Assembly: GCA_030803735.1 (NCBI GenBank)
Contig: JAURUC010000001.1
Location: 1,745,501 to 1,809,500, forward strand
Length of the DNA stretch: 64,000 nucleotides
Origin: Actinopolyspora lacussalsi
GTDB lineage: Bacteria; Actinomycetota; Actinomycetes; Mycobacteriales; Pseudonocardiaceae
Direction: 5' to 3'
In this document: piece by piece, positions 1 through 64,000 of the stretch
How positions within the stretch are numbered: the first letter of the stretch is position 1
Layout of the letters: each line of letters starts with the position of its first letter
The notes under the pieces: model-generated
What the model was told of the DNA's origin: nothing
Databases searched by the model: none
Seen by the model: the letters and a program-made list of their open reading frames with translations, nothing else
Program-made: the position numbers and the translations under genes

Positions 1-1448
1 TCGCCGGGGTTCTTCATCGACTGCTCGGTGTTGGCCAATTCGTGCACCATCCCCGACATCACGCGGGCCCCTTCCGCGGTGCCCTGCTGCTCCCCGAGGG
101 TCGCCGACTCCAACGCCTTGCCGAGCACGTCGTGCCCCAGTCCTTTTTCCCGCTCGTTGGGTGTGTAGTCGCTGCCCGGCCCCGGATCGTGGTCGTAGGT
201 GTCGACCGGCCAGTCCCGCTCGATCAGATAGCCCATGTGCCCGGTGTCCCGCGCGGGGTCGAAGAAGGAACCGGCGGCGTCGGGGCTGTGCTCCATCGCC
301 GTCATCAGCCCCACGAGCGGGTCACCGCCTCGGCCGCGATCGTCGACGTGGTTGAGGTCGTTGCTCTGGACCCGGTCGAAGGTGTCCTCCTTGTCGGACT
401 CGATCATCGCGTCCCCGACCGGGTTCAGGAAGTCCGCGGAGTACTCGCCGCTGTGCAGCAGCATCCCCAGCGCGCGGTAGCCGGTGTCCTCGTGGCTGCC
501 GAGACCGAGAAATCCGGTGTCCCAGTTCTCCGACGCCCGCACGAGCCGCTTGCCGTAGGTCTCGGCACGGTTCTCGAGCTCGTCACCCGCCCCGTCGCCG
601 TGCAGGTCCTCGCCGAGGTAGCGCCTGCCGGCCTCACTGGTTCCGGCCGCCAGCGTTTCGCCGAGGTTCCGCTGCAGCTCGCCGATCAGCTCGGAGCGGT
701 TCGGACCGGATTCCCCGTTGTGACCGTCCCAGTGGGTCATCCCCATGTCCTGCAGGTGGTCGGTCAGTTTGAGCAGCTGTTTCGGCCGCACCCGCTCCAG
801 GAACTCGCCCGCGAACGCGGGGTCCTGCCCGTTCTCCCGCAGCAGGCGGGCCAGACGCTCGCCCTGCGCGAAGTCCAGTTCACCCGGCGGCTTCGCGGCC
901 AGTTTGGCCGCCTGCTTGGCGGCCTCTTCCTGTTCGGCACGCTCCTCGCGCAGCACTTCGTCGAGATAGCCGAGTGAGTCGTCGGCTTCGCCGAGCGCGC
1001 CTGCCGCGTCCTGATCCGCCTGTTCCGCCCTGGAGAGCAACCCTTCGATCTCGGCGGCGTAGGACTCGTAGCGGGCCTGCTGGTCCTCGGGGTAGTCGAT
1101 CCGACCGTCGGGGTAGATCGTCCAGTGCTCGCCCTCGTTGATCTCGTTTGACAGCCGCTCCAGGCGCGCCCGGCAGGTCTCGATCTCGGATGAAGCCCGT
1201 TCCAGCGTCTCGGGGACCGACTCGATCCTGTCGAGGTACTCGCGCATCTTCTCGCGGATGTGCTCGGCGTGGCCGGTGGCGGCGTTCTTGGCCTCGCCGT
1301 GCCAGGCCTCCTCGTTGTCGAGCGGATCCCGCACCTCGGCATCGAAGTCGCCGAGAACCTTGTCGTACTTCTCGGCCAGCGATCTCCACGCCTCGGCGGC
1401 TCGGCTGATCGCCGACGGCTCGGCTTCCGTCAGCTGTCGGTAGTCCAC
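1..1448 (-). CDS. WXG-type ESX/polymorphic-toxin-like protein, 3' end cut by window edge
   Basis: The reading frame starts at a GTG two codons after the preceding gene and runs off the left edge, so at least 482 residues are visible and the C terminus is unknown. The first 100 residues are helical with a WHG motif at 49-51, as in WXG100-type ESX substrates. Residues 130-200 are charged and probably coiled coil. The remainder is a soluble acidic domain that resembles large uncharacterised actinobacterial WXG-fused proteins (DUF6571-like by recollection, not verified). Only 5 bases separate it from the upstream EspC-like gene, which supports a two-gene ESX cassette. Function is not established; a secreted effector or toxin with an unseen C-terminal domain is an inference. 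Confidence 0.75.
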   Translation of the reverse strand, partial: MDYRQLTEAEPSAISRAAEAWRSLAEKYDKVLGDFDAEVRDPLDNEEAWHGEAKNAATGHAEHIREKMREYLDRIESVPETLERASSEIETCRARLERLSNEINEGEHWTIYPDGRIDYPEDQQARYESYAAEIEGLLSRAEQADQDAAGALGEADDSLGYLDEVLREERAEQEEAAKQAAKLAAKPPGELDFAQGERLARLLRENGQDPAFAGEFLERVRPKQLLKLTDHLQDMGMTHWDGHNGESGPNRSELIGELQRNLGETLAAGTSEAGRRYLGEDLHGDGAGDELENRAETYGKRLVRASENWDTGFLGLGSHEDTGYRALGMLLHSGEYSADFLNPVGDAMIESDKEDTFDRVQSNDLNHVDDRGRGGDPLVGLMTAMEHSPDAAGSFFDPARDTGHMGYLIERDWPVDTYDHDPGPGSDYTPNEREKGLGHDVLGKALESATLGEQQGTAEGARVMSGMVHELANTEQSMKNPG

Positions 1449-1453
1449 GGCGC

Positions 1454-1774
1454 TCAGACCCCCACCCCTCGGAGTTTCGCGACCGCCCACTCGTCGGTTT
1501 CCTCATAGTTCCGGGCCGCTGCCGTCAGCCTGTCGCCCATGTCGTCGAGCCAGCGGCCGAATCCCTCGACGTTGTGCTCACAGCTGGACTGCAGCCGTTC
1601 CAGCGCGGCCGAGAACGCCCAATCACCGTGGGTCCGAACTGCCGCGGCGGAGTCCTCGGCCGTGGCACGCTTCAGTTCGAGCAACCTCTCACCCAGATCC
1701 GCGGATCTCCTGCCGATCTTCGTCAGCTCCTCGGGATGGACGGCGTAACGCCCACCAGCCGCGGAACTCCCCAT
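1454..1774 (-). CDS. EspC-like ESX secretion-associated protein
   Basis: A 106-residue helical protein without signal peptide. A GDW motif near residue 50 between two helices, the short length and the position directly before a WXG-type large protein match the EspC/DUF2580-like class of actinobacterial ESX-associated proteins. An in-frame start exists 72 bases upstream, but the ATG at 1774 is preferred because a G-rich ribosome binding site (CCTGGGGG) sits about 6 bases before it and the extra N-terminal residues look non-conserved. It is probably co-transcribed with the following gene, possibly as co-secreted partner. The family assignment is by pattern only. Confidence 0.65.
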   Translation of the reverse strand: MGSSAAGGRYAVHPEELTKIGRRSADLGERLLELKRATAEDSAAAVRTHGDWAFSAALERLQSSCEHNVEGFGRWLDDMGDRLTAAARNYEETDEWAVAKLRGVGV

Positions 1775-2061
1775 ATCGCGCCCCCAGGAAATCGACACAG
1801 CGCTGTTGCGGACCGGGAAATTACCGACGTCCCACGAGATCGTCACTCCGAAGTGAGTGATCGCATACGGCGCGCGACTAGGCGATCGAGCTATGCCGGG
1901 TGTCTACTGGTTGTCCCGTGGCGGACCCGCGCGACCGGGCGGACATCGGACCATGCGGCGACGGCGTGTAGCCGGCGCGGAAGTGACTGGTCACGGCCTC
2001 GGTTCCCGCCGTCCGGTAGCATTCGTTGCTGTTCGGTGCCGGTCGTCCGAGAGAGTGAGCA

Positions 2062-2724
2062 GTGCCAGCCACAGTCGCGGAACGCGAAGAAACGCATTCC
2101 GATCGTTCGCTCGCGAGATCGACGGGTGTCCAGTTGGGAATCGTGGTGTCGGGAATGTTCTCCGGCGGGTTGGCCGCGGTTTCCTACTACGTGGCCGGGT
2201 TGGAGTGGCTGGCGCACGGTTTTCTGATCTGGATCGTGCTGGGAGTGACGACCACCGCGGGGCACACGCTGCGAACGGCGGTCCGCCGGGCGTCGACGGC
2301 GCTGCTGAGCGGTGTGCTGGTGTTCTACCTCGGCAAGCAGTGGGTGTACGTGCTGGAGTACGCCGGGGCGGAATACTCGGTCGATCCGAAACGAATGGCC
2401 GCCTGGTTGGCTGTCGCGGTACTGGCGGGTGTCGCCTGCGGAACGGTGTTCCGACACATCGGACGGGAGGGCTGGTCGGCCGCGATCGCCACGACCACCG
2501 CCATCGGGCTGTTGTTCGGCGACGCCGCGCGGGAGCTCTACCCCACGCTCAGCGCCGATCCCGTGTTCCTGGTGTGCACCCTGCTGGTCGTACTGGTGAT
2601 CCTGCTGCTGGCGGTGGTGTCGAAACGGCAGTTCGGCAGGATCGTGCTGATGGCACTGCCGTGCGCCGGTTTCGGACTGGCCCTGTTACTGGCAGCGGAA
2701 CTGCTCGAACGCCTCACCTGGTAG
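2062..2724 (+). CDS. Polytopic membrane protein of unknown function
   Basis: A 220-residue integral membrane protein with about six hydrophobic segments: one near residues 22-45, the next around 50-65, then 82-98, 112-130, 140-155, and a final pair at 165-215. The N-terminal 20 residues are charged and cytoplasmic-looking. It starts at GTG 2062 with GAGAG seven bases upstream. No catalytic or transport motif was recognised, so no function is offered. It lies divergent from the EspC-like gene, with the small acidic gene at 2823 downstream on the same strand. Confidence 0.7.
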   Translation: MPATVAEREETHSDRSLARSTGVQLGIVVSGMFSGGLAAVSYYVAGLEWLAHGFLIWIVLGVTTTAGHTLRTAVRRASTALLSGVLVFYLGKQWVYVLEYAGAEYSVDPKRMAAWLAVAVLAGVACGTVFRHIGREGWSAAIATTTAIGLLFGDAARELYPTLSADPVFLVCTLLVVLVILLLAVVSKRQFGRIVLMALPCAGFGLALLLAAELLERLTW

Positions 2725-2822
2725 TGGAGCTTCGTCGTCCGAACCGTGGCGCGGCCGGAGCACGGAAAGATTCCGGACGACCGCGATCGCCGCGCAGCCG
2801 TATTCCGTGGCACGATCGGGGA

Positions 2823-3212
2823 ATGGACGAGGCAGCCGGTGGGGATGAACAGGACGACATCACGCCTTCCGGTACCGATGCCGGTGAAGAGCGGGACGCC
2901 GGTAACAGCGACTACGGCGCGATGCTGCGCAGTCATTCGGCGGGTTGGCGACTGTTGGCCGAGCGGATGCACCCGGAGCAACAGCCCGAGCTGGACAGGC
3001 TGGACGAGATCGGTATGGGCAGCACCCTGTTGCGTGATCTCCTCGACGGGTTCCGGCAGCAGGCGCTGCTGCTGCACAGCACCATCTCCGCCCAGGCACG
3101 TGCCTACGAGGAGATGATCGAGGCTGGCGGGCCGGAGGATCCCGAGGCATACGAGAACTACCGTCGGACGACCGAGTTTCTCAACGAGCTGCTACCTGGT
3201 GGCAAGCACTGA
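2823..3212 (+). CDS. Small acidic hypothetical protein
   Basis: A 129-residue soluble protein: an acidic, disordered first 35 residues, then a helical region rich in Glu, Leu and Arg (including a stretch beginning LLAERMHPEQ) ending in a GGK tail. The chosen ATG at 2823 is the first one after the stop of the membrane-protein gene. An upstream in-frame extension exists but lies across that gene and lacks a coding look. There is no recognised domain. Convergent with the EspG-like gene, with about 100 bases between them. Confidence 0.6.
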   Translation: MDEAAGGDEQDDITPSGTDAGEERDAGNSDYGAMLRSHSAGWRLLAERMHPEQQPELDRLDEIGMGSTLLRDLLDGFRQQALLLHSTISAQARAYEEMIEAGGPEDPEAYENYRRTTEFLNELLPGGKH

Positions 3213-3314
3213 CTGGGTGGCAAGCACTGAACGAACCCGAGTACCGCGCGCTCCGGTGGCCACGGCTCCAGCGGTGAGGACTCCCGTGGTGACGGCTCCT
3301 ACGGGCCGAACGGC

Positions 3315-4139
3315 TCACCGGATCTCGGCCACCAGCTCCTCGATCTTGCCGCCGAGTGCCCGCGCGTCCACCGGGGTGAGCGCGTATACCCGCTCCCCGG
3401 TGTTTCCTCGCTCGTTGTGGTCGAGATAGCGCCCGTCCGGTTCGACGTTGTCGAACCAGCGCACCACTCGGGAGCGGGTGACCCGACCGTTGCGGTCCCG
3501 GACGTTCGCGGCGAGCTGGCCCGCCCGGAGGTGCTCGGCCGCGCCGAGCGCGCGGTAGAGCGCCAACTGCCGGTCGCCGCTGCCACTACCGGAGGAACCC
3601 GCGGCGGGACGGAGCAAACCGTGCGACTCGGAGTCCGTTTCGGAGTCCTGCCCGGGGAAGGAACTCTCGGGGACTCGTGCCGGCCCCTGGTTGCCGGGCG
3701 GTGCAGGGGGGAGCGTGGGCAGCAGCGCCTGGGACAGGCTCACTCGATCGTGGAGTTCGACGGTGAGCGGACCACCGTAGCGTTCGGTCTCCCCCGGCGG
3801 TTGCACGCCGAGCACCACCTGGTTGCCAACGGTCACCGCGGCGACCGTGCGCCACATCGGGTGCTCGCCGAACCTCGGCAACCACATCGAGTCGACCCAC
3901 AGGTAGGGCTTCGCCAGCACGGCCAACGCATGCGCGAGGCCGGGCTCCACCTCGTCGTCGACGATCAGCCCTTCGGAGCGCATGGTTTCGTACTCACGCT
4001 TGCCCACCTCGGCGAACTGCTGCCGGGTGTGGGTGAAGGGCTCCACTTCCAGCGGCAGCGTCAGATCGTCCAGTCCGAGATAGCTGTGCAAGAAGTACAG
4101 GTGCAGCGGGTGCAACTGCCAACGGCCCGTGACGGCCAC
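3315..4139 (-). CDS. EspG-family ESX secretion chaperone-like protein
   Basis: 274 residues beginning at GTG 4139, which has an excellent ribosome binding site (AGGAGAGGAAC) a few bases upstream. The N-terminal portion (LHLYFLHSYLGL, then alternating strands and helices) and the Arg/Gly-rich C-terminal half matching YLDHNERGNTGERVYALTP resemble EspG proteins, cytosolic chaperones that bind PPE-type ESX substrates. The neighbour upstream is a PPE-like protein, the expected client, which supports the assignment. A Ser/Gly/Glu-rich linker lies around residues 155-185. The domain call is from overall pattern and context rather than one diagnostic motif. Confidence 0.7.
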   Translation of the reverse strand: MAVTGRWQLHPLHLYFLHSYLGLDDLTLPLEVEPFTHTRQQFAEVGKREYETMRSEGLIVDDEVEPGLAHALAVLAKPYLWVDSMWLPRFGEHPMWRTVAAVTVGNQVVLGVQPPGETERYGGPLTVELHDRVSLSQALLPTLPPAPPGNQGPARVPESSFPGQDSETDSESHGLLRPAAGSSGSGSGDRQLALYRALGAAEHLRAGQLAANVRDRNGRVTRSRVVRWFDNVEPDGRYLDHNERGNTGERVYALTPVDARALGGKIEELVAEIR

Positions 4140-4203
4140 GGTGTTCCTCTCCTGCCGGGGTGCGCCCGGATTCCGTGGTGGTCCGGACGCACCGTCGCTG
4201 TTG

Positions 4204-5688
4204 TCACTCGATGACCGGTGGGGCGGTTCTGGGCATGTCGTTGAACCACACGTCCTCCCACTCCTCCAACCAGCTGGGACGCTCGTGTTCCTGGTCCTCC
4301 TCGCTGCCCTGACCGCGTCCGCCGGGCGCGCCCGCCATCGGCGCGCGTCCGCCTCCGGCACGTCCCGAGGTGGCGCCGGTCGCCGCGGTTCCGGGGGCCG
4401 AGGAGCCACCCCGGACCGGAGCACTTCCCGCACGGCCCCCCGAGCCCGGAGTGCTGCCGCCACGTCCCGAGGTGGAGGGCGTTCCGCCACCCGCTCCCCC
4501 ACCGACGTAGCCACCGACTCCGCCGACTCCGCCGACACCTCCGACGCCACCCGCGCCACGTCCGGCTGCGCCACCGCCCGCACCGGTACCGCCCGCGGCT
4601 CCCGGGCCGCCCGGGGTGGCGGAGCCACCGGGTCCGGAGGTCCATGCCGACTCGCTGCCGGCGGATCCGTTGGAGTAGTCACCCGAGCCCGGGGACTGTC
4701 CCGGACCGAAGCCGCTCCCGTTCTGGCCCGGCAGTGAACCGCCGTTGCCGGTACCACCGGAACCGCCGTTCCCCGGACCGGCACCGGAGTAACCACCGGG
4801 CACGTTGCCCTGGCCGGTACGCCCCGGTGGCACGGCGGGCGGCACCGCCGGTGGTTCGTTGCCGGAGGGAGTGGAGGGCGGAGTAGCGGGATCGCCGTTC
4901 AGCTGCCGATAGGCGGGAACGGTGGAATCCACGTCCTGGTAGGTCGTGCTCAGCACCCGGTTCATCGTTTCCTGTGCGTGGCGCTCCTCCTGCTGACGTT
5001 CCTGCTGCTGGCGCTTCGCGTCCTGCCCCGCGCCACCGGGGCCGCCCGCTATACCCGCGATCATGGACCGGCTCACGTTGTAATCACGCGGCGGCGGCAC
5101 CATCTCCTTGACCTGGCCCGCGGCCGTACCGGCCTGCTCGATCTTGTTGCCGGTCAGCCGGAAGCACTCGCCGCTGCCACTGGCCCAGGTGGCCAGTGGT
5201 TGCGCGGATTGCTTGGCCGTCTCGGCCGCCTGCCCGGACCAGCCACTGTCGATCGCCTTGGCGGAGTCATTCTGCAGTCTTGCACCGAGCTCGTTCAGTT
5301 TGCCGCCGATGTCGCTCCAGGCCTCGCCCACAGCCTTCGCATCGGAGTGACTCAGCGTGTTCTGGTTGGTGTCGTAGATCTTCTTGTGATCGTAGGACTG
5401 CCAGTTCTCGTGCTGCTTGATGGACGGCGGATCGTATCCGGCAGGGGCGTCCAGCTTCCGATTGCGCTCTTCGAGCTCCTGCCGCTGCTGCTCACCCTGC
5501 TGCTCGGCTGCCTCGGCCTGTTCCTGCTGCTGGTTCTCGGCACGCGTGTCGTAGCCGAGCAACTTGCCGACGTCGTCGCGCACCGTTCCCGGGATGTCGT
5601 TGATGGCCCCGGGAAGGTCCTTCATCACGTCGCCGATGGCCTCGTCCGCCGACCCCATCTTCTCGTCCAACCAGGATCCGAATCCCAT
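4204..5688 (-). CDS. PPE/WXG-like ESX substrate with Gly/Pro-rich tail
   Basis: 494 residues. Residues 50-80 form a Gln/Glu-rich coiled coil. About 80-250 is a helical PPE-like domain with NWQSYDHKK and GWSGQAAETAKQ around residue 150. Another Gln/Arg coiled segment lies at 225-245. A long Gly/Pro/Ser-rich low-complexity tail (including GGVGG iterations) runs from about 270 to 470, followed by a short acidic conserved-looking end (EDVWFNDMPR). There is no signal peptide, as expected for type VII substrates. The start at 5688 has AAGGGGGCG upstream. It lies immediately upstream of the EspG-like chaperone gene and downstream of a decayed helical-protein/lipoprotein pair. Confidence 0.72.
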   Translation of the reverse strand: MGFGSWLDEKMGSADEAIGDVMKDLPGAINDIPGTVRDDVGKLLGYDTRAENQQQEQAEAAEQQGEQQRQELEERNRKLDAPAGYDPPSIKQHENWQSYDHKKIYDTNQNTLSHSDAKAVGEAWSDIGGKLNELGARLQNDSAKAIDSGWSGQAAETAKQSAQPLATWASGSGECFRLTGNKIEQAGTAAGQVKEMVPPPRDYNVSRSMIAGIAGGPGGAGQDAKRQQQERQQEERHAQETMNRVLSTTYQDVDSTVPAYRQLNGDPATPPSTPSGNEPPAVPPAVPPGRTGQGNVPGGYSGAGPGNGGSGGTGNGGSLPGQNGSGFGPGQSPGSGDYSNGSAGSESAWTSGPGGSATPGGPGAAGGTGAGGGAAGRGAGGVGGVGGVGGVGGYVGGGAGGGTPSTSGRGGSTPGSGGRAGSAPVRGGSSAPGTAATGATSGRAGGGRAPMAGAPGGRGQGSEEDQEHERPSWLEEWEDVWFNDMPRTAPPVIE

Positions 5689-5700
5689 GACAGCGCCCCC

Positions 5701-6104
5701 TTACGCCGGTTCCGGAACGTTCGGCTCTACCTTCTTCGCGATCTCCAACGCCTTGGCGCACTCGTCGCTGCGCCTTACGCCGCGTCTCATCGACGAACTG
5801 TCCCAACAGATCCGTCCGCTCCGGTAGAACAGTTAGCTGCCTTCTTCCCGAACTCGTTCGCCAGCTGCTCTCCCGAGAGGTACTCACCCAACCCCGGTAC
5901 CTGTTGCAATCCGGTTGCGGAGTCAGCGAGCCGATCAGCTTCCAAAGCCTCGTGCTCGTACAGCGCAGCGGCATTGTCGGCGGCCTGCGGCTCCATGGTC
6001 AACTGCCCAGCCGAGATCTGCTGCTGGATCCAAGAGTTCTCCTCGCGAATGACCCCCAGCGCAGCACTCGCGCCCGTGAACCCAGCGGTCTCGTCCGCCA
6101 TCAC
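5701..6104 (-). pseudogene. Decayed fusion of ESX-associated helical gene and DUF3558-type lipoprotein gene
   Basis: The 5' part (6104 to about 5815) encodes a helical protein closely similar to the intact gene at 53411-53830 (shared ENSWIQQQIS, MEPQAAD and LQQVPGLG). After the AGADG region homology continues in another frame (DLLGQF then RRKAQ), so a frameshift is present. The last 60 bases then read ECAKALEIAKK and NVPEPA plus stop. That is the C-terminal end of the DUF3558-type lipoproteins found at 51668 and 52869. A frameshift plus a deletion thus fused the remains of two adjacent genes. A truncated 105-residue product ending at 5787 could still be made. The intact order elsewhere (helical gene, then lipoprotein) is preserved. 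Confidence 0.75.
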
Positions 6105-6226
6105 AGCCCCTTCCAGCTCCGAACAAGCTCACCGCAACCGATGCCACCCCGACCGAACGATCACTCTAACCCACGGGTAAGTCCCTCATCCCGCAAACCG
6201 ACAAACCCGATCAGTGACCCACCTCA

Positions 6227-6421
6227 CTACACTGAACCCGACAAACCCACCAGGAACTCGGCCCACCGATGACGATCCACCACCAGCACCCCGGCGTTCG
6301 GGGCCTTCGAGTCCCGCACTGCCATCGCACCGGACAAGGTGGTCACCTCCACGCACGCGCCGTGGTGATTGCTGTAACTACTTCGACGCCAGCAACTCGT
6401 GGACGGTTCCATGGCATTCAT
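6227..6421 (-). CDS. DUF397 protein
   Basis: A 64-residue DUF397 protein with the family pattern WRRSSYS, then CVEV, RDSKAPNAGVL and a WAEF ending. DUF397 genes typically sit next to XRE/DUF5753 regulators, and some such pairs control morphology or antibiotic production in Streptomyces. The ATG at 6421 is chosen because GGGGTGG lies six bases upstream. It is paralogous to the DUF397 gene immediately upstream, suggesting local duplication. The direct role is unknown. Confidence 0.8.
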   Translation of the reverse strand: MNAMEPSTSCWRRSSYSNHHGACVEVTTLSGAMAVRDSKAPNAGVLVVDRHRWAEFLVGLSGSV

Positions 6422-6580
6422 CGACGCCACCCCATCGCGAGGGCTCGGGTTCAAGCGAGGCAGTCCCCCGCAGGACTCGTCGAACCGGAACGCAGCGCAA
6501 GAGACAATACCCGAGTTCACAGGTACCACCGGGATCCTGGTGAAGTCATCAGCCGTACCGGTGACAAAGCGCTCCGCGAC

Positions 6581-6766
6581 TCACTCCGACAGCTTGGTCA
6601 CGAACTCGGCCCATCGACGACGGTCCACCACCAACACCCCGGCGTTCGGGGCCTTCGAGTCCCGCATCATCACTTGTCCTTCGCCAACGAACGCCATCTC
6701 CACACACGCTCCCTGGTTCATGCTGCGAGAGGATTTCCTCCATCGAGCGGCGGATGTGTCCGGCAT
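6581..6766 (-). CDS. DUF397 protein
   Basis: A 61-residue DUF397 protein (WRKSSRS, GACVEM, RDSKAPNAGVLVVD, RRWAEFV). The ATG at 6766 is preferred over an overlapping upstream GTG because AGGAG sits five to six bases before the ATG. It directly follows a degenerate XRE/DUF5753 C-terminal sequence whose stop codon overlaps this start region, the standard arrangement for this pair. The C-terminal half is nearly the same as the neighbouring DUF397 protein. Confidence 0.8.
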   Translation of the reverse strand: MPDTSAARWRKSSRSMNQGACVEMAFVGEGQVMMRDSKAPNAGVLVVDRRRWAEFVTKLSE

Positions 6767-6779
6767 AATCACTCCTGCG

Positions 6780-6960
6780 TCAAATCAGCGATCACATGTT
6801 CCATCAGCTCAACCGATTGTCGCTGATCCAACGCTTCGTCACGAAGAGTCTTCGCAATCGAGCTGTAGGTCCTCGATGAGTTTCGGATCCTCCACGTCGT
6901 AGCGAGCGCCGAGGACAGGGTGACTCTCCAGAAACACCCCGGGACCGAACTCGGCGAACT
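6780..6960 (-). pseudogene. Remnant of XRE/DUF5753 regulator C terminus
   Basis: Read leftwards, one frame gives GVFLESHPVLGARYDVEDPK, which parallels IVHLEHFRGPAFLYDVQDVK of the intact XRE/DUF5753 protein at 50518. After a frame change near 6865 the sequence continues SSIAKTLRDEALDQRQSVEL to a stop adjoining the DUF397 start, again paralleling the intact protein's end. The N-terminal helix-turn-helix part is missing. The upstream portion overlaps the start of an opposite-strand gene, so the limits are approximate. Confidence 0.5.
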
Positions 6961-7198
6961 CCAACAAATGGTCGACGAGAACGCGCCGCGCGTCTTCGCG
7001 CTGTGCGAGGAACTGGGCGACCGGCACGACGCCGTGCTGCACTACTGGGGCATGGCCCACGGCGACCACGCAGACCTCATCGGTACCGGCGGCAGCCTGC
7101 ACATCGGCTTCCGGGACGCGACCACGGCCCGCGAACGCCTGGCCTGCCGCAGAAATATGCACCTCGTCTGGCCACACCAACCACCCAACCCACACTGA
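6920..7198 (+). CDS. Small hypothetical protein
   Basis: A 92-residue reading frame with strong GC bias in third positions, arguing that the rightward strand is coding here. It reads VFALCEELGDRHDAVLHYWG, then a HGDHADLIG and GGSLHIGF region and a WPHQPP end. No family was recognised. The GTG at 6920 has AGGACAGG just before it; an internal ATG at 6968 is an alternative if the first residues belong to the decayed XRE sequence on the other strand. A perfect-stem terminator follows. Confidence 0.5.
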   Translation: MTLQKHPGTELGELQQMVDENAPRVFALCEELGDRHDAVLHYWGMAHGDHADLIGTGGSLHIGFRDATTARERLACRRNMHLVWPHQPPNPH

Positions 7199-7226
7199 TT
7201 ACAAAACAGCACCGACCACACGCGAA

Positions 7227-7260
7227 GACCGCCCGGCGCGCCGAAGCACGCCGGGCGGTC
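7227..7260. terminator. Bidirectional hairpin terminator candidate
   Basis: A perfect 12-base-pair stem, GACCGCCCGGCG (7227-7238) with CGCCGGGCGGTC (7249-7260), encloses a 10-base loop. It sits between the stops of two convergent genes (7198 and 7294). There is no T-tract, which is common for actinobacterial terminators. Confidence 0.7.
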
Positions 7261-7293
7261 ACGGGTCGGTTGTTCGGAAGCAGCCGAGAGTAC

Positions 7294-8190
7294 TCAGCTC
7301 ACTTCGAGAGTGATCTTTCCCCCGCTGTGTCCGGTCTCGCTGTCGTCCTGTGCGGCCGCCGCCTCGGAGAGCGGATACGTCCGCGCGTGCCGGACGTCCA
7401 GCTCGCCCGCGACGACGCGGTCGGCCAACTCGGACAACACTTCCGGCGTACGGTCCCAGCCCTTACCGCTGGAGAACGGTACGCCCACTGCCGCGGCGTT
7501 CGGGTCGGCGATGGTGATGATCCGATCGGTGCCGCCGCGCAGCTCCACCGACTCCGGCAGCACTCCCGTACCCGCGGCGTCGAACACGGCATCCACTCGT
7601 AGCACCAACTCGCGGACCCGGTCCACCAGACCATCGCCGTAGCTCACCGGAACGGCGCCGAGCTCGCGGAGATCGTCGAACCGCCCCTCTCCTGCCGTGC
7701 CGATCACCGTGGCACCGAGCTCGACGGCCAGCTGAACCGCGATCCGTCCCACCGTGCCGCTGGCACCGTGGATCAGCAGCACATCGCCGGAACCGAGTTC
7801 GAGCTCGCGCAGCACCCGCAACGCGGTGGCCCCGGCCACCGGCAGCGCGGCCGCGTCCACCCAGGACATTCCGGACGGCTTGCGTGCCAGGATAGTTCCC
7901 AGCGCGTACTCGGCACAGGATCCGGTCTCGGCCCAGCCGAACACCTCTTCTCCCACCTCGAACGGTGCGGAATCACCGACCGCGTCGACGACACCGGACA
8001 GCTCCAGTCCCGGTCGATGCGGCAGCGAAAGGCCGGGCATCACACCACGACGAAGTTTCCAGTCCAGCGGATTCACCCCGGCGACGCGAACGGCGATCCG
8101 GACCTGTCCCGCACCCGGTTCCGGAATATCGACCTCGTCCATCCGCAGCACGGCCGAGGATCCGGTTTCGTAGAACTGGACGGCACGCAT
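7294..8190 (-). CDS. NAD(P)-dependent quinone reductase-like MDR oxidoreductase
   Basis: 298 residues. The medium-chain reductase fold is complete: N-terminal GroES-like half (PGAGQVRIAVRVAGVNPLDWKL and GLELSGVVDAVG) and a Rossmann half with the AxGxxG-type dinucleotide motif in IHGASGTVGRIAVQLA around residue 145-160. The catalytic-zinc ligand pattern (GHE) of classical alcohol dehydrogenases is absent, so it belongs with zinc-free quinone oxidoreductases (zeta-crystallin type). The start ATG 8190 has AAGGAGAG upstream. It lies downstream of hypB on the same strand, separated by about 150 bases holding two copies of a short palindrome. It is probably not part of hydrogenase maturation. Confidence 0.85.
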   Translation of the reverse strand: MRAVQFYETGSSAVLRMDEVDIPEPGAGQVRIAVRVAGVNPLDWKLRRGVMPGLSLPHRPGLELSGVVDAVGDSAPFEVGEEVFGWAETGSCAEYALGTILARKPSGMSWVDAAALPVAGATALRVLRELELGSGDVLLIHGASGTVGRIAVQLAVELGATVIGTAGEGRFDDLRELGAVPVSYGDGLVDRVRELVLRVDAVFDAAGTGVLPESVELRGGTDRIITIADPNAAAVGVPFSSGKGWDRTPEVLSELADRVVAGELDVRHARTYPLSEAAAAQDDSETGHSGGKITLEVS

Positions 8191-8240
8191 GAGAACTCTC
8201 CTTCGGATTTCAGGTGCGGCCCACTCTCCCACCCGACATC

Positions 8241-8256
8241 GATTTCTCGCGAAATC
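8241..8256. repeat. 16-base palindrome GATTTC-TCGC-GAAATC, copy 1
   Basis: A perfect inverted repeat GATTTC/GAAATC around TCGC, in the gap between hypB and the oxidoreductase gene. The same motif recurs at 8288, 9704, 12889 and 40448, always between genes. It could be an operator or a small repeat family. Confidence 0.8.
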
Positions 8257-8287
8257 GTCGTACCGGCCCCGCCGTACGGGTGATGTC

Positions 8288-8303
8288 GATTTCTCGCGAA
8301 ATT
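8288..8303. repeat. 16-base palindrome, copy 2 (one arm base changed)
   Basis: GATTTC-TCGC-GAAATT, 31 bases downstream of copy 1 and preceded by the same few bases (ATGTC before GATTTC resembles ACATC before copy 1), so the two form a local pair. Confidence 0.75.
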
Positions 8304-8339
8304 CACGCCACGCGAGACTCCGGCCAGACTTCCCAGTGG

Positions 8340-9245
8340 TCAGACTCCCTGGTGCAGCGGGGATGAGACGTGTCCCGCCAGCCAGTCGTACCAGGCCGGG
8401 AGTCCTTCGTCGGTGGTGGCCGAGACCGGCAGGATCTCGACGCCGGGATTGATCCGGCGGGCGTACTCGGCGAACCTGTCCACCTCGAACGAGAGGTGCG
8501 GCAGCAGATCCGTCTTGTTCAGCAGCACCAGATCGGTGTGGGCGAACATGTTGGGGTACTTCAACGGTTTGTCCTCGCCCTCGGTCACCGCCGCGATCAC
8601 GACCTTGGCGTACTCGCCCAGGTCGAACAGCGCCGGGCAGACCAGGTTTCCCACGTTCTCCACCAGCACCACCGAGCCGGGCGCGGGCCGCAACGAACGC
8701 AGTGCGCCCCAGACCATCTCGGCATCCAGGTGGCATCCCGCGCCGGTGTTGATCTGCACCACGTCGGCACCCGCACGACGCAACCGCTCGGAATCGCGCA
8801 GCGTCTCCTGATCACCCTCGATCACCGCCAGAGGGACGGACGAGGCGGATTCCGCCAGGGTTCGCTCCAACAGCGTGGTCTTGCCCGCTCCGGGCGAGCT
8901 CATCAGGTTCAGCGCCAGCACACCCCGCTCGGTGAGCCACTGCCGGTTGCGCTCGGCCACCGTGTCGTTCTTGGCCAGTACCTCGCGCTCCAGCTCGATC
9001 CTGCGCGTGGCGCCGTCCTGCTCCGGAACCTCGGCCTCCGAGTCGCCAGGCGCGTGCACACCGTCCTCGTGCGAGTGACCGTGATCGTGCGGATGGTCGT
9101 GGTCATGAGGATGGTCGTGCGAATGGGAATACTCCCCGTGCAGGTGATCCGGCGATCCGGATTCGGATTCCTCCCGCGTGTCGGCGGCGTCGCGGGTTTC
9201 CACCCGCACGCCGCGCTCGTCACCGCATCCACAGGTAGCGCACAT
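8340..9245 (-). CDS. hypB: Hydrogenase nickel-insertion GTPase HypB
   Basis: 301 residues. HypB delivers nickel to the large-subunit precursor with HypA, powered by GTP hydrolysis. The N terminus starts MCATCGCG, the CxxCxC high-affinity nickel site. A His/Asp-rich nickel-storage stretch (HSHDHPHDHD and similar) follows at about residues 40-60. The P-loop reads SSPGAGKTTL around residue 130, with NTGAGCHLD, ENVGNLVCPALFDLGE and NKTDLL as later G-domain motifs, including the Cys/His metal site. ATG 9245 has GGGAAGGGAAG upstream. It is the last gene of the hydrogenase cluster, 60 bases after hypA. Confidence 0.96.
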   Translation of the reverse strand: MCATCGCGDERGVRVETRDAADTREESESGSPDHLHGEYSHSHDHPHDHDHPHDHGHSHEDGVHAPGDSEAEVPEQDGATRRIELEREVLAKNDTVAERNRQWLTERGVLALNLMSSPGAGKTTLLERTLAESASSVPLAVIEGDQETLRDSERLRRAGADVVQINTGAGCHLDAEMVWGALRSLRPAPGSVVLVENVGNLVCPALFDLGEYAKVVIAAVTEGEDKPLKYPNMFAHTDLVLLNKTDLLPHLSFEVDRFAEYARRINPGVEILPVSATTDEGLPAWYDWLAGHVSSPLHQGV

Positions 9246-9305
9246 CGTTCTTCCCTTCCCACAACGTCGAACCGACCAATCGAAGGAATCCGCGTACCCA
9301 GCCAC

Positions 9306-9653
9306 TCACGAGGTGACGGTTCCGGATTCCACGTCCACCGCTCTGATCCGCAGTTCCCGTCCGGAGAGCACTTCGACATCGGGACTGCCGCAGTCGCAGA
9401 CCGCGAGCTGGTCCTCCAACACGAGCCGCTGGTCACAGTCCCGACAGCGACCGCTGCCGGTCGGAGTCACGATGTCCAACCGCGCACCTTCCAACGCCGT
9501 GCCGGTGACCACCAGGTCGAAGCAGAACCGCACAGAGTCCGGCACCACGCCGGAGAGCTTGCCGATCTCCAGTTCCAGCCTGGTGACGCGCGGCTCGGTG
9601 ACCGCGTCGAGCACCGCGTCCACCACACTCTGGGTGATCCCCAGCTCGTGCAC
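9306..9653 (-). CDS. hypA: Hydrogenase nickel metallochaperone HypA
   Basis: 115 residues. The mature start is fMet-HELGITQSVVDAV, with GTG as initiation codon and GGGAGGGGA six bases upstream. The MHE N-terminal nickel site is therefore preserved only if GTG 9653 is the start. The zinc site is CRDC followed by CDCG near residues 70-90. It works with HypB in nickel delivery to the large subunit. It is followed by hypB and preceded by hypE after a gap carrying one palindrome copy. Confidence 0.93.
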   Translation of the reverse strand: MHELGITQSVVDAVLDAVTEPRVTRLELEIGKLSGVVPDSVRFCFDLVVTGTALEGARLDIVTPTGSGRCRDCDQRLVLEDQLAVCDCGSPDVEVLSGRELRIRAVDVESGTVTS

Positions 9654-9703
9654 CGCGATCCCCTCCCACAACCACTCCACGGAAATTCGTTTCGGGCGGC
9701 GTC

Positions 9704-9719
9704 GATTTCTCGCGAAATC
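9704..9719. repeat. 16-base palindrome, copy 3
   Basis: A perfect GATTTC-TCGC-GAAATC about 50 bases upstream of the hypA start, in the hypE-hypA gap. Confidence 0.8.
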
Positions 9720-9760
9720 GCCGGCTACCCGACCACGCACCCGAGATCCGTTGCTGACTC

Positions 9761-11005
9761 TCAACAGATCCGAGGGAGGGGGTCCCCTACCAGCAGATCC
9801 ACGATCCGCGTCCCGCCGAACGCGGTGTTGAGCATCACCAGCCCTGGTGGATCCTCACCGATCCGCCCGATCACCGCCGCGTCCGAACCGTGCGGGTGCT
9901 CGCGCATCGCCGCCAGCGCGGTGTCGACGGAGCCTCCGTCCACGACGGCCACCATCCTGCCCTCGCAGGCCACGTACAGCGGGTCGATGCCGAGCAGCTC
10001 GGAGGCGCCGCGCACCTCGGTGCGCACCGGGACCTCGCCCTCCTCGACGACCACGGCGACGTTGGCCGCGGTGGCTACCTCGTTGAGGATAGTCGCCACA
10101 CCGCCCCTGGTGGCGTCGCGCATCGCGCGCACACCCGGGGTGGCCTCCAGCAGCCCGGTGACCATGTCGTGCAACGGGGCGGTGTCGGACTCCAGGTCGG
10201 CGTCGATATCCAGCTCGCCGCGCTCCAGCATCACCGTGACGCCGTGATCACCGACCGGTCCGGAGACCAGCACGGCATCGCCCGGCCGGACGGTGTCGAT
10301 ACCGAGTTCGTGCTCGGTCCGGCGCACCCCTACCCCGGTGGTGTTGATGTAGCAGCCGTCGGCCTTGCCCTTCTGCACCACCTTGGTGTCACCGGTGACC
10401 ACCCGCACCCCGGCCCGCTCGGCGGCCTCGGCCATGGACCGGACCACGCGCCGCAGTTCGGAGATCGGGAAGCCCTCCTCGATGATGAACCCGGCGGAGA
10501 GGTAGAGCGGCGTGGCACCGGAGACGGCGAGGTCGTTGACGGTGCCGTTGACAGCGAGCTCGCCGATGTCGCCGCCGGGGAAGAACAGCGGGGAGACCAC
10601 GAAGGAGTCGGTGGTCATCGCCAGCCGTGAACCGTCCACCGCGAACTCGGCGCCGTCCTCCAGCTTCTCCAGGTGGGGGTTGCGCAGTTCCTCCAGGAAC
10701 AACGCCTCGGTCAGCGTCTGGCTGGCCTTGCCACCGGCGCCGTGGGCGCTGGTGACGCGCTCTTCCTTGATCTTCGGTTTGCGGGCGCGCGCCTTCTCGA
10801 TACGGTCGAGGACCCGCTGTTCCCTGTTGCGGTAGTCGCTGCCCGGTTCCGCGGTGCCGTGCGCGGGTTCGGCAGCGCTGTGTACGAGTTCGGCAGCACT
10901 GTGTACGGCTTCGGCAGCGCCGTGGTCGGATGCCGCGGCGGGGTGTTCGGACGACGTACCGGTCGCGGCGACCGGCTCCGCGTCGGTCTCGTTCTCGATG
11001 CTCAC
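9761..11005 (-). CDS. hypE: Hydrogenase maturation protein HypE (thiocarboxamide to cyanide)
   Basis: 414 residues. HypE dehydrates the carbamoylated C-terminal cysteine to thiocyanate, making the cyanide ligands of the active-site iron. The C terminus ends PRIC, giving the essential terminal cysteine. AIR-synthase-like ATP-grasp motifs are present (NGTVNDLAVSGATPLYLSAG, VVTGDTKVVQKGKADG, DATRGGVATILNEVA). The first 75 residues are an unusual Ala/His/Glu-rich extension with HSAAE iterations and are likely disordered. Start GTG 11005 overlaps the hypD stop (GTGA), indicating translational coupling. The usual carbamoyl donor HypF is not encoded in this window. Confidence 0.95.
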   Translation of the reverse strand: MSIENETDAEPVAATGTSSEHPAAASDHGAAEAVHSAAELVHSAAEPAHGTAEPGSDYRNREQRVLDRIEKARARKPKIKEERVTSAHGAGGKASQTLTEALFLEELRNPHLEKLEDGAEFAVDGSRLAMTTDSFVVSPLFFPGGDIGELAVNGTVNDLAVSGATPLYLSAGFIIEEGFPISELRRVVRSMAEAAERAGVRVVTGDTKVVQKGKADGCYINTTGVGVRRTEHELGIDTVRPGDAVLVSGPVGDHGVTVMLERGELDIDADLESDTAPLHDMVTGLLEATPGVRAMRDATRGGVATILNEVATAANVAVVVEEGEVPVRTEVRGASELLGIDPLYVACEGRMVAVVDGGSVDTALAAMREHPHGSDAAVIGRIGEDPPGLVMLNTAFGGTRIVDLLVGDPLPRIC

Positions 11006-12129
11006 GACTTGCTCGCCTCCTTGACGCGTTCCCGGCTGAACCGGCCGAAGTTGTAGTAGGCGGCGCAGGCTCCCTCCGGGGAGACCATGCAGGTGCCGAT
11101 CGGGGTTTCCGGGGTGCAGGCGGTGCCGAACACCTTGCACTCCCAGGGTTTGAGCACGCCCTTGAGCACCTCGCCGCACTGGCAGGCCTTGGGGTCGGCC
11201 ACGCGCACGCCCGGCAGTTCGAACCGGCGTTCGGCGTCGAAGTCGGCGAACTCCTCGCGCAGTCGGGTGGCCGAGTGCGAGATGAAGCCCAGTCCGCGCC
11301 ACTCGAAGTAGGGCCGCAGTTCCATGGTCCGGTTGATGGCGTCCAGCGCCACCTCGTTGCCGTTCCACGGCACGACCCGCGAGTACTGGTTCTCCACCTC
11401 CGAGCGGTTCTCCGACAGCTGCAGCATCAGCATGTAGATCGACTGCAGGATGTCCAGCGGCTCGAAACCGGCCACCACCAGTGGCTTGCGGTAGTCGCGG
11501 GCGATGAACTCGTAGGGCTTGCATCCGATCACCGTGGAGACGTGCCCGGGGCCGATGAAGCCGTCCAGCCGCAAGTCCGGCGAGTCGAGGATGGCCTTGA
11601 TCGCCGGGATGACGGTGACGTGGTTGCAGAACACCGAGAAGTTCTCCAGTCCCTCGGACCGGGCGCGCAGCAGCGTCATCGCGGTGGACGGGGCGGTGGT
11701 CTCGAAGCCGATCGCCATGAAGACCACGTGCTGTTCGGGGTTCTGCCGCGCCAGTTTGAGGGCGTCCAGCGGGGAGTAGACCATCCGGATGTTGGTGCCC
11801 TCGGCGTTGGAGTCGAAGAACGACCCGTTGCTGCCGGGAACCCGCATCATGTCGCCGAAGGAGGTCATCAGCACCCCCGGCTGCCTGGCGATGTGGATGG
11901 AGTCGTCCACTCTGCCCATCGGGATCACGCAGACCGGGCAGCCGGGCCCGTGGACCAGTGAGATGTTCTCGGGGAGGTAGTCCTCCAGACCGTGCTTGTA
12001 GATGGTGTGGGTGTGGCCGCCGCACACCTCCATGAACTTGTACTGCCTGCCCGGCTCGCACAGTTCGGTTATCTTGGCCGAGAGCGCACGCGCCTTTTCC
12101 GCGTCGCGGTACTCGTCGACGAACTTCAT
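11002..12129 (-). CDS. hypD: Hydrogenase Fe-CN/CO assembly protein HypD
   Basis: 375 residues. With HypC, HypD builds the Fe(CN)2CO unit. Visible motifs are EVCGGHTHTIYKHG near residue 35, GPGCPVCVIPMGR near residue 65, and a C-terminal [4Fe-4S]/redox cysteine cluster within residues 310-360 (ACQCGEVLKG, PWECKVFG, ACTPETPIGTC, EGACAAYY). ATG 12129 has GGAGGAGG upstream. Its stop overlaps the hypE start. A 368-base gap with a hairpin repeat separates it from hypC. Confidence 0.97.
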   Translation of the reverse strand: MKFVDEYRDAEKARALSAKITELCEPGRQYKFMEVCGGHTHTIYKHGLEDYLPENISLVHGPGCPVCVIPMGRVDDSIHIARQPGVLMTSFGDMMRVPGSNGSFFDSNAEGTNIRMVYSPLDALKLARQNPEQHVVFMAIGFETTAPSTAMTLLRARSEGLENFSVFCNHVTVIPAIKAILDSPDLRLDGFIGPGHVSTVIGCKPYEFIARDYRKPLVVAGFEPLDILQSIYMLMLQLSENRSEVENQYSRVVPWNGNEVALDAINRTMELRPYFEWRGLGFISHSATRLREEFADFDAERRFELPGVRVADPKACQCGEVLKGVLKPWECKVFGTACTPETPIGTCMVSPEGACAAYYNFGRFSRERVKEASKS

Positions 12130-12354
12130 GGCACCTCCTCCGAAACCTTTCGGGTGAAAACCTGAAAGAGCGAAAAACTTCCGGAAACGACCGCCCGGAA
12201 ACGACCGCCCGGAAACGTGTCCAACTGATAAAGCTCCGCCGGATTTCGACGCATCCGTTCGAATCCGAATTCTTTCCGGTGTTCTCCGGCGTTCCCGACT
12301 CCGAACTCCCACCACCCACGCAGCCCGGACTCCGACCACCCCCGCAGTCGGCAC
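12130..12354. other. Gap between hypC and hypD: short tandem repeat, no gene
   Basis: No coding signal on either strand. Holds the hypD ribosome binding site, a period-14 tandem repeat near 12179-12218 and AT-richer sequence before a hairpin repeat copy at 12355. The size suggests an mRNA processing or attenuation site, or an internal promoter for hypDEAB; none is proven. Confidence 0.5.
12179..12218. repeat. Period-14 tandem repeat upstream of hypD
   Basis: CCGGAAACGACCGC occurs twice in tandem followed by a third partial unit (CCGGAAACGTG). It lies 50-90 bases before the hypD start. Confidence 0.7.
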
Positions 12355-12476
12355 CGCCGCGGGTTCTCCCGTGCGGCTCTCGCGAGGACGTCGGAGACGT
12401 TGTGTAGTAACTACCCGATGTCTCCGGCACCGCAGCGAGAGCCGTGCGAGAGGTTCCGCCAAGCGAGCAGCCCGGC
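12355..12476 (+). repeat. Long hairpin repeat element, copy 1
   Basis: About 100 bases form one long imperfect hairpin: outer arms GTGCGGCTCTCGCG and GCGAGAGCCGTGC, inner arms GTCGGAGACG and CGATGTCTCCGGC, loop around GTAGTAACTAC. Flanks CGCGGGTTCTC on the left and GGTTCCGCCAAGCGA on the right are shared with the copies at 17601, 40257 and 49367. Confidence 0.85.
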
Positions 12477-12497
12477 AAACCGAGCCGCAGAGGACCA

Positions 12498-12770
12498 CTA
12501 GTCAATGTAGGAGTCCTGCAGCGCTTCCAACTCGTCCTCGTACGCCTTCCCGATATCCTCCAGGAATTCCAGCGCGGCCTGCGCCTCCTGCTCGTCGATC
12601 TTGGAAAGCGCGAATCCCACGTGGATCAGAATCCAGTCACCGGCCACCGGACGATCGTCGTCGAGCAGACCGATATTGATGTTGCGACGCACCCCACTGA
12701 CGTCCACCTTGGCCAGGTCGGGCCGGTCCGACAGGACTTCGATTACCTCACCCGGAATTCCCAGACACAT
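12498..12770 (-). CDS. hypC: Hydrogenase maturation chaperone HypC
   Basis: 90 residues. Starts MCLGIPGEVIEV, the diagnostic HypC N terminus whose Cys2 carries the Fe(CN)2CO unit between HypD and the large subunit. The beta-barrel core (VDVSGVRRNINIGLL, GDWILIHVGFALSKID) is intact. It lies between the DUF6893-like peptide gene upstream and hypD downstream. A second, divergent HypC-family protein is encoded at 21508. Confidence 0.96.
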   Translation of the reverse strand: MCLGIPGEVIEVLSDRPDLAKVDVSGVRRNINIGLLDDDRPVAGDWILIHVGFALSKIDEQEAQAALEFLEDIGKAYEDELEALQDSYID

Positions 12771-12888
12771 TCACGTTCTCCTTGTCGCAGCTCGTTGTTC
12801 GCCTTGATGGGGCGGTCACTCGACGGAACCTCTCGCGGGGGTGCCGGTAAGCGGGCACGGCCAGCAGCGGTCGCACCGCTTGCCCGTC

Positions 12889-12904
12889 AATTTCTCGCGA
12901 AATC
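12889..12904. repeat. 16-base palindrome, copy 4 (one arm base changed)
   Basis: AATTTC-TCGC-GAAATC between the DUF6893-like peptide gene and hypC. Confidence 0.75.
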
Positions 12905-12924
12905 GCCGCGCCGAAGGTCCGATC

Positions 12925-13029
12925 TCACATGCGGCTGATCCGCAGGTAGCGCTTCACGTCCGGCCCGAACAGCCACGCGAGGGTGGCGATCAACCCCACC
13001 AACAGCACCAGGAACAGCAAGCGACGCAC
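12925..13029 (-). CDS. 34-residue single-span membrane peptide (DUF6893-like)
   Basis: GTG at 13029 shares one base with the stop of the protease gene, and the frame reads to TGA at 12925. The peptide starts MRRLLFLVLLVGLIATL, one transmembrane helix with a positive N terminus, then GPDVKRYLRISRM. The basic C-terminal pattern matches small actinobacterial proteins grouped as DUF6893 that accompany group 1h hydrogenase genes (recollection). GGTGATCGG just upstream can serve as ribosome binding site. A membrane-anchoring or assembly role is inference. Confidence 0.65.
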   Translation of the reverse strand: MRRLLFLVLLVGLIATLAWLFGPDVKRYLRISRM

Positions 13030-13559
13030 TACCGATCACCTCCTTCGACAACTCCTCGCCCGAGTCCGGCCGACTCGGATCCGTCCTGTTCGGCGCACAC
13101 CAGTTCGCGCACCCGACGCACCGCTTCCGGCACGGCACGTTTCACGATCCGGCTCAGGCCGATGCGCTGCTCCAGCTCGGCGGGCTCGCAGCCGAGCACG
13201 AAAACCCGTCCGGGATCACCGCCCAGCAGGGTGACCAGGTCCAGCACCACATCCGGCTGCATGCCGTGCGCGTCGGCCAGCGCCGCGGTGTCTCGCTTGT
13301 CGGCGTTGCCGATGTCGGTGGGCCGCAGCAGGGTCAGCGTCCCGGGGGAATCACCCCTGGACACCGCGTCGACCAGCACGGTCGTCGCGTAACCGTCGAG
13401 CAGGTCGAAAGCGAGGTGCATTCCGCTGGTGCCGTAGTCGCCCGCCCACACCCCCTCGGGCAGCTCGGTGTCCGCGAGCGCGCGCCCGACCTCGGGGCCG
13501 AACCCGTCGTCGCCGAGGAAGATGTTGCCGATGCCCGCGACCAGCACCCGGCGGCTCAT
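13029..13559 (-). CDS. Hydrogenase maturation protease (HyaD/HybD family)
   Basis: 176 residues, peptidase family M52. It removes the C-terminal extension of the nickel-loaded large subunit. The motif GIGNIFLGDDGFGPEV at residues 9-24 contains the first acidic nickel-sensing ligand, and GDYGTSGMHLAFDLLDGY and VLVDAV follow as in the family. The C terminus after 155 is a loose Gly/Arg tail. Its start overlaps the end of the 525-residue upstream gene (ATGA-type), and its stop touches the 34-residue peptide start. Confidence 0.92.
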   Translation of the reverse strand: MSRRVLVAGIGNIFLGDDGFGPEVGRALADTELPEGVWAGDYGTSGMHLAFDLLDGYATTVLVDAVSRGDSPGTLTLLRPTDIGNADKRDTAALADAHGMQPDVVLDLVTLLGGDPGRVFVLGCEPAELEQRIGLSRIVKRAVPEAVRRVRELVCAEQDGSESAGLGRGVVEGGDR

Positions 13560-15133
13560 CGCCGCACCTCGTCCTCGCCGGACAGGGCGGTTACCTCCGG
13601 CTGTTCGGACGTCCCCTCGGAGGTCCCCAGTGGACGGACCTCCTCGGTGCCGAAGTAGCGGAACCGCCCGTTGGCACCCTGAATCTCGGCTCCCGGGTCG
13701 TCGTCCAGGGTCACGGCGAGGTGGCTGCCACCGTCCACATCGAAGTACACCGCGCGCACCGTGGCGACGCGCCCGGTCAGGAACATGTCCTGCGCGTCGC
13801 TGCCGCTACCCGGCAGCAGGGTGACTTTGCTGCCGTTGGACACCGACAGCCCGTCCACCTCGACGCTGTCGCTCTCCGGCGAGACCGCGGCGTCGGCACC
13901 GGGATCCCACCAGGGCACCCCGGGTTCGGGGAACGGTCCCGCGGCCTCGCCGGAGATTCCCGCGCCGGACGAACCGGGCGGGGCGGGGAAGTCCTGTCGC
14001 GGGGACGACGGCAGCGGACCCTCCTGCCGCGCCCCCTTCTCCTCCGGACTCCCCTGCTGTGCCCCCTTCTCCTGTGCCCCCTCCTGCCGCGAGCTCTCCT
14101 GCTCCGGCACCGACTCCCGCAGGTATCGCAGCGTGCCGTGCAGCCGTTCCAGCATCTCGGGCGGCATGTTGTCGACGCCGTCGATGATGCCGCGAGCCCG
14201 CTCGTCGGTCTGCCTGGCCTGCTGTTTCTCCCGCTCGGTCAGCGCCATGGTGCGCAGCGTCAGGATCTCGTCGATCTCGGTGGCGTCGTGCAGCTGCCGT
14301 GGGCTCTCGGGGGCGACCCGCGGATCGTCGTAGAGGATGATCGGGGCGGCCAGCACCGCGGCACTCCGATCCCCGGGTCCGAGCAGCACCGGCCAGCAGC
14401 GCACGTTCTCGCACTCGGCCACCGCGGCGGCGGCCCATTCCGGTGGGGCCGTCGAGGACAGCAGCGCCCCCTGGTCCAGGCCGAGCAGCAGGTGGGTCGC
14501 CACGAAGGCGTGCCGCAGCGCCCGCTGCCTGCCCGCTTCCTCGGCCCGCCACTCGGAGGTGTTGTCCACACTCACCCGCAGCCGCAGACCACCGTAGGGT
14601 CCCGCGAGCCGTTCGGCGTCGACCCGCAGCCTGCCGCGCAGCGGACGCAGTTCGCGAACGAGCCTGCCCCGGAGCTCCCCGTCCTCGTCTCGGATCTCCT
14701 CGGTGCTCCGAGCCGGATCGTCCCGGACGGCGAGTTCGCATCCGCCGTCGAGCAGGTCGCCGACCCGGGCCAGCAGGTCGTGCTCCTGCTCGACCGCCTC
14801 GTCGAACTCCTCGACCACGCGGTCGCCGACCGGCAGCGACGTGACTCGGTGGTACTGACCGTGCTCGTCGAGCGATTCGACCGAGCGCTGCTGGATGCGC
14901 AGGAAGCGCAGCCGGACGTGCACCCGGGCGTCCTCGGGCGCCTCCAGCAGGCACTCGGTGCGCAGGTCGGTGTACTCGCCGATCGAGTCGTCGGCGTGGC
15001 TCGGCGGCATCAGCACCCCGAACTGCCAGCGCACCTGGTTCTTCGGCGAGTCGGCGGTGTAGGGGTAGAGCAGGTAGCCCTCGTAGAGGACGGCGTCGGC
15101 CACCGCCCTCGCCTTGTCGAACAGTTCCGTCAC
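13556..15133 (-). CDS. Hydrogenase-cluster protein of unknown function, 525 residues
   Basis: Starts at GTG 15133 overlapping the stop of the DUF6084-like gene (GTGA). Residues 1-360 are a globular, acidic domain opening with a VLYEGYLLYPY segment near residue 17. Residues 365-440 are Gln/Glu/Pro/Ser-rich and disordered. The last 80 residues form a small beta-barrel-like unit (MFLTGRVATVRAVYFDVDGG and HLAVTLDDDPGAE) resembling a KOW/SH3-like fold. Proteins of this shape are conserved beside group 1h hydrogenases in actinobacteria (recollection). The gene overlaps both neighbours, so it is expressed with them. No enzymatic motif was seen; an assembly or maturation role is inferred from position. 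Confidence 0.75.
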   Translation of the reverse strand: MTELFDKARAVADAVLYEGYLLYPYTADSPKNQVRWQFGVLMPPSHADDSIGEYTDLRTECLLEAPEDARVHVRLRFLRIQQRSVESLDEHGQYHRVTSLPVGDRVVEEFDEAVEQEHDLLARVGDLLDGGCELAVRDDPARSTEEIRDEDGELRGRLVRELRPLRGRLRVDAERLAGPYGGLRLRVSVDNTSEWRAEEAGRQRALRHAFVATHLLLGLDQGALLSSTAPPEWAAAAVAECENVRCWPVLLGPGDRSAAVLAAPIILYDDPRVAPESPRQLHDATEIDEILTLRTMALTEREKQQARQTDERARGIIDGVDNMPPEMLERLHGTLRYLRESVPEQESSRQEGAQEKGAQQGSPEEKGARQEGPLPSSPRQDFPAPPGSSGAGISGEAAGPFPEPGVPWWDPGADAAVSPESDSVEVDGLSVSNGSKVTLLPGSGSDAQDMFLTGRVATVRAVYFDVDGGSHLAVTLDDDPGAEIQGANGRFRYFGTEEVRPLGTSEGTSEQPEVTALSGEDEVRR

Positions 15134-15771
15134 GGGGTCACCTCGCCCGCGTTGTCCAGCAGTGTTCCGATGGCGGCGTCCCAGGTGGGGATCGCGTGTC
15201 GCGACTGGTAGCGCAGCAGCGCGTCCACTGTGTCGCGGTGCAGGCGGATCCAGTCGGCCCGCGGGAAGTACAGCTCCTTGAGCCGCTGCCACACCTCGAT
15301 CGGCATGGCGTAATCGGCCTCCAGTTCCCAGGGGATCTGGTGGACCCAGAAACCGTTGGTCCCCTTGCCGAAGACGGTGCCGCTGAACATCAGCACCATC
15401 GGCACCGAACCGGAGCGCAACGAGTGCAGGTACTTGCCCGAGGCCACCTCCATGTCGAAGGTGCAGGGCACGGGCACGTCCACCCGGATGGAGTCGGTGA
15501 AGCCGGGTACCTGCGTGGCGACGTTGGCGAACCGCAGGTTCCGCAGCGTGTGGCCCCAGCGGTCCCGTCCGCCGAAGAGGTGGCCGAGCAGCTCCTCCTC
15601 GGAGCTGTCGTAGTCGCGCTTGCGGGGCTCGATGTTGACGGCGCAGCGCAGCGAGACCGCGTGGATCGGGTCCTCGCCGGATTCGTCGATGCGCAGCCGG
15701 AACAGCAGGGTGGGACCGGCACCGTAGCGTTCGCAGCGCACGTCCTCGCACGTGACGGAGAGGTCAGCCAT
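15130..15771 (-). CDS. DUF6084-like hydrogenase-cluster protein
   Basis: 213 residues, soluble, mostly beta: it opens MADLSVTCEDVRCERYG, with FRLRIDESGEDPIHAVSLRC, PVPCTFDMEVASGKYLHSL and GTVFGKGTNGFWVHQIPWE. The combination matches the DUF6084 family that accompanies actinobacterial group 1h hydrogenases (recollection). Start ATG 15771 overlaps the end of the DUF5947-like gene by 8 bases and its own stop overlaps the next start, so translation is coupled on both sides. Function unknown. Confidence 0.7.
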   Translation of the reverse strand: MADLSVTCEDVRCERYGAGPTLLFRLRIDESGEDPIHAVSLRCAVNIEPRKRDYDSSEEELLGHLFGGRDRWGHTLRNLRFANVATQVPGFTDSIRVDVPVPCTFDMEVASGKYLHSLRSGSVPMVLMFSGTVFGKGTNGFWVHQIPWELEADYAMPIEVWQRLKELYFPRADWIRLHRDTVDALLRYQSRHAIPTWDAAIGTLLDNAGEVTP

Positions 15772-16486
15772 CACCGCGCTCCCATCCGGGCTGTCCGGAG
15801 CCGACCCGCTCGCCGCGCTGCCGGAGTCCGGTGAAGAACTCCTCGATGTACTCGCGTGCCTGGCTGCCGCCGTCGAAACCGCGCCAATGAGTGCGGACCA
15901 GTCCGACCAGCCGGTAGCAGGTGTCGACCGGCACCAGGAAAGCCTCGAACTCGGTGCCGGACTCACCGAGCTGGTTGATCAGCAGTGCCTCGACGTCCTC
16001 GGCGATGTCGGCGAAGGCGGGTTCACCGGCGATCACCTCGTCCCAGTCCTTCGGCGGCAGCGTCGACTCGGTGGCTCCCGCCGGGCTGGGGTAGAACAGC
16101 ACCGGCCCGGTGGTCGAGCTGCGGAAGGCGAAGGCCATGCCGACCGGTATGCCGGTGGACTCCCACAGCGCTACGCCCGGGGGAAAGCTCGGCGCGTAGC
16201 GGTAGCGCTCCGGGACGGCGCGGTGTTTGCCGCTGCCCGCTCCCGGGTGGGTGAACAGCAGGTAGCAGGCGCGGCAGGTGCACAGGATGCGGCGGTTCGC
16301 CACGTTGACCACATGGGAGTGCCCCGATTCCCACAACTGTTCCGAGCACATCTCGCAGCTGGTGCCCGGCGCGCGTTCGGCGCTGGCGGACTCACCCCGA
16401 GAGCGCAGGAAACGGCGCAACCCACCGGGGTCGGTGGCACCCGCCCCACCGGAGGTTCCGGAGATGGAGGATGTTTCCGGTTTCAC
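15764..16486 (-). CDS. DUF5947-like hydrogenase-cluster protein with Cys pairs
   Basis: 240 residues from GTG 16486, which overlaps the stop of the NifU/Rieske-like gene. After a flexible 30-residue start it has two cysteine pairs, CEMCSE (about 45) and CTCRAC (about 70), a probable zinc or iron-sulfur site. An aromatic-rich domain follows (RYRYAPSFPPGVALWESTGI, FRSSTTGPVLFYPSPAGATE), then a helical end with YIEEFFTGLRQRG. This matches the DUF5947 family of hydrogenase loci (recollection). No biochemical role can be read from the sequence. Confidence 0.72.
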   Translation of the reverse strand: MKPETSSISGTSGGAGATDPGGLRRFLRSRGESASAERAPGTSCEMCSEQLWESGHSHVVNVANRRILCTCRACYLLFTHPGAGSGKHRAVPERYRYAPSFPPGVALWESTGIPVGMAFAFRSSTTGPVLFYPSPAGATESTLPPKDWDEVIAGEPAFADIAEDVEALLINQLGESGTEFEAFLVPVDTCYRLVGLVRTHWRGFDGGSQAREYIEEFFTGLRQRGERVGSGQPGWERGDG

Positions 16487-17424
16487 CGCGCGACCTCCGG
16501 AACCGCGAGACGGACACCGCCGTCGTCGGCCAGCAGCGGCAAGGGCTCCAGGTGCAGGTTCGGGTCCTGCTCCTCCCTGCCCGCCAGTCGTACGTCGTAA
16601 CTTCGCGCGCAGCCAGGGCATCGCAGCTCACCCCCGTGCAGCACCGCCCGGCCCAGCTCCGTGTCACATGCGGGACAACGGTCCCGGTAGGCGTAGAGCG
16701 ATCCGGCCACATTGCACACCAGCACGCTCGCGCCGCCGATTCCGATCGAGGTGAGCTCACCCTCGGACAGCCGCACGAGGTCGTCCAGGTTCACCCACTC
16801 CGCGGTATCGGCCACGGCGGAACCGCCGTTGTCCGACTCGGTCGCCAGCGGCAGCAGCGGTCGACCGCCGGGGCCGGTGGCGGTGGTTTCCGGCTGGGCC
16901 ATGCCCTCCACCGCGATGTCGGCGATCTCCGGCGCGGCCTTGCGGATGGCGTCCTCGATGGCCAGTTTCACCGTCACGGCCGAGGAGGGGCAACCGTCGC
17001 AGTTGCCCTTCAACCGCAGCCGCACGACACCTTCCTCGTCGATGTCGAGCAGCTCCACGTCCCCGGAGTGCGACCCGAGGTAGGGCCGCACGCTGTCCAG
17101 CGCGTCGGACACGCGCTGCCGCACCGGCAGCGGGTGCAGATCGTGCAGCGCCAGCAGCCCGCCGACCAGCTCGTCCGCCGCCAACCGGTCGAGCAGCTCG
17201 GTGCCGGGACCGTGCTCGGCCAGCAGTGTCGTGATCCGTTCGATTCCGGAGCCGTAGAACCGCATGATGGTGGCGACGAGGTCCTCGGCCGCCTCGCGGA
17301 CGCCGGGTGTCTCGACGGTGTCGAACTTGCCGAGCAGCTCGTCCACGCGGGCGGCGACCGCGCTCGCGTCGTCCTGCTGGGACTCCGCCCGCGGCGGTGT
17401 CCCCGTGGTGGTGGATTGCGTCAT
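16483..17424 (-). CDS. NifU-domain/Rieske-like iron-sulfur protein of the hydrogenase operon
   Basis: 313 residues. Residues 85-175 are a NifU C-terminal-type scaffold domain with the CDGCPSS cysteine pair. The last 100 residues are Rieske-like (VLVCNVAGSLYAYRDRCPAC, then GGELRCPGCARSYDVR), but both metal positions usually held by His are Cys (CPAC and CPGC), predicting an all-cysteine site instead of a true Rieske cluster. Such proteins follow the large subunit in group 1h operons and are candidates for electron transfer away from the enzyme. Start ATG 17424; a hairpin repeat lies between it and the large-subunit gene. Its stop overlaps the DUF5947-like start. Confidence 0.8.
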   Translation of the reverse strand: MTQSTTTGTPPRAESQQDDASAVAARVDELLGKFDTVETPGVREAAEDLVATIMRFYGSGIERITTLLAEHGPGTELLDRLAADELVGGLLALHDLHPLPVRQRVSDALDSVRPYLGSHSGDVELLDIDEEGVVRLRLKGNCDGCPSSAVTVKLAIEDAIRKAAPEIADIAVEGMAQPETTATGPGGRPLLPLATESDNGGSAVADTAEWVNLDDLVRLSEGELTSIGIGGASVLVCNVAGSLYAYRDRCPACDTELGRAVLHGGELRCPGCARSYDVRLAGREEQDPNLHLEPLPLLADDGGVRLAVPEVAR

Positions 17425-17600
17425 CAGTGGGGAGTCCTCGCGTGAGTGAGTCACGCCCCGGTGCCCGCCCCGCAAGCACGGGCACCGGGGCACGGTTGTG
17501 TGGAGTACTGGGCCGGTTGTCTCACTGAGGTGTTCCGGACGGACCTGCCGAACGAGCCGCTTCGCAGCGCAACGCCGTACTTCCGCTCCCGCAACTCGCA

Positions 17601-17722
17601 CCGCCGCGGGTTCTCCGGTGCGGCTCTCGTGAGGAAGGCCCGACGTTGTGTAGGTCGCTACCCGATGTCGGGCCTCCCCGCAGCGAGAGCCGTGCCAGAG
17701 GTTCCGCCAAGCAACCACTCCC
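17601..17722 (+). repeat. Long hairpin repeat element, copy 2
   Basis: Same outer arms as copy 1, but the inner stem is GGCCCGACG...GATGTCGGGCC instead of GTCGGAGACG...GATGTCTCCGGC. Both sides changed together, keeping the pairing. It lies between the stop of the hydrogenase large subunit (17748) and the start of the NifU/Rieske-like gene (17424), inside the operon. Confidence 0.85.
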
Positions 17723-17747
17723 GCAACCCGGCCGGAACACCACGCCC

Positions 17748-19538
17748 TCAGGTCTGACTGTCGAAGGCGTGTGGGGTGTGCGTCTTGTCCAGCTCGAACC
17801 CGTCGCCGGTGTACATGTGCACCCCGCACGGCAGGCAGGGATCGAAGCTGCGCACGGCACGCATGATGTCGATGCCCTTGAAGTTCTCCGGGGAGTTCTC
17901 CTCGAAGATCGGGGTGTTCTGCACCGCGTCCTCGTAGGGCCCCGGGGTGCCGAAGGAGTCGCGCACGCTGGCGTTCCACGGCGTCGGCGGGTAGGGGTGG
18001 TAGTTGGCGATCTTGCCGTTCTGCACCACCATGTGGTGCGAGAGCACCCCGCGAACGGCCTCGGTGAACCCGCAGCCCACGCTCTCGTTGGGCACGTCGA
18101 ACGGCTCCCAGGTCTGCGTGTTGCCGCCGCGGACCTCGGCGAGTGCCTTGTCCACGAAGTGCAGCGCCGCCGCCGCGCAGTAGGCCTGGAAGTAGGTCCG
18201 GGCCCGGTTGCGCTCGATCGCGTTGCTCCACTTCGGGATCTTCCACTCCAGCGTGCGCTCGCCCATGGTGGCGCTCTTGGGCAGGTTGATCTCCACGCTG
18301 TGGCCGGTCGACCTGACGTTGCCCATGTCCACCAGCCCGGCCAGCGCGGTGGTCCACAATCGCGCGATGGGACCGCCACCGGTATCCAGCGCCAGGTGTT
18401 CGGAACCGTCGAACCAGCGCGGCGACATCACCCAGGAGTACTTGTCGTCGAAGTCCCGCTTGGCCGGTTTGGGAATGGTGTGCTGGTTCCAGGGATGACG
18501 CTGGTCGACCGGGTTGCCCAGCGGGTCGCGGTCGACGAACGTCTCCTGGCCCTGCCAGTCCTCGTAATAGGAGCTGCCGAGCAGGATCCGGATGCCCAGG
18601 TTGATGTCGACCAGATCCGTGGTGACCAGCTGCCCGTCCACGACGATGCCCGGCGTGACGAACATCTTGCGGCCCCAGTCGCTCATGTTCGCGTACTGGA
18701 AGTCGCAGTGGTCCGGATCGTTGAGGCTGCCCCAGCAGGCGAGCATGATCCGACGCCTGCCGACCTCCTCGTAGCCGGGCATGGCCTCGTAGATGAAGTC
18801 GAACAGGTCGTCGTGCATCGGCACGCAGCGCTTCATGAACTCGACGTAGCGCATCAGCCTGGTGAGGTAGTCGGTGAACAGCTGCACCGTGGCGACCGTT
18901 CCCACCCCGCCCGGGTACAGCGTGGAGGGGTGGACGTGCCGTCCCTCCATGAGGCAGAACATCTCGCGGGTGAGCCTGCTGATCTGCAGCGCCTCCCGGT
19001 AGAACTCACCTTCCAACGGGTTGAGCGCCCGCATGATGTCGGCGATGGTGCGGTAGCCGTGCTCGGAGGCGTTGGGGGCCTCGGTCCGCTCGGCCAGTTC
19101 CAGCACGCCGGGGTTGGTCTCGCGGATCATCTTCTCGCAGTAGTCGACCCCCACCAGGTTCTCCTGGTAGATGTTGTGGTCGAACATGTACTCGGCGGCC
19201 TCGCCGAGGTTGATGATCCACTCCCCCAGTTTGGGCGGCTTCACCCCGTAGGCCATGTTCTGGCTGTAGACCGAGCAGGTGGCGTGGTTGTCCCCGCAGA
19301 TGCCGCAGATGCGGCTGGTGATGAAGTGCGCGTCGCGGGGGTCCTTGCCCTTCATGAAGATGCTGTAGCCGCGGAAGATCGAGGAGGTGCTGTAGCACTC
19401 CACCACCCGCCTGGCCTCCCAGTCGATCTTGGTGTAGATGCCGAGGCTACCGACTATCCTGGTGATCGGGTCCCAGGACATCTCCATCAGATCGGATTTC
19501 GACTTTCCCGACTTCTTGGCGGGATCGGTCTGTGTCAT
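17748..19538 (-). CDS. hhyL: [NiFe]-hydrogenase large subunit, group 1h type
   Basis: 596 residues. Catalytic subunit holding the NiFe(CN)2CO centre. N-terminal L1 motif RICGICGDNHATCS near residue 76 and C-terminal L2 motif DPCLPCGVHMYTG near residue 570 supply the four metal-ligating cysteines. Residues after the L2 His form the extension removed by the M52 protease encoded downstream in the operon. Overall length, the DPITRIVGSLG start and the accessory genes match the high-affinity actinobacterial group 1h (formerly group 5) enzymes that oxidise atmospheric H2. Start 19538 lies 25 bases after the small-subunit stop. Confidence 0.95.
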   Translation of the reverse strand: MTQTDPAKKSGKSKSDLMEMSWDPITRIVGSLGIYTKIDWEARRVVECYSTSSIFRGYSIFMKGKDPRDAHFITSRICGICGDNHATCSVYSQNMAYGVKPPKLGEWIINLGEAAEYMFDHNIYQENLVGVDYCEKMIRETNPGVLELAERTEAPNASEHGYRTIADIMRALNPLEGEFYREALQISRLTREMFCLMEGRHVHPSTLYPGGVGTVATVQLFTDYLTRLMRYVEFMKRCVPMHDDLFDFIYEAMPGYEEVGRRRIMLACWGSLNDPDHCDFQYANMSDWGRKMFVTPGIVVDGQLVTTDLVDINLGIRILLGSSYYEDWQGQETFVDRDPLGNPVDQRHPWNQHTIPKPAKRDFDDKYSWVMSPRWFDGSEHLALDTGGGPIARLWTTALAGLVDMGNVRSTGHSVEINLPKSATMGERTLEWKIPKWSNAIERNRARTYFQAYCAAAALHFVDKALAEVRGGNTQTWEPFDVPNESVGCGFTEAVRGVLSHHMVVQNGKIANYHPYPPTPWNASVRDSFGTPGPYEDAVQNTPIFEENSPENFKGIDIMRAVRSFDPCLPCGVHMYTGDGFELDKTHTPHAFDSQT

Positions 19539-19563
19539 GCGGGGATACCTTCCTCGGATCGGA

Positions 19564-20685
19564 TCACCAGGTCGGCCGGTAACCGGTGTGCAGCTCCCGC
19601 CCCTTGCCGCGCCAGGACGGTTCCTTGTCCGCGGTCTTGCGGGTGATGCCGCGGAGTCTGCGGATGGCGGCGCCGTAGGCACCGCTCGCGGCGGTGGACA
19701 GCAGCGCACCGGGTGGTTCGTCCATGAACGGCATGAACTTGTCCGGGAAACCGGGCATGGTGCATCCGATGCAGATGCCGCCCACGTTGGGGCAGCCGCC
19801 GATGCCGTCCATCCAGCCGCGCTTGGTCACGTTGCACTGCACGACCGGCCCCCAGCAGCCGATCTTGACCAGGCACTCGGGGGTGCCGTAGTGCTCGGTG
19901 AACTGCCCCTGCTCGTAGTAGCCGCCCCGGTCGCAGCCCTCGTGGACGGTGGCGCTGAACAGCCACTTCGGCCGCAGCGCGTCGTCCAGCGGGATCATCG
20001 GGGCCTGCCCGGCCACCTGGTAGAGCAGGTACAGCAGCGTCTCGGACATGTTGTCCGGCTGCACCGGGCAGCCGGGCACGCACACGATCGGCAGTCCCGC
20101 CTTGGACTTCCACCGCCACCCCAGGTAGTCCGGTACTCCCATCGCGCCGGTGGGGTTGCCCGCCATGGCGTGTATCCCGCCGTAGGTCGCGCAGGTTCCG
20201 GTGGCCACGATGCCCAGCGCCTTCGGCGCGAGCCGGTCGATCCACTCGCTGGTGGTGATGGGCTGGCCGGTGTTGGGGTCGTTGCCGAACCCGCACCAGT
20301 AGCCCTCCTCCTTGATGGCCTCGTTGGGGATCGAGCCCTCGATGACCAGCAGGAAGGGTTCGAGCTCACCGCGGTCTGCCTTGTGGAACCACTCGATGAA
20401 GGTGTCCGCGCCCTGCTCGGGGCCGCTCTCGAAGTCGATCAGCGGCCAGTGCACCCGCACCTCGGGCAACCCGGGCAGCGCGCCCATCACGATTTCCTCG
20501 ATGCTGGGCTGCATGGCCGCCGTCAGCGAGACGGAGTCGCCGTCGCAGCTGAGCCCGGCGTTGATCCACAGAATGTGAACCGGCCCCTGCGTACCGCCTC
20601 CGGTTTCGCTGTCGGCTCCCGCCCCTCGGGTGGTCGGGTCCTCGTCGGGAACGGGTTTCATGTGTCGTTCGTCGGTCGGTGCCAC
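19564..20685 (-). CDS. hhyS: [NiFe]-hydrogenase small subunit, group 1h type
   Basis: 373 residues. Carries the electron-relay iron-sulfur clusters: proximal-cluster region NAGLSCDGDSVSLTAAMQPS near residue 42, then GTCATYGG, CVPGCPVQPDNMSE, and C-terminal cysteines in HEGCDRGG, CLVKIGCWGPVVQCN and GCPNVGGICIGCTMPGFPD. The CDGD sequence at the proximal site fits the Asp-for-Cys substitution described for group 1h enzymes. No Tat twin-arginine signal or C-terminal anchor is visible, suggesting a cytoplasmic-side enzyme. The 35-residue N-terminal Gly/Thr-rich part is probably flexible. It is 13 bases after the SIS isomerase gene. Confidence 0.95.
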   Translation of the reverse strand: MAPTDERHMKPVPDEDPTTRGAGADSETGGGTQGPVHILWINAGLSCDGDSVSLTAAMQPSIEEIVMGALPGLPEVRVHWPLIDFESGPEQGADTFIEWFHKADRGELEPFLLVIEGSIPNEAIKEEGYWCGFGNDPNTGQPITTSEWIDRLAPKALGIVATGTCATYGGIHAMAGNPTGAMGVPDYLGWRWKSKAGLPIVCVPGCPVQPDNMSETLLYLLYQVAGQAPMIPLDDALRPKWLFSATVHEGCDRGGYYEQGQFTEHYGTPECLVKIGCWGPVVQCNVTKRGWMDGIGGCPNVGGICIGCTMPGFPDKFMPFMDEPPGALLSTAASGAYGAAIRRLRGITRKTADKEPSWRGKGRELHTGYRPTW

Positions 20686-20698
20686 GACGGATCACTCC

Positions 20699-21511
20699 TC
20701 ACTCACGCATCGAGGCCGGTGTGCCCTGCGGTGCCGCACCGTCCCGATTCCGGGAGAGCGCGGATTGGGTGAGCTCCCAGAGCGCGTGGTAGAGCGTGGT
20801 CTGGGCTTCCTGAATGCGGTGCACGGAGGGTGAGGGCACCACGAACAGGTGATCGATGCTGTCCGATTCGGACATCTTGCCGCCTTCGTAGCCCGCGATG
20901 CCGACGGTCAGCATCCCCCTGCCCTTGGCCTCCTCGAAGCCCGCGAGCAGGTTGGCCGAGTTACCGCTGGTCGAGATGCCGACCGCGATGTCGTTGGGGC
21001 CGCCGAACGCGCCGAGCTGCCTGGCGAAGATGACGTCGAAGCCGACGTCGTTGCACAGCGCGGTGACCACCGCGATGTCGCTGGTCAGCCCGAGAGCGGG
21101 CAGCGCGGTTCCTCCCGCGTCGGGGTGCAGGAACTGGCTGGCGATCTCCTGGGCGTCGGTGGAGCTGCCCCCGTTGCCGAAGGCGAGCAGCCTGCCGCCG
21201 CGGACGAAGCGTTCGGCCATAGCCTCCGCGCAGCGGAGGAGGTTGTCGCCGTCGCGCCGGTGCACCTCGACCCGCAGCTCCCTGATCTCGCGGGCCTTCG
21301 TCTCGATGGAGTGACGTACCTGCTCGAACACGGCGTCGACGTCGACCGGCGCGTTGGTCAGGAACGGATACAGCGCCCCGGCGGGGCCTGCGTCGCTCGC
21401 GGGACCGCTGTGCGTAGTGGGACCGGTTGGAGCAGTGGGGCCGGTGTGGGTGGCGGGTCCGGTGTGGGTGGCGGGTCCGGTGTCGGTGTTGGCTTGGTCC
21501 ACGGTGTTCAC
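20699..21511 (-). CDS. SIS-domain phosphoheptose isomerase-like protein 1
   Basis: 270 residues. After a 45-residue Thr/Gly/Pro-rich extension (TGPATHTGP iterations) comes a GmhA-like sugar-isomerase domain: RLLAFGNGGSSTDAQEIASQ, LPALGLTSDIAVVTALCND, and GISTSGNSANLLAGFEEAKG, the phosphate-binding SIS signature. GmhA makes heptose phosphate for lipopolysaccharide, which a Gram-positive organism lacks, so the hydrogenase-linked role is unknown. It overlaps the HypC-like gene upstream by four bases and is followed at once by the small-subunit gene, so it is certainly co-expressed. Confidence 0.85.
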   Translation of the reverse strand: MNTVDQANTDTGPATHTGPATHTGPTAPTGPTTHSGPASDAGPAGALYPFLTNAPVDVDAVFEQVRHSIETKAREIRELRVEVHRRDGDNLLRCAEAMAERFVRGGRLLAFGNGGSSTDAQEIASQFLHPDAGGTALPALGLTSDIAVVTALCNDVGFDVIFARQLGAFGGPNDIAVGISTSGNSANLLAGFEEAKGRGMLTVGIAGYEGGKMSESDSIDHLFVVPSPSVHRIQEAQTTLYHALWELTQSALSRNRDGAAPQGTPASMRE

Positions 21512-21747
21512 TCCTCGACGGTCGCGATGGCCTCGCCCGCGTGCACGAGCACGGTGTCGCCGACGGCGGCCGGAACCAGCGCGACGCTGATCCGTTCGGT
21601 TCCGAGTTCGGTTTCCACGTCGGCCATGCCCTCCGCGAGCAGCCGCAGCACGGTGACGCGCACCGCTTCGTCCGAACAGGTCACGCAGTGCTGCCCGTCG
21701 CAGCTCGCGCCGGAGGGCGCCGGGTCGGGAAGCGGCTCCTCGCTCAT
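21508..21747 (-). CDS. HypC-family variant lacking the MC N terminus
   Basis: 79 residues. The core VTVLRLLAEGMADVETELG and VALVPAAVGDTVLVHAGEAI is the HypC/HupF beta-barrel pattern, but the protein begins with a 20-residue leader followed by CDGQHCVTCSDEAVRV instead of MCxGIP. Its metal chemistry would therefore differ, or the internal cysteines take over. The canonical HypC is at 12498. The gene sits between two SIS isomerase genes and overlaps both by four bases (ATGA-type). Confidence 0.8.
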   Translation of the reverse strand: MSEEPLPDPAPSGASCDGQHCVTCSDEAVRVTVLRLLAEGMADVETELGTERISVALVPAAVGDTVLVHAGEAIATVEE

Positions 21748-22373
21748 GCCGTCACTTCCGAGGTCAGTACGCCGGGCTGTTCGAGGAAGACGTGCACCAG
21801 TTCCCAGAGGATGTGGTACATGGTCACGTGCATTTCCTTGACCACGCGCGGATCGGTGGCCCGCGCCGTGAGCACGTGGTCGACTCCGGACTCCGCCACC
21901 GCCCCGCCGTCACCACCGACCAGGCCGACGGTCAGCAGGCCGAGGTCGCCGCTCTCGCGCAGCCCGCGCAGCACGTTGGCGCAGTTCCCGTCGGTGGAGA
22001 TCCCCAGCGCGATGTCGCCCGGGTCGGCCAGGTGCCGGATCTGGTGGGCGAACACCTCGTCCAGCCCCTCGCCGCTACCGGTGGCCACTCCGGTCACCGT
22101 GGCCACGTCGGAGGTCAGCGAGACGGCGGGCAGCGCGCGTTTGCCGACGATCACCGGATGCACGAACTCGACCGCGACGTGCTGCGCGTCGGTACTGGCC
22201 CCGCCGTTTCCGAAAACGACCAGTTTTCCACCTTCGTGGAATCTTCGAGATACGGCATGACAGGCTCGGGCCACGTTATCGGCGTTCGCCAGGATTTGAT
22301 TGACGGGTTCGACACGACGTTCAAACAGGCGATCGGCCGTTTCGTGCACACCGCTGTCCGGGGACGATGACAT
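21744..22373 (-). CDS. SIS-domain phosphoheptose isomerase-like protein 2, first gene of the hydrogenase operon
   Basis: 209 residues, a GmhA-like SIS fold: KLVVFGNGGASTDAQHVAVE, LPAVSLTSDVATVTG, GISTDGNCANVLRGLRESGD. It is paralogous to the protein at 20699 but without the Thr/Pro extension. A pair could form the hetero-oligomer typical of SIS proteins (inference). The start at 22373 is preceded by AAGGAAGTG and a promoter with a palindromic operator candidate about 50 bases further up, so this is the promoter-proximal gene of the leftward hydrogenase transcript. Confidence 0.85.
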   Translation of the reverse strand: MSSSPDSGVHETADRLFERRVEPVNQILANADNVARACHAVSRRFHEGGKLVVFGNGGASTDAQHVAVEFVHPVIVGKRALPAVSLTSDVATVTGVATGSGEGLDEVFAHQIRHLADPGDIALGISTDGNCANVLRGLRESGDLGLLTVGLVGGDGGAVAESGVDHVLTARATDPRVVKEMHVTMYHILWELVHVFLEQPGVLTSEVTA

Positions 22374-22411
22374 CGGTGATCACTTCCTTGTTGTGGTATG
22401 CGGCATCGCCC

Positions 22412-22440
22412 AAGCTAGAACAGAGTGAATCAGTTCACAA
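22412..22440 (-). promoter_or_regulatory. Hydrogenase operon promoter candidate
   Basis: Read leftwards: TTGTGA (22435-22440) as -35 box and TAGCTT (22412-22417) as -10 box with a 17-base spacer, about 40 bases before the first gene's start. A perfect palindrome GTGAA-TCAG-TTCAC (22425-22438) overlaps the -35 box and spacer, where a repressor or activator could bind. The boxes are moderate matches and no transcript data were available. Confidence 0.5.
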
Positions 22441-22791
22441 CTCGATGTTGGAATTCAGCAGCGCACCACGAATCGGCGAGAGAAATTCGCGAAAGCGTCA
22501 CCACGACACAAACAGACAAAAAATGAGACCGTCCCAGAATCGCACACGGAAAGACTGAAAAATACCCCGCGAAAATCGCGAATTGGCGTGTCGTTGTTGA
22601 CCGAGTTCCGAGAGAACCCGACCACGGCGCCACGGCGACGTGGCTCCTCACACGGTCACGTGACACCGGATCGGGTCACTCGCTACACCGGCCCGCGAGC
22701 ATCCACTGGCACAGATCCGGGCAGCGTTCCGCAGTGCTTCGGCTCGCCGAAGTCGACAGCCCGGTCCGACACGGGTTTCGCACCAACGCGC
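22441..22791. other. Divergence-free gap between CGNR regulator stop and hydrogenase promoter
   Basis: No gene recognised. The sequence is AT-richer than its surroundings (A-runs near 22510-22565) and carries scattered imperfect GCGAAA/TTTCGC motifs. It may contain upstream activator sites for the hydrogenase operon and the 3' end of the regulator transcript. Confidence 0.4.
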
Positions 22792-23388
22792 TCAGGGATG
22801 GGAGTTCTGCTCGTCGCGTCGTTGTCGGGCGCGGTGTCGTGCGACGTTTTGTCGGTTTCCGCATATCTGGGGGGTGCAGTATCGGCGTCGTCCCGCTTTG
22901 CTGGTGTCGATGAACACGCCGTCGCACTCGGTGGCGGCGCAGTGTCGGAAGCGTTCGTGGCTCAAGGCGTGCAGTGTTCCCAGCAGCCCGGCGCACACCA
23001 GTGCGGCTAGTTCCTCCGCCACGGAGGCGTCGGGGGAGGTTGCCAGGCCCCACTGCCATCGCCGGTGGGAGTCGAGCAGCACCGTCGGAGTCGCGGTGGC
23101 CCGGGCCAGCAGCGTGGTCGCTCCTTCGACGAGTTCCTCGACATCGCTGGTCGCGAGAAGAGCACGAATCTCCTCCCGCAGCCGCTTCACGCGGGCGAGG
23201 TCGTCGTCGGAGGGCACGCCATCCGGCGTCGTGGTGTCGGTGGTGACGCCGTGTTCGGTGAGGAACCGTCGTAGGGCCGTGGGACTGGTGAGGACCTCGT
23301 CGGTGGTTCGTCGTATCGCCGGGGACGTGTTGACCAGGTCGGTGGCCAACGCCGCCCCCACGGTGTAATTGGAGAAATCTATTTTCAT
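22792..23388 (-). CDS. CGNR zinc-finger transcriptional regulator (ABATE domain)
   Basis: 198 residues. Residues 1-135 form the ligand-sensing ABATE-type domain (ALATDLVNTSP start, then helices). The C-terminal finger reads CAATECDGVFIDTSKAGRRR, CTPQICGNRQNVARHRAR, giving the paired C-x4-C sites and the CGNR signature. Proteins of this class are DNA-binding one-component regulators. It is divergently transcribed from the hydrolase gene with 64 bases between them, holding an inverted repeat, so it probably controls that enzyme and itself. Confidence 0.9.
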   Translation of the reverse strand: MKIDFSNYTVGAALATDLVNTSPAIRRTTDEVLTSPTALRRFLTEHGVTTDTTTPDGVPSDDDLARVKRLREEIRALLATSDVEELVEGATTLLARATATPTVLLDSHRRWQWGLATSPDASVAEELAALVCAGLLGTLHALSHERFRHCAATECDGVFIDTSKAGRRRYCTPQICGNRQNVARHRARQRRDEQNSHP

Positions 23389-23403
23389 GGCTTACTCTGT
23401 GCT

Positions 23404-23434
23404 AGGGTAACCGGACAAAGCTAATCTTAACCCT
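23404..23434. promoter_or_regulatory. Operator candidate between CGNR regulator and hydrolase
   Basis: Inverted half-sites AGGGTAA (23404-23410) and TTAACCCT (23427-23434) in the 64-base divergent promoter region. This is a plausible binding site for the CGNR regulator. The spacing of centres is about two helical turns. Confidence 0.45.
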
Positions 23435-23452
23435 TACGTGGAGGTGGTCGGA

Positions 23453-24289
23453 ATGATCACACGGACCTCGTCGGAACCGTGGGCGCTTTCCCAGCGGATT
23501 CGTGTCCCGGGCGGCGAAGTGGCCGCCGAGGTGTTCGGCGAAGGACCTCCCGTGGTGCTGGTGCACGGCGCGCCGTCCTGGTCCTATCTGTGGCGTGGCG
23601 TCGTGCCCTCGCTGGCTCGGAACCACACCGTGTACGTATGGGACTTGCCGGGGTTCGGCGATTCCCGGCTCGCCCCCGGCGTGTGGCCCTCCATCGAGCT
23701 GCAGGCACGGACCCTGGCCGAGCTGGTCGACCACTGGGGACTCAGTGAACCCGGCCTGGTCGGGCACGACATCGGTGGGGGAATCGTGATGCGGGCCCAC
23801 CTGATCGAACAGGTCCCCACCCGAGGACTCGCCCTGCTGGACGCCGCTGTGCTCGGCCCGTGGAACACCCCGTTCACCGAACACCAGCAACGGTACCCGC
23901 AGGCCTACCGCACGATGCCAGAGGACGTCTTCACCGACGTCATCGACAAACGCCTTCGCAGCGCCTGCCACCGGCGGATGTCCGAGGAAGTGGCGGAAGC
24001 CTACCTGTCCCAGTGGTCCGGGCAGGCGGGACAGAACCGCTGGATCGACCAGGTGGTCAGCGTCAGCTTCAACGACACCCGCGAGGCCGTGGCCAAGCTG
24101 GACCGGGTCACCGCCCCCACCCTGGTCCTGTGGGGCGAACAGGACCAATGGCTGAGCACCACCACGGGCGACCGCCTCGCCGCCGCCATCCCCGGCGCAC
24201 AACGCGCAAACATCACGGCAGCCGGACACTTCGTGGCCGAGGACAACCCGAACGACACCGCCGACGCACTACTACGATTCTTCGGTTAA
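23453..24289 (+). CDS. Alpha/beta hydrolase, haloalkane dehalogenase/epoxide hydrolase type
   Basis: 278 residues from ATG 23453, with GGAGG eight bases upstream. Oxyanion-hole motif HGAPSWSYLWR near residue 45. Nucleophile elbow VGHDIGGG near 105 has Asp in the nucleophile position, which is characteristic of dehalogenases, epoxide hydrolases and fluoroacetate dehalogenases rather than Ser esterases. LWGEQDQW supplies the late acidic residue and AGHFVAEDNP the catalytic His near the C terminus. The substrate is unknown; control by the divergent CGNR regulator suggests a small organic inducer. Confidence 0.88.
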   Translation: MITRTSSEPWALSQRIRVPGGEVAAEVFGEGPPVVLVHGAPSWSYLWRGVVPSLARNHTVYVWDLPGFGDSRLAPGVWPSIELQARTLAELVDHWGLSEPGLVGHDIGGGIVMRAHLIEQVPTRGLALLDAAVLGPWNTPFTEHQQRYPQAYRTMPEDVFTDVIDKRLRSACHRRMSEEVAEAYLSQWSGQAGQNRWIDQVVSVSFNDTREAVAKLDRVTAPTLVLWGEQDQWLSTTTGDRLAAAIPGAQRANITAAGHFVAEDNPNDTADALLRFFG

Positions 24290-24342
24290 CGGCCCACAAC
24301 CACGTGAAACGACCACGGCCGAGAACCACCGGATCATCATGA

Positions 24343-24370
24343 GGGAGCGGCGGGAGGTTCCGTCGCTCCC
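24343..24370. terminator. Hairpin terminator candidate
   Basis: GGGAGCG (24343-24349) pairs with CGCTCCC (24364-24370) between convergent genes ending at 24289 and 24410. The loop also contains GCGGGAGG. Confidence 0.45.
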
Positions 24371-24409
24371 GCCGAACATTCTCCCACTGATCGAACGGTG
24401 GAATCCCGC

Positions 24410-26689
24410 TCAGACGTCGTAGCCGAACTGGTTGAGTCGGTGTTCGGCCGTTCGCAACTCCTCGGTGGAGAACAACTCGGCGAAGCGTGGCTCGGTGGCC
24501 AGCGCTTCGACGGTGAGGTCCAACCTTCCTCGCTCCCACAGCGCGGCGAAACCGTCGGAGACGCCCCCACCGGCGAGAAGTTTGTGCGCGGTGGAAAGCC
24601 CACCGTGCTCGGCGAGCATACTCAGGAAGTACGTTGCGGTGTAGTGCGCCTCCTTGCGCCCCCGTTCGTACAGCGAGCGCATCCGCTGCTCGAACTCGGC
24701 CACCAACGGTTCCCGCGCGGGGTCGGGCTCACGGGACTGCTCGGTCGCGGAGTCGGCATCGGAGTCGGGCTCGGGCTCGCTGCGGTTGCGACGCCGCACG
24801 TAACCGCGCAGCGCGTCGACCGAGGTGAACACCTCGTAGCCGAGTTCCTCCAGCCGGGGCAGATCGGCGTCGGCGGTGTCGAGTTCGAGCACCACCGGAC
24901 TCCCCTGCCCGGTCTGCAACCCTTCGGGCCAGAACGCCTCGGCGACGGCCAGCGCCCGACCGGTGCGGGGATCGGCGATCTCGGTGTCGGTGGCGGGACT
25001 GGCACAACCGAGCTCCACCAGTTCGGAAATGAGCCCGTTGACCTGGGCAACACGGGCGTCCATGTCGTCGTCCCCGGCGATGGACAGCGGTTGCAGCTCC
25101 TCCCGGTCGGCGGTCGGTTGCCCGGTGCGCAGCTCGGTGAGGAACGACCGCGCCGCCTCGGCCAGCAGCTCGCGCCGTGCCTGCAGGAAGTCGGGGTAGC
25201 GCTCGATCTTCCACAGTTCCGGATCGGTGGGAATCCACTGCGAGGCCAGCACACCGGGGTGTTTCTCCTCGACCTCGGCGAAGTACTGCTCGGGCGGCCG
25301 GTTGCCCACCACGAGGTTGGTGTCCTGGGTGAGGAAGCAGAAGTTGGCTATGGCGTTGACCTGGGAACGCTCGTAACCGGCCTGGTAAAGCAGCGATTTG
25401 GGGAACAGGTGATGCACCTGCAGCGAGGAGTTCCTACCCAGCATGTCGGCGCGCAACGGCATACCGCTACCGAAGTCGCGGGCCTGGTTCACCCTGGTCA
25501 GCATGTACAGCAGCGGGTAGAAGCGCGATCCCTTGGTCGAGCCCTCGAAGTCGTGCGCGTGCACGTCGAGGTTGCCGCCGCGCCACCGCTCCAGCGAGGT
25601 GATCAGCCCGTCGATGCCGGATCGTTCGACGGTCTCGTAGTCCTTCTGCAGAAAGGTCTCGGTGGAGCCCGCGAAGCGTCCCCACAGCGCGGCGTGGACG
25701 TACCAGTACAGCACCTTGTCCTGGTGGGAACGGTCGTCGAACCGGCCACCGTTGAGTTCCAACAACCGCGAGACCACCGGGAAGGCGTAGCGGGCCATCA
25801 GCACCCGGTCGTGGTCCAGGCCGAGCCGCCCGGAGACCAGGTCGAGGAACCGGCCGATGTAGCCGGTGGACCTGTACAGCGCGTCCCGGAACTCCCCGGC
25901 CGAGACGTTGTCCAGCGCGGTGAACAGGGCTCGGCCGGTCGCCACCGCGTTGGCATTGCGCAGCAGCCAGTCCAGCGTGAAGTCGAAGCCCGCCTGCTGC
26001 CACTCCCGCAGCTTGTCGCGCATCTCGCCGCGCGCGTCGCTCCACTGCGAGCAGATCTTTGCCAGCGCGAGATCACCCTTGGACAGCTTCGTCCCGCCCG
26101 AGTTGACCCGGTTGAAGATGTCGACCACCGTGTCGACGTTCTTGTCGTTTCCGGTGATCTTCTCCGCGTAGAACTCGCGTTCCAGCAGGTTGCGCAGCCG
26201 GTTCAGCCGCTCCACGTAGAGGCCGAGATTGGCCGGGTCGTGCTGTTGGAAACTGGTGATGTACTCGCCGAGGTTCTCCAAGAACAGTTTGGTCACGTTC
26301 ACCCAGCGGTAGTCGTCGGCCATCCTGGACGGCGCGTAGAACTCGAACTTCTCCTCGGCGACGTTGAAGTACAGCTTGGTGAAGACCGCCGGGTCCCCCT
26401 CGAAGAACGCCGGGGCTTTGCCGCGCACCACGCCGTACAGCGAGGTGATGCGCTGCTGACCGTCCAGCAGCAGCAGATGGGTTCCCTGCTGGCCGCTCGT
26501 CTCGCCCCGGACGGAAACCCCTTCCGCGTCGGTTTCCCACATCAGCAGCCCACCCACGGGATGTCCCCGGTACAGCGACTGCATCAACTCCCGAACCTGG
26601 TCCCGGTTCCACACGTAGCCACGCTGGAACTCGGGAAGCAGCACGGAACCGGAGTCGATCTGGTACAGCAGTGTGGAAAGCGTCGGCAT
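24410..26689 (-). CDS. DUF262/HNH-type nuclease-like protein (GmrSD relative)
   Basis: 759 residues. N-terminal DUF262 (ParB-like NTPase) domain: LPEFQRGYVWNRDQVRELMQ at 18-37, and LLDGQQRITSLYG near 75, the nucleotide-binding signature of GmrS/SspE-type restriction proteins. An HNH-like/DUF1524-type site, LQVHHLFPKSLL with later Asn residues, lies near residue 420. An additional C-terminal region of 250 residues is helical, with an acidic linker at about 630-660. Proteins of this type attack modified phage DNA or act as abortive effectors. ATG 26689 has AGGAAGG upstream. It follows the UvrD-type helicase by 79 bases in the same leftward run, so the two probably function together. Confidence 0.88.
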   Translation of the reverse strand: MPTLSTLLYQIDSGSVLLPEFQRGYVWNRDQVRELMQSLYRGHPVGGLLMWETDAEGVSVRGETSGQQGTHLLLLDGQQRITSLYGVVRGKAPAFFEGDPAVFTKLYFNVAEEKFEFYAPSRMADDYRWVNVTKLFLENLGEYITSFQQHDPANLGLYVERLNRLRNLLEREFYAEKITGNDKNVDTVVDIFNRVNSGGTKLSKGDLALAKICSQWSDARGEMRDKLREWQQAGFDFTLDWLLRNANAVATGRALFTALDNVSAGEFRDALYRSTGYIGRFLDLVSGRLGLDHDRVLMARYAFPVVSRLLELNGGRFDDRSHQDKVLYWYVHAALWGRFAGSTETFLQKDYETVERSGIDGLITSLERWRGGNLDVHAHDFEGSTKGSRFYPLLYMLTRVNQARDFGSGMPLRADMLGRNSSLQVHHLFPKSLLYQAGYERSQVNAIANFCFLTQDTNLVVGNRPPEQYFAEVEEKHPGVLASQWIPTDPELWKIERYPDFLQARRELLAEAARSFLTELRTGQPTADREELQPLSIAGDDDMDARVAQVNGLISELVELGCASPATDTEIADPRTGRALAVAEAFWPEGLQTGQGSPVVLELDTADADLPRLEELGYEVFTSVDALRGYVRRRNRSEPEPDSDADSATEQSREPDPAREPLVAEFEQRMRSLYERGRKEAHYTATYFLSMLAEHGGLSTAHKLLAGGGVSDGFAALWERGRLDLTVEALATEPRFAELFSTEELRTAEHRLNQFGYDV

Positions 26690-26768
26690 GTTCTACCTTC
26701 CTGTGGTCGTGGCGGCCTGTAGTCGTGGCGGGTCGCACGGTGTACGGAAAACTCGGGCGCGACCGGTG

Positions 26769-28862
26769 TCAGTTCTGGGTGTGCAGGAACGGGCTCCTGC
26801 CGCCGTGCCAGGACACGGCGAGCTGTTCCCGGGCGCGGGTACAGGCGACGAACAGCAGGCACCGCTCGCGCTGGGTGTCCCTGCGGTGTGCCGAGGTGTC
26901 CTCCTCGGCGGGTGTGATCGCGCTGACGGGCGGAACGTGGTGCTCGGTGACCCCGACCACGGCCAGGCAGCGGAACTCCAGCCCCTTCATCCGGTGCATG
27001 GTGCCCACCGCGACCGCGTCGTCCTCCTCTGTCGTACCGCCGAGCAGTTTCACGCTCGGGATCCCCGCTTTACCGAGTTCGGCCACGACCGTTTCGACGA
27101 GTTTGTTGGAGCGCACCGCCACCCCGATCTCGCCGGGAGCGATCCCGGTGTCGATCCATCCCCGCAGCGTGGTCACCAGCTGTTCGAGCTCGGCGGCTCT
27201 GGTGGGGAAACCGCGAACCCACGGGTGCTTGCCGCGCACCTCCGAGCGGCAGCCCGCGATGGCTTCGAGTCCCTCGTCCATGTCGTCGATGGTCTCGCCG
27301 CGCAGCAGCCCGAGGCTCCAGGCGAGAATCTCGGCGGTGGTCCGGTAGTTGACGTTCAACCGGCTCGACCGCCCGGTCACCCGGATGCCCACCTCGCGCA
27401 GACTCACGCGGTTGTTGTAGATGCGCTGGTGCGTGTCGCCCGCCAGGAAGATGTCGTCCGACCGTTCGGGGGCGGCGGCTCGTAGCAGTCGCCACTGCAC
27501 CGGGCTGAGGTCCTGCGCCTCGTCGACCACGACGTGCCGGTAGGGCCGCTCGGTTCGCTGTTCGAGCAATCTGGTGGCCTCGACGCAGATCGTCTCGTGG
27601 GTCCACACGCCCCGCCGCCGTAGTTCGCTCTCGAACTCCCAGATCGCCTGCCAGACCTGCGCCCGCTGCCGACTGCCGAGACCGCGCCCCCGGCCATCGC
27701 GTTTGGCGCCGAGATACTGCTCGGCACTGCCGACCCGCTGGGCCAGCACGACCTGCCGCCACTCCTCCGCCAGGAAGTTCGCCGAGAACGATAGCTCCAA
27801 GTCGGTGACGATCGACTGCCACAGCTGCCGTTGTTCGTCCGTGCTCAGTATCGTGGGCGGTCCGTGGTGTTCGCGGAAGATCCGGTTGGCGAACTGGTCC
27901 ACGTGGTGCACGTGGATGCGTTCGCGAACCCCGGGGTCCTCGACGAGGAGTCTCACGCCGGTGCCGAGCGACTCGGCCAGGGTCGCGGTGAAGGTGGTCA
28001 TCAGCACGGGCCCCGCCCCGTTCACCGCCAACTGGTGGGCGCGGTGCATGGTCACCACGGTCTTGCCGGTGCCGGGTCCGCCGGTGACGCGCGCGGGACC
28101 GTTGTAGGAGGCCTCCACCGCCGAGCGCTGCACCGGGTGCAGGTAGATCCGCCACGTTGCCAGCGGGTGCCGGAAGATCGCCATGAGATCTTCGGGGCCG
28201 TCGGCGAGCACGACACGATCGGGGCTGCGTTCCACGGCCGCGTCCAGATCGTCCGGGTCGAACCCGGTATCGCTGACCTCTGCGGCGAGTTCCGCCCACA
28301 CCTGTTCGGGGGTGTAGCCGGCGGCCAGCCCGAACAGTACGTCCCACTGGTTGCCCGGCAGGAAGGACTTGGCCGCGTCGAGCTGCGTCGAGTCCGTCAG
28401 CGCCCTGGCGAATGCCAGGGTTTGCTCATCGATGCCCAGCTGTCGCAGTTGGGAGTCCTTGACGTGGTCGAACAACCGGCTGGGTGCGGTTTCGGCCAGT
28501 CTGGACAGGCCGGGCAGACTGTCCTCCACGGCCGCGACGTCGCGGATCTCGATCCGCCCGGTGGCAGCGTTGACGGAAGCTTTGCGTCGTTTCGCCCAGG
28601 CGTAGGCGTCATCGTGCGGCAGCACGGTGAGCAGGGTGTAGCTGTCCCCGGAGTCCGGTGCGAGCACGACCCCACGCCAGAAATCGCTGATCCGGATGGA
28701 GCGGAATCGGGGATCGCGCGCGTTGGCTATTTTCTCCAGGTGAGCTCCGGCGTGGCTGACCTGATCGAATTTCGTCAGGGTCTGGCTCACCCGCTCCTGA
28801 ACCTGCTTTTCGAGCTTGGCGAACTCGTGCAGGAAGTCCTTGTCTATGCCGAGTCGGGCCAC
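26769..28862 (-). CDS. RelE-like domain fused to UvrD/Rep-type helicase
   Basis: 697 residues. The first 95 residues fit the RelE/ParE toxin fold (FLHEFAKLEKQVQERVSQTL, then FRSIRISDFWRGVVL and TLLTVLPHDDAYAWAKRR). A linker domain follows to about 230. The helicase core has Walker A TGGPGTGKTVVTM near residue 258, Walker B VDEAQDLSPVQWR near 444, GDTHQRIYNNR, and C-terminal motifs TMHRMKGLEFRCLAVVGV and FVACTRAREQL. It is an SF1A helicase without the usual 2B size. GTG 28862 has GGAGA upstream. It sits between the Ser/Thr kinase and DUF262 genes in one orientation. Confidence 0.88.
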   Translation of the reverse strand: MARLGIDKDFLHEFAKLEKQVQERVSQTLTKFDQVSHAGAHLEKIANARDPRFRSIRISDFWRGVVLAPDSGDSYTLLTVLPHDDAYAWAKRRKASVNAATGRIEIRDVAAVEDSLPGLSRLAETAPSRLFDHVKDSQLRQLGIDEQTLAFARALTDSTQLDAAKSFLPGNQWDVLFGLAAGYTPEQVWAELAAEVSDTGFDPDDLDAAVERSPDRVVLADGPEDLMAIFRHPLATWRIYLHPVQRSAVEASYNGPARVTGGPGTGKTVVTMHRAHQLAVNGAGPVLMTTFTATLAESLGTGVRLLVEDPGVRERIHVHHVDQFANRIFREHHGPPTILSTDEQRQLWQSIVTDLELSFSANFLAEEWRQVVLAQRVGSAEQYLGAKRDGRGRGLGSRQRAQVWQAIWEFESELRRRGVWTHETICVEATRLLEQRTERPYRHVVVDEAQDLSPVQWRLLRAAAPERSDDIFLAGDTHQRIYNNRVSLREVGIRVTGRSSRLNVNYRTTAEILAWSLGLLRGETIDDMDEGLEAIAGCRSEVRGKHPWVRGFPTRAAELEQLVTTLRGWIDTGIAPGEIGVAVRSNKLVETVVAELGKAGIPSVKLLGGTTEEDDAVAVGTMHRMKGLEFRCLAVVGVTEHHVPPVSAITPAEEDTSAHRRDTQRERCLLFVACTRAREQLAVSWHGGRSPFLHTQN

Positions 28863-28989
28863 TGCTGTCTCCGGTGCCGCTGTCCGTCGTTGTCACTGTC
28901 GTCGGCGCCGCGTCGCCCCGATCCACGAAAGACCCCAGTCCGTCCGATTCGATCGTTTTCCCCGATGAGGCTCCGGACACCGCTGATGA

Positions 28990-30690
28990 TCATCCTCCTC
29001 CACCCGGCAACCCGTCGAGCAGTTCGCGCACTTTGACGACGGTGGAGTGCTCGGGATCGTGGGTGCGGAGCAGGTCGTCGAGCAGCGTGCTCAGGGTCGA
29101 CTCGGCTTCCTCCGGCTTGCCCGCCCCGAGCTGGAGCAACCCAATCTGGCACCGCAGATCCAGGGTGCGGGGATGGTCATCGCCGAATACGCGTTGTTCG
29201 TCGGCCAGCAGGCTGTTCATGGCCCGGAGCGCGTGGCTGTGGTTACCGCCGAGCGCGTGGCAGCTCGCGTTGCGCAGTCGGCAGTGGAAGACGAGTTCGG
29301 TATCGAGCCCGTCACGCTGTGCCAGATCGGTGGCCAACGCGTGGTAGACCGGTCCGGCCCGCTGGTACTGGCTGCCGTCGTAGAGCACTCGGGCCCACTC
29401 CAGGCGCAGTTCGATGACGTCACCGTCGGTGCTGCCGAAGGCCCTGCTCGCTGAATCCACTGTAGACCGAAGCAGTTCGGCGGCCTCGTCGTATCGGGAG
29501 CGCTGTACGTGGGAGTCGGCCCGGTTCTTGGCCGTTTCCAACTCATCGCGGGTCAGTGAGTTCCGACCGTCCCGGTCATCGCCGGAGGCAGCGGATGTGC
29601 TCGGCTCGCCCGCTTCCGGTGGTTCCGGTCGCGCCGGTGCCTCCTCGTGCGGAATCTCCGTCCCGGCACCGTCCGTTGCCCTATCGGCCGCACCGCCGTG
29701 AGCCGGGGCGGCATGAGCTGGGCCACCGTGATCCGGGGCCACCGAGCCCGCCCGATCGGAGTCGTCGAACGGCGAAACCCGACTCAGCACCGAGGCGTAC
29801 ATCCTGGTCGGGCTGGGGGTATCCGGCGCCGCGAGCGCTCCCGGCAGCACTTCGAGGTGCCGGGTGAACGGCAGCAGCCTGCGGTAGACGGTGTGGGCAC
29901 TGTCGGGGCGCTCCTCGGCTTCCTTCGCCAGTAGCTCGGAGAGGAGTTCGTCCAGTTCGCCGGGGATGTCCGGGCGGTGTTCGAGTGCCGGTACCGGTGG
30001 CTGGCCGACCTGCTTGCTCATCACGGCGTAGTCGGTGGGCCCCCGGAAAAGCCGCGTCCCCGTGAGCGCCTCGTAGAGCACGCAACCCAGCGAGTAGAGA
30101 TCGCTGCGGGTGGAGCTCGTGGCGTCCTGGATCTGTTCCGGAGCCATGTAGGCCGGAGTGCCGATGTGTTGGCCGGTACGGGTCAGCCGGGAGATGTCCG
30201 CCACGTCGAGCGCCACGGCCAGTCCGAAGTCGAGCACCTTGACGGTGCCGTCCGGTTGCAGCATCAGGTTGGACGGTTTGAGGTCGCGGTGCACCAGCTG
30301 TTCCTGATGGGCAGCGGTAAGCACCGAGCAGGTCTGCGCGGCGATGGCGGCGGCCCAGCCGAGCGGCAGCGTGCCGTGTTCGGCGATCAGATCGGAGACG
30401 CTGATGCCGTGGACGAGTTCCATCACCAGGTAGGGCCGCCCGTTGTGGGTGCCCACGTCGAAGATCGACGGGACACCCGGGTGCCGCAGCCGCGCGGTGA
30501 CGCGGGACTCGCGGTGGAACCTGCTCACCAGCTCCTCGTCGGGTTCCGCGTCGGGAAACCGGACGAACTTGACCGCGATCTCCCGTTCGAGCTTGGTGTC
30601 ACGTCCCGCCCACACCTCCCCCATCCCGCCCTTGGCCAGCGGAACGGCCTGGAGCTCGTAGCGATCGTTGATCATTCTCGGTTCCGCCAC
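28990..30690 (-). CDS. Serine/threonine protein kinase with TPR C terminus
   Basis: 566 residues from GTG 30690, supported by GGGGAGGA five bases upstream. Kinase domain 8-275: Gly-rich loop PLAKGGMGEVWAG, catalytic Lys in IAVKFVRF, catalytic loop HRDLKPSN near 133, DFG in VLDFGLAV, activation segment GTPAYMAPEQ. An Ala/Pro/His/Gly-rich linker at 300-390 is followed by about 160 residues of tetratricopeptide-like helices (ADSHVQRSRYDEAAELL onward). There is no transmembrane span, so it is cytosolic, unlike PknB-type receptor kinases. It is the first gene of the kinase-helicase-DUF262 run, suggesting a signalling or sensor role there (inference). Confidence 0.9.
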   Translation of the reverse strand: MAEPRMINDRYELQAVPLAKGGMGEVWAGRDTKLEREIAVKFVRFPDAEPDEELVSRFHRESRVTARLRHPGVPSIFDVGTHNGRPYLVMELVHGISVSDLIAEHGTLPLGWAAAIAAQTCSVLTAAHQEQLVHRDLKPSNLMLQPDGTVKVLDFGLAVALDVADISRLTRTGQHIGTPAYMAPEQIQDATSSTRSDLYSLGCVLYEALTGTRLFRGPTDYAVMSKQVGQPPVPALEHRPDIPGELDELLSELLAKEAEERPDSAHTVYRRLLPFTRHLEVLPGALAAPDTPSPTRMYASVLSRVSPFDDSDRAGSVAPDHGGPAHAAPAHGGAADRATDGAGTEIPHEEAPARPEPPEAGEPSTSAASGDDRDGRNSLTRDELETAKNRADSHVQRSRYDEAAELLRSTVDSASRAFGSTDGDVIELRLEWARVLYDGSQYQRAGPVYHALATDLAQRDGLDTELVFHCRLRNASCHALGGNHSHALRAMNSLLADEQRVFGDDHPRTLDLRCQIGLLQLGAGKPEEAESTLSTLLDDLLRTHDPEHSTVVKVRELLDGLPGGGG

Positions 30691-31201
30691 GTTTCCTCCC
30701 CTAAGCCACATACGCGCGTCTCGCTGCTCTCGCGGTTCCACCCGAACCCGCTGTATCGACGGTCGTCGGTGTTCCTCACCGACGCCGGAATATTCCGCCA
30801 CATCGGACGTAATCGAGAGTTCCGATCGAGACTCGACCACGAATCGGCGGATACACGGGGAGTGGGGAACTGTCGAACGCACCCCTGCCCGGTCGAGATC
30901 AATCGATTGTCCCCTTTTCGGGCTGGTACGGGCCCCCATCGACGTAGTCCGCACACCCCGAGCTCTGTCACGGTTTCTCCCGTCACCACAAGATAGCGCA
31001 GTCCGTTGTCGGACAGTTCACACTGCCGGAAAATCCATACGTTACCGAATTGTTTCCCGAATTCCGGTAACGCTTCCCGACTGCGATTGCCGCACCCACC
31101 GGATTCCGCGTGCTCGAGTCGACAACGCGCGGGAACGGCTCCGCGCCGGAAAAGTCGTTTCATCAGGGTTCCACCCATTCGCCGAGCCGCAGCCGTTCTC
31201 G
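30691..31201. other. 511-base gap upstream of the kinase gene
   Basis: No convincing gene on either strand. It contains the kinase ribosome binding site and presumably its promoter; the composition is slightly lower in GC than the flanking genes. No hairpin or palindrome family member was found here. Confidence 0.4.
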
Positions 31202-32137
31202 TTAGACGCGCACGATCCGCTGGCCCATCGGGATCGTTTCGTCGTGCAGCAGTCGCTGGTCGATCGGTTCGGTGTCGACGGCGGAGTCATCGCTGTTCTC
31301 GGCCGCGCTGTCGCGGGCGTAGGCGTCGAACAGTCGCGTTTTGCCCTCCAACACCTCGGCCAGCCGCTGGTCGACGGTGACCTTGGCAATCTGCCGGTGC
31401 ACGTGGACCTTGCGGGTCTGCCCCATGCGGTGGCAGCGGGCGATGGCCTGCTCCTCGGTGCTGGGTTTGAGCTGTGGTTCGGCGAGGATCACCACCGAAG
31501 CGGACTGGGTGCTCAGTCCCACTCCGTCCGCCGCGTTCTGCCGTCCGGCCACTTCGTATGCCCGCCGCGCCGCATCGGTGCTCCGCTCGACCCACGGTTG
31601 TTCCAGCAGGTCCTCGAGCCGAGCCAGTGCACGTAGCGAGGCTTGCTTCTTGGCGCGGCCGGCGAACATCATCCGCAGCTTGCTGCCCGCACGCCCGGCC
31701 ATCGGTCGGACCGAGTCGAGTTCGGCGGACAACGCGTCGATGCTGTCGCCGAGCTCGTCGACGGTGGCTTCGGCGGTTTTCTCCCCGACTCCGGGATGCC
31801 GACGCAGCTGCTCGGAACGAGCGGACAGCACCTGCCGGACGTCGCGGTATCCGGCGCGTTCCAGCGCGTCGAATCGGATCCTGCCACCCGCCGCCTCGCG
31901 CAACTTGTCCAGCGGGGCGTCCTTCAGCCGCGCGGCGACGGCACGTCGGTGAAGCTCGGCGTGCTGCTCGCGGGCTCGCTCCCGCAACCGTTCCGGTGCG
32001 GAGCGAAGCCGCTCGGCGGTGCTCCTCGTTTCGTCGGCACGGGACAACGTGGCACGCGCGAGCGCGCCCACAGCCGCACGGTCAGCGGTTTCGGGAGCCG
32101 CGTCCGGTTCCTCGTCCGCAGCGGTCGGCTCGTGCAA
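31202..32137 (-). pseudogene. Internally deleted SNF2-family helicase (catalytic core missing)
   Basis: 311 residues. The N-terminal 190 residues resemble the helical and helix-hairpin-helix leader of large actinobacterial DEAD/SNF2 helicases (LERAGYRDVRQVL, HPGVGEKTAEATVDELG). From about 205 the sequence jumps directly to the end of helicase motif VI and its tail (VVILAEPQLKPSTEEQAIAR, CHRMGQTRKVHVHRQ). Walker A, DEAH and the intervening several hundred residues are absent. The frame is open, so a shortened product could be made from TTG 32137 (GAGGGGGA upstream), but ATPase activity is not possible. It is a relic of an in-frame deletion. Confidence 0.75.
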
Positions 32138-32427
32138 TACGTCCCCCTCGGTCTTCAGCCGACGATCACCGCTCGCACGCAGCGATCGGAAAGCCCTCTA
32201 TGATCTCGTAAAGCTCGCTGGGGTAAATCCGCCGAACGGGTGAATGATCCGCATTCCGGAACGCACAGACGAATACCGTGTGCAATACGCCACAGCCGAT
32301 CCGTATTGATCTCACCCATTCGGATTATGGCAACGCCTTACCCGTTGCGGCATCCTGAAAGGCTGATCACAGACGGGTCAGCCCGGAATCTCAACGGTCC
32401 AGGGCACTCTGATGGGGACTGCGGGGC

Positions 32428-35400
32428 ATGTCGACCGAGAACGACCAGGAATTACAGGAACTGGTGCGCGCGAAGGCCGAGGAATGGGCGAACAAGCTCG
32501 TCGACCTCGGGACCACCAACACGCTGCTGCATTTCAAGAACAGGAAAACGACCACGCTGGACCTCACCTCCGCCGATCCGGATGAGTTGCGCACTCTGCT
32601 CACCGGTTCGGAAACGCGGTTGAGCTCGCTGTTCCGGGAAACCGACGCGCATAAGGACGCGAGCAAACGGATCCGCGACATACGACGCAGGATCAACGCG
32701 GCCGAGGAGGAGCAGGGCGTCGAGGTGGGCAAGGTCGCCCAGGGACTGGTGCGAACCGAGCAGCAGGTGCGGGGCAGCGAATCGGTTCCCGCGACCCGAG
32801 CACCGCTGCTCCTGCGCACACTGCGGATCGAGTCCCGAACGGTCTCGGAGAACGACTTCGTGCTGCGGCTCGACGACGTCGAGATCAACCAGGTGCTGCT
32901 GTACGCCCTCGACCGCAAGTACGGCCTGGATATCGATCACGAACGGTTCACCAGCGCCGTCGAGGATCGGTTGAGCCAGCACGAGGACCCGGGGGAACAG
33001 CTCGAGAGCGTTTACGGGGAACTGGTCGATCTGGCGGCACGGCAGGACATGGGAATCGAACTCGAACGTTCGGTGGTCATCGGCCTGTTCAACTACGAGA
33101 AACTGCCGATGGTCAAGGATCTCCGCAACTCGACGGAACTGCTGGCCCAGCACGAGCTCGTCGCCGCACTGGCAGGTCACCGAGCCAGTACGGAGGCGGT
33201 GCGGGAGGAGAGCACCGGTTTCGCTCCCCCGCCACCGGACGAGATCGCGCCGAACACCGAGCACCCGGTGCAGGACGCGGACTCCTCGCAGCAGGGAGCC
33301 ATCAACAGCGCCCTGGCGGACCAGCACGTGCTCGTCGAGGGACCACCGGGTACCGGTAAGAGCCAGACGATCGCCAACATCATCGCGGGCGCCGCCGCGC
33401 AGGGAAAACGGGTGCTGTTCGTCTCCGAGAAGCGTGCGGCGATCGAGGCGGTGACGAACCGGCTCGCCGAGGTGAACCTGGCGGACCTGGTGTTCGACCT
33501 GCACCAGCGCAAGGTCGACAAGAAGCAGCTCGCGCAGCGGTTGCAGGAGAGCCTACAGGCCACCAGCAGGCAACAACCGGCGGAGACCGGGGAACTGCAC
33601 CAACGGTTGGCGGAGCGGCGCGATTCGCTGCGCGTTTCGTCCGACGAGCTGCACGCTCGACGTGATCCCTGGGAGAAGAGCGCTTACGAGGTGCAGCTGG
33701 AGCTGCTCAAGCTCGGGGAACAGCATCGGACGGATCACTTCTTCCGTGATTCGACGCTGCGCGCGCTGGACGCGGCGACGGTGCGTCGGCTGGAGCAGGA
33801 ACTGCACCAGTTCGTCGATGCGGGAGGACTGCGAATCCTGCGCAAGGAGTCACCGTGGTGGCAGGCCGACATCCGGACCGAAGCGGATCTCAGACGGGTG
33901 ACGGCCGAGCTCGACGAGCTGACCACCAGGACCCTGCGGGACGGTCAGCAGGGAATGCACGCCCTGCTGCGCCAGACCGGTCTCACACCGCCCACCGATC
34001 TCGAGGGTTGGCAGCACGTGCTGGAACTGCTCGACGAGGTGCGCGACAGCGTCGAGGCTTTCGGCTCGGACGTCTTCGGCACCCAACTGGACGACTGGTG
34101 GCTCGCCACGGCGAGTCGTAAGCAGCGTGCGAGAGACGGCCGGAAGCTCGGTTGGCGGCAGCGCCGGACACTGCTGAAGGAGGTCAGGCGGGCCTCGACG
34201 GACGGCATCACCAAGAAGTGGGCGCTGCACGCGAAGTTGAACGAGATCGTGCGACAGCGTGACCGCTGGAGTGAGCTGGGCGGCGGCCAGGTGCAACCGG
34301 CCGAGGTCGTGGACCTGCGACAGACCATGGAGACCTTCCACACACTGCGAAACCAGCTCACCTCGGTGGCGATGTGCGCGCGGCTCACCGACTACGAGTC
34401 CCGCCCCACCGAGCAGGTCCAGGAGGAACTGCGCGAACTCGCCGCCGACAAGAACACGATGTGGCAGATGCCCCGGATCAACGAGCTGCTGGACGAGTTC
34501 CGGCGCCTGGGCTTGACGGAGCTGCTCGGCGAAGCGGCCCGCCGCGACGCCACGGGAGAACAGACCTGGCTACTGTTCCGGCACTGCTGGCTGCGATGCC
34601 TGTTCGACGAGTTCAAGTTCCGGATACCGGCGCTGCGGGAGGTCAACGGCGAGCAGCGGAACAGGACCGTCGACGAGTTCCAGGAGGCCGACCGGGAACA
34701 CCGGGGAACCTCGGCGCAGCGGGTGCGGTGGGCGGTGGCCGACGCGCTGCGCCGGGTGCGCGACGAGTTCCCGGATGAGACCGACCTACTGCGGAAGCAG
34801 GCGAACAAGAAGTCCCGGCATCTGCCGATCCGGCGACTTGTGGAACGTGCCCCGCACGTGCTGCTGGCGCTACGGCCGTGCTGGGCGATGTCGCCGCTGG
34901 TGGTCAGCAGCACGCTGCCTCCCGAGCGGCTGTTCGATCTGGTCGTGTTCGACGAGGCGAGCCAGATCGAACCGCACGACGCGGTCACCTCGCTCGCCCG
35001 TGGGCGCAGGCTCGTGGTCGCCGGGGACGACAAGCAGTTGCCGCCGACGAACTTCTTCAGCCGGATGCTCGAAGAGCCCTCCGAGGCAGCGGACGAGGAT
35101 GACGACGACGGCGATCTGCGGGACTACGAGTCCATCCTGACGACGATGCGTTCGCTGATCCCGATCCGGCGGACGCTGCGGTGGCACTACCGGAGTCGGG
35201 ACGAACGGCTCATCGCCTTCTCCAACGAGGAGATCTACAACAACGAGCTGGTGACCTTTCCGGGCGCCCGGTGGGACACCCCGGTCACGCTCGACGTTGT
35301 CGACGGGGTCGCCTCGCCCGGTCAGGACGGCTCGGCCCCGGAGGAGGTCGAGCGTGTCGTCGAACGGGTGTTAGAGCACGCCGAGTTCCGCCCGCACGAA

Positions 35401-36531
35401 AGCCTCGGGGTGATCACCATGGGGCAGAAGCACATGAGCCGTGTGGACGACGCCATCCGAAAGGCACTGCGGGACCGGCCGGAGCTGCAGGACTTCTTCG
35501 ACGAGAACGCCGAACCCAGCAGGCGCTTCTTCGTCAAGAACCTCGAACGCGTCCAGGGTGACGAGCGTGACGCGATCATCCTGACGCTGGGGGTGGCCAA
35601 GCGGGCCAACGGCACCGTGGCGCGCACCGGCTTCGGTCCGCTCAACAACGAGGGAGGGCCGCGCCGACTGAACGTGGCGGTCAGCCGCGCCAAGACGAGA
35701 ATGACGGTGGTCAGTTCCTTCGGACCCCACGATCTGGCACCTCGTGAGGAACGAACCGGTACCGAGCTGCTCCGCCGCTACCTGGAGTTCGCCCAGAACC
35801 AGACGCGGATCGACCAGGTCGGAAGACAACAGCCGGTCGAGTTGAACGGGCTGGAGCGGGACATCCACGACGCGCTGCGCGAACGCGGAATCGAGGTCTA
35901 CCCGCAGTGGGGGTATTCCCAGTACCGCATCGACTTCGCGCTGGCTCACCGCGACGAACCGGGTCGGATGATCCTGGCCGTGGAAGCCGACGGCGACAGC
36001 TATCACAACTCGTACAGCGTGCGGGACCGGGACCGGTTGCGGCAGGCCCATTTGGAGAACCTCGGCTGGCGGTTCCACCGGGTGTGGGCCTCGGCCTGGT
36101 TCGCCGACCGGGAGGGCGAGACCGAACGCATCGTCAAGGCCTGGGAACAGGCCATGATCGATGCCGAACGCGAGCCCGCGCCCGCCGTTCCCGACAAACC
36201 CGAGAGTCCCGGGAACATCGGGGACACCAGGGACACCGGGGACACCAGAGATACCAGGGACACCGGGGGCACCGCGCCGCCCGAGGTCACCATCACCCGT
36301 GGCCCGCGTCCCGCGATCACCCCCGGGTTGCGGATAGCGGATTACGGCGAGGAGGAGCTGGTCGAGTTGTGCGGCTGGCTGCTGACCGACCGGTTGCCCC
36401 TCGACCGGCAGGAGCGGATCGAGCAGGCGATGCGTGAACTCGGTTTCAAACGCAAGGGGTCACGCATCGTGGAGCGACTGACCAGAGCCGTCGACACCGC
36501 GCAGCAACAGGCCGACAAGGAGCAGAGTTGA
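32428..36531 (+). CDS. DUF4011-type SF1 helicase with C-terminal Vsr-like nuclease domain
   Basis: 1367 residues. N-terminal region (WANKLVDLGTTNTLLHFKNR) is DUF4011-like. Walker A EGPPGTGKSQTIANIIAGAA near residue 305, a long coiled insertion at 380-800, Walker B VVFDEASQIEP near 842, GDDKQLPPTNFF, and C-terminal motifs ERVQGDERDAIILTLGV and RRLNVAVSRAK make an Upf1-like helicase. Residues 1140-1245 form a Vsr/MTES_1575-type nuclease (RIDFALAHRDEP, ILAVEADGDSYHNS with the D and E-x-D acidic residues). A repeat-built linker (GDTRDT iterations, 1265-1290) leads to a DUF3320-like tail. Single-gene defence proteins of this architecture have been described (Hhe-type; recollection). The stop overlaps the HEPN-like gene. 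Confidence 0.85.
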   Translation: MSTENDQELQELVRAKAEEWANKLVDLGTTNTLLHFKNRKTTTLDLTSADPDELRTLLTGSETRLSSLFRETDAHKDASKRIRDIRRRINAAEEEQGVEVGKVAQGLVRTEQQVRGSESVPATRAPLLLRTLRIESRTVSENDFVLRLDDVEINQVLLYALDRKYGLDIDHERFTSAVEDRLSQHEDPGEQLESVYGELVDLAARQDMGIELERSVVIGLFNYEKLPMVKDLRNSTELLAQHELVAALAGHRASTEAVREESTGFAPPPPDEIAPNTEHPVQDADSSQQGAINSALADQHVLVEGPPGTGKSQTIANIIAGAAAQGKRVLFVSEKRAAIEAVTNRLAEVNLADLVFDLHQRKVDKKQLAQRLQESLQATSRQQPAETGELHQRLAERRDSLRVSSDELHARRDPWEKSAYEVQLELLKLGEQHRTDHFFRDSTLRALDAATVRRLEQELHQFVDAGGLRILRKESPWWQADIRTEADLRRVTAELDELTTRTLRDGQQGMHALLRQTGLTPPTDLEGWQHVLELLDEVRDSVEAFGSDVFGTQLDDWWLATASRKQRARDGRKLGWRQRRTLLKEVRRASTDGITKKWALHAKLNEIVRQRDRWSELGGGQVQPAEVVDLRQTMETFHTLRNQLTSVAMCARLTDYESRPTEQVQEELRELAADKNTMWQMPRINELLDEFRRLGLTELLGEAARRDATGEQTWLLFRHCWLRCLFDEFKFRIPALREVNGEQRNRTVDEFQEADREHRGTSAQRVRWAVADALRRVRDEFPDETDLLRKQANKKSRHLPIRRLVERAPHVLLALRPCWAMSPLVVSSTLPPERLFDLVVFDEASQIEPHDAVTSLARGRRLVVAGDDKQLPPTNFFSRMLEEPSEAADEDDDDGDLRDYESILTTMRSLIPIRRTLRWHYRSRDERLIAFSNEEIYNNELVTFPGARWDTPVTLDVVDGVASPGQDGSAPEEVERVVERVLEHAEFRPHESLGVITMGQKHMSRVDDAIRKALRDRPELQDFFDENAEPSRRFFVKNLERVQGDERDAIILTLGVAKRANGTVARTGFGPLNNEGGPRRLNVAVSRAKTRMTVVSSFGPHDLAPREERTGTELLRRYLEFAQNQTRIDQVGRQQPVELNGLERDIHDALRERGIEVYPQWGYSQYRIDFALAHRDEPGRMILAVEADGDSYHNSYSVRDRDRLRQAHLENLGWRFHRVWASAWFADREGETERIVKAWEQAMIDAEREPAPAVPDKPESPGNIGDTRDTGDTRDTRDTGGTAPPEVTITRGPRPAITPGLRIADYGEEELVELCGWLLTDRLPLDRQERIEQAMRELGFKRKGSRIVERLTRAVDTAQQQADKEQS

Positions 36532-37379
36532 CGTTTCCGCTGGACGATCGGACCGCCGAACGAATCGCCGAGGTGATCGTCGACATCGGAGGTCCCTACG
36601 AGCGCAAGACGTATCAGCTGGAGAAGCTGCTGCGGCACGCGGGCTGGTCGGCTCCGCCCGAGTACGACGGATCACCTCGGATCGAGTGGCTGTCCGAGCA
36701 ACTGATCGACCGCAAGGAGAACCGTTCCGACATCGAACGGTTACTGTGCCGGGTCTGCGATCCCCGGGAGTACGAGGACGGCGAAAGTTCCGCCGAGGAG
36801 TTCCGCGAGGCGATCAACACCAGGCTGGCGGCGGAGCGGCTGGTGGTCTCCCAGACGGGAGGCCGTCCGGTGCTCGGCACGCTGGACTCCGACGGGGAGC
36901 AGGCGGTCTTCTCCGCACCCGAGGACCTGGACCGACGACTGCGGCTGTTGATTGAGGAGGAGGAAGCGGTCGACCTGCTGGTCAACCGGGTGAACGAGAC
37001 CCGGTTGTGCCAGGACAGCGGTGCCCACACCATGGCGATCATCGGTATCGGGAGTTTCGTCGAGGGACTGCTGTACGCGTTGCTGACCGAACGGGACGAG
37101 AAAATCCGGAAGAACGGTTTCGTCGGGAGGAACGGCAGGAACACCCCCGCCAACCGCGCTGGGTTGGAGCTCATGCTCGACACCGCACACGAGAAGGAGT
37201 GGATCCAACTCGACGCGAAGGACTTCATGGACAACGTTCGCAAGTACCGGAACTTCATCCACCCGCGTGCCGAGCTGGAGAAGCAGCCAAGGTTCGACAA
37301 GGGCAGCGTGGCACTGTGTTGGGGCCCGGTGCAGGCGATCCTCAACGACATCGAGGAAAGCATCGAACCGGTCCGGTGA
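36528..37379 (+). CDS. HEPN-like protein coupled to the helicase-nuclease
   Basis: 283 residues, initiating at TTG 36528, which overlaps the helicase stop (TTGA). AGGAGCAGAG upstream acts as ribosome binding site. N-terminal 70 residues look like a small effector-associated-type domain (ERIAEVIVDIGGPYERKTYQ). The C-terminal 120 residues are helical with VRKYRNFIHPRAE near 235-248. The R-x4-6-H pattern there is the RNase motif of HEPN proteins found in abortive infection systems. It is likely translated in fixed ratio with the helicase; a toxin role is inferred. Confidence 0.75.
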   Translation: MTFPLDDRTAERIAEVIVDIGGPYERKTYQLEKLLRHAGWSAPPEYDGSPRIEWLSEQLIDRKENRSDIERLLCRVCDPREYEDGESSAEEFREAINTRLAAERLVVSQTGGRPVLGTLDSDGEQAVFSAPEDLDRRLRLLIEEEEAVDLLVNRVNETRLCQDSGAHTMAIIGIGSFVEGLLYALLTERDEKIRKNGFVGRNGRNTPANRAGLELMLDTAHEKEWIQLDAKDFMDNVRKYRNFIHPRAELEKQPRFDKGSVALCWGPVQAILNDIEESIEPVR

Positions 37380-37390
37380 CACCGACCGGT
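37367..37390. terminator. Hairpin at convergent gene ends
   Basis: ACCGGTCCGGTG (37367-37378) and CACCGACCGGT (37380-37390) are near-perfect arms spanning the stop of the HEPN-like gene, facing the drmC stop at 37512. The tight centre means only the outer pairs can form. Confidence 0.4.
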
Positions 37391-37511
37391 AGCACCTGAT
37401 CCGTCGGATTCAGGGAACGCCCGGCGGTACTCGCGACTTTCCCGCGCGGTCGCCGAAGCCGGGGATTCCGGGGCGTTCCCGGAACCCGCCCCGGCTTCAT
37501 CCGCCCGGGCT

Positions 37512-38300
37512 TCACCCGCGCTCTTGCTGCCGCGTCTCCGCCAGCCGTTCGAGGATTCCCCTGGTCTTGAGTTCGGTGAGGTGCTCGGCGGCGCGCTGCG
37601 GGGCGGTCCCGCCGCGCACCCGCAGCCCCGCCTCGATGTTGCGGTCCACTCCGGACTGGGTGAGGTTGGCGCTGGAGACCAGCAGTTCGCGCCGGTCGGC
37701 GACCGCGATCTTGGCGTGGGTCCTGGAGTTGCGCTCGGTGCGCTGCCGCGGCGGCCAGTGCCACAACTCGATGCCGCCGATCCCGGCGAAGGCATCGACC
37801 GGTTCGGGGCCACCGAGCGCACCCCGCGCGCCCCGCAGGGTCTCCACGACCACGGTGACGGCCACTCCCCGCTCGACCGCCGCGCGCAGCGCCCGCCGCA
37901 GCTGCTCGTGCGGCCGTGCCGAGTAGGTCATCAGCATCAGCTCGTGGTTCGCCCGCTCGATGAGTTCGACCAGCACCCGCGCGGTGGCCCGCACCGGCAC
38001 GGGGTGGGTGCCGGGGCCGCTCCAGACCGGTTCGACCGCGATCTCGGCGGCACGGCGGTTGTATCCGGCGGTCAGTCCGCGCAGGAATCCCGCGGTCTCC
38101 TCGGCCGAGCGCCCCTCCGTCACCTGGGCGTCGAGGACGGCCCGCGCGGTCTCGGTGTACTCCTCCCCCGGCCCGGCCAGCACGGCCTGTTCCGGCCAGC
38201 CCGCCTGGATGCGGTCGGCCAGCGTGCGCAGCGCGCTCGCCCCGAGGCGGGGTAACGCCTCGGCAGCGACGCTTTCCAGCTCGGACGGTTCGCCGGTCAT
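37512..38300 (-). CDS. drmC: DISARM protein DrmC, phospholipase D-like
   Basis: 262 residues. The single HxK(x4)D motif of the phospholipase D/nuclease superfamily is in THAKIAVADRRELLVSSANL near residue 195, within the family-typical C-terminal half. MLMTYSARPHEQLRRALRAA and VTVVVETLRG form the Rossmann-like first half. A second HKD motif is absent, so an active form would dimerise. ATG 38300 is preferred to the GTG six bases upstream because the GAGGG box is correctly spaced. It is the terminal gene of drmA-drmB-drmC and lies 10 bases after drmB. Confidence 0.9.
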   Translation of the reverse strand: MTGEPSELESVAAEALPRLGASALRTLADRIQAGWPEQAVLAGPGEEYTETARAVLDAQVTEGRSAEETAGFLRGLTAGYNRRAAEIAVEPVWSGPGTHPVPVRATARVLVELIERANHELMLMTYSARPHEQLRRALRAAVERGVAVTVVVETLRGARGALGGPEPVDAFAGIGGIELWHWPPRQRTERNSRTHAKIAVADRRELLVSSANLTQSGVDRNIEAGLRVRGGTAPQRAAEHLTELKTRGILERLAETRQQERG

Positions 38301-38310
38301 GCCCACACCC

Positions 38311-40215
38311 TCACGGCCGCTCGCGGTACAGCGCCAGGTCCTCGTGCTCGTCGACGGGAACCACGAACCTGCGATCCAGGAACCGGTTGCCGCGTTCGCA
38401 GGTGGTCTCGGAGACGAACAGGCAGACGTGGCAGGCGGCGCCGTGCAGGTGGTCGGCGGGTGGCTGCGGGAGCCGCTCGGCGCACAGCGGGTCGGAGGAA
38501 CAGCGCCGCGCCTCGCTCAGCGCGCGCCGGGTCAGCCGCACCAGCCGGTCGGGTTCGGCCTGCGAGACCAGCCCGCCGAGGGTGCCCTCGGCGTCGGGCA
38601 CCGCGGTGTAGAGCAGGATGCCGCTGCGCGGGTCGTCCTCGGTGCCGGCGTAGATGCGTTCGGACAGGTTGGCCGAGCTGTAGCCGCACTCCAGGGCGAT
38701 GGTGCGGATCAGCAGGTGCGAGAGGGTGTGCAGCGCGAGATAGCGCGGGCCGGGCCAGTTGCGCATCTCGTCGAACTCGCCGGGGATGCGGTCGGAGTAG
38801 CGGTTCTTGCGGAACTCCGCGTAGGCCCGTCGGTGGCGGTGCATCGCCTGCGACTCGGCGGCGCGGCCCTCCCAGCCGAACAGCAGGTCCTCGGGCACGC
38901 GCAGGAAGATCCCCTCGCCGCGCACCTCGCTGGCGGGCACCCACTGCGGCGTAGACCGGGCCAGCGGGGCGCGGGTGACCAGCTTGGGGTCCTCCGGATC
39001 GGGCGCGTCGAGTCGGGTGAACCCGGTCAGCGCGCGGACCTCGCGCAGCCGTTCGGCCTGCACCACGTCGGCGTAGTAGCCCGCCAGTTCGGGCGGGGCT
39101 CCGATGCGCCGCAGCGTGAAGTCGTCGGTGGGTGCGGGCAGCTCGGACGCGGCGAACACCTCCCATTCGGGGGTGCGCAGGTCGGGCTGTTCGGTCTCGC
39201 TGTCCTCCTCGCTCTCCTGCTCCATCCTGGCCCGCACTCGCTCGACCGCCGCCTCGATCTCGGCGTCGCTCCAGCCGGTGAGTTCGTGGAAGGCGGGCAC
39301 GTTCTCCCGCGCGTAGGGATACATCGCGGCGGGCAGCGTGGACACCGCGTTCCAGTGCTGCTCGACCTTGGTCTCCAGCTCGCTCGCCTCGGTGCGGGGC
39401 ACCGCCAGCACCGAGAGGTTCTGCGGGAACCACTGGTTGGAGGCACCGACCGTGAGGACCTTGGGCGCGCACCCGCAGCCCTGCGGGTCGAACCGGTTCA
39501 GGTGCGGGTGCCTGCCCCGGCAGCGCGGCAGATTCTGCTCGCCGCGCTGGCCCATGGCCTGACCCATGTTTCGGTGCTCGCCGCAGCTGACGCATTTGAT
39601 CTCGACGTTGACGCCGCGGTTGCCGCCGCGGTCCTCCATCCGCAGCCGGGGCTGTTTCACCTTGGGGCACTCGGCTCCGTGGTGGACGAACTCCGGGTAG
39701 GGGAAGTCGTCCAGGTGCCCGGCGGTGCAGGAGATCAGGAACCGGGAGGAGATCGCCAGCGGCGGGGCTCCGCTCTTCTTGACGCCGCAGCCCTGGTGGA
39801 AGAACCGGGCGTCCTGCGGCCTGCGGGGCACCTCGTTCTCGAAGCCGAACACCCGCGAGTCCACCGGGGCGAGCTCGTTGCAGGCGGTGCAGCGCAACCA
39901 GGAGGGAAACGGCACGGTCGGCACGCCCACCCTGGACGCCGGACCCCGCGGGTCCTGGTCGAGGCCGTCCAGCCAGGGCGCGGGCAACAGCTCCTTGACG
40001 TTCTTGCCGAAGATGCCCTGCACCGCGGAGAGCAGTCGGGGTTCGGCGATCGGTTTCCAGTCGTGTCGGTCACGGACGTCGTTGTAGTTCCAGTCGTCGA
40101 GCCCGCGCACCAGCACGGAGAAGTTGGGCATGTCGACCAGCGCGCCGACCCCGCTGGTGAACATGAGGTGGCTCGGGCGGACCGAGCCCACGCGACGGCG
40201 ATGATTAGTGGTCAT
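38311..40215 (-). CDS. drmB: DISARM protein DrmB, DUF1998
   Basis: 634 residues from ATG 40215 with AAAGGAG upstream. The N terminus RRVGSVRPSHLMFTSGVGAL is the conserved opening of DrmB. Several Cys pairs (CTACNELA, CTAGHLDDFPYPEFVH, CVSCGEHRN, GCGCAPKV) predict structural zinc sites. The C-terminal DUF1998 domain has LHTLSHLLIRTIALECGY, GILLYTAVPDAEGTLGGL and the final CHVCLFVSETTCERGNRFLD. DrmB pairs with DrmA to form the DISARM core complex that blocks incoming phage DNA. It is separated from drmA by 324 bases containing two repeats, unlike the tight drmB-drmC junction. Confidence 0.93.
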   Translation of the reverse strand: MTTNHRRRVGSVRPSHLMFTSGVGALVDMPNFSVLVRGLDDWNYNDVRDRHDWKPIAEPRLLSAVQGIFGKNVKELLPAPWLDGLDQDPRGPASRVGVPTVPFPSWLRCTACNELAPVDSRVFGFENEVPRRPQDARFFHQGCGVKKSGAPPLAISSRFLISCTAGHLDDFPYPEFVHHGAECPKVKQPRLRMEDRGGNRGVNVEIKCVSCGEHRNMGQAMGQRGEQNLPRCRGRHPHLNRFDPQGCGCAPKVLTVGASNQWFPQNLSVLAVPRTEASELETKVEQHWNAVSTLPAAMYPYARENVPAFHELTGWSDAEIEAAVERVRARMEQESEEDSETEQPDLRTPEWEVFAASELPAPTDDFTLRRIGAPPELAGYYADVVQAERLREVRALTGFTRLDAPDPEDPKLVTRAPLARSTPQWVPASEVRGEGIFLRVPEDLLFGWEGRAAESQAMHRHRRAYAEFRKNRYSDRIPGEFDEMRNWPGPRYLALHTLSHLLIRTIALECGYSSANLSERIYAGTEDDPRSGILLYTAVPDAEGTLGGLVSQAEPDRLVRLTRRALSEARRCSSDPLCAERLPQPPADHLHGAACHVCLFVSETTCERGNRFLDRRFVVPVDEHEDLALYRERP

Positions 40216-40256
40216 AAAGCTCCTTTCCGGAGCGGCATGTCGTACGGCTTTGGGTG

Positions 40257-40371
40257 GCTGCTCGCTTGGCGGAACCTCTCGCACGGCTCTCGCTGCGGTG
40301 CCGGAGACATCGGGTAGGTACTACACAACGTCTCCGACGTCCTCGCGAGAGCCGCACGGGAGAACCCGCGG
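40257..40371 (-). repeat. Long hairpin repeat element, copy 3 (reverse orientation)
   Basis: The reverse complement matches copy 1 closely, including the GTCGGAGACG/GATGTCTCCGGC inner stem and the flanks CGCTTGGCGGAACCTC and GAGAACCCGCGG. It lies between drmA and drmB. Confidence 0.85.
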
Positions 40372-40447
40372 GTGGTTGGGCTGCGTGAGTGGTAGGAGTG
40401 CGCCCCGCGGGGGCGGTAGGTGCTCGGCACCGCGCCGAGGGCGCCGC

Positions 40448-40463
40448 GATTTCGCGAGAAATT
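40448..40463. repeat. 16-base palindrome, copy 5 (reverse orientation)
   Basis: GATTTC-GCGA-GAAATT, the reverse complement of the motif seen in the hydrogenase region, between drmA and drmB. Confidence 0.75.
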
Positions 40464-40539
40464 GACGCCGCTGTGCCGGATATTCCAGTGCGTGCGGCAC
40501 CGCCAACACCTGGGAGAGCCGAGCGAGGGTGGAACGCTG

Positions 40540-43500
40540 TCACGGTTTGCGTTTGGTGGTGGGCAGTGCGGTGTCGCCGAGTTCGTCGCCCTCGGGGATC
40601 TCCTCGTCCTCGGCGTCGGGCTCGCCGTCCGGGGCGGGCGCGAAGGTCCAGGCGGGAGCGTTGTAGAGGGTCTGGAACAGCTCCTCCCCGCCGGGCACGA
40701 GCAGGTTGATCTCGTTCTCGGTCTCGCGCATCGACTGCGCCACGGTGCTGTCCCGCCAGGCGTGGTCGCCGGGCTTGGTCAGCAGCGCGCGGCGGGGCTG
40801 CTCCCCCCGTCCGGCGGAGCGACCGACGTAGCCGACCGAGTGCTCGCCGTCCTGCTCGCCGCTCCAGAGGTCCTTGGTGCGGCCGAGCCGTTCCGCCAGG
40901 TAGTCGCGCCCCCGCTGCCCCCGCACGGCTTCGGCGCGGTCGAGCATCCGTTCGGTGATGCGCTCCACCAGCGGGGAGTCCAGCGCCACTTCCTGCGCGT
41001 CGTTCTCCCCGGAGTGCGGCTCGGCGGCGTTGCGCACCGCCGCCACGAACGCGGCGGTGACTCCCCGGTCCAGCGCGCGGCGGGTGTAGGGGGTGACCGA
41101 GAGCGCCTCGACCTGCCGGTAGAAGGTGGCGTGGTAGTGCTCGAAGTCCTCGTAGTGGGCCAAATCGCGGGGCCTGGTCCAGTTGTAGAGGGTGACGACC
41201 AGCCCCGGCCCGCTGTCGGTGCGGCCCACGCGGGAGGACGCCTGGATGTACTCGGCGGTGTTCTTGGGCTGGCCGGTGACCATCATCAACCCGAACCGGG
41301 AGACGTCCACGCCGACCTGCAGCATCGAGGTGGCCAGCACCACGTCCACCGGGTCGCGGCCGTCCTTGCGGCGCTGTTCGCGGCGTGCGCTGAGCGGATG
41401 CGGCTCGGGGGTGTCCTTGCCGCGGGAGGACTTGCGCCGCTGCTCGTAGATCTCTCGCAGGTTCGCGCGGATGGCGTGGCGCCGCGTGGTGGTGTCGATC
41501 TCGGCGTCGAAACCGTTCTCCAGGTGGGTGAGCACCTCGCTGATGTCGGCCGAGGAGATGCGGGAGGTCAGCTCCTGGATGTTGAGCATCGCGGCGCGGC
41601 TGGGCAGCCGGTCGGAGATGCCGCGCCTGCGGCCGTGGGTGCGGACGCGGGTGGCCACGTCGTCGTCGAGGGAGCGCCGCATCCCGGCGAGTTCCCTGGT
41701 GGCGTTGAAGTAGCCGACCAGCGTCATGTACGGGTCGGCCGCCGCGCCGTGCTGGTCGAACAGGGTCTGCCCGGCCAGCAGCAGTATCTCGGCGACGCGG
41801 ATCTCGGCGGATTTCAGCCGCACCCCGTGGGCGCAGATCCCGAGGTAGCGCCTGCCGGGTTTGTCCGCGGTGGACACCTGGTGTGAGAAGAACGTGTCGG
41901 AGACCTCGGTGACCTGCGGCGGGAACACCGCCAGATCGCGGTTGAACACCCCGCGCACCTGCTCGCCGGAGCGTTTGGTGGTGGCGGTGGAGGCGATGAT
42001 CTTCGGCCCGGCCTCGTTGCCGCCGGGTGTGCGCCAGCAGCACAGCTCGTCCACCGCGGACTCGAACAGCCCGACGGTGGTGCCCAGCGCCCCGGAGATC
42101 AGGTGCAGCTCGTCCTGGATGATCAGGTCGGGCGCGCGCAGCCGCGCCACGGGCTTGCTGCTCACGTTCGGGTGGCCGCTCTTCTTCTGGTGCTTGTCGG
42201 CGCAGCCGGTCTCGGCGTCGAGGTCGGCGTGGCGGTAGCCGTGCCGGGGGCACCAGCGGCGCACCCGGCCGAACAGCATCCCGGCGTAGCCCTTCCAGGG
42301 CAGCTGGGCGAGCTTGTCCACGGTGGCGATGACGAGGCTGGGCAGCAGCCGGTAGATCTCCTCGTCGACGGTGAGGATGGGCAGGCCCTCGGGCGAGTGC
42401 GGTTTGGAGAACGGGCAGGCGTCGCTGCCCTCGGCGTTGGGGCAGTGCAGCAGCACCCGGCGGGTGGCGGTGTCGACCTCGGCGTCGCGGTGGGCGAGCA
42501 GCGCGGAGCCGCACCAGGGGCAGGCCAGGGTCTGCAGCACGTTGGCGCGTTTGCCGTCGCCGGCCTCGCGGGCGTCCCGGATCTGCTGCTCGGCCTGGCC
42601 GAACCAGTTGGGTGAGACGCTGCCGCCGACCCACAGTCCGATGCGGAACGGTTCGGCGCCCCAGGTGGCCTCGTCCTCGCGCCGGATCATCTCCGCCGCG
42701 CACACCAGCGCCGCGGCGCGCTGGAACTGCTGCGCGGTCAGCAGCCGCAGGGTGTAGCGCATCAGCACCGCCACCCCGGCCCCGCCGTCGCGGGCGTCCT
42801 CGCCGCTGCCGAAGGTGCCCTGCAACCGGCGGATGGCGAAGGTGAACGCGGTCAGCCCGAGGTAGGCCTCGGTCTTGCCGCCGCCGGTTGGGAAGAACAG
42901 CAGGTCGAGCACGGCGTTCGAGTCGGCTGCGCGTTCGGCGTGGTCCGGGTCGACCAGCGAGGGCAGGTTCAGCAGCACGAAGGCGAGCTGGAACGGCCGC
43001 CAGGAGGCCCCGGCCGCGCCGTTGGCCTGTACCCGCTGCTTGGCCTCGGGGTAGCCGATCTCGGTGGTCTCGCGCAGCCGCGCGAGGTCGGTGTGGCGGC
43101 GTTGGGCGGCCATGGCGCGGTTGGCGAACCGGAACGCGGCCAGCGCGTCGGCGTGCCCGGGGTGTTCGGGGTCGGTGAGCAGGTCGATGCCCGCCTGTAC
43201 CCGGTCGGCGGCGCGGCGTGCCTGGAAGACGGCGGATTCGGCGGTCTCACGCAGCGAGTCGGGCAGTTCCCGCGCTTCGGACTCGCGCTGGTCGAGCCAG
43301 CGGCGGTACCCCTCGGACAGTGGTGCCAGCCCGGCGCGCAGTTCGAACGACGCTGCGGTGGCGAGGGTGTCCATGGCGAGTTCGGTGCCCGCCAGCGGGC
43401 TGCCCTGCTGGTTGCCGGGCGCGACGGTGGCGGGGACCTCGTAGGTGGGCAGCCAGGTGGTTTCGAGCTGGTGGGCGCGGCGGGCGCCGGGGGTGGTGTG

Positions 43501-44487
43501 TGGGTGCACGGCGACGTTGTGGCCGGAGGCGTAGCGCAGCTGGCCGCGGTAGAGCAGCCGCAGGTGCTGTTCCTCCGGGTCGTCCTCGGCGGCGCTGTCG
43601 TGCAGCGGGTCGTCGGCGGGCAGGAACACCGGCGACGCGCCGTCGAGGGCGGTGACGCGCAGCCGGGTCTGGAACATCCAGGACTCCTCCTGCGGGGTGC
43701 CCTCCCGTTGCGCGTTGACCAGGGTGAGTTCCACGACGCGTTTGCCGTCGCGGTCGCGGGCGGTCACGGCCAGCAGCACGCCGGGTTCCTCGGCGGTGTC
43801 GGCGGTCAGCGGCAGGCGGTGCGAGCGGGTGCCGTCGAGCCGGACCTCGCGGCTGACCGTGACGGGTTCGCGGGTCCAGAGCCTGCGCTTGGCGCCTTCG
43901 GCGGTCTCGGTGTCCTCCTTGGCGTAGCGGCCCCATTCGACGGTGACGTGCAGCGCGGTGGTGTCCCGCGCGACGGTGCAGCTCAGCCCCATCGAGGAGG
44001 CCCAGATGCGGCCGAGGCTCTGCGGGCTGAGCACTTCGGGGGGAGCGCCGCCGCCTTCGCCGTTGGCCTCGCCGCCGGTCTCGGCCCCGGTGTCCGGCGC
44101 GGGTTCGGCGTCGGCGGTGGGGCGGGCGTCCTGTTTGGGGCCGAGCATCCCGACGAGGTAGCGCTCGCGGGGGCCGCTGGAGCCGTAGGGCAGCTGCTCG
44201 GCGTCGCCGTCCCACGGGCCGAGCAGGTCGCGCACGATGAGTTCCTGCAATCCGTCGCGCACTTCGGCGCCGCTGGTATCGGGGAACCGCTGCTCGGTGT
44301 CCAGCAGCCGGGTCGGGTCCGGCCGCGCGTCGGCGTCCTCTCCGCCCGCGCCGGTGTCGCGGGTGCCGCCTTTACCGCCCAAGCCGGTGCCGCCCGAGCG
44401 GCGCGCCGTGCCGGTGGGCATGTCGAGGCTGCCCTGTTCACCGTTGGGGTTCATGAACAGTCCGTCCGAGCTGTCCGGGGTGGTCAT
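40540..44487 (-). CDS. drmA: DISARM helicase DrmA
   Basis: 1315 residues. SF2 helicase of the DISARM core: Walker A FFPTGGGKTEAYLGL near residue 531, DEXH-type motif IIQDELHLISG near 793, SATTKRSGEQVRGVFNRDL, MLQVGVDVSRFGLMMVTGQP near 1059 and the final ASSRVGRTDSG motif. The N-terminal 500 residues are accessory, with an Ala/Gly/Asp-rich stretch near 20-60 and 140-160. DrmA with DrmB binds DNA with 5' ends and prevents phage genome establishment. Start ATG 44487; a partial copy of its first 85 bases recurs at 45896-45985. It is separated from drmMI by an 11-kb insertion. Confidence 0.93.
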   Translation of the reverse strand: MTTPDSSDGLFMNPNGEQGSLDMPTGTARRSGGTGLGGKGGTRDTGAGGEDADARPDPTRLLDTEQRFPDTSGAEVRDGLQELIVRDLLGPWDGDAEQLPYGSSGPRERYLVGMLGPKQDARPTADAEPAPDTGAETGGEANGEGGGAPPEVLSPQSLGRIWASSMGLSCTVARDTTALHVTVEWGRYAKEDTETAEGAKRRLWTREPVTVSREVRLDGTRSHRLPLTADTAEEPGVLLAVTARDRDGKRVVELTLVNAQREGTPQEESWMFQTRLRVTALDGASPVFLPADDPLHDSAAEDDPEEQHLRLLYRGQLRYASGHNVAVHPHTTPGARRAHQLETTWLPTYEVPATVAPGNQQGSPLAGTELAMDTLATAASFELRAGLAPLSEGYRRWLDQRESEARELPDSLRETAESAVFQARRAADRVQAGIDLLTDPEHPGHADALAAFRFANRAMAAQRRHTDLARLRETTEIGYPEAKQRVQANGAAGASWRPFQLAFVLLNLPSLVDPDHAERAADSNAVLDLLFFPTGGGKTEAYLGLTAFTFAIRRLQGTFGSGEDARDGGAGVAVLMRYTLRLLTAQQFQRAAALVCAAEMIRREDEATWGAEPFRIGLWVGGSVSPNWFGQAEQQIRDAREAGDGKRANVLQTLACPWCGSALLAHRDAEVDTATRRVLLHCPNAEGSDACPFSKPHSPEGLPILTVDEEIYRLLPSLVIATVDKLAQLPWKGYAGMLFGRVRRWCPRHGYRHADLDAETGCADKHQKKSGHPNVSSKPVARLRAPDLIIQDELHLISGALGTTVGLFESAVDELCCWRTPGGNEAGPKIIASTATTKRSGEQVRGVFNRDLAVFPPQVTEVSDTFFSHQVSTADKPGRRYLGICAHGVRLKSAEIRVAEILLLAGQTLFDQHGAAADPYMTLVGYFNATRELAGMRRSLDDDVATRVRTHGRRRGISDRLPSRAAMLNIQELTSRISSADISEVLTHLENGFDAEIDTTTRRHAIRANLREIYEQRRKSSRGKDTPEPHPLSARREQRRKDGRDPVDVVLATSMLQVGVDVSRFGLMMVTGQPKNTAEYIQASSRVGRTDSGPGLVVTLYNWTRPRDLAHYEDFEHYHATFYRQVEALSVTPYTRRALDRGVTAAFVAAVRNAAEPHSGENDAQEVALDSPLVERITERMLDRAEAVRGQRGRDYLAERLGRTKDLWSGEQDGEHSVGYVGRSAGRGEQPRRALLTKPGDHAWRDSTVAQSMRETENEINLLVPGGEELFQTLYNAPAWTFAPAPDGEPDAEDEEIPEGDELGDTALPTTKRKP

Positions 44488-44981
44488 TTACGGTTGTGCT
44501 CCCTCTCGGTGGCTCTTCTGGGGCGGTGGCTCGCTGTCGGTGGCTCGTCCGGGGTCGGTCGGGGGAGACAGCTCCACGGACCGGGAAGCCGGTACACCGC
44601 CGCGCCGCGCCGGTCCGGCGGTGCCGCGCGGCACCGCTTCGCGCACGCGCCCCGGCCGGTACGGGGATCACGCGGTTCGGTGATCATCTCGATTTCTCTC
44701 ACACGGGTCCGACACCGGTTGCCGCGCCGGGCGGCTCGCCCGGAGACTCCTCGAACAAGGTGTCCAACGGCGGACTTCCTCGAAGTCCTGTCCGCCGGGC
44801 GCGAGGATCGTCGTCCCACCAGTGGCAGAGGATAAACCAGCTCACGGCGGAGTTGGCCCGGAATTCGCATACATCGGATACCGATCGTTCAACGGACCTG
44901 ACCGAGCGCGTACGGCGTGCCAGTACGCGTCCGGCGTGCTCGCGAGCGCTTTCGCCGACAGGGCACGTGTGGAACCGCCGC
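44488..44981. other. 494-base gap upstream of drmA
   Basis: No gene recognised. It carries GC-rich, slightly repetitive sequence, presumably the present drmA promoter acquired or exposed after the insertion of the winged-helix/membrane cassette. Confidence 0.4.
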
Positions 44982-45287
44982 TCACGGCCCGAAGGCCACC
45001 CGGTGCAGCTCGGCGAGGTAGTCCTCGAAGCGGGACCGCCCTTGCTCGGACAACCGGGCTCTGGTGATGGTGTGGCGGTGGCGCTGCACCTTTTTGATCT
45101 CGATCAGCTCCTCGCGATGCAACACGCCGAGCTGGCGTGACAGTTCGGCAGTGGTGATTTCCAGGCTGCGTTGCAGGTCGCCGAAATCGGCGGCCTGCAC
45201 GTGCCGCAGCGCTCCGAGGATCGCCAGTCGCACCGGTGAGTGCAGGATGGTCGGAAGTGCTTCGCGGGGGTCTCGGGCCGTGCTCAT
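44982..45287 (-). CDS. Winged-helix transcriptional regulator
   Basis: 101 residues. An ArsR/MarR-like winged helix of the small HTH_27-type: LHSPVRLAILGALRHVQAAD, then DLQRSLEITTAELSRQLGVL as helix-turn-helix and IEIKKVQRHRHTITRARLSE as the wing. Such single-domain proteins repress their partner membrane-protein gene. Start ATG 45287 overlaps the membrane protein stop by four bases. Confidence 0.88.
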   Translation of the reverse strand: MSTARDPREALPTILHSPVRLAILGALRHVQAADFGDLQRSLEITTAELSRQLGVLHREELIEIKKVQRHRHTITRARLSEQGRSRFEDYLAELHRVAFGP

Positions 45288-45691
45288 CGGCGCCACCGCG
45301 CACCGATGAAAACCGCCAGCATCACAGTCGCTACCGCCGAAGCGACCCAGGCGGATGTCCCACTGGAGCCATCGGACCAGAGCAATTCGTATACGGGAAA
45401 CGTGCCCGCGAGCAGCGCCGCGCCTGCCAGGAGCGTGTCGATACGCCGCCACGGTGCGCGCCCCGGAGCGCGCAACGCCGCCCAGTGCCACGAGAACGGA
45501 ACAGCCAGGATCACTAGGGCCGCCAACAGCGACCACACCAGCGACGGATCGGATTGGATCAACCAGCTCGCCCCGGCACTCAGCGCACCGAGGCTGAGCA
45601 CCGCCAGTGCGATCTCCACGACACGTGGTCGCCGGTACAACGACGGGGCACGGCGGACGCTCTCCAGAGCCTGTCGTGCCTGGTCGGTCAT
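45284..45691 (-). CDS. Four-span membrane protein paired with the winged-helix regulator
   Basis: 135 residues with hydrophobic segments near 25-45, 52-70, 87-105 and 112-131 and a short basic N terminus. It has no recognised motif. It is the promoter-proximal member of a two-gene cassette with the winged-helix regulator, and an inverted repeat lies just upstream of it. Confidence 0.8.
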   Translation of the reverse strand: MTDQARQALESVRRAPSLYRRPRVVEIALAVLSLGALSAGASWLIQSDPSLVWSLLAALVILAVPFSWHWAALRAPGRAPWRRIDTLLAGAALLAGTFPVYELLWSDGSSGTSAWVASAVATVMLAVFIGARWRR

Positions 45692-45716
45692 CTTCGCTCC
45701 TTTCGGTGCCCAGTCA

Positions 45717-45742
45717 ACTGATTCGATTTTCGCAACCAGTTA
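45717..45742. promoter_or_regulatory. Operator candidate for the winged-helix/membrane cassette
   Basis: Imperfect inverted repeat with arms AACTG(A)TT and AA(C)CAGTT spanning 26 bases, starting about 25 bases upstream of the membrane-protein gene in an AT-rich stretch (A-run at 45745). This is a likely autoregulatory site. Confidence 0.45.
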
Positions 45743-45895
45743 CAAAAAACGAAACAGCGCGCTGAGGTCAACCACTGCCCCGCGAGCTCGTCGCGGCGAT
45801 CCGCTCTGTGATCACATTCAAGGTGGTCGCCACGTCCAGCCACGAGGCTGGCCTGCTCACACCCCGGAAGCTGAGTGCCGCAAGCGATCCCCTTT

Positions 45896-45985
45896 GCCGC
45901 CCGAGCGGCGCGCCGTGCCCGTGGGCATGTCGAGGTTGCCCTGTTCACCGTTGGGGTTAATGAACAGTCCGTCCGAGCAGTGCTC
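45896..45985 (-). pseudogene. Duplicate fragment of the drmA 5' end
   Basis: Read leftwards it encodes SDGLFINPNGEQGNLDMPTG and TARRSGG, matching SDGLFMNPNGEQGSLDMPTG and TARRSGG at the DrmA N terminus with a few substitutions. Homology ends on both sides. It directly adjoins the end of the HipA-like gene (45988) and lies 1.4 kb from the functional drmA start, so the winged-helix/membrane cassette is bracketed by the two copies. Confidence 0.85.
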
Positions 45986-45987
45986 GC

Positions 45988-47235
45988 TCAAGTTGTGGTC
46001 TTCTTGAGTAAAGTGGTGCTGCGTCGCGTGATGCTTACGTCGATGCTGTCCCGCAGTTCGGGATTGGGGTCGAGCAGTGGTGCGAGTCGCGGCCATTCCC
46101 GGCGGACCTTTTCCACGGTCTCGGCCACTACTTCGGGAAGACCCGCGCGTGGCGCTTGCAGACGTCGTTGCAATCGCTCGAATGTGTCAAGGGTAATTCG
46201 ATCGAACCGCCTGGTCTTGCCGAATTTGAGCGCCATATCCTCATATTCACCCGATTCTTTGTAGTACTCCGTGGCGACTAGATCATAGGCTGGAGCCAGA
46301 TTCGGGATACGAGTGTTCCGGTATATCAGCGACCAGTTCTTTAGGTGCGCGTCGCCGTTGGAGATGAGCGCATTGAATGCAACCCGGCGGGCGAACTCAC
46401 GCAGCGCCTCAAGATCGCGGTAGCGGTAGGCAAGGAAGGCGACAGTCTCGTAACTTCCTTCATACTTCTGGCGCGGATAAGTGTTGCGGAGTTGGGCAAA
46501 GTCCTCGATGTGGACGAGCCGACGCTGCTCGTCGCGGTCGAAACGACGTACCGCGTAGGCAAGGTTTTCCCCGCTTTTCCAGGCATTAGACGGCAAACCC
46601 GCGATCTCTTCGCGCTGAACGAGCAGGACCTCGGGAACATCGATCCCTGCTTCGGCGCCCAGCCGCATCATGGTGTATTCGTTACGGGGGACATCGGGGT
46701 GCAACGGGTCGGGAAGTTTGACGATCCAGTCACCGCCTTGGCCATGGGCGGGCATGGTGAGCCGATCCTGCTCACGGAGCATGGAGAACTTCAACGCCAC
46801 CCCCGCTAGCGAGAAGCCGAACTTGCCATCCGGACGTTGTTTCGAGCGACCGCGGTAAGGATCACCGTCCGCAGCGTTCGTATCGGGCTCTTCTGGAGAA
46901 CCGTCCTCTGGAAGCACCCGCACCGCACCGGGCAGGTCATGGCCGACCTGGGCGAGCAGCTCCATCTCACGATCGGCGGAGACGTGCCGTTGTTCGGCAA
47001 TCCACTCGCGCAACAGCCCCTCAGGCAACAGGTTAGAGAACCAGGGTGGCAACCGCAACGAGCTGCTGTGTCTGGCACCGGGGTTTTCCTCGAACACGAG
47101 TCCGAGCACCGGACGCTCGAAGTCGGCGAGATAGTTCGGGTCCGGGCTGAACCAGGTGTAATCACCGCGCTGATTGAGCGATCCCACGTAGTGCTGCTGT
47201 AGCCAGACGCCGTACCTGCGTTGGGTCTCGGTCAT
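45988..47235 (-). CDS. HipA-like serine/threonine kinase without HipB partner
   Basis: 415 residues. HipA N-terminal part (YGVWLQQHYVGSLNQRGDYT, FSNLLPEGLLREWIA) and kinase part: WIVKLPDPLHPDVPRNEYTMM, the YAVRRFDRD segment, and catalytic-loop signature NALISNGDAHLKNWSLIY near residue 300, then LAPAYDLVATEYY. HipA kinases inactivate glutamyl-tRNA synthetase or related targets and are normally held by an XRE-type HipB. Here none is adjacent. Instead, the gene starts one base after the DUF262 stop, with GGAAGGCTGAC upstream, so the two are translated together. Confidence 0.88.
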   Translation of the reverse strand: MTETQRRYGVWLQQHYVGSLNQRGDYTWFSPDPNYLADFERPVLGLVFEENPGARHSSSLRLPPWFSNLLPEGLLREWIAEQRHVSADREMELLAQVGHDLPGAVRVLPEDGSPEEPDTNAADGDPYRGRSKQRPDGKFGFSLAGVALKFSMLREQDRLTMPAHGQGGDWIVKLPDPLHPDVPRNEYTMMRLGAEAGIDVPEVLLVQREEIAGLPSNAWKSGENLAYAVRRFDRDEQRRLVHIEDFAQLRNTYPRQKYEGSYETVAFLAYRYRDLEALREFARRVAFNALISNGDAHLKNWSLIYRNTRIPNLAPAYDLVATEYYKESGEYEDMALKFGKTRRFDRITLDTFERLQRRLQAPRAGLPEVVAETVEKVRREWPRLAPLLDPNPELRDSIDVSITRRSTTLLKKTTT

Positions 47236-47236
47236 G

Positions 47237-48949
47237 TCAGCCTTCCCGCATGGTATCGATGTACGGCTCTGAGGGGGACAGTTCGTCTTCCCCGTCAATA
47301 ACCAACTCGCTCAACGGTGGAGTATCTTCGTAGTCCCATTCACAGTTGCGACGCAGAAAATCGGCGACTGTTTCGTGCAACAGTTGCTGCCTCTGTTCGA
47401 TAAACCGAGTAATCTCGCCCGTAGCCCACAAACCCGACAACTCGGGAGTTATTAGGTGGGAACGTTGGATATCACGCCACTGCTGTTCCTCCAGCTGGTT
47501 GATGTTGCGCAGCAGCAGCTCCTGAACCTCTCCACGATCATGTCGCAACACCGGGAGCAGTATCCGATTTGCCGCACTTGTGCGAATCTCATCAGGAATT
47601 TGCTTGGGAAAAATGAGGGTATAAACCGCGTCAGAGGCTGTCCACTGGCCGGTCAAACTTTCAGCCAGCTCGGTACGGTCGAATACCTCCCCACTTTCCG
47701 GGTCTCGGATATCGTTTTCCCACCAGCTACACAAGATAATCTTACTTGCTGCAGAGTTTGCCCGAAACTTGCGAACATCTGGCACTGGAAGTTCGACGGG
47801 CTTTTCTCCCAACGCGTTCAACATGCCCTGGACGGACCCGGTTTCATCTTCCGAATTAATCCGCTGCCCGAGAATTCGAGTAGCACCAGTGGTTCCTCCC
47901 GGGAATATACCCGGTCCGATGGCAGCGGCTCGCCAGTAGCAACGACGCAGCAACTTACGGTTACGAGCTGCAGGTTCGGGATGGCAAGCGAAAAATCGCG
48001 ACAAAACGATAAGTAGATAGCGGAACGGCAGCAGAGCCACGTGCGGTACACCCACTTCATCCTGCAAGAACGCTACGGCACGCATCAGGGAATCCTCGGC
48101 TGCTCGATAAGCAGCGTCCCTTCCTTCGCTATCGGCCACACTGAATTCGTTGCGAATCTCACGCTGGGTATCGGGGTGACGTCGGACGAGCACTGCCTGC
48201 AGCACGGTGTCCTCGTCGAGTTGACCGAAACGACGTTCCTCGTCAAGATGCGCTGCGATAACCGGAAAACTCAACCGCTCTTGGGCCGTATTCTCGTCAC
48301 CGGCATTAAGCGCAGAGAAAACTTCTGCCTTGGTAAGTCGCTTTCCGTAATTGTTCATACGGTCGAAGATATCCTGCAATACTTGCTCATCATTGTGCTC
48401 CACTCGGTATGCGGGCACAGAGTACTGCCGAATCTTCTGAGTGGCCGCACTTGCTTCATCAAAGTATTCATTGATCTCCGGGTACTGCCAGAACCATTTC
48501 ATGACCTGCTGAGGGTCAAACAATACAGGAAGCGGAATAACCAGAGGTGAGTTCCCAGAGGCAGGTTTAACGAAACGCTTGTTCTCCAGGTGGTAAGCGA
48601 GTGCAAAACGAGGATCAGACTGGGATTGCGAATGGACTACATTGGCAAGAGTGGTGATGCGCTGCTGACCGTCCACCACCCAAAGTGCGTTGTCAGCGGC
48701 AGCAGCATCGATGTGAAGCGCACCGAACTGGAGCTGTCGCGCCGGGGGAGCCGGGCGGGACCACAGCAACAAGCTTCCGATGGGATAGTTCTTCAGGATA
48801 CTGTCGAAGAGCTTGAACGCATCCTCCCGTTTCCATCTGAAAGCCCGTTGGAAGTGCGGGACACGGATCTCACCCTCCCATGCCTTGCTGACCAGCTCTG
48901 CCACGCTGAATGTTGTCGCACTGCGTGACACATCACCCGCTGTAGTCAT
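47237..48949 (-). CDS. DUF262 protein coupled to HipA-like kinase
   Basis: 570 residues. The DUF262 NTPase-like domain is clear: VPHFQRAFRWKREDAFKLFD at 30-49 with LPXXQR-type opening and WVVDGQQRITTLANVV near 92. The C-terminal half is helical with WWENDIRDPESGEVFDRTEL, lacking an obvious HNH cluster. The family includes sensors of DNA modification in restriction-like systems. The DNA is visibly less GC-rich than the DISARM genes, indicating separate acquisition. It precedes the HipA-like gene by one base. An AT-rich 550-base gap with a hairpin repeat lies upstream. Confidence 0.85.
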   Translation of the reverse strand: MTTAGDVSRSATTFSVAELVSKAWEGEIRVPHFQRAFRWKREDAFKLFDSILKNYPIGSLLLWSRPAPPARQLQFGALHIDAAAADNALWVVDGQQRITTLANVVHSQSQSDPRFALAYHLENKRFVKPASGNSPLVIPLPVLFDPQQVMKWFWQYPEINEYFDEASAATQKIRQYSVPAYRVEHNDEQVLQDIFDRMNNYGKRLTKAEVFSALNAGDENTAQERLSFPVIAAHLDEERRFGQLDEDTVLQAVLVRRHPDTQREIRNEFSVADSEGRDAAYRAAEDSLMRAVAFLQDEVGVPHVALLPFRYLLIVLSRFFACHPEPAARNRKLLRRCYWRAAAIGPGIFPGGTTGATRILGQRINSEDETGSVQGMLNALGEKPVELPVPDVRKFRANSAASKIILCSWWENDIRDPESGEVFDRTELAESLTGQWTASDAVYTLIFPKQIPDEIRTSAANRILLPVLRHDRGEVQELLLRNINQLEEQQWRDIQRSHLITPELSGLWATGEITRFIEQRQQLLHETVADFLRRNCEWDYEDTPPLSELVIDGEDELSPSEPYIDTMREG

Positions 48950-49366
48950 ACGTTCCTTTCGGTACTCAGTTGTGGCGTTGCCGCTGAAGGGTACGGCCGA
49001 CGAGGATGGCTACTCCCACACAATAAGATCATCACGAGTGTTCCTGTTGGGCCAGGATGCACGTACTCATTCGCAATGGCGAATACTGGGGCTCTGTAGC
49101 CGTGTGGTGTAGGGCGCTGCAGTGTCAGGACTGGAACACGTAGACCGAACTTCGTCGCCGCGCAGTACTCGTAAGTCTGGCTACTGCCTCCTTCGAGTGT
49201 TGTGGATCGAAGCGACCACCGTCAGCACGCACTGAGCAACACCACCGCTCACGTGGCCATCAGTAAAACCGGAGGTTTCGCCACGAAACCGCAAGCGGCC
49301 TCCGGCAAGTGCCCTCCCAGCCGAAGCGGCGCAGTTGCTTACTACTGCCCTGGCAATCGGCGCTGA
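48950..49366. other. Upstream region of the DUF262-HipA pair
   Basis: No gene recognised. It includes the DUF262 promoter region (AT-richer near 49010-49040) and leads into hairpin repeat copy 4. A few short open frames lack coding character. Confidence 0.4.
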
Positions 49367-49480
49367 CGCGGGTTCTCTGGTGCGGCTCTCGCGAGGAAGG
49401 CCCGACGTGGGGTAGGTGGCTACTCGATGTCGGGCTTGGCCAGAGCGAGAGCCGTGCCGGAGGTTCCGCCAAGTAACCAC
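49367..49480 (+). repeat. Long hairpin repeat element, copy 4
   Basis: Outer arms GTGCGGCTCTCGCG and GCGAGAGCCGTGCC, inner stem GGCCCGACG...GATGTCGGGCTT, hence the copy 2 type. It is preceded by GCGGGTTCTC and followed by GGTTCCGCCAAG. It lies upstream of the DUF262 gene and downstream of the small gene ending at 49502. Confidence 0.85.
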
Positions 49481-49501
49481 CCAAGCAGACCAGCCGGAGA
49501 T

Positions 49502-49825
49502 TCACCTGCCCGATGCGGGGACGAGTTCGGAGCATCCGGACCAGCAGAGGTAGTCCTCGATGACCTCGGTGTCGTCGGCGATGAGGTCGTGGAAGGCGTT
49601 CTCGTCGGGTCTGTGGTGCTGGTCCAGCGGCATGATCGCGATCTGGTACATCCCGAACCGCTCTTCGGTGCGGTAGAGCACGGCCAGTGCCCATTCGCGC
49701 AGCCGGGGCAGGGCTTCGGCGTCGTCGACGCGGTCCTCGGTGGGCTGGTGGTGCAGCAGTTCGGTGTAAGAACCCAGCGAGTCGGGGTTGACCACCCGGT
49801 ACAGCGTCATGGCGTTAGAGAACAT
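49502..49825 (-). CDS. Small hypothetical protein
   Basis: 107 residues, soluble and acidic: MTLYRVVNPDSLGSYTELLH, then helical (LPRLREWALAVLYRTEERFG), with an end containing CWSGCSE. No family recognised. Its start overlaps the preceding gene by 11 bases, so it is the last of three small genes transcribed leftwards. Confidence 0.6.
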   Translation of the reverse strand: MFSNAMTLYRVVNPDSLGSYTELLHHQPTEDRVDDAEALPRLREWALAVLYRTEERFGMYQIAIMPLDQHHRPDENAFHDLIADDTEVIEDYLCWSGCSELVPASGR

Positions 49826-50222
49826 GGTTGCCTCCTGAGTTGTGGCGTTCGGATCGTTCGGGTCGGTGGTAGGGGCATTCGCGGGGGCCGAGCGGGTCGA
49901 GGTGTAGGTACAGCTCCCCGCTGGTGGTGAGGATCAGCGCGTCGAGGGGGTAGCCCAGCGCCAGCAGGTGGTGGTCGCCGCAGCTGTCCCGAGACTTCGA
50001 GTCGACTGGGGCAGGGCCGGTGGCGGGGTTGTGCCGCACGGTCACCGCCTCGCTGCGGTAGCGCTGCACGGTTCCGGCCAGCCAGGCCGCCGCGGCCTGC
50101 GGCGTGAACAACACCGCCACCGGCCGCCGCCTACGACGAGACCTGGAGCAACTGGCCCGCAGATCCACATGGGCGTGCCAATGCAACGCCAGGTCGTACC
50201 AAGCACTCGGCGACGGAGTCAC
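49815..50222 (-). CDS. Small hypothetical protein
   Basis: 135 residues: an aromatic/His N terminus (WYDLALHWHAHVDL), a basic stretch of Arg/Ser near 27-35, then a beta-rich body (LLALGYPLDALILTTSGELY). It has no recognised domain. It overlaps both neighbours by a few bases, which argues for genuine translation as an operon middle gene. Confidence 0.55.
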   Translation of the reverse strand: MTPSPSAWYDLALHWHAHVDLRASCSRSRRRRRPVAVLFTPQAAAAWLAGTVQRYRSEAVTVRHNPATGPAPVDSKSRDSCGDHHLLALGYPLDALILTTSGELYLHLDPLGPRECPYHRPERSERHNSGGNHVL

Positions 50223-50395
50223 GAGAGCTTCCCGTCAACCGCAGGACGAAGCGCCCTCAGCCCGACTCGCCCGCCCGAGATCACCACTGTCCAACCATCG
50301 CCGCGTGACGCGACGCGAGCAGGCGCACGACTCGCACCCACCACAACGGACACTTCCCGAGGCGGGATGTACGGAGATCTGCCTCTCGTGAACAT
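50219..50395 (-). CDS. Very small hypothetical protein
   Basis: 58 residues from ATG 50395 with GGGAGGCAA upstream. Basic, Arg/Val/Gly-rich, ending LRPAVDGKLS. It overlaps the next gene by four bases. It is the first of a three-gene leftward set divergent from the XRE regulator at 50518, whose operator probably lies in the 122-base gap. Confidence 0.55.
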   Translation of the reverse strand: MFTRGRSPYIPPREVSVVVGASRAPARVASRGDGWTVVISGGRVGLRALRPAVDGKLS

Positions 50396-50517
50396 GGCGT
50401 TGCCTCCCGATGATGGCCTATGTTGTTGCCGGATCCAGAATCTGACACCGGATCCAAAGAGACAATGCCTCGTTCGTGTGTAGTTGTGCGAAGTTGTGAT
50501 CACCTAGGATTTGGCTC

Positions 50518-51369
50518 ATGGCCGGAGTCAGAGACGGACACACTCCCAAAGCGAGATTGCTCGGCGCTGAACTACGTGAGCTGCGCGAACAAGCTGATAT
50601 GACGGTTCGTGACCTCGCGAAACTGCTTGAGGTCTCGCAGGGAACCGTGTCTCGCTACGAACGGGGCGAACGCTCGCCGAAACCGGAATACGTGGCTCGT
50701 GTTGCCGGAACTCTTGGAGTCACTGGATCCAGGTATGACGAACTGGTGGAGTTCGCAACCACGGCCACCACACCAAACATGATCGTGGATGGATCCAAAG
50801 GGCTTCATCGACATCTGATCGAGCTGTCGGAGTTCGACAGGACTGCCGAGCGGGTCCTGCACGTGGCTCCGATGCTGATTCCCGGTCCGATGCAGACCCG
50901 GTCCTATGCCCGCGAGATGATGATCAGCCTTCCGCCCGATGAGCAGGACGTCCGTGTCGAACTGCGAATGGCACGAGCAGCCGTCCTGAATACGCCGTGC
51001 CAGGTAGGGGTGATCTTGGCCGAACGAGCACTACGCGAACCGTTCGGCAGTGATGCGCTGATGGCAGAGCAGGTACGTCACGTACTCGCTCTGTCGCAAC
51101 AGGAGAACATCGAGGTACGCGTCCTACCGAGCAAGCTACGGCGCTGGACTCTGGCCCATGACGGCGCGTTTGTGTTCTACGAATTCGCCAAAGCTGATCC
51201 GATCGTGCATCTGGAGCACTTCCGTGGGCCAGCTTTCCTGTATGACGTGCAGGATGTGAAAGCATATCGCGAGGAGACGGATACGCTCATGAAAGCGGCC
51301 ATGAGCCAAGAGGACTCGGACGAACTCATGGTCTCCATAGCTGACCAGTTCGAAGGGAGTTCCCAATGA
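50518..51369 (+). CDS. XRE-family regulator with DUF5753 domain
   Basis: 283 residues. Helix-turn-helix within residues 17-72 (LGAELRELREQADMTVRDLA, EVSQGTVSRYERGERSPKPE). The rest is the DUF5753 sensor domain (MLIPGPMQTRSYAREMM, VHLEHFRGPAFLYDVQDVKA). Such regulators control development and metabolite genes with a DUF397 partner. A TAGGAT sequence 8 bases before the ATG could be either the ribosome binding site or the -10 box of a leaderless transcript. The stop overlaps the DUF397 gene (ATGA). Confidence 0.93.
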   Translation: MAGVRDGHTPKARLLGAELRELREQADMTVRDLAKLLEVSQGTVSRYERGERSPKPEYVARVAGTLGVTGSRYDELVEFATTATTPNMIVDGSKGLHRHLIELSEFDRTAERVLHVAPMLIPGPMQTRSYAREMMISLPPDEQDVRVELRMARAAVLNTPCQVGVILAERALREPFGSDALMAEQVRHVLALSQQENIEVRVLPSKLRRWTLAHDGAFVFYEFAKADPIVHLEHFRGPAFLYDVQDVKAYREETDTLMKAAMSQEDSDELMVSIADQFEGSSQ

Positions 51370-51557
51370 GGACCACACCAAGCGGATGGCGGAAGTCGAG
51401 CCGGTCTGGACCGAACAGCAGCTGCGTCGAGGTCGGCCGGGTCAGCGACGGCGCTGCGGTCCGCGACACCAAGGACCGCTCGCTCGGCTACTTCACCACC
51501 ACGAGCGCCCAGTGGCAAACATTCCTGAACGCGGTCAAAACCCACCGGTTCCACTGA
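51366..51557 (+). CDS. DUF397 protein, tandem copy A
   Basis: 63 residues: WRKSSRSGPNSSCVEVGRVS, then AAVRDTKDRSLGYFTTTSAQ and WQTFLNAV. Translationally coupled to the upstream XRE gene by a four-base overlap. Nearly identical to copy B at 52567 from the CVEVGRV motif onward. A strong hairpin terminator follows. Confidence 0.88.
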   Translation: MRTTPSGWRKSSRSGPNSSCVEVGRVSDGAAVRDTKDRSLGYFTTTSAQWQTFLNAVKTHRFH

Positions 51558-51574
51558 GACAACCCCGGCGCCAC

Positions 51575-51601
51575 AGCGCCTCCGACACCACCGGAGGCGC
51601 T
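51575..51601. terminator. Terminator hairpin, module copy A
   Basis: A perfect 10-base stem AGCGCCTCCG/CGGAGGCGCT with a 7-base loop between convergent DUF397 and lipoprotein genes. The same stem is conserved in copy B. Confidence 0.75.
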
Positions 51602-51667
51602 ACCCGCGTCCCCACTCCTGCCAAGACCGAAGCACGCCTATCAGCGCGGCGTGTCGACGACACCCGC

Positions 51668-52213
51668 TCACGCGGGCTCAGGAACATTCGGCTCGATCTT
51701 CTTCGCGATCTTCAAAGCCTCAGCGCACTCATCCTCGTCGTCAGGCAAACGGATCTCACGGGCTCGGACTTGGACGATTCCTTCTCCCACGTCGAACATA
51801 ACGCCGCAAGCCCGCGTCTGTGTTGCTCCTTTGGTGATCACTCGGGCTCCGGAGCGACCATTGACCTCAAGACGCTCGAACTCAGCCCAAACTGATTTCT
51901 GCGCGGATGAATCCACCGTTTGACGGGTGTTTTTCTCCATCCTCACAGTGAACGGATCACCTTCGTAGTAGCAACCCGGCTTCCATGGTAGTTCACTTTT
52001 GGTCTTTCCCGGCACTTCCAGCCCGAATGATCTTAGGGTATCCAAGGAAAGCATTTCGCACGGTTTAACACTCACTAATGCCTCACTGGAAGGCGAGTTC
52101 CCACTCGTCTCTGACGAGCCGTCACCAGCACCTTCACTCGGCGAACATGCGGAAGCCGCAATCAACGCCGCCCCAGCAACAGCGGTCAACAACGAGCGTG
52201 TCCACAATTTCAC
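51668..52213 (-). CDS. DUF3558-type lipoprotein, tandem copy A
   Basis: 181 residues. Type II signal peptide (basic start, hydrophobic LLTAVAGAALIA, lipobox ASAC with Cys23) followed by an acidic Ser/Gly-rich linker and a globular domain with KPCEMLSLDTLRSFGLEVPG and PGCYYEGDP. Ends EPNVPEPA. Matches DUF3558-like surface lipoproteins of actinobacteria, often near ESX genes. About 70 percent identical by eye with copy B at 52869, with many conservative changes, so the duplication is not recent or has diverged. Confidence 0.85.
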   Translation of the reverse strand: MKLWTRSLLTAVAGAALIAASACSPSEGAGDGSSETSGNSPSSEALVSVKPCEMLSLDTLRSFGLEVPGKTKSELPWKPGCYYEGDPFTVRMEKNTRQTVDSSAQKSVWAEFERLEVNGRSGARVITKGATQTRACGVMFDVGEGIVQVRAREIRLPDDEDECAEALKIAKKIEPNVPEPA

Positions 52214-52420
52214 TGCGCACCCCTTCGCAGATCATCGGCAGCCTGTTCATCGGTAGCCTGATAGTTCTTCTTTGCCTGCTTGAACAGATCCGCCATGCGA
52301 CGCAATTCATCAGCGAACTGTTTCAAGAGATCCGCCGCGCCAGTCGAACCGTTGCTCTCCTTCTTCTAAACTTGGTAGTCAATTGCTGGTCCGACAAATA
52401 TTCCCCCAAGCGAACCACTG
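52210..52420 (-). pseudogene. Truncated ESX-associated helical gene, tandem copy A
   Basis: Only the last quarter of the helical gene remains, homologous to 53411-53590 (QATDEQ region, then Phe/Glu/Lys-rich helix read leftwards). A stop interrupts the frame near 52370 and homology ends by about 52420, exactly where XRE-like sequence begins on the other strand. It is the truncation scar of a tandem duplication. Confidence 0.7.
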
Positions 52421-52439
52421 GAAATTCACTCACTCAAGC

Positions 52440-52565
52440 GAGTTCGCCCTCTTCGAGTTGAAAAGCACCGCCAGTCACTGGGTAGCCTTTTCGATGCGGC
52501 GATGCGCCCGGAGGAGACGAAGGACTTCATCGCGGACCGGACAAGCAGCAACGAGGAGAAGGCAT
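52440..52565 (+). pseudogene. Remnant of XRE/DUF5753 C terminus, tandem copy B
   Basis: Reads EKHRQSLGSLFDAAMRPEET then KDFIADRTSSNEE to a stop at the DUF397 copy B start. This is the C-terminal end of a DUF5753 regulator; the helix-turn-helix and most of the sensor are missing. Its join with the truncated helical gene marks the recombination junction. Confidence 0.7.
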
Positions 52566-52566
52566 C

Positions 52567-52758
52567 GTGACGGAAACTGTTACGCGCTGGCGTAAGTCCA
52601 GTCGGTCAAGCAAGCACACCGCCTGCGTCGAGGTCGGCCGGGTCGGCGACGGCGCGGCGGTCCGCGACACCAAGGACCGCTCGCTCGGCTACTTCACCAC
52701 CACAAGCGCGCAGTGGCAAACGTTCCTACACGCGGTCAAAACCGACCGGTTCAGCTGA
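52567..52758 (+). CDS. DUF397 protein, tandem copy B
   Basis: 63 residues from GTG 52567, preceded by GAGGAGAAGG: WRKSSRSSKHTACVEVGRVG, then the same end as copy A (SLGYFTTTSAQWQTFL). It has lost its regulator partner, of which only the C-terminal coding end remains. Confidence 0.85.
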   Translation: MTETVTRWRKSSRSSKHTACVEVGRVGDGAAVRDTKDRSLGYFTTTSAQWQTFLHAVKTDRFS

Positions 52759-52775
52759 GACAGTTTCGGCGACGC

Positions 52776-52802
52776 AGCGCCTCCGCCAACACCGGAGGCG
52801 CT
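52776..52802. terminator. Terminator hairpin, module copy B
   Basis: The same 10-base stem AGCGCCTCCG/CGGAGGCGCT as in copy A, with a 7-base loop. Confidence 0.75.
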
Positions 52803-52868
52803 ACCCGCGCCCTCACTCACATCGAGACCGAAGCACGCCTATCAGCGCGGCGTGTCGACGACACCCGC

Positions 52869-53414
52869 TCACGCGGGCTCAGGAACATTCGGCTCGATCT
52901 TCTTCGCGATCTCCAACGCCTTCTGACATTCGTTCACATCGTCAGGCAGTTGATTTTCGCGAGCCTGAACCTGGATTAATCCCTGACCGGCGTCAAACAT
53001 CACATTGCACAGTCGAGCCTTCGTAGTCCCCTGGTTAATAGCCCGAGCTCCGGTACGGCCGTTTACCTCAAGGCGCTCGAACTCAACCCAAACAGATTTC
53101 TCCTCTGAAGAAGAGACTGTCTCACGCGTATTTTTTTCCATCCTCACTGAAACCGGTTCACCAGAGTAGTAGCATCCCGGTGCCCAAGGTAGCTGGTCCT
53201 TAGGTTCCCCCGGCACTTCCAGACCGAATGACTTCAGAGCCTCCGAAGACAACATTTCGCACGGCTTCACAGTCGCCAATGCTTCACCTGACGGTGAACT
53301 CCCAGTCGTCTCTGAAGAGCCGTTACCAGCACCTTCGCTCGGCGAACACGCAGTGGCTCCGATCAGCGCCATTCCGGCAACAGCCGCCAACAACGATCGC
53401 GTCCACAACCTCAC
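52869..53414 (-). CDS. DUF3558-type lipoprotein, tandem copy B
   Basis: 181 residues. Signal peptide with lipobox ATAC (Cys23), a Ser/Thr/Gly linker, then KPCEMLSSEALKSFGLEVPG, PGCYYSGEP, VWVEFERLEVNGRTGARAIN and the EPNVPEPA end. It is predicted to be lipid-anchored on the outer face of the membrane. It overlaps the upstream helical gene by four bases, so the two are produced together. This pair is the intact version of the fusion relic at 5701-6104. Confidence 0.87.
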   Translation of the reverse strand: MRLWTRSLLAAVAGMALIGATACSPSEGAGNGSSETTGSSPSGEALATVKPCEMLSSEALKSFGLEVPGEPKDQLPWAPGCYYSGEPVSVRMEKNTRETVSSSEEKSVWVEFERLEVNGRTGARAINQGTTKARLCNVMFDAGQGLIQVQARENQLPDDVNECQKALEIAKKIEPNVPEPA

Positions 53415-53830
53415 TGTGCACCCCTCCGCAGATCGTCGGCAACCTGCTCATCGGTAGCCTGATAGTTCTTCTTTGCCTGCTCGAACAGATTCGCCTTGCG
53501 CCGCAGCTCTTCAGCGAACTGCCCCAACAAATCCGCCGCACCACTCGAACCGTTTTGAGCCTTGTTTCCGAATTTGGCCGCCAACTGCTGTCCAGAGGTG
53601 TAAGCCCCCAGACCTGGAACCTGCTGCAACCTACCGGCTGAAACAGCGAGCTCATCGGCTACTTTGGCCTCACGCCTGTACACCTTGGCCGCGTGGTCGG
53701 CGGCTTGGGGTTCCATGCTCAGGCCGCCGCCCGAGATCTGCTGCTGGATCCAGGAGTTCTCGTCCCGGATCGACTGCAACGCCGCCCCAGCACCCACGAA
53801 ACCGGACGCATCGGCGCTCTGCTCCGCCAT
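53411..53830 (-). CDS. ESX-associated helical protein
   Basis: 139 residues from ATG 53830, with AAGGGAG upstream. Entirely helical, no signal peptide: NSWIQQQISGGGLSMEPQAA, then KVADELAVSAGRLQQVPGLG and a C-terminal charged helix (FAEELRRKANLFEQAKKNYQ). The pattern resembles WXG100-like or EspA/EspC-type ESX partners, but the WXG itself is replaced. Its operon partner is a surface lipoprotein. In the 4-6 kb region the decayed paralogue lies upstream of the PPE/EspG pair, tying the family to type VII secretion. Confidence 0.72.
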   Translation of the reverse strand: MAEQSADASGFVGAGAALQSIRDENSWIQQQISGGGLSMEPQAADHAAKVYRREAKVADELAVSAGRLQQVPGLGAYTSGQQLAAKFGNKAQNGSSGAADLLGQFAEELRRKANLFEQAKKNYQATDEQVADDLRRGAQ

Positions 53831-53951
53831 CACGGCTCCCTTCACATCACAGGCACGCTCACCGTGCACGACCCCACTCACTCACGATCACCCTAGCCGA
53901 ACCAGCCCCCACGTTGGCCCGCAATCAGTGAACCCGAGCGTGACCGCACTC

Positions 53952-55502
53952 TCATGCGACGATCTGGCGAATAGCCTCAGCCACGGCGAGAGTGACAGCC
54001 CCGGCGAGCACGGCCGCGCTTGCGCATCCGCCGCCACCGGCGGCTGCTTTCTCGGAATCGCTTGCACCGCCACGCCGCTCGTAGGGCTGGAGGAACATGC
54101 TGTAGTACTGCCCTCCGTTGAGCTCCCGGCGACGCCAGAACTGGTGCCACTCTGGAGGTCCCTGCTGCGTTTCAGCTGCTTTTTCGGCGTTCAACCGTTC
54201 GGCTGCCTGCTGACCATCGGAATCGTTGAACAGGGAACCCGCGGATTGCTCGATCACATCCCGCAGCTTCCGTTCCCCCTCATCAGGAGAAAGTACCTCG
54301 ATGCCCTGATCGCGCGCTTTGGCCAGGCGGGAATCATCACCTGATACCTCGTCGGCGATGACCATCCGGACAGTCTTGGTGGGATTGATCGCAACAGCGG
54401 CCCCGTGGGATGCCGCCATGTCCATGACGGCGCTGATCCGCTCCGACTCGCCAACCGGAAGGATTCGCCACCCTTTGAGCGGACCGTTGCGTCTGGCCTT
54501 GTCAGCGGCCGCCGCCGCCTCAAGATCGCTGATCAGATGACTGGCAGCGAGTTCCTTACCAGCGCGAGTGAGTTCCTTGAGTTCCGTAGCGGTAACTTTT
54601 CCGTCCGCTTCCGCCTGCGCACGGGCTTCTGTCAGGAAATCCTCGTGTACCTGCCGAGCCGTACTCTGGGTGAGCCCCGCACGAGCAGCGAACACGGCGA
54701 GCTGAGTGGCTTCCTCCCCCACCACACGACCGTCGCTGAGTGCGTGGCCGAGCATCGAGCGGTAATCGGCCAGTTGTTCGGCTCTGGGTACGGGTGGGTT
54801 TGTCATGTACGGCAGGCGCGCTGTCAGTGTGGCAAGCCATCCTTCGGTGCCTTTGCGCAGTCCGGCAGCGCGCGGAGCGATACTTCCGGTCCGGGGATGC
54901 TCCGGTAACGTGACCGGCGATTTCCCATCCCACGAAAGTTGCTGCGGTGCTTCGTTGATGAGACGCGCCAGGGTGGCGGCGAGAGAACGAGCATCCCCCA
55001 GCGCGGAATGCCAGGCGCTGGGCCACTCGCCGGTCACGAGGTTGACGACGTTCTCCAGTCGGTAACCGTAGCGGTCGAGCTGGGACCGCGCCAGAACAAG
55101 ACTGCACAATCCCGGCACTTTCCGAATGTCCATACCGAGGCGGCCGAACTCGGCGGAGAGGAACTTTTCCTCGTACGGCAGGTTGTGGCTGACCACCACC
55201 GCGTCGCTGAGAAAAGCCAGCAGATCTCCGGCTATCTGCTCGAACGTGGGCGCGGTTTTCACCTCGGTGTTGGTGATGCCGTGGTGTTCCTCGTTGTTGA
55301 TCCGCACACCCGGATTCACCAGGGTCGAGTACTCGTCCAGCACCGTGCCGTCGCCACGCATTCGGACGACGCCGACCTCGCAGACCCGAGATCCCTTGTT
55401 CGGATGGAGCCCGGTGGTTTCGAAATCGAGCACCGCGAAAGTCAGACCACGCGGGTCCACCCCCTGCTTGCGGGTGAGTTTGGTATAAGCGAAAGTGAAC
55501 AC
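53952..55502 (-). CDS. DnaQ-like 3'-5' exonuclease with TerB-like and BRCT-like domains
   Basis: 516 residues from GTG 55502, supported by GGAGG seven bases upstream; a GTG at 55544 that overlaps the drmMI stop is the alternative. DEDDh exonuclease domain: AVLDFETTGLHP near residue 24, VVVSHNLPYEEKFL near 105, and WHSALGDARSLAATLARL near 165. Residues 225-330 look like a TerB domain (YRSMLGHALSDGRVVGEEAT, AEADGKVTATELKELTRAG). A BRCT-like domain spans 345-430 (GWRILPVGESERISAVMDMA). A Gly/Cys-containing hydrophobic helix at 490-512 could anchor it to the membrane. Placement directly after drmMI suggests an accessory DISARM nuclease. Confidence 0.82.
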   Translation of the reverse strand: MFTFAYTKLTRKQGVDPRGLTFAVLDFETTGLHPNKGSRVCEVGVVRMRGDGTVLDEYSTLVNPGVRINNEEHHGITNTEVKTAPTFEQIAGDLLAFLSDAVVVSHNLPYEEKFLSAEFGRLGMDIRKVPGLCSLVLARSQLDRYGYRLENVVNLVTGEWPSAWHSALGDARSLAATLARLINEAPQQLSWDGKSPVTLPEHPRTGSIAPRAAGLRKGTEGWLATLTARLPYMTNPPVPRAEQLADYRSMLGHALSDGRVVGEEATQLAVFAARAGLTQSTARQVHEDFLTEARAQAEADGKVTATELKELTRAGKELAASHLISDLEAAAAADKARRNGPLKGWRILPVGESERISAVMDMAASHGAAVAINPTKTVRMVIADEVSGDDSRLAKARDQGIEVLSPDEGERKLRDVIEQSAGSLFNDSDGQQAAERLNAEKAAETQQGPPEWHQFWRRRELNGGQYYSMFLQPYERRGGASDSEKAAAGGGGCASAAVLAGAVTLAVAEAIRQIVA

Positions 55503-55540
55503 AACCGGGCCTCCGTTCCGGTTTGGCAAGGGGATTCGGG

Positions 55541-58500
55541 TCACTCGAACAGCTTCGGCTCGTCATCCTGGTTGGTGGGTTTTTTAGCCGTGGCTTTTTT
55601 GGTGGTGCCCTTTTTCTTGTCGTGCAGGCCCTGGGCGACTTCCTGTTGGTAGCGCTCGTGGTTGAGTTCGAGCAGGCTGTCCAGGATCTCGCGCTGGGCC
55701 GCGGGGCCGATGGTGTAGCGGGTCTCGCGGCCGACCGGGTGGAAGCCGTGGTCCAGGCCGCCGACCGCGTCGATGCGATCCTGCCAGCCGTAGGCGCGCA
55801 CCGTGGCCTCGTCGATCTCGCGATGAATCCGTCGCAGCTCTCGAACGTCCGAATCCGTGCACTCCGGATCGAACACCAGGTTGTAGGTCTTGGTAAGCCC
55901 AGAATCCCGCGTGAGCATCACGTCCCGGCGATAGCGATCCAACTCGTCACCGAGATCCCGGAGTTCCTGAGTGAGTTCCGGCAGCGGGAATGTTTCAAAT
56001 ACGTTAGAAGGAATATAGCGAAAATCAGCCTTCATCTTCGAGCCGTACGCCTTTGCCCACAAGTAGTGTTGCGCGCTTGACAATATCGCCAATCTTCCAG
56101 GATCATCGAAAGCAAATACAATCAACATATGAGAAAATACTTGCCCTTCAGGAACCATAACAGGCATTGCTGTCCGGCTTGTCTGAGCAATCGCCACCAC
56201 TCGCTCTAAATCAGCGATAGCCGAATGAAGATTGGGCCTTGTAGCAAGGAACTGCCACCATCGCTCACGTGCACTAGAGCTGTATTTATTATTTTCGCGC
56301 TCTGGACGCACTAGCCGTGCAACTTGATTATAGCAGTCCTTGTACTCTTTAGCTTTCCACTCAGGCCAATCATGGAAGTTTATAACCCAACGACTGGGGG
56401 AAGTATCAGGATTCGAATTTAGATCGCTTCCATTGAGATACGGAAACAAAACATCGTTATTTTTGTGATCTTTCTCAATAAGATCTCTCGCACTACTGAC
56501 ATCCATCGTAAAACCAGTGCCAAGTATGTTACTCCCTTGAAAAGCGATGCCTTGATTTGAAACGAGCCTTTCAGGGTTTCCTTGAGCTCTAGATTTAGGA
56601 TCGAGCGAAGATTCAATCCCAGAAACCGGAATTTCGTCAGAAATAATACTTGCTGAACCAGGAACAGTGTAACTAGTTATCCAAACGGCACAGTACTCCA
56701 GCATCGCCGACCTCGATGGCCACGGCTTAGACTTCACAGAACGCCTGATTGTGTTTCCGTCACCAACGATCTGATCCAGCCCGACACGTCTACTGTCACC
56801 TTGAGCCAGCGTGTTTGTGGCGATGATGCCGGATTGACCGCATTCGTTGAGCAACTGATGAAGTCGGAGTGCGAAATAAGCAACTAGATCACCGGTGCCA
56901 CGAACTCCTCGTACGCCACGCCCCAGGTGGTTAACCAGATAATCCCGGTAGCTGTCTCCCAATGCGGTCTGTAGCTTCAGCCCACCCAAGAACGGCGGGT
57001 TCCCCACCACCGCATCGAAACCACCGTCCTCGAAGACCTCGGGGAAGACCAGCGGCCAGTGCAGCGTGTCGCGGCCGAAGTTGCCCGCGGGCAGGTCGGT
57101 GTCCAGCCACTCGCGGGCCTGCTCGCGTGCGCGGGCCTCGTCGGTGTGCATCCGCCGCGCGTGGTCGGCGGCGGCGATGGAGCCGTCACGCAGCCCCTTC
57201 TCGCCACGCCCGGCGTGCGCCAGCGCGGCGCCGACGGTGAGATCCGCGGCCAGCTCGGCCCGCCTGCCCTTGAGGTTGGCCTCGGCCAGCAGCGCCCGCT
57301 TGCGGTTCAAACCCTCCAGGGTGGTGCCGTCGATCTCGCGCAGCTCGCGACGCTGCTCGGCCACCTCGGACACCAGCGAACGAACATCGGCGGTGAAGTC
57401 CACGGGGGACCGCTCGTGGATCGCCCTGCCCTTCTTGGCGTCCAGGTGCATGTACTCCAGCTGCTCCAGCGAGGTGATCCCCAACAACGAGTCCCCCGCC
57501 ACCAACCGGTCATCCAGGAAGGTGAACGGCCGCTGGGAATCCATCGACACCAACCACAGCGAGAGCTTGGCCATCTCCACCGCCATCGGGTTGATGTCCG
57601 CGCCGTACAGGCAGTGCTCGATCACCTGCCTGCGCGCCTCCACCACCGCCGGGTCCTCCTCGCTGTCCCCGGCGTGCTCCTGCGGCTGGTACTCGCGCAC
57701 CCGCTCGTCGTCCTCGGCGATCCAGGCCTCCAGCAGCCTGCCGCCCAGATACCGCGCCGCGGCCACCAGGAACGCGGCCGAGCCCATCGCGATGTCGGCC
57801 ACCCGCAGCTTGAGGATCTCGCCGCTGGGCTTGAGCCGCCACTCGCGCTGCTCGGCCGTGGTCAACGGCCCCGGCTCGTAGACCAGCGGCTCCAGCGCGT
57901 GGCGCACCACGTCCTCGGCCAGGAACCGCGGCGTGTAGTGCGTGCCGGTGTTGGCGCGCAGCGGCGACTCGGTGACGAACAGCTCCCCGCCCAGCACCAC
58001 CACCGGCAGCTCGCGCAGATCGTCGCGGATCACGCCCCGGAACGGCAGCAGCCGCTCGGTCAGCGCGGCATCGCCCCTGGTGACGCCGAGCAGCTTCTTG
58101 CGCCGCTCCTCCCGCTCCACCGCGTCCGGCGGGGCGAGCCGCTTGGCCAGCTGCTTGGCCGTGCCGATGCCGGAGTCCTTGAACTCGGCCGCCAGCGTCT
58201 CGGCCAGCTCAGTGGTGTCGGCGCTGGCGGCGGCGAGCTCCTCCAGCCGCCGCAGCGGCACCTCGGCCTCCCTGCCCTGCTTGCCGACCAGCCCCACGGT
58301 GGTGTCCTCGGCGCGGAACCCGTCGTAGGAGAGCAGGCCCTCGTAGACGTAGCCGATCTGCTCCACGTCCAGCGTGCGGAACGACAGGGTGCGCCGCTCG
58401 CGCGACTTGCCGCTGCCCACCCAGACGTGCTGCACCGAGCGCAGCATGTGCAGCACGGTGCGGTCGTCGATGTTCAGCGGCAGCCACGGGAACGCGTCCG

Positions 58501-59749
58501 GGTCGAACAGCGAACCGTCGTGCGGGTGCATCGTCAGCCTGGGATGGGTCACGCCCCGGTAGACCGCCTCGAACAGCGCCAGCAGCCGGTACCAGCCGGT
58601 GTAGGTCTGCTGCAGGTCCTCCTCGCTGGACTCCAGCTCGCGCCGCTCCAACTCGTCGTAGAGCCGCCCCGCCGAGTAGGTGGTGGCATACAGCTCGTTG
58701 TCCGAGGGCAGCAGCCTGCGCTCCTCGGCGAACAGCAGGAACACCACGCGCATCATCACTGACACCGTGCCGCGGTAGACCTCGTGCGCGGCCACCGAGT
58801 CCAGTTCGGACTCGCCACGGCGGCGCTGCTCGGTGCTGGCCCGGCCGAACGCCGCCACCAGCAGCTCCACCGCCTCACGCACCTGCACGCCCAGGGCCTC
58901 GGTGATCTCCTCCTGCGAGTCCTCGCTGGCCTGGAGCAGCTCGGGCAACCGCTCGCCCGCCGGCACCGCGAAGAACCGCTTGCGCCCCAGCAGCGAGACG
59001 AAGGCGCGCACCACGTCGCGTTCGGCGGCCTCCGGCCACGGCACCGCGTCGAACACGGCCGTGGTGGTCACCCCGGTGCGCGGGGCGCGCACCAGCGCCC
59101 ACCAGCGGCCGTCGGTGACCAGGCCGAGCTCGACGCCGTGGTGGCGGCACAGCTGGGCCAGCCGATCGGCGGGCGTGGCGGCCCAGCTGGAACCGGCGAG
59201 GCGGGCGGTGGGCTGCTGGCCCGGCTCGCAGACCATGCCGAGCAGCCGCACCGCGTCCGGCTTGACCTGCTCGGCCGACTCGTCCGGCTCGCCTGGCTCG
59301 ACCGACTCGGCTGGCTCGACCCACTCTGCTGGCTCGACTCGCTCGTCCGATTCGGACCGCTCGCCCGGCTCGGCCCGCCCGCCCTGCTCGACGTGCTCGT
59401 CGGGTTCGACCAGCGCGAAGGAGGGCGCCAGCCGGGTGTCGTGCTCGGCCACGTCGAGCGAGAGCCCCTCCAGCCCCTCGCGGCGCAGCCGCTCGCCCCA
59501 GCCGAGCAGCTCGCCGAGCACGTAGTCGATCCAGTCCCGCTGCCCCGCGGCCACGTCGGCCTGCCAGGCCGAGTGCGCGCGACGCAGCCGCTGCCTGGTG
59601 GGCTTGTCCAGCGCGTCCGGCCCGCTCGGCCAGTGCCGCTTGAGCACCGGCAGCGAGAGGAACGGGCCGCTCACCTCGACCAGGTCCAGCCACTCGCGGT
59701 GCTGCTCGGCTGCGTCCGGTGCCTTGCGGTGGAACGGTTTCGGGCTCAT
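55541..59749 (-). CDS. drmMI: DISARM adenine methyltransferase DrmMI (PglX-like class I methylase)
   Basis: 1402 residues. Long N-terminal half with an acidic Glu/Pro/Val-repeat linker near 120-160. S-adenosylmethionine site ADIAMGSAAFLVAAARYLGG near 655; catalytic motif NPPF near 915, which marks N6-adenine methylation. The target-recognition region from about 957 to 1253 is encoded by markedly AT-richer DNA. The C terminus is Lys-rich. DrmMI marks host DNA so that DISARM spares it. Start ATG 59749 overlaps the drmD stop (ATGA). It resembles PglX of BREX, but no pglZ or brxC is present and drmA/B/C/D are. Confidence 0.9.
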   Translation of the reverse strand: MSPKPFHRKAPDAAEQHREWLDLVEVSGPFLSLPVLKRHWPSGPDALDKPTRQRLRRAHSAWQADVAAGQRDWIDYVLGELLGWGERLRREGLEGLSLDVAEHDTRLAPSFALVEPDEHVEQGGRAEPGERSESDERVEPAEWVEPAESVEPGEPDESAEQVKPDAVRLLGMVCEPGQQPTARLAGSSWAATPADRLAQLCRHHGVELGLVTDGRWWALVRAPRTGVTTTAVFDAVPWPEAAERDVVRAFVSLLGRKRFFAVPAGERLPELLQASEDSQEEITEALGVQVREAVELLVAAFGRASTEQRRRGESELDSVAAHEVYRGTVSVMMRVVFLLFAEERRLLPSDNELYATTYSAGRLYDELERRELESSEEDLQQTYTGWYRLLALFEAVYRGVTHPRLTMHPHDGSLFDPDAFPWLPLNIDDRTVLHMLRSVQHVWVGSGKSRERRTLSFRTLDVEQIGYVYEGLLSYDGFRAEDTTVGLVGKQGREAEVPLRRLEELAAASADTTELAETLAAEFKDSGIGTAKQLAKRLAPPDAVEREERRKKLLGVTRGDAALTERLLPFRGVIRDDLRELPVVVLGGELFVTESPLRANTGTHYTPRFLAEDVVRHALEPLVYEPGPLTTAEQREWRLKPSGEILKLRVADIAMGSAAFLVAAARYLGGRLLEAWIAEDDERVREYQPQEHAGDSEEDPAVVEARRQVIEHCLYGADINPMAVEMAKLSLWLVSMDSQRPFTFLDDRLVAGDSLLGITSLEQLEYMHLDAKKGRAIHERSPVDFTADVRSLVSEVAEQRRELREIDGTTLEGLNRKRALLAEANLKGRRAELAADLTVGAALAHAGRGEKGLRDGSIAAADHARRMHTDEARAREQAREWLDTDLPAGNFGRDTLHWPLVFPEVFEDGGFDAVVGNPPFLGGLKLQTALGDSYRDYLVNHLGRGVRGVRGTGDLVAYFALRLHQLLNECGQSGIIATNTLAQGDSRRVGLDQIVGDGNTIRRSVKSKPWPSRSAMLEYCAVWITSYTVPGSASIISDEIPVSGIESSLDPKSRAQGNPERLVSNQGIAFQGSNILGTGFTMDVSSARDLIEKDHKNNDVLFPYLNGSDLNSNPDTSPSRWVINFHDWPEWKAKEYKDCYNQVARLVRPERENNKYSSSARERWWQFLATRPNLHSAIADLERVVAIAQTSRTAMPVMVPEGQVFSHMLIVFAFDDPGRLAILSSAQHYLWAKAYGSKMKADFRYIPSNVFETFPLPELTQELRDLGDELDRYRRDVMLTRDSGLTKTYNLVFDPECTDSDVRELRRIHREIDEATVRAYGWQDRIDAVGGLDHGFHPVGRETRYTIGPAAQREILDSLLELNHERYQQEVAQGLHDKKKGTTKKATAKKPTNQDDEPKLFE

Positions 59750-62700
59750 CGGGTCGCCTCTCGCTTCGGCACGACAACGATCACGGCTACGGGGAAACGG
59801 TGCGGTTCCTGCTCGCGGTAGCGCTCGGCGATCACGCCGAGCTCGCGGTCCCGCTCGGTGGCGAGCTGATCCAGCCGCTGCTGCCACTTCTGCCGGTCGC
59901 GGCGGTACTGGGCGCGCTCCTCCCGGCTGCGGCTGACGTCGGCGCGGCTGAACAGCGCCTCCTCCGCCTGGTCCTCGTCCTCGGCCAGCTTGGCGCGCAG
60001 CGTGCTCGCGAACTGGTCGATGACGGTGTTGATGCGCTCCCGCTCGGCCTCCTCGCGCTGGGCCAGCGTGCGCCGCAGCGAGTCCCGCCGGGTGTTGGTG
60101 CGCCAGTCGATGGCCGAGAGCAGACCGTCCCGGACCTTCGGCCAGCGGCCCACGATCCGGTTCCACACCGGCGGGGGCGCGGGGGTGCCGTCGGTCAGCG
60201 CGCGGTCCAGGATGCCGCCGAGCGTGCTGAGGTTCTCCAGCCTGCGGAACCGCCCGTTGGCCGGTGCCCAGCCGCCCGCGTGGATGACCTCCTCGTGCAG
60301 CCGCACCCCGTCGGCGCCGACCAGCACGAACCGCGAGTACGCGCCGACGAGCACGTCCTCCAGTTCGGGATCGTCGCTGACCACCGCGGTCACCCGGTGC
60401 AGCTCCGAGTTCTCGTTGGACACCGCCGAGCGCAGCAGGCCGGTCGACATCGACACCAGCGGGTGGTTGAGGTGAGCCAGCACCACGTCGTCGCGGCCCT
60501 CGGCCACGGCCGGGTCGAAGGTCACCGGCAGCTGGCGCGGTTGCTCGGCGGTTCGCGACCGGTCGGTTTCGACCGGTTTCTCGGTCAGCCCCTCGGTGGC
60601 GCGGGTCCAGGAGCCGGTCAGTGCGGGCACGTCGTACAGCGTCCCGGGCACGGGGGCCTCGCGGTCGTCGACGTGCTCGCGCAGCGGCTGCTGCCCGGCC
60701 AGTTCCAGCGCGGTGTCGACCACGCGTTTGACGCGCCGCGGGGTGGTTCCCAGTTCGCTGACCGTGCGGTCGAGGTTCTGCCGCAGCTTGCGGACCTGCT
60801 CGCGCACGTTCGACTCCACCACGAGCCGGTCCTTCGTGCTGCCCGCGCTGTCCACCTCGTCGTCGCGAACGGTCTGGCCGAGCATCCGGCGCTGCACCTT
60901 GTCCGAGAGCACCGCGTTGACCGACCCCAGGTCCTCGGCCATGCGGGCGACCTTGTCGGCCACCCGGGCGAGGAACTCCAGATCCGCCTCGTAGGAGTCC
61001 ACGGCGCCGTCCCAGCCCGTGCCGACGAAGTGCCGGACCTCGGGAACCCGGCTCTGGCCGTAGCGGTCGATGCGGCCGATGCGCTGTTCCAGCTTGTTCG
61101 GGTTGAACGGGATGTCGTAGTTGACCAGCCGGTGGCAGTGCTTCTGCAGGTCGATGCCCTCGCTGGCCGCGTCGGTGGCGAGCAGGATGCGCAGCGGGTG
61201 CTCGCTCGGGTGCTTCTGGAAGGCCAGCCGCAGCCGCTCGCGCTCCTCGGTGCTCATGCCGCCGTGCAGCTCGGCCAGCTTGTCACCGCCGAGGCCCTCC
61301 TGCCGCAGCAGGTTGGCCAGCCACTGCTGGGTGTCGCGGTACTCGGTGAACACCACGACGCGCTCGTCGGTCCAGTCCCGGTCCGGTTTGCACACGTACT
61401 GGAGGTGCTTGATCAGCTCGCGGGCCTTGGCGTCGGGCTGGGCCTCGTGCGAGCGCGCCCACTCCCGCATCCGCTCCAGCAGCCCGATCTCGTCCTCGGC
61501 CGGGTCCGGCTGCATCGGGCGGGTGCGGTCCAGCGCGTCGTCCTCGGCGTCGGCCATGTGCTCGTCGTCGTAGGTGGCGAGCTCGTCGAAGAACTCGTCC
61601 ATCCACTCCGGAACGTCGTCGTCGAGCTGAGCCGAGCCGGACCGCGAGCGCAGCGTGTCCAGATACACCCCCACGGTGTGCTCGAACGCTGCGGGGCTGG
61701 AGAACAGCCGCTTCTTCAGCAGCAGCGTCACCAGGTCGGTGGCCTTGCGGCCCCGGCGGGAGGCGAGCTTGTCGCGGCGAGCGGCGGCGAACCGGGTCAG
61801 CAGGCCGTGGATCTCGCGCTCGCTGTCCGGGTACTCCACCGGGATCGCCATCGCGTGGCGGCGGGCGAAGCGCGGATTGCCCTCGGCGTCGGTGATCTCG
61901 GTCTTGAGCCGCCGCACCACGGTCTCGTCCACCGCCGCCCGATCCGGCTCCACGCCGCGGGCGAACCGCTGGTCGTCGAGGATCTCCAGCAGCGCGGTGA
62001 ACGACGCCTGGTAGCCGTTGTGCGGGGTGGCCGAGAGGAACAGCCGGTGCGTGAAGTGCGGGGCCAGCGTGCGGATCAGCTTGGTCTGCTGCGAGTCCAC
62101 GGCGTAGACCTGCTTCGGCGCGGCCGGGGCCGCGTGGTGGGCCTCGTCCAGGATGAGCAGGTCGAAGGTGCGCGGGTAGGTCGGTCCTCCGGCGGGCAGC
62201 ACCTCGTTAAGCAGCCGCTGCGCCTTGGCGCCACGCAGCCAGGGCAGGCTGACGATGGCCTTGGGGAAGATGTTGAACGGGTTGGCCGCGCTGCCGTACT
62301 CGCGGCGCACCCGCGCGCAGCACTCGGAGTCGATGACCGTGAAGTCCAGGCCGAACTTCTCGGCCATCTCGTCGCGCCACTTGGCGGTCAACCCGGCCGG
62401 GCAGACGATCATGATGCGCTTGCCGCGCTGGCGCAGCAGCAGCTCCTGGGCCACCAGACCGGCCTCGACGGTCTTGCCCAGGCCCACGTCGTCGGCCAGC
62501 AGCAGGTTCACGCGCGGGGAGTCCATGGCGCGGGCGACCGGTTCGAGCTGGTAGTCCTCGATCGCCACGCCCGAGCGGAACGGCGCCTGCAGCGTCTTCA
62601 CGTCGGCCGAGGTCACCGCCGACCAGCGCACCGCGTCCAGGAACGCGGCCAGGCGTTCCGGCGGATCGAAGTCCTGTTCGGGCAGCTCCGGCAACGAACC

Positions 62701-62892
62701 GGCGGGCAGCACCTGCCTGCCCGGTTCGAGTTCCCAGAGCACCTCCAGCATCTCGCCGTAACGGCCGTCCTCCACGCTCTGCAGCCCCACCAGGGTGCTG
62801 GTCTCGCCCTGGTCGACCTCGCTGACGACCCACTTCTGCCCACGGACCGAGACCAGCGCACCGGTCTCCAGTCCCTCACTGGTCGTTGTCAT
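59746..62892 (-). CDS. drmD: DISARM SNF2-like helicase DrmD
   Basis: 1048 residues. SNF2/SF2 ATPase: Walker A LLADDVGLGKTVEAGLVAQE near 132, DEAHH near 249, SATPHNGYQASF near 288, C-terminal VVFTEYRDTQQWL, LLATDAASEGIDLQ and RIGRIDRYGQSR near 607. Residues 700-1048 are helical, ending in a charged coiled coil (LAQREEAERERINTVI). DrmD defines class 1 DISARM. ATG 62892 begins the leftward run, with its promoter in the 163-base gap to the next gene. Confidence 0.93.
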   Translation of the reverse strand: MTTTSEGLETGALVSVRGQKWVVSEVDQGETSTLVGLQSVEDGRYGEMLEVLWELEPGRQVLPAGSLPELPEQDFDPPERLAAFLDAVRWSAVTSADVKTLQAPFRSGVAIEDYQLEPVARAMDSPRVNLLLADDVGLGKTVEAGLVAQELLLRQRGKRIMIVCPAGLTAKWRDEMAEKFGLDFTVIDSECCARVRREYGSAANPFNIFPKAIVSLPWLRGAKAQRLLNEVLPAGGPTYPRTFDLLILDEAHHAAPAAPKQVYAVDSQQTKLIRTLAPHFTHRLFLSATPHNGYQASFTALLEILDDQRFARGVEPDRAAVDETVVRRLKTEITDAEGNPRFARRHAMAIPVEYPDSEREIHGLLTRFAAARRDKLASRRGRKATDLVTLLLKKRLFSSPAAFEHTVGVYLDTLRSRSGSAQLDDDVPEWMDEFFDELATYDDEHMADAEDDALDRTRPMQPDPAEDEIGLLERMREWARSHEAQPDAKARELIKHLQYVCKPDRDWTDERVVVFTEYRDTQQWLANLLRQEGLGGDKLAELHGGMSTEERERLRLAFQKHPSEHPLRILLATDAASEGIDLQKHCHRLVNYDIPFNPNKLEQRIGRIDRYGQSRVPEVRHFVGTGWDGAVDSYEADLEFLARVADKVARMAEDLGSVNAVLSDKVQRRMLGQTVRDDEVDSAGSTKDRLVVESNVREQVRKLRQNLDRTVSELGTTPRRVKRVVDTALELAGQQPLREHVDDREAPVPGTLYDVPALTGSWTRATEGLTEKPVETDRSRTAEQPRQLPVTFDPAVAEGRDDVVLAHLNHPLVSMSTGLLRSAVSNENSELHRVTAVVSDDPELEDVLVGAYSRFVLVGADGVRLHEEVIHAGGWAPANGRFRRLENLSTLGGILDRALTDGTPAPPPVWNRIVGRWPKVRDGLLSAIDWRTNTRRDSLRRTLAQREEAERERINTVIDQFASTLRAKLAEDEDQAEEALFSRADVSRSREERAQYRRDRQKWQQRLDQLATERDRELGVIAERYREQEPHRFPVAVIVVVPKREATR

Positions 62893-63055
62893 CGGCTTTC
62901 CCCCGGCCGGATCGGTTTCCCCGCAGTCGTCGCACGAACGCGACCTGCGGAAATACTACTGACGAATGATCATTCACTGACAGGTGTTCGGGTATCGGAT
63001 TCGCAACGACGAAGCCGGGACGATGTCGCGCCCGGCATCGCGGGGTCGCCGGTGG

Positions 63056-64000
63056 TCATCGGGAGTCCACATCGGATTCCGTTTCGGAGTCGTCGGTCGG
63101 CGGCAGCAGCGCGCCCTCGGTGAGTCCGGCGGTGGTCTCGCGGAGCGCCTCGGCCGCGATCCGGTCCACCGCGCGGGCCGACTCCCGCATCTCGTGCAGC
63201 CGCCGGAAGGCATCGCCGTAGCCGCGCTGCCGCTCCGGCGGCACCAGCGGTACCCGCAACCGCTTGGCGTCCAGCCGCAGGATCGAACTGCCGGTGGTGG
63301 CGCTGTGCGTGTTCTCCTCCGAACCGAGGAAACCGGCCAAAAACCACGCGTCGAACCGTTCCGGATCCGGCCGCAGCAGATACAACTGCCGGCCCAGCAA
63401 CGCCCCCACGTCCTCGGCCGTTGCCACGCGCACCGGCACCCGCCGCAACCCCTTGAGCGTGTCCGGCAGGATCACGTCGCCCTCGGCGATCTCCACCGTC
63501 TCCGAGGGCGGCTGCCCGGTCGAGCCGGAAGGCACCGCGTGCTCCCAGACGTCGGCGGAGGTGAGCACCCGCCGCGCCACTTCGGCACCGGCGGTCTCCT
63601 CCGCCGCACCGGAGGTCGAGATCCGGTGCAACTCCAGCGCCCCGCCCCGCAGCAGATCGGCCACAGTGGCCGACTGCCAGGCGACCGGCTCCGAACCGGC
63701 GGAACGCCACTCCGGAACGTCGAGCGAGTCGAGCAGTTCCGAACCGGCGCGGTGCAGCCGCTGCCACGACCGCAGCACCTGATCGTGCCTGCGCGCCGGA
63801 TCGACCGCACCCGCACCGGTGTGCACCTGGCGTCGCGGCGTGAGATCGACGTTCTCGTCGAGCACGTCCACGGCCGGGCGGGCGCAGGCGACTCCCGGCA
63901 CTGCCTCGAAACCCTCCGGGTCGGCCAGGAAGTCGCGCCAAGCTGGCAACACCCGCTCCCGCAGCGCCTCCCAGGACAACGCGGCACGCCCCGAGACGCG
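63056..64000 (-). CDS. Methylase/specificity-type protein C terminus, 5' end beyond window
   Basis: At least 315 residues; the frame stays open to the right edge, so the start is not in view (a TTG at 63979 is probably internal). The visible part resembles the C-terminal target-recognition region of HsdS or large N6-adenine methylases: GDVILPDTLKGLRRVPVRVA, YLLRPDPERFDAWFLAGFLG, then LDAKRLRVPLVPPERQRGYG, the typical last half of a DNA-recognition domain, and an acidic tail. It precedes drmD on the same strand and may supply a second modification specificity to the locus. The catalytic region lies outside the window. Confidence 0.7.
   Translation of the reverse strand, partial: RVSGRAALSWEALRERVLPAWRDFLADPEGFEAVPGVACARPAVDVLDENVDLTPRRQVHTGAGAVDPARRHDQVLRSWQRLHRAGSELLDSLDVPEWRSAGSEPVAWQSATVADLLRGGALELHRISTSGAAEETAGAEVARRVLTSADVWEHAVPSGSTGQPPSETVEIAEGDVILPDTLKGLRRVPVRVATAEDVGALLGRQLYLLRPDPERFDAWFLAGFLGSEENTHSATTGSSILRLDAKRLRVPLVPPERQRGYGDAFRRLHEMRESARAVDRIAAEALRETTAGLTEGALLPPTDDSETESDVDSR

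What the first reader, a model, noticed from the sequence alone, without database searches (positions are those of the whole stretch)
37512..62892. Class 1 DISARM system split into two halves by about 11 kb of inserted genes
drmD-drmMI (55.5-62.9 kb) and drmA-drmB-drmC (37.5-44.5 kb) are all leftward and complete by motif inspection, but they are separated by an exonuclease, a duplicated regulator module, three small genes, a DUF262-HipA pair and a winged-helix/membrane cassette. DISARM genes normally sit together (established knowledge). The inserts include other defence-type genes, so the locus may be a nested defence island, or drmA-C may now be expressed separately.
Basis: partly seen in the sequence, partly recalled or inferred. 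Interest (0 to 1): 0.75.

Follow-up and report, generated by a model that had tools for sequence, protein, structure and literature searches.

The report
DISARM defence locus with gene-insertion hub
A complete anti-phage DISARM system in an Actinopolyspora bacterium is split by 11 kb of extra genes; relatives show that this one internal gap is repeatedly filled with other genes, defence genes among them, and in three Streptomyces with what looks like a DNA switch for changing the system's target sequence.

Summary
PADLOC models place DrmD, DrmMI, DrmA, DrmB and DrmC at the stated coordinates, all leftward, with 11.05 kb between drmMI and drmA. The host is Actinopolyspora.

The split is not a local accident. 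All six Actinopolyspora genomes found with this system (window included) have genes at this junction, with differing cargo (Shedu SduA, Schlafen AlbA_2, exonuclease PDC-S48, DUF262-HipA). Among 43 measurable named actinobacterial loci, 31 have over 1 kb there and 12 have 24-359 bp; the other three junctions never exceed 0.5 kb (0 of 29, 0 of 56, 0 of 53). A DrmA tree forces at least 8 switches of state. So drmMI|drmA is a recurrent insertion hub.

Two linked findings. The DrmMI target-recognition domain is exchanged between Actinopolyspora species (down to 32% identity between flanks of 92-100%). In three Streptomyces, drmMI is followed by an inverted spare recognition cassette, near-identical inverted repeats and a tyrosine recombinase found in only those three of 291 genomes. 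This looks like phase-variable DISARM; inversion itself was not observed, and the window has no such module.

The parts
59746..62892 (-). drmD, SNF2-type helicase, 1048 aa
   Evidence: PADLOC DrmD models; SNF2-rel_dom and Helicase_C; 98-99% identical in G134, G177, G038
55541..59749 (-). drmMI, adenine methyltransferase of MmeI/Eco57I type, 1402 aa
   Evidence: PADLOC DrmMI; Eco57I, MmeI_Mtase, MmeI_TRD; NPPF at 916
56030..57112 (-). recognition-domain block of drmMI (about aa 880-1240), exchanged between Actinopolyspora species; GC 0.44-0.58
   Evidence: sliding identity; MmeI_TRD Pfam match aa 1084-1266
53952..55544 (-). S48: DEDDh-type exonuclease, 530 aa; start overlaps the drmMI stop by 4 nt (GTGA)
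   Evidence: PADLOC PDC-S48 776 bits; RNase_T; DnaQ/PolC-type chains; overlap; 97% in A. righensis, 61% in Prauserella alba
53411..53830 (-). 139-aa gene of unknown function, part of the repeated module
   Evidence: no Pfam match at 0.01 for the longer reading; one to four copies in G134, G177, G038
52869..53414 (-). DUF3558 putative lipoprotein, copy 2
   Evidence: ORF; repeat
51668..52213 (-). DUF3558 putative lipoprotein, copy 1
   Evidence: PF12079
52567..52758 (+). DUF397-like gene, copy 2 (family name recalled, not scanned)
   Evidence: ORF; repeat
51366..51557 (+). DUF397-like gene, copy 1 (family name recalled, not scanned)
   Evidence: ORF
50518..51369 (+). XRE regulator with DUF5753
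   Evidence: PF19054, PF13560
49815..50222 (-). small gene of unknown function
   Evidence: no Pfam match; 87-90% relatives in G134, G177, G038
49502..49825 (-). 107-aa gene of unknown function
   Evidence: no Pfam match; relatives in all five sister genomes
47237..48949 (-). DUF262 (GmrSD_N) protein, 570 aa
   Evidence: PF03235; PADLOC PDC-M55C
45988..47298 (-). HipA-like kinase; follows DUF262 directly in 9 of 9 fetched relatives
   Evidence: HipA_C, Couple_hipA
45895..45981 (-). scar: 87 nt copy of the drmA 5' end
   Evidence: shared breakpoint with G134
45284..45691 (-). small membrane-protein gene, 135 aa (membrane nature read from the sequence)
   Evidence: ORF; 90-96% in G097, G134, G177, G038
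44982..45287 (-). winged-helix regulator, 101 aa
   Evidence: HTH_34; 97-98% in G097, G134, G177, G038
44488..44981 (-). 494-bp region upstream of drmA; candidate promoter region of drmABC (inferred; one search found no sigma-70-type site)
   Evidence: coordinates; similarity to sister genomes
40540..44487 (-). drmA, YprA-family helicase, 1315 aa
   Evidence: PADLOC DrmA; 7s9v; TGGGKTE, DELH, SRVGR
38311..40215 (-). drmB, DUF1998/MZB protein
   Evidence: PADLOC DrmB; MZB
37512..38306 (-). drmC, phospholipase-D-type nuclease
   Evidence: PADLOC DrmC; PLDc_2; HAKIAVAD

Best explanation
This is a complete class 1 DISARM system whose one internal boundary, between the modification half (drmD-drmMI) and the effector half (drmA-drmB-drmC), acts as a hub where extra genes are inserted and exchanged. 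Shown by sequence: the five genes are complete; in the sample this boundary is opened many times while the other three are not; in Actinopolyspora the insert carries changing defence-type cargo; the DrmMI recognition domain has been exchanged between species. Inferred: DrmMI marks host DNA at adenines, DrmAB with DrmD acts on unmarked DNA, and DrmC or a recruited nuclease (S48 is coupled to drmMI here) degrades it; a new recognition domain re-sets the self-mark; DUF262-HipA is a separate defence or toxin-type module riding in the locus; drmABC are read from their own promoter.
For: Profile matches. Junction statistics: DrmMI>DrmA over 1 kb in 31 of 43 loci by coordinates and 20 of 33 with sequence in hand, against 0 of 29, 0 of 56 and 0 of 53 over 0.5 kb at the other junctions. 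At least 8 changes of state forced on the DrmA tree of 44 rows. Cargo with defence-type domains: SduA, SLFN_AlbA_2; MTES_1575, UvrD, GmrSD, Type ISP; SoFic, MkoA-like, Ppl-like. Recognition-domain exchange. S48 also lies between a drmMI and drmA in Prauserella alba.
Against: Loci were found with patterns from the window's DrmA, so the sample is not random. Of 10 cargo proteins scanned singly, 7 had no PADLOC match; transposase cores matched in 4 of 68 scanned cargo proteins, so part of the cargo is not defence. No comparison with other genomic sites was made, so enrichment of defence genes is not shown. S48 relatives also occur away from DISARM (Thermobifida) and weaker ones in genomes without a DrmA match. 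No promoter-like site was found upstream of drmA. Activity, methylation and expression are untested.
Confidence: 0.8

Rival explanations
1. Neutral insertion: the boundary is only the place where insertions do least harm, and the cargo has nothing to do with DISARM.
For: Cargo is very mixed, includes transposases and proteins without any defence match, and differs between sister species. State changes on the tree are no more clustered than shuffled labels (172 of 500 shuffles as low).
Against: Defence-type domains recur in unrelated loci; S48 is found at the junction in two genera and overlaps the drmMI stop here; in three Streptomyces a drmMI-specific inversion module lies at the drmMI end of the junction.
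Confidence: 0.35
2. Ancestral split: drmD-drmMI and drmABC were separate units that became adjacent in some lineages, so contiguous loci are derived.
For: In 14 of 14 rows of the main Streptomycetaceae clade of the tree the halves lie 8-33 kb apart; split loci are the majority.
Against: Contiguous loci are scattered over several families, and the halves keep gene order and strand in all 43 measured loci (this was a condition of counting), which suits insertion into an operon better. Direction of change was not tested with an outgroup.
Confidence: 0.15
3. Assembly or annotation artefact.
For: None found.
Against: The window's genome is a single 5.03 Mb contig; the interruption lies on one contig in G134, G177, G038 and G072.
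Confidence: 0.01

Closest known systems
Class 1 DISARM (DrmAB of Serratia, PMC9142583, passages read; class 1 named in PMC12458937, abstract and passages read)
   Same: Five matching proteins; DrmA matches the solved DrmA 7s9v.
   Different: 11 kb of other genes between drmMI and drmA; exchanged DrmMI recognition domain; exonuclease overlapping the drmMI stop.
BREX island with the GmrSD-family enzyme BrxU (PMC8565348, passages read)
   Same: A methylation-based defence system sharing one island with a further, independent restriction enzyme.
   Different: Here the host system is DISARM, cargo lies at one fixed internal boundary, and the window's DUF262 protein lacks the GmrSD_C nuclease domain.
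PDC-S48 (PADLOC phage-defence candidate)
   Same: Whole-length match, 776 bits.
   Different: Here it overlaps the drmMI stop by 4 nt, which suggests co-expression with DISARM (inferred).
Type I restriction systems that switch hsdS by inversion (PMC7394358 and PMC4948785, abstracts in listings only) and, from recall, BREX pglX inversion loci
   Same: For the Streptomyces loci L127, L137 and L138: inverted spare recognition segment, long near-identical inverted repeats, recombinase alongside.
   Different: The gene is drmMI of DISARM, a single-chain MmeI-like methyltransferase. No listed title or abstract in my searches describes this for DISARM; inversion not observed.

Membership tests
Class 1 DISARM | DrmA and DrmB core proteins | tested here: met
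Class 1 DISARM | DrmD and the adenine methyltransferase DrmMI (class 1 pair; class definition recalled) | tested here: met
Class 1 DISARM | DrmC phospholipase-D-type nuclease | tested here: met
   11,053 bp between drmMI and drmA; also not met at this junction in 31 of 43 relatives, so not a defining feature in this group
Class 1 DISARM | protection against phage and host methylation | not testable with these tools
   needs plaque assays and a methylome
GmrSD type IV restriction enzyme (window DUF262 protein) | GmrSD_N together with GmrSD_C | tested here: not met
   only GmrSD_N at E up to 0.01
Phase-variable methyltransferase locus (Streptomyces L127, L137, L138) | inverted repeats joining the active gene to an inverted spare recognition segment | tested here: met
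   246 bp 98.8%, 266 bp 99.6%, 41 bp 100% plus 359 bp 93.9%; spare segments match MmeI_TRD
Phase-variable methyltransferase locus (Streptomyces L127, L137, L138) | site-specific recombinase alongside | tested here: met
   Phage_integrase match for L137, the other two 65-70% identical to it
Phase-variable methyltransferase locus (Streptomyces L127, L137, L138) | both orientations present in a population | not testable with these tools
   one assembly per species, no reads
Phase-variable methyltransferase locus (the window) | inverted spare segment or recombinase at drmMI | tested here: not met
   only short 70-89% inverted pairs; best recombinase match in the window E=0.14

The most novel reading that the evidence does not exclude
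Class 1 DISARM re-specifies itself. In some lineages spare recognition-domain cassettes and a dedicated recombinase are kept at the drmMI|drmA boundary, so that a cell line can invert part of drmMI and change its self-mark; in lineages without the recombinase (the window's genus) the same segment is exchanged between species next to changing cargo. DISARM would then be a switchable, modular immune system rather than a fixed one.
Probability: 0.55. Interest if true: 0.78.

Novelty: new variant of a known kind. Interest (0 to 1): 0.62.

Why it matters
Tools that ask for adjacent genes can miss or break split DISARM systems, which are the majority in this actinobacterial sample (31 of 43). The gap is a natural collecting place for candidate defence genes. 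Recognition-domain exchange, and a likely inversion switch in relatives, give a testable route by which DISARM can change its self-mark, which bears on how phages that carry the host's methylation escape it.

Tried and rejected
Assembly artefact: rejected (single contig; interruption on one contig in four relatives).

One mobile element as the whole insert: not supported. No tRNA gene in the window, and the layers differ between relatives. I did not search systematically for element ends.

An inversion module in the window: rejected. The recombinase also gave 0 matches in 396 sampled phylum genomes, the window's own among them; the tool notes that an empty answer without a positive control shows little.

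S48 as a DISARM-only gene: not upheld.

Reading the GC dip as recent arrival of the whole insert: dropped, because the core insert is shared within the genus.

A promoter upstream of drmA: the consensus scan found none, and two terminator-like sites on the opposite strand against 1.0 expected; the scan does not cover actinobacterial promoters well.
Full report
What is there. The window lies in a single 5.03 Mb contig. Its nearest named relatives are Actinopolyspora: DrmA is 98% identical to A. righensis, 97% to A. mzabensis and 96% to A. xinjiangensis. Genome G097 is listed as the same species as the window; its drmA contig has the same length, 24,476 bases, as that of the A. righensis record. 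The five DISARM proteins match PADLOC models, and DrmA matches the solved DrmA chain 7s9v. Pattern checks found NPPF in DrmMI, TGGGKTE, DELH and SRVGR in DrmA, HAKIAVAD in DrmC and only DEAH in DrmD, where Pfam gives SNF2 and helicase domains.

The insert is layered. Ten genomes of the genus were searched, the window's included; six have this system by DrmA and DrmMI (G000, G097, G134, G177, G038, G072), four have no DrmMI match (G117, G150, G165, G188). Compared with the window, G097, G134, G177 and G038 share a core: the 139-aa gene, DUF397-like and XRE genes, the 107-aa gene, and the membrane and winged-helix genes; the XRE protein is only 43-45% identical in G134 and G038, and G097 is read across a contig break. 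G072, the most distant (DrmA 81%), keeps only XRE, DUF397-like and 107-aa genes. The repeated module varies in number: four copies of the 139-aa gene in G038, two in G177, one in G134 and in the window, where DUF397 and DUF3558 are doubled. The cargo differs: S48 exonuclease in the window and A. righensis (97%); a Shedu-type SduA protein in G177 and a protein of the same cluster in G072; a Schlafen AlbA_2/HATPase protein in G134 and an OrfB/IS605-type protein in G072; DUF262-HipA in the window only. The drmMI-drmA gap is 11.05 kb in the window, 8.7 in G134, 8.3 in G177, 11.8 in G038 and 8.9 in G072; in A. righensis the contig break prevents measurement.

A scar. Just after the hipA stop, 87 nt of the drmA 5' end are repeated at 95% identity. 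G134 has a related remnant at the same right-hand breakpoint, preceded there by about 330 bp similar to the region upstream of drmA, while in G038, G097 and G177 similarity to the window begins only at or just after that breakpoint. So cargo seems to have arrived beside the membrane/winged-helix genes by a recombination that carried a piece of a drmA start. As the window's species-mate lacks scar and DUF262-HipA while another species has a scar, exchange of cassettes between lineages is more likely than one old insertion (inference).

Recognition-domain exchange. In an alignment of six Actinopolyspora DrmMI proteins in blocks of 100 columns, the blocks from 200 to 600 are 96-100% identical among the five close ones (82-94% with G072), and the block at 1300 is 92-97% (85-88% with G072). 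Between them, the blocks at 900, 1000, 1100 and 1200 fall to 56-97, 44-73, 32-60 and 60-94% among the five. This includes the MmeI_TRD match at aa 1084-1266, and GC in the window falls to 0.44-0.58. Against a uniform picture: the window and A. righensis still agree at 97% in block 900; G038 and G072 are 64-95% in these blocks, closer there than most pairs; G177 diverges already from block 700. A second variable block (100-200) looks like an acidic linker. The two S48 carriers share their C-terminal tail.

How general is the split. From the 56 DrmA loci plus 12 stretches fetched later, DrmD>DrmMI is over 0.5 kb in 0 of 29, DrmA>DrmB in 0 of 56, DrmB>DrmC in 0 of 53, and DrmMI>DrmA over 1 kb in 20 of 33 (Actinomadura latina is counted twice there, measured to a drmMI fragment). 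By genome coordinates, DrmMI was searched in 50 of the 56 genomes and matched in 49. In 43 a DrmMI lies upstream on the same strand: 31 over 1 kb, up to 33 kb, and 12 at 24-359 bp. Seven rows were dropped: L033, L049 and L072 (DrmMI on another contig or strand), L063 (no match), L065, L069 and L084 (match not upstream by coordinates). In L050 the DrmMI is itself broken. The sample was drawn with the window's DrmA and is not random. A quick DrmA tree of 44 rows needs 10 changes of state, 8 of them forced by starred branches; the states are about as scattered as shuffled labels.

Cargo elsewhere. My own simple gene caller gave 204 ORFs in 30 gap sets (24 from other genera, Prauserella alba counted twice, and 6 from Actinopolyspora). 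Of these 68 went into family scans. Single scans named an MTES_1575 nuclease with AAA domains, UvrD helicases, a full GmrSD, an ADP-ribosylglycohydrolase, a Type ISP enzyme and an HSP70-NYN protein, and SoFic, MkoA-like and Ppl-like proteins. In one search two of nine and seven of ten proteins had no match. Integrase-core transposases matched in 4 of 68. By clustering, the UvrD and MTES_1575 types occur in 7 and the GmrSD type in 6 of 8 Streptomycetaceae gap sets; the family was read on one member of each.

DUF262-HipA is a module. In 200 genomes of the family, 21 (window included) have the DUF262 protein at E up to 1e-40. Ten loci were fetched, one of them the window; in all nine others HipA follows at once, 55-64% identical. 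The window's DUF262 protein has no GmrSD_C domain. A defence or toxin-antitoxin role is inferred.

S48. Relatives at E up to 1e-40 were found in 9 of 50 genomes with this DrmA and 17 of 200 of the family. It lies between drmMI and drmA in the window, A. righensis and Prauserella alba, where it follows the second of two drmMI copies; in two Nocardiopsis it lies on the DISARM contig about 7.5-12 kb upstream of drmD on the other strand; in Thermobifida it is elsewhere.

A likely switch in Streptomyces. DrmMI pieces led to three loci with an opposite-strand spare copy of the DrmMI C-terminal part: S. calidiresistens (L127) and the unnamed L137 and L138. Inverted repeats of 246 bp (98.8%), 266 bp (99.6%) and 41 bp (100%) plus 359 bp (93.9%) link active gene and spare, while the recognition sequence beyond or between them diverges strongly. 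Beside the spare is a tyrosine recombinase, 65-70% identical in the three. It was found in 3 of 291 genomes of the genus sample, the same three. All three repeats include the same 39-bp stretch that codes for PEVFxIxERxVKP, and in L138 this is nearly all of the first repeat: a candidate crossover site. In L137 spare and recombinase fill the roughly 2 kb between drmMI and drmA; in L138 they come first, with about 8 kb more before drmA; in S. calidiresistens drmA lies on another contig. These are 3 of 29 genomes with a DrmMI C-terminal match out of 295. A fourth, different case is L126 (G194): a drmMI broken by an ORF that reads like a transposase (not scanned), two convergent recognition segments with a 1258-bp repeat at 80%, and a serine recombinase next to drmA. 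Inversion itself was not seen; one assembly per species is held.

Literature. Passages read: PMC9142583, PMC12458937 (also outline and abstract), PMC8565348, PMC9716671. PMC9142583 states that DISARM operons typically hold a methyltransferase with DrmA, DrmB, DrmC and auxiliary genes, that DrmC appears non-essential, and proposes recruitment of another nuclease, which gives S48 a possible part. No listed title or abstract start (one search found no paper) describes split DISARM, recognition-domain exchange or inversion in DISARM. Several of these lists were capped (20 of 84, 15 of 34), and the library holds open-licence papers only, so this is not proof of absence.

Verdict. A real, complete class 1 DISARM with an interruption that is older than the species of its genus and common in the wider group. 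The window is a new variant of a known kind; the more surprising lead is the switch module in relatives.

Noticed in passing
L137:11860-18157; L127:5728-11756; L138:2073-8258: Streptomyces drmMI followed by an inverted spare recognition cassette, near-identical inverted repeats and a tyrosine recombinase: likely phase-variable DISARM.
   Followed up: partly
L126:5068-13219 (G194): drmMI broken by an ORF that reads like a transposase, two convergent recognition segments (1258-bp inverted repeat, 80%) and a serine recombinase beside drmA.
   Followed up: partly
window 45988-48949; L145-L153: DUF262 (GmrSD_N only) followed directly by a HipA-like kinase in 9 of 9 fetched relatives: a conserved two-gene module, perhaps a defence or toxin-antitoxin pair.
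   Followed up: partly
window 40265-40370 and 49367-49473: A dispersed repeat of about 106-110 nt, in inverted orientation, in the drmA-drmB spacer and downstream of the 107-aa gene; similar copies in sister genomes.
   Followed up: no
L121 and L047 (Prauserella alba); L051 (Nonomuraea sediminis); L139 (G368): Two drmMI copies in or beside one DISARM locus, in L139 facing each other about 3.6 kb apart.
   Followed up: no
window 32428-37379: A 1367-aa and a 283-aa gene on the opposite strand follow drmC; both are conserved there in G097, G134 and G177 but were not matched in the stretches fetched for G038 and G072.
   Followed up: no
L050:2385-8708 (Planomonospora): drmMI matches in separate pieces, with 3 kb of other genes between aa 1007 and 1307.
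   Followed up: no
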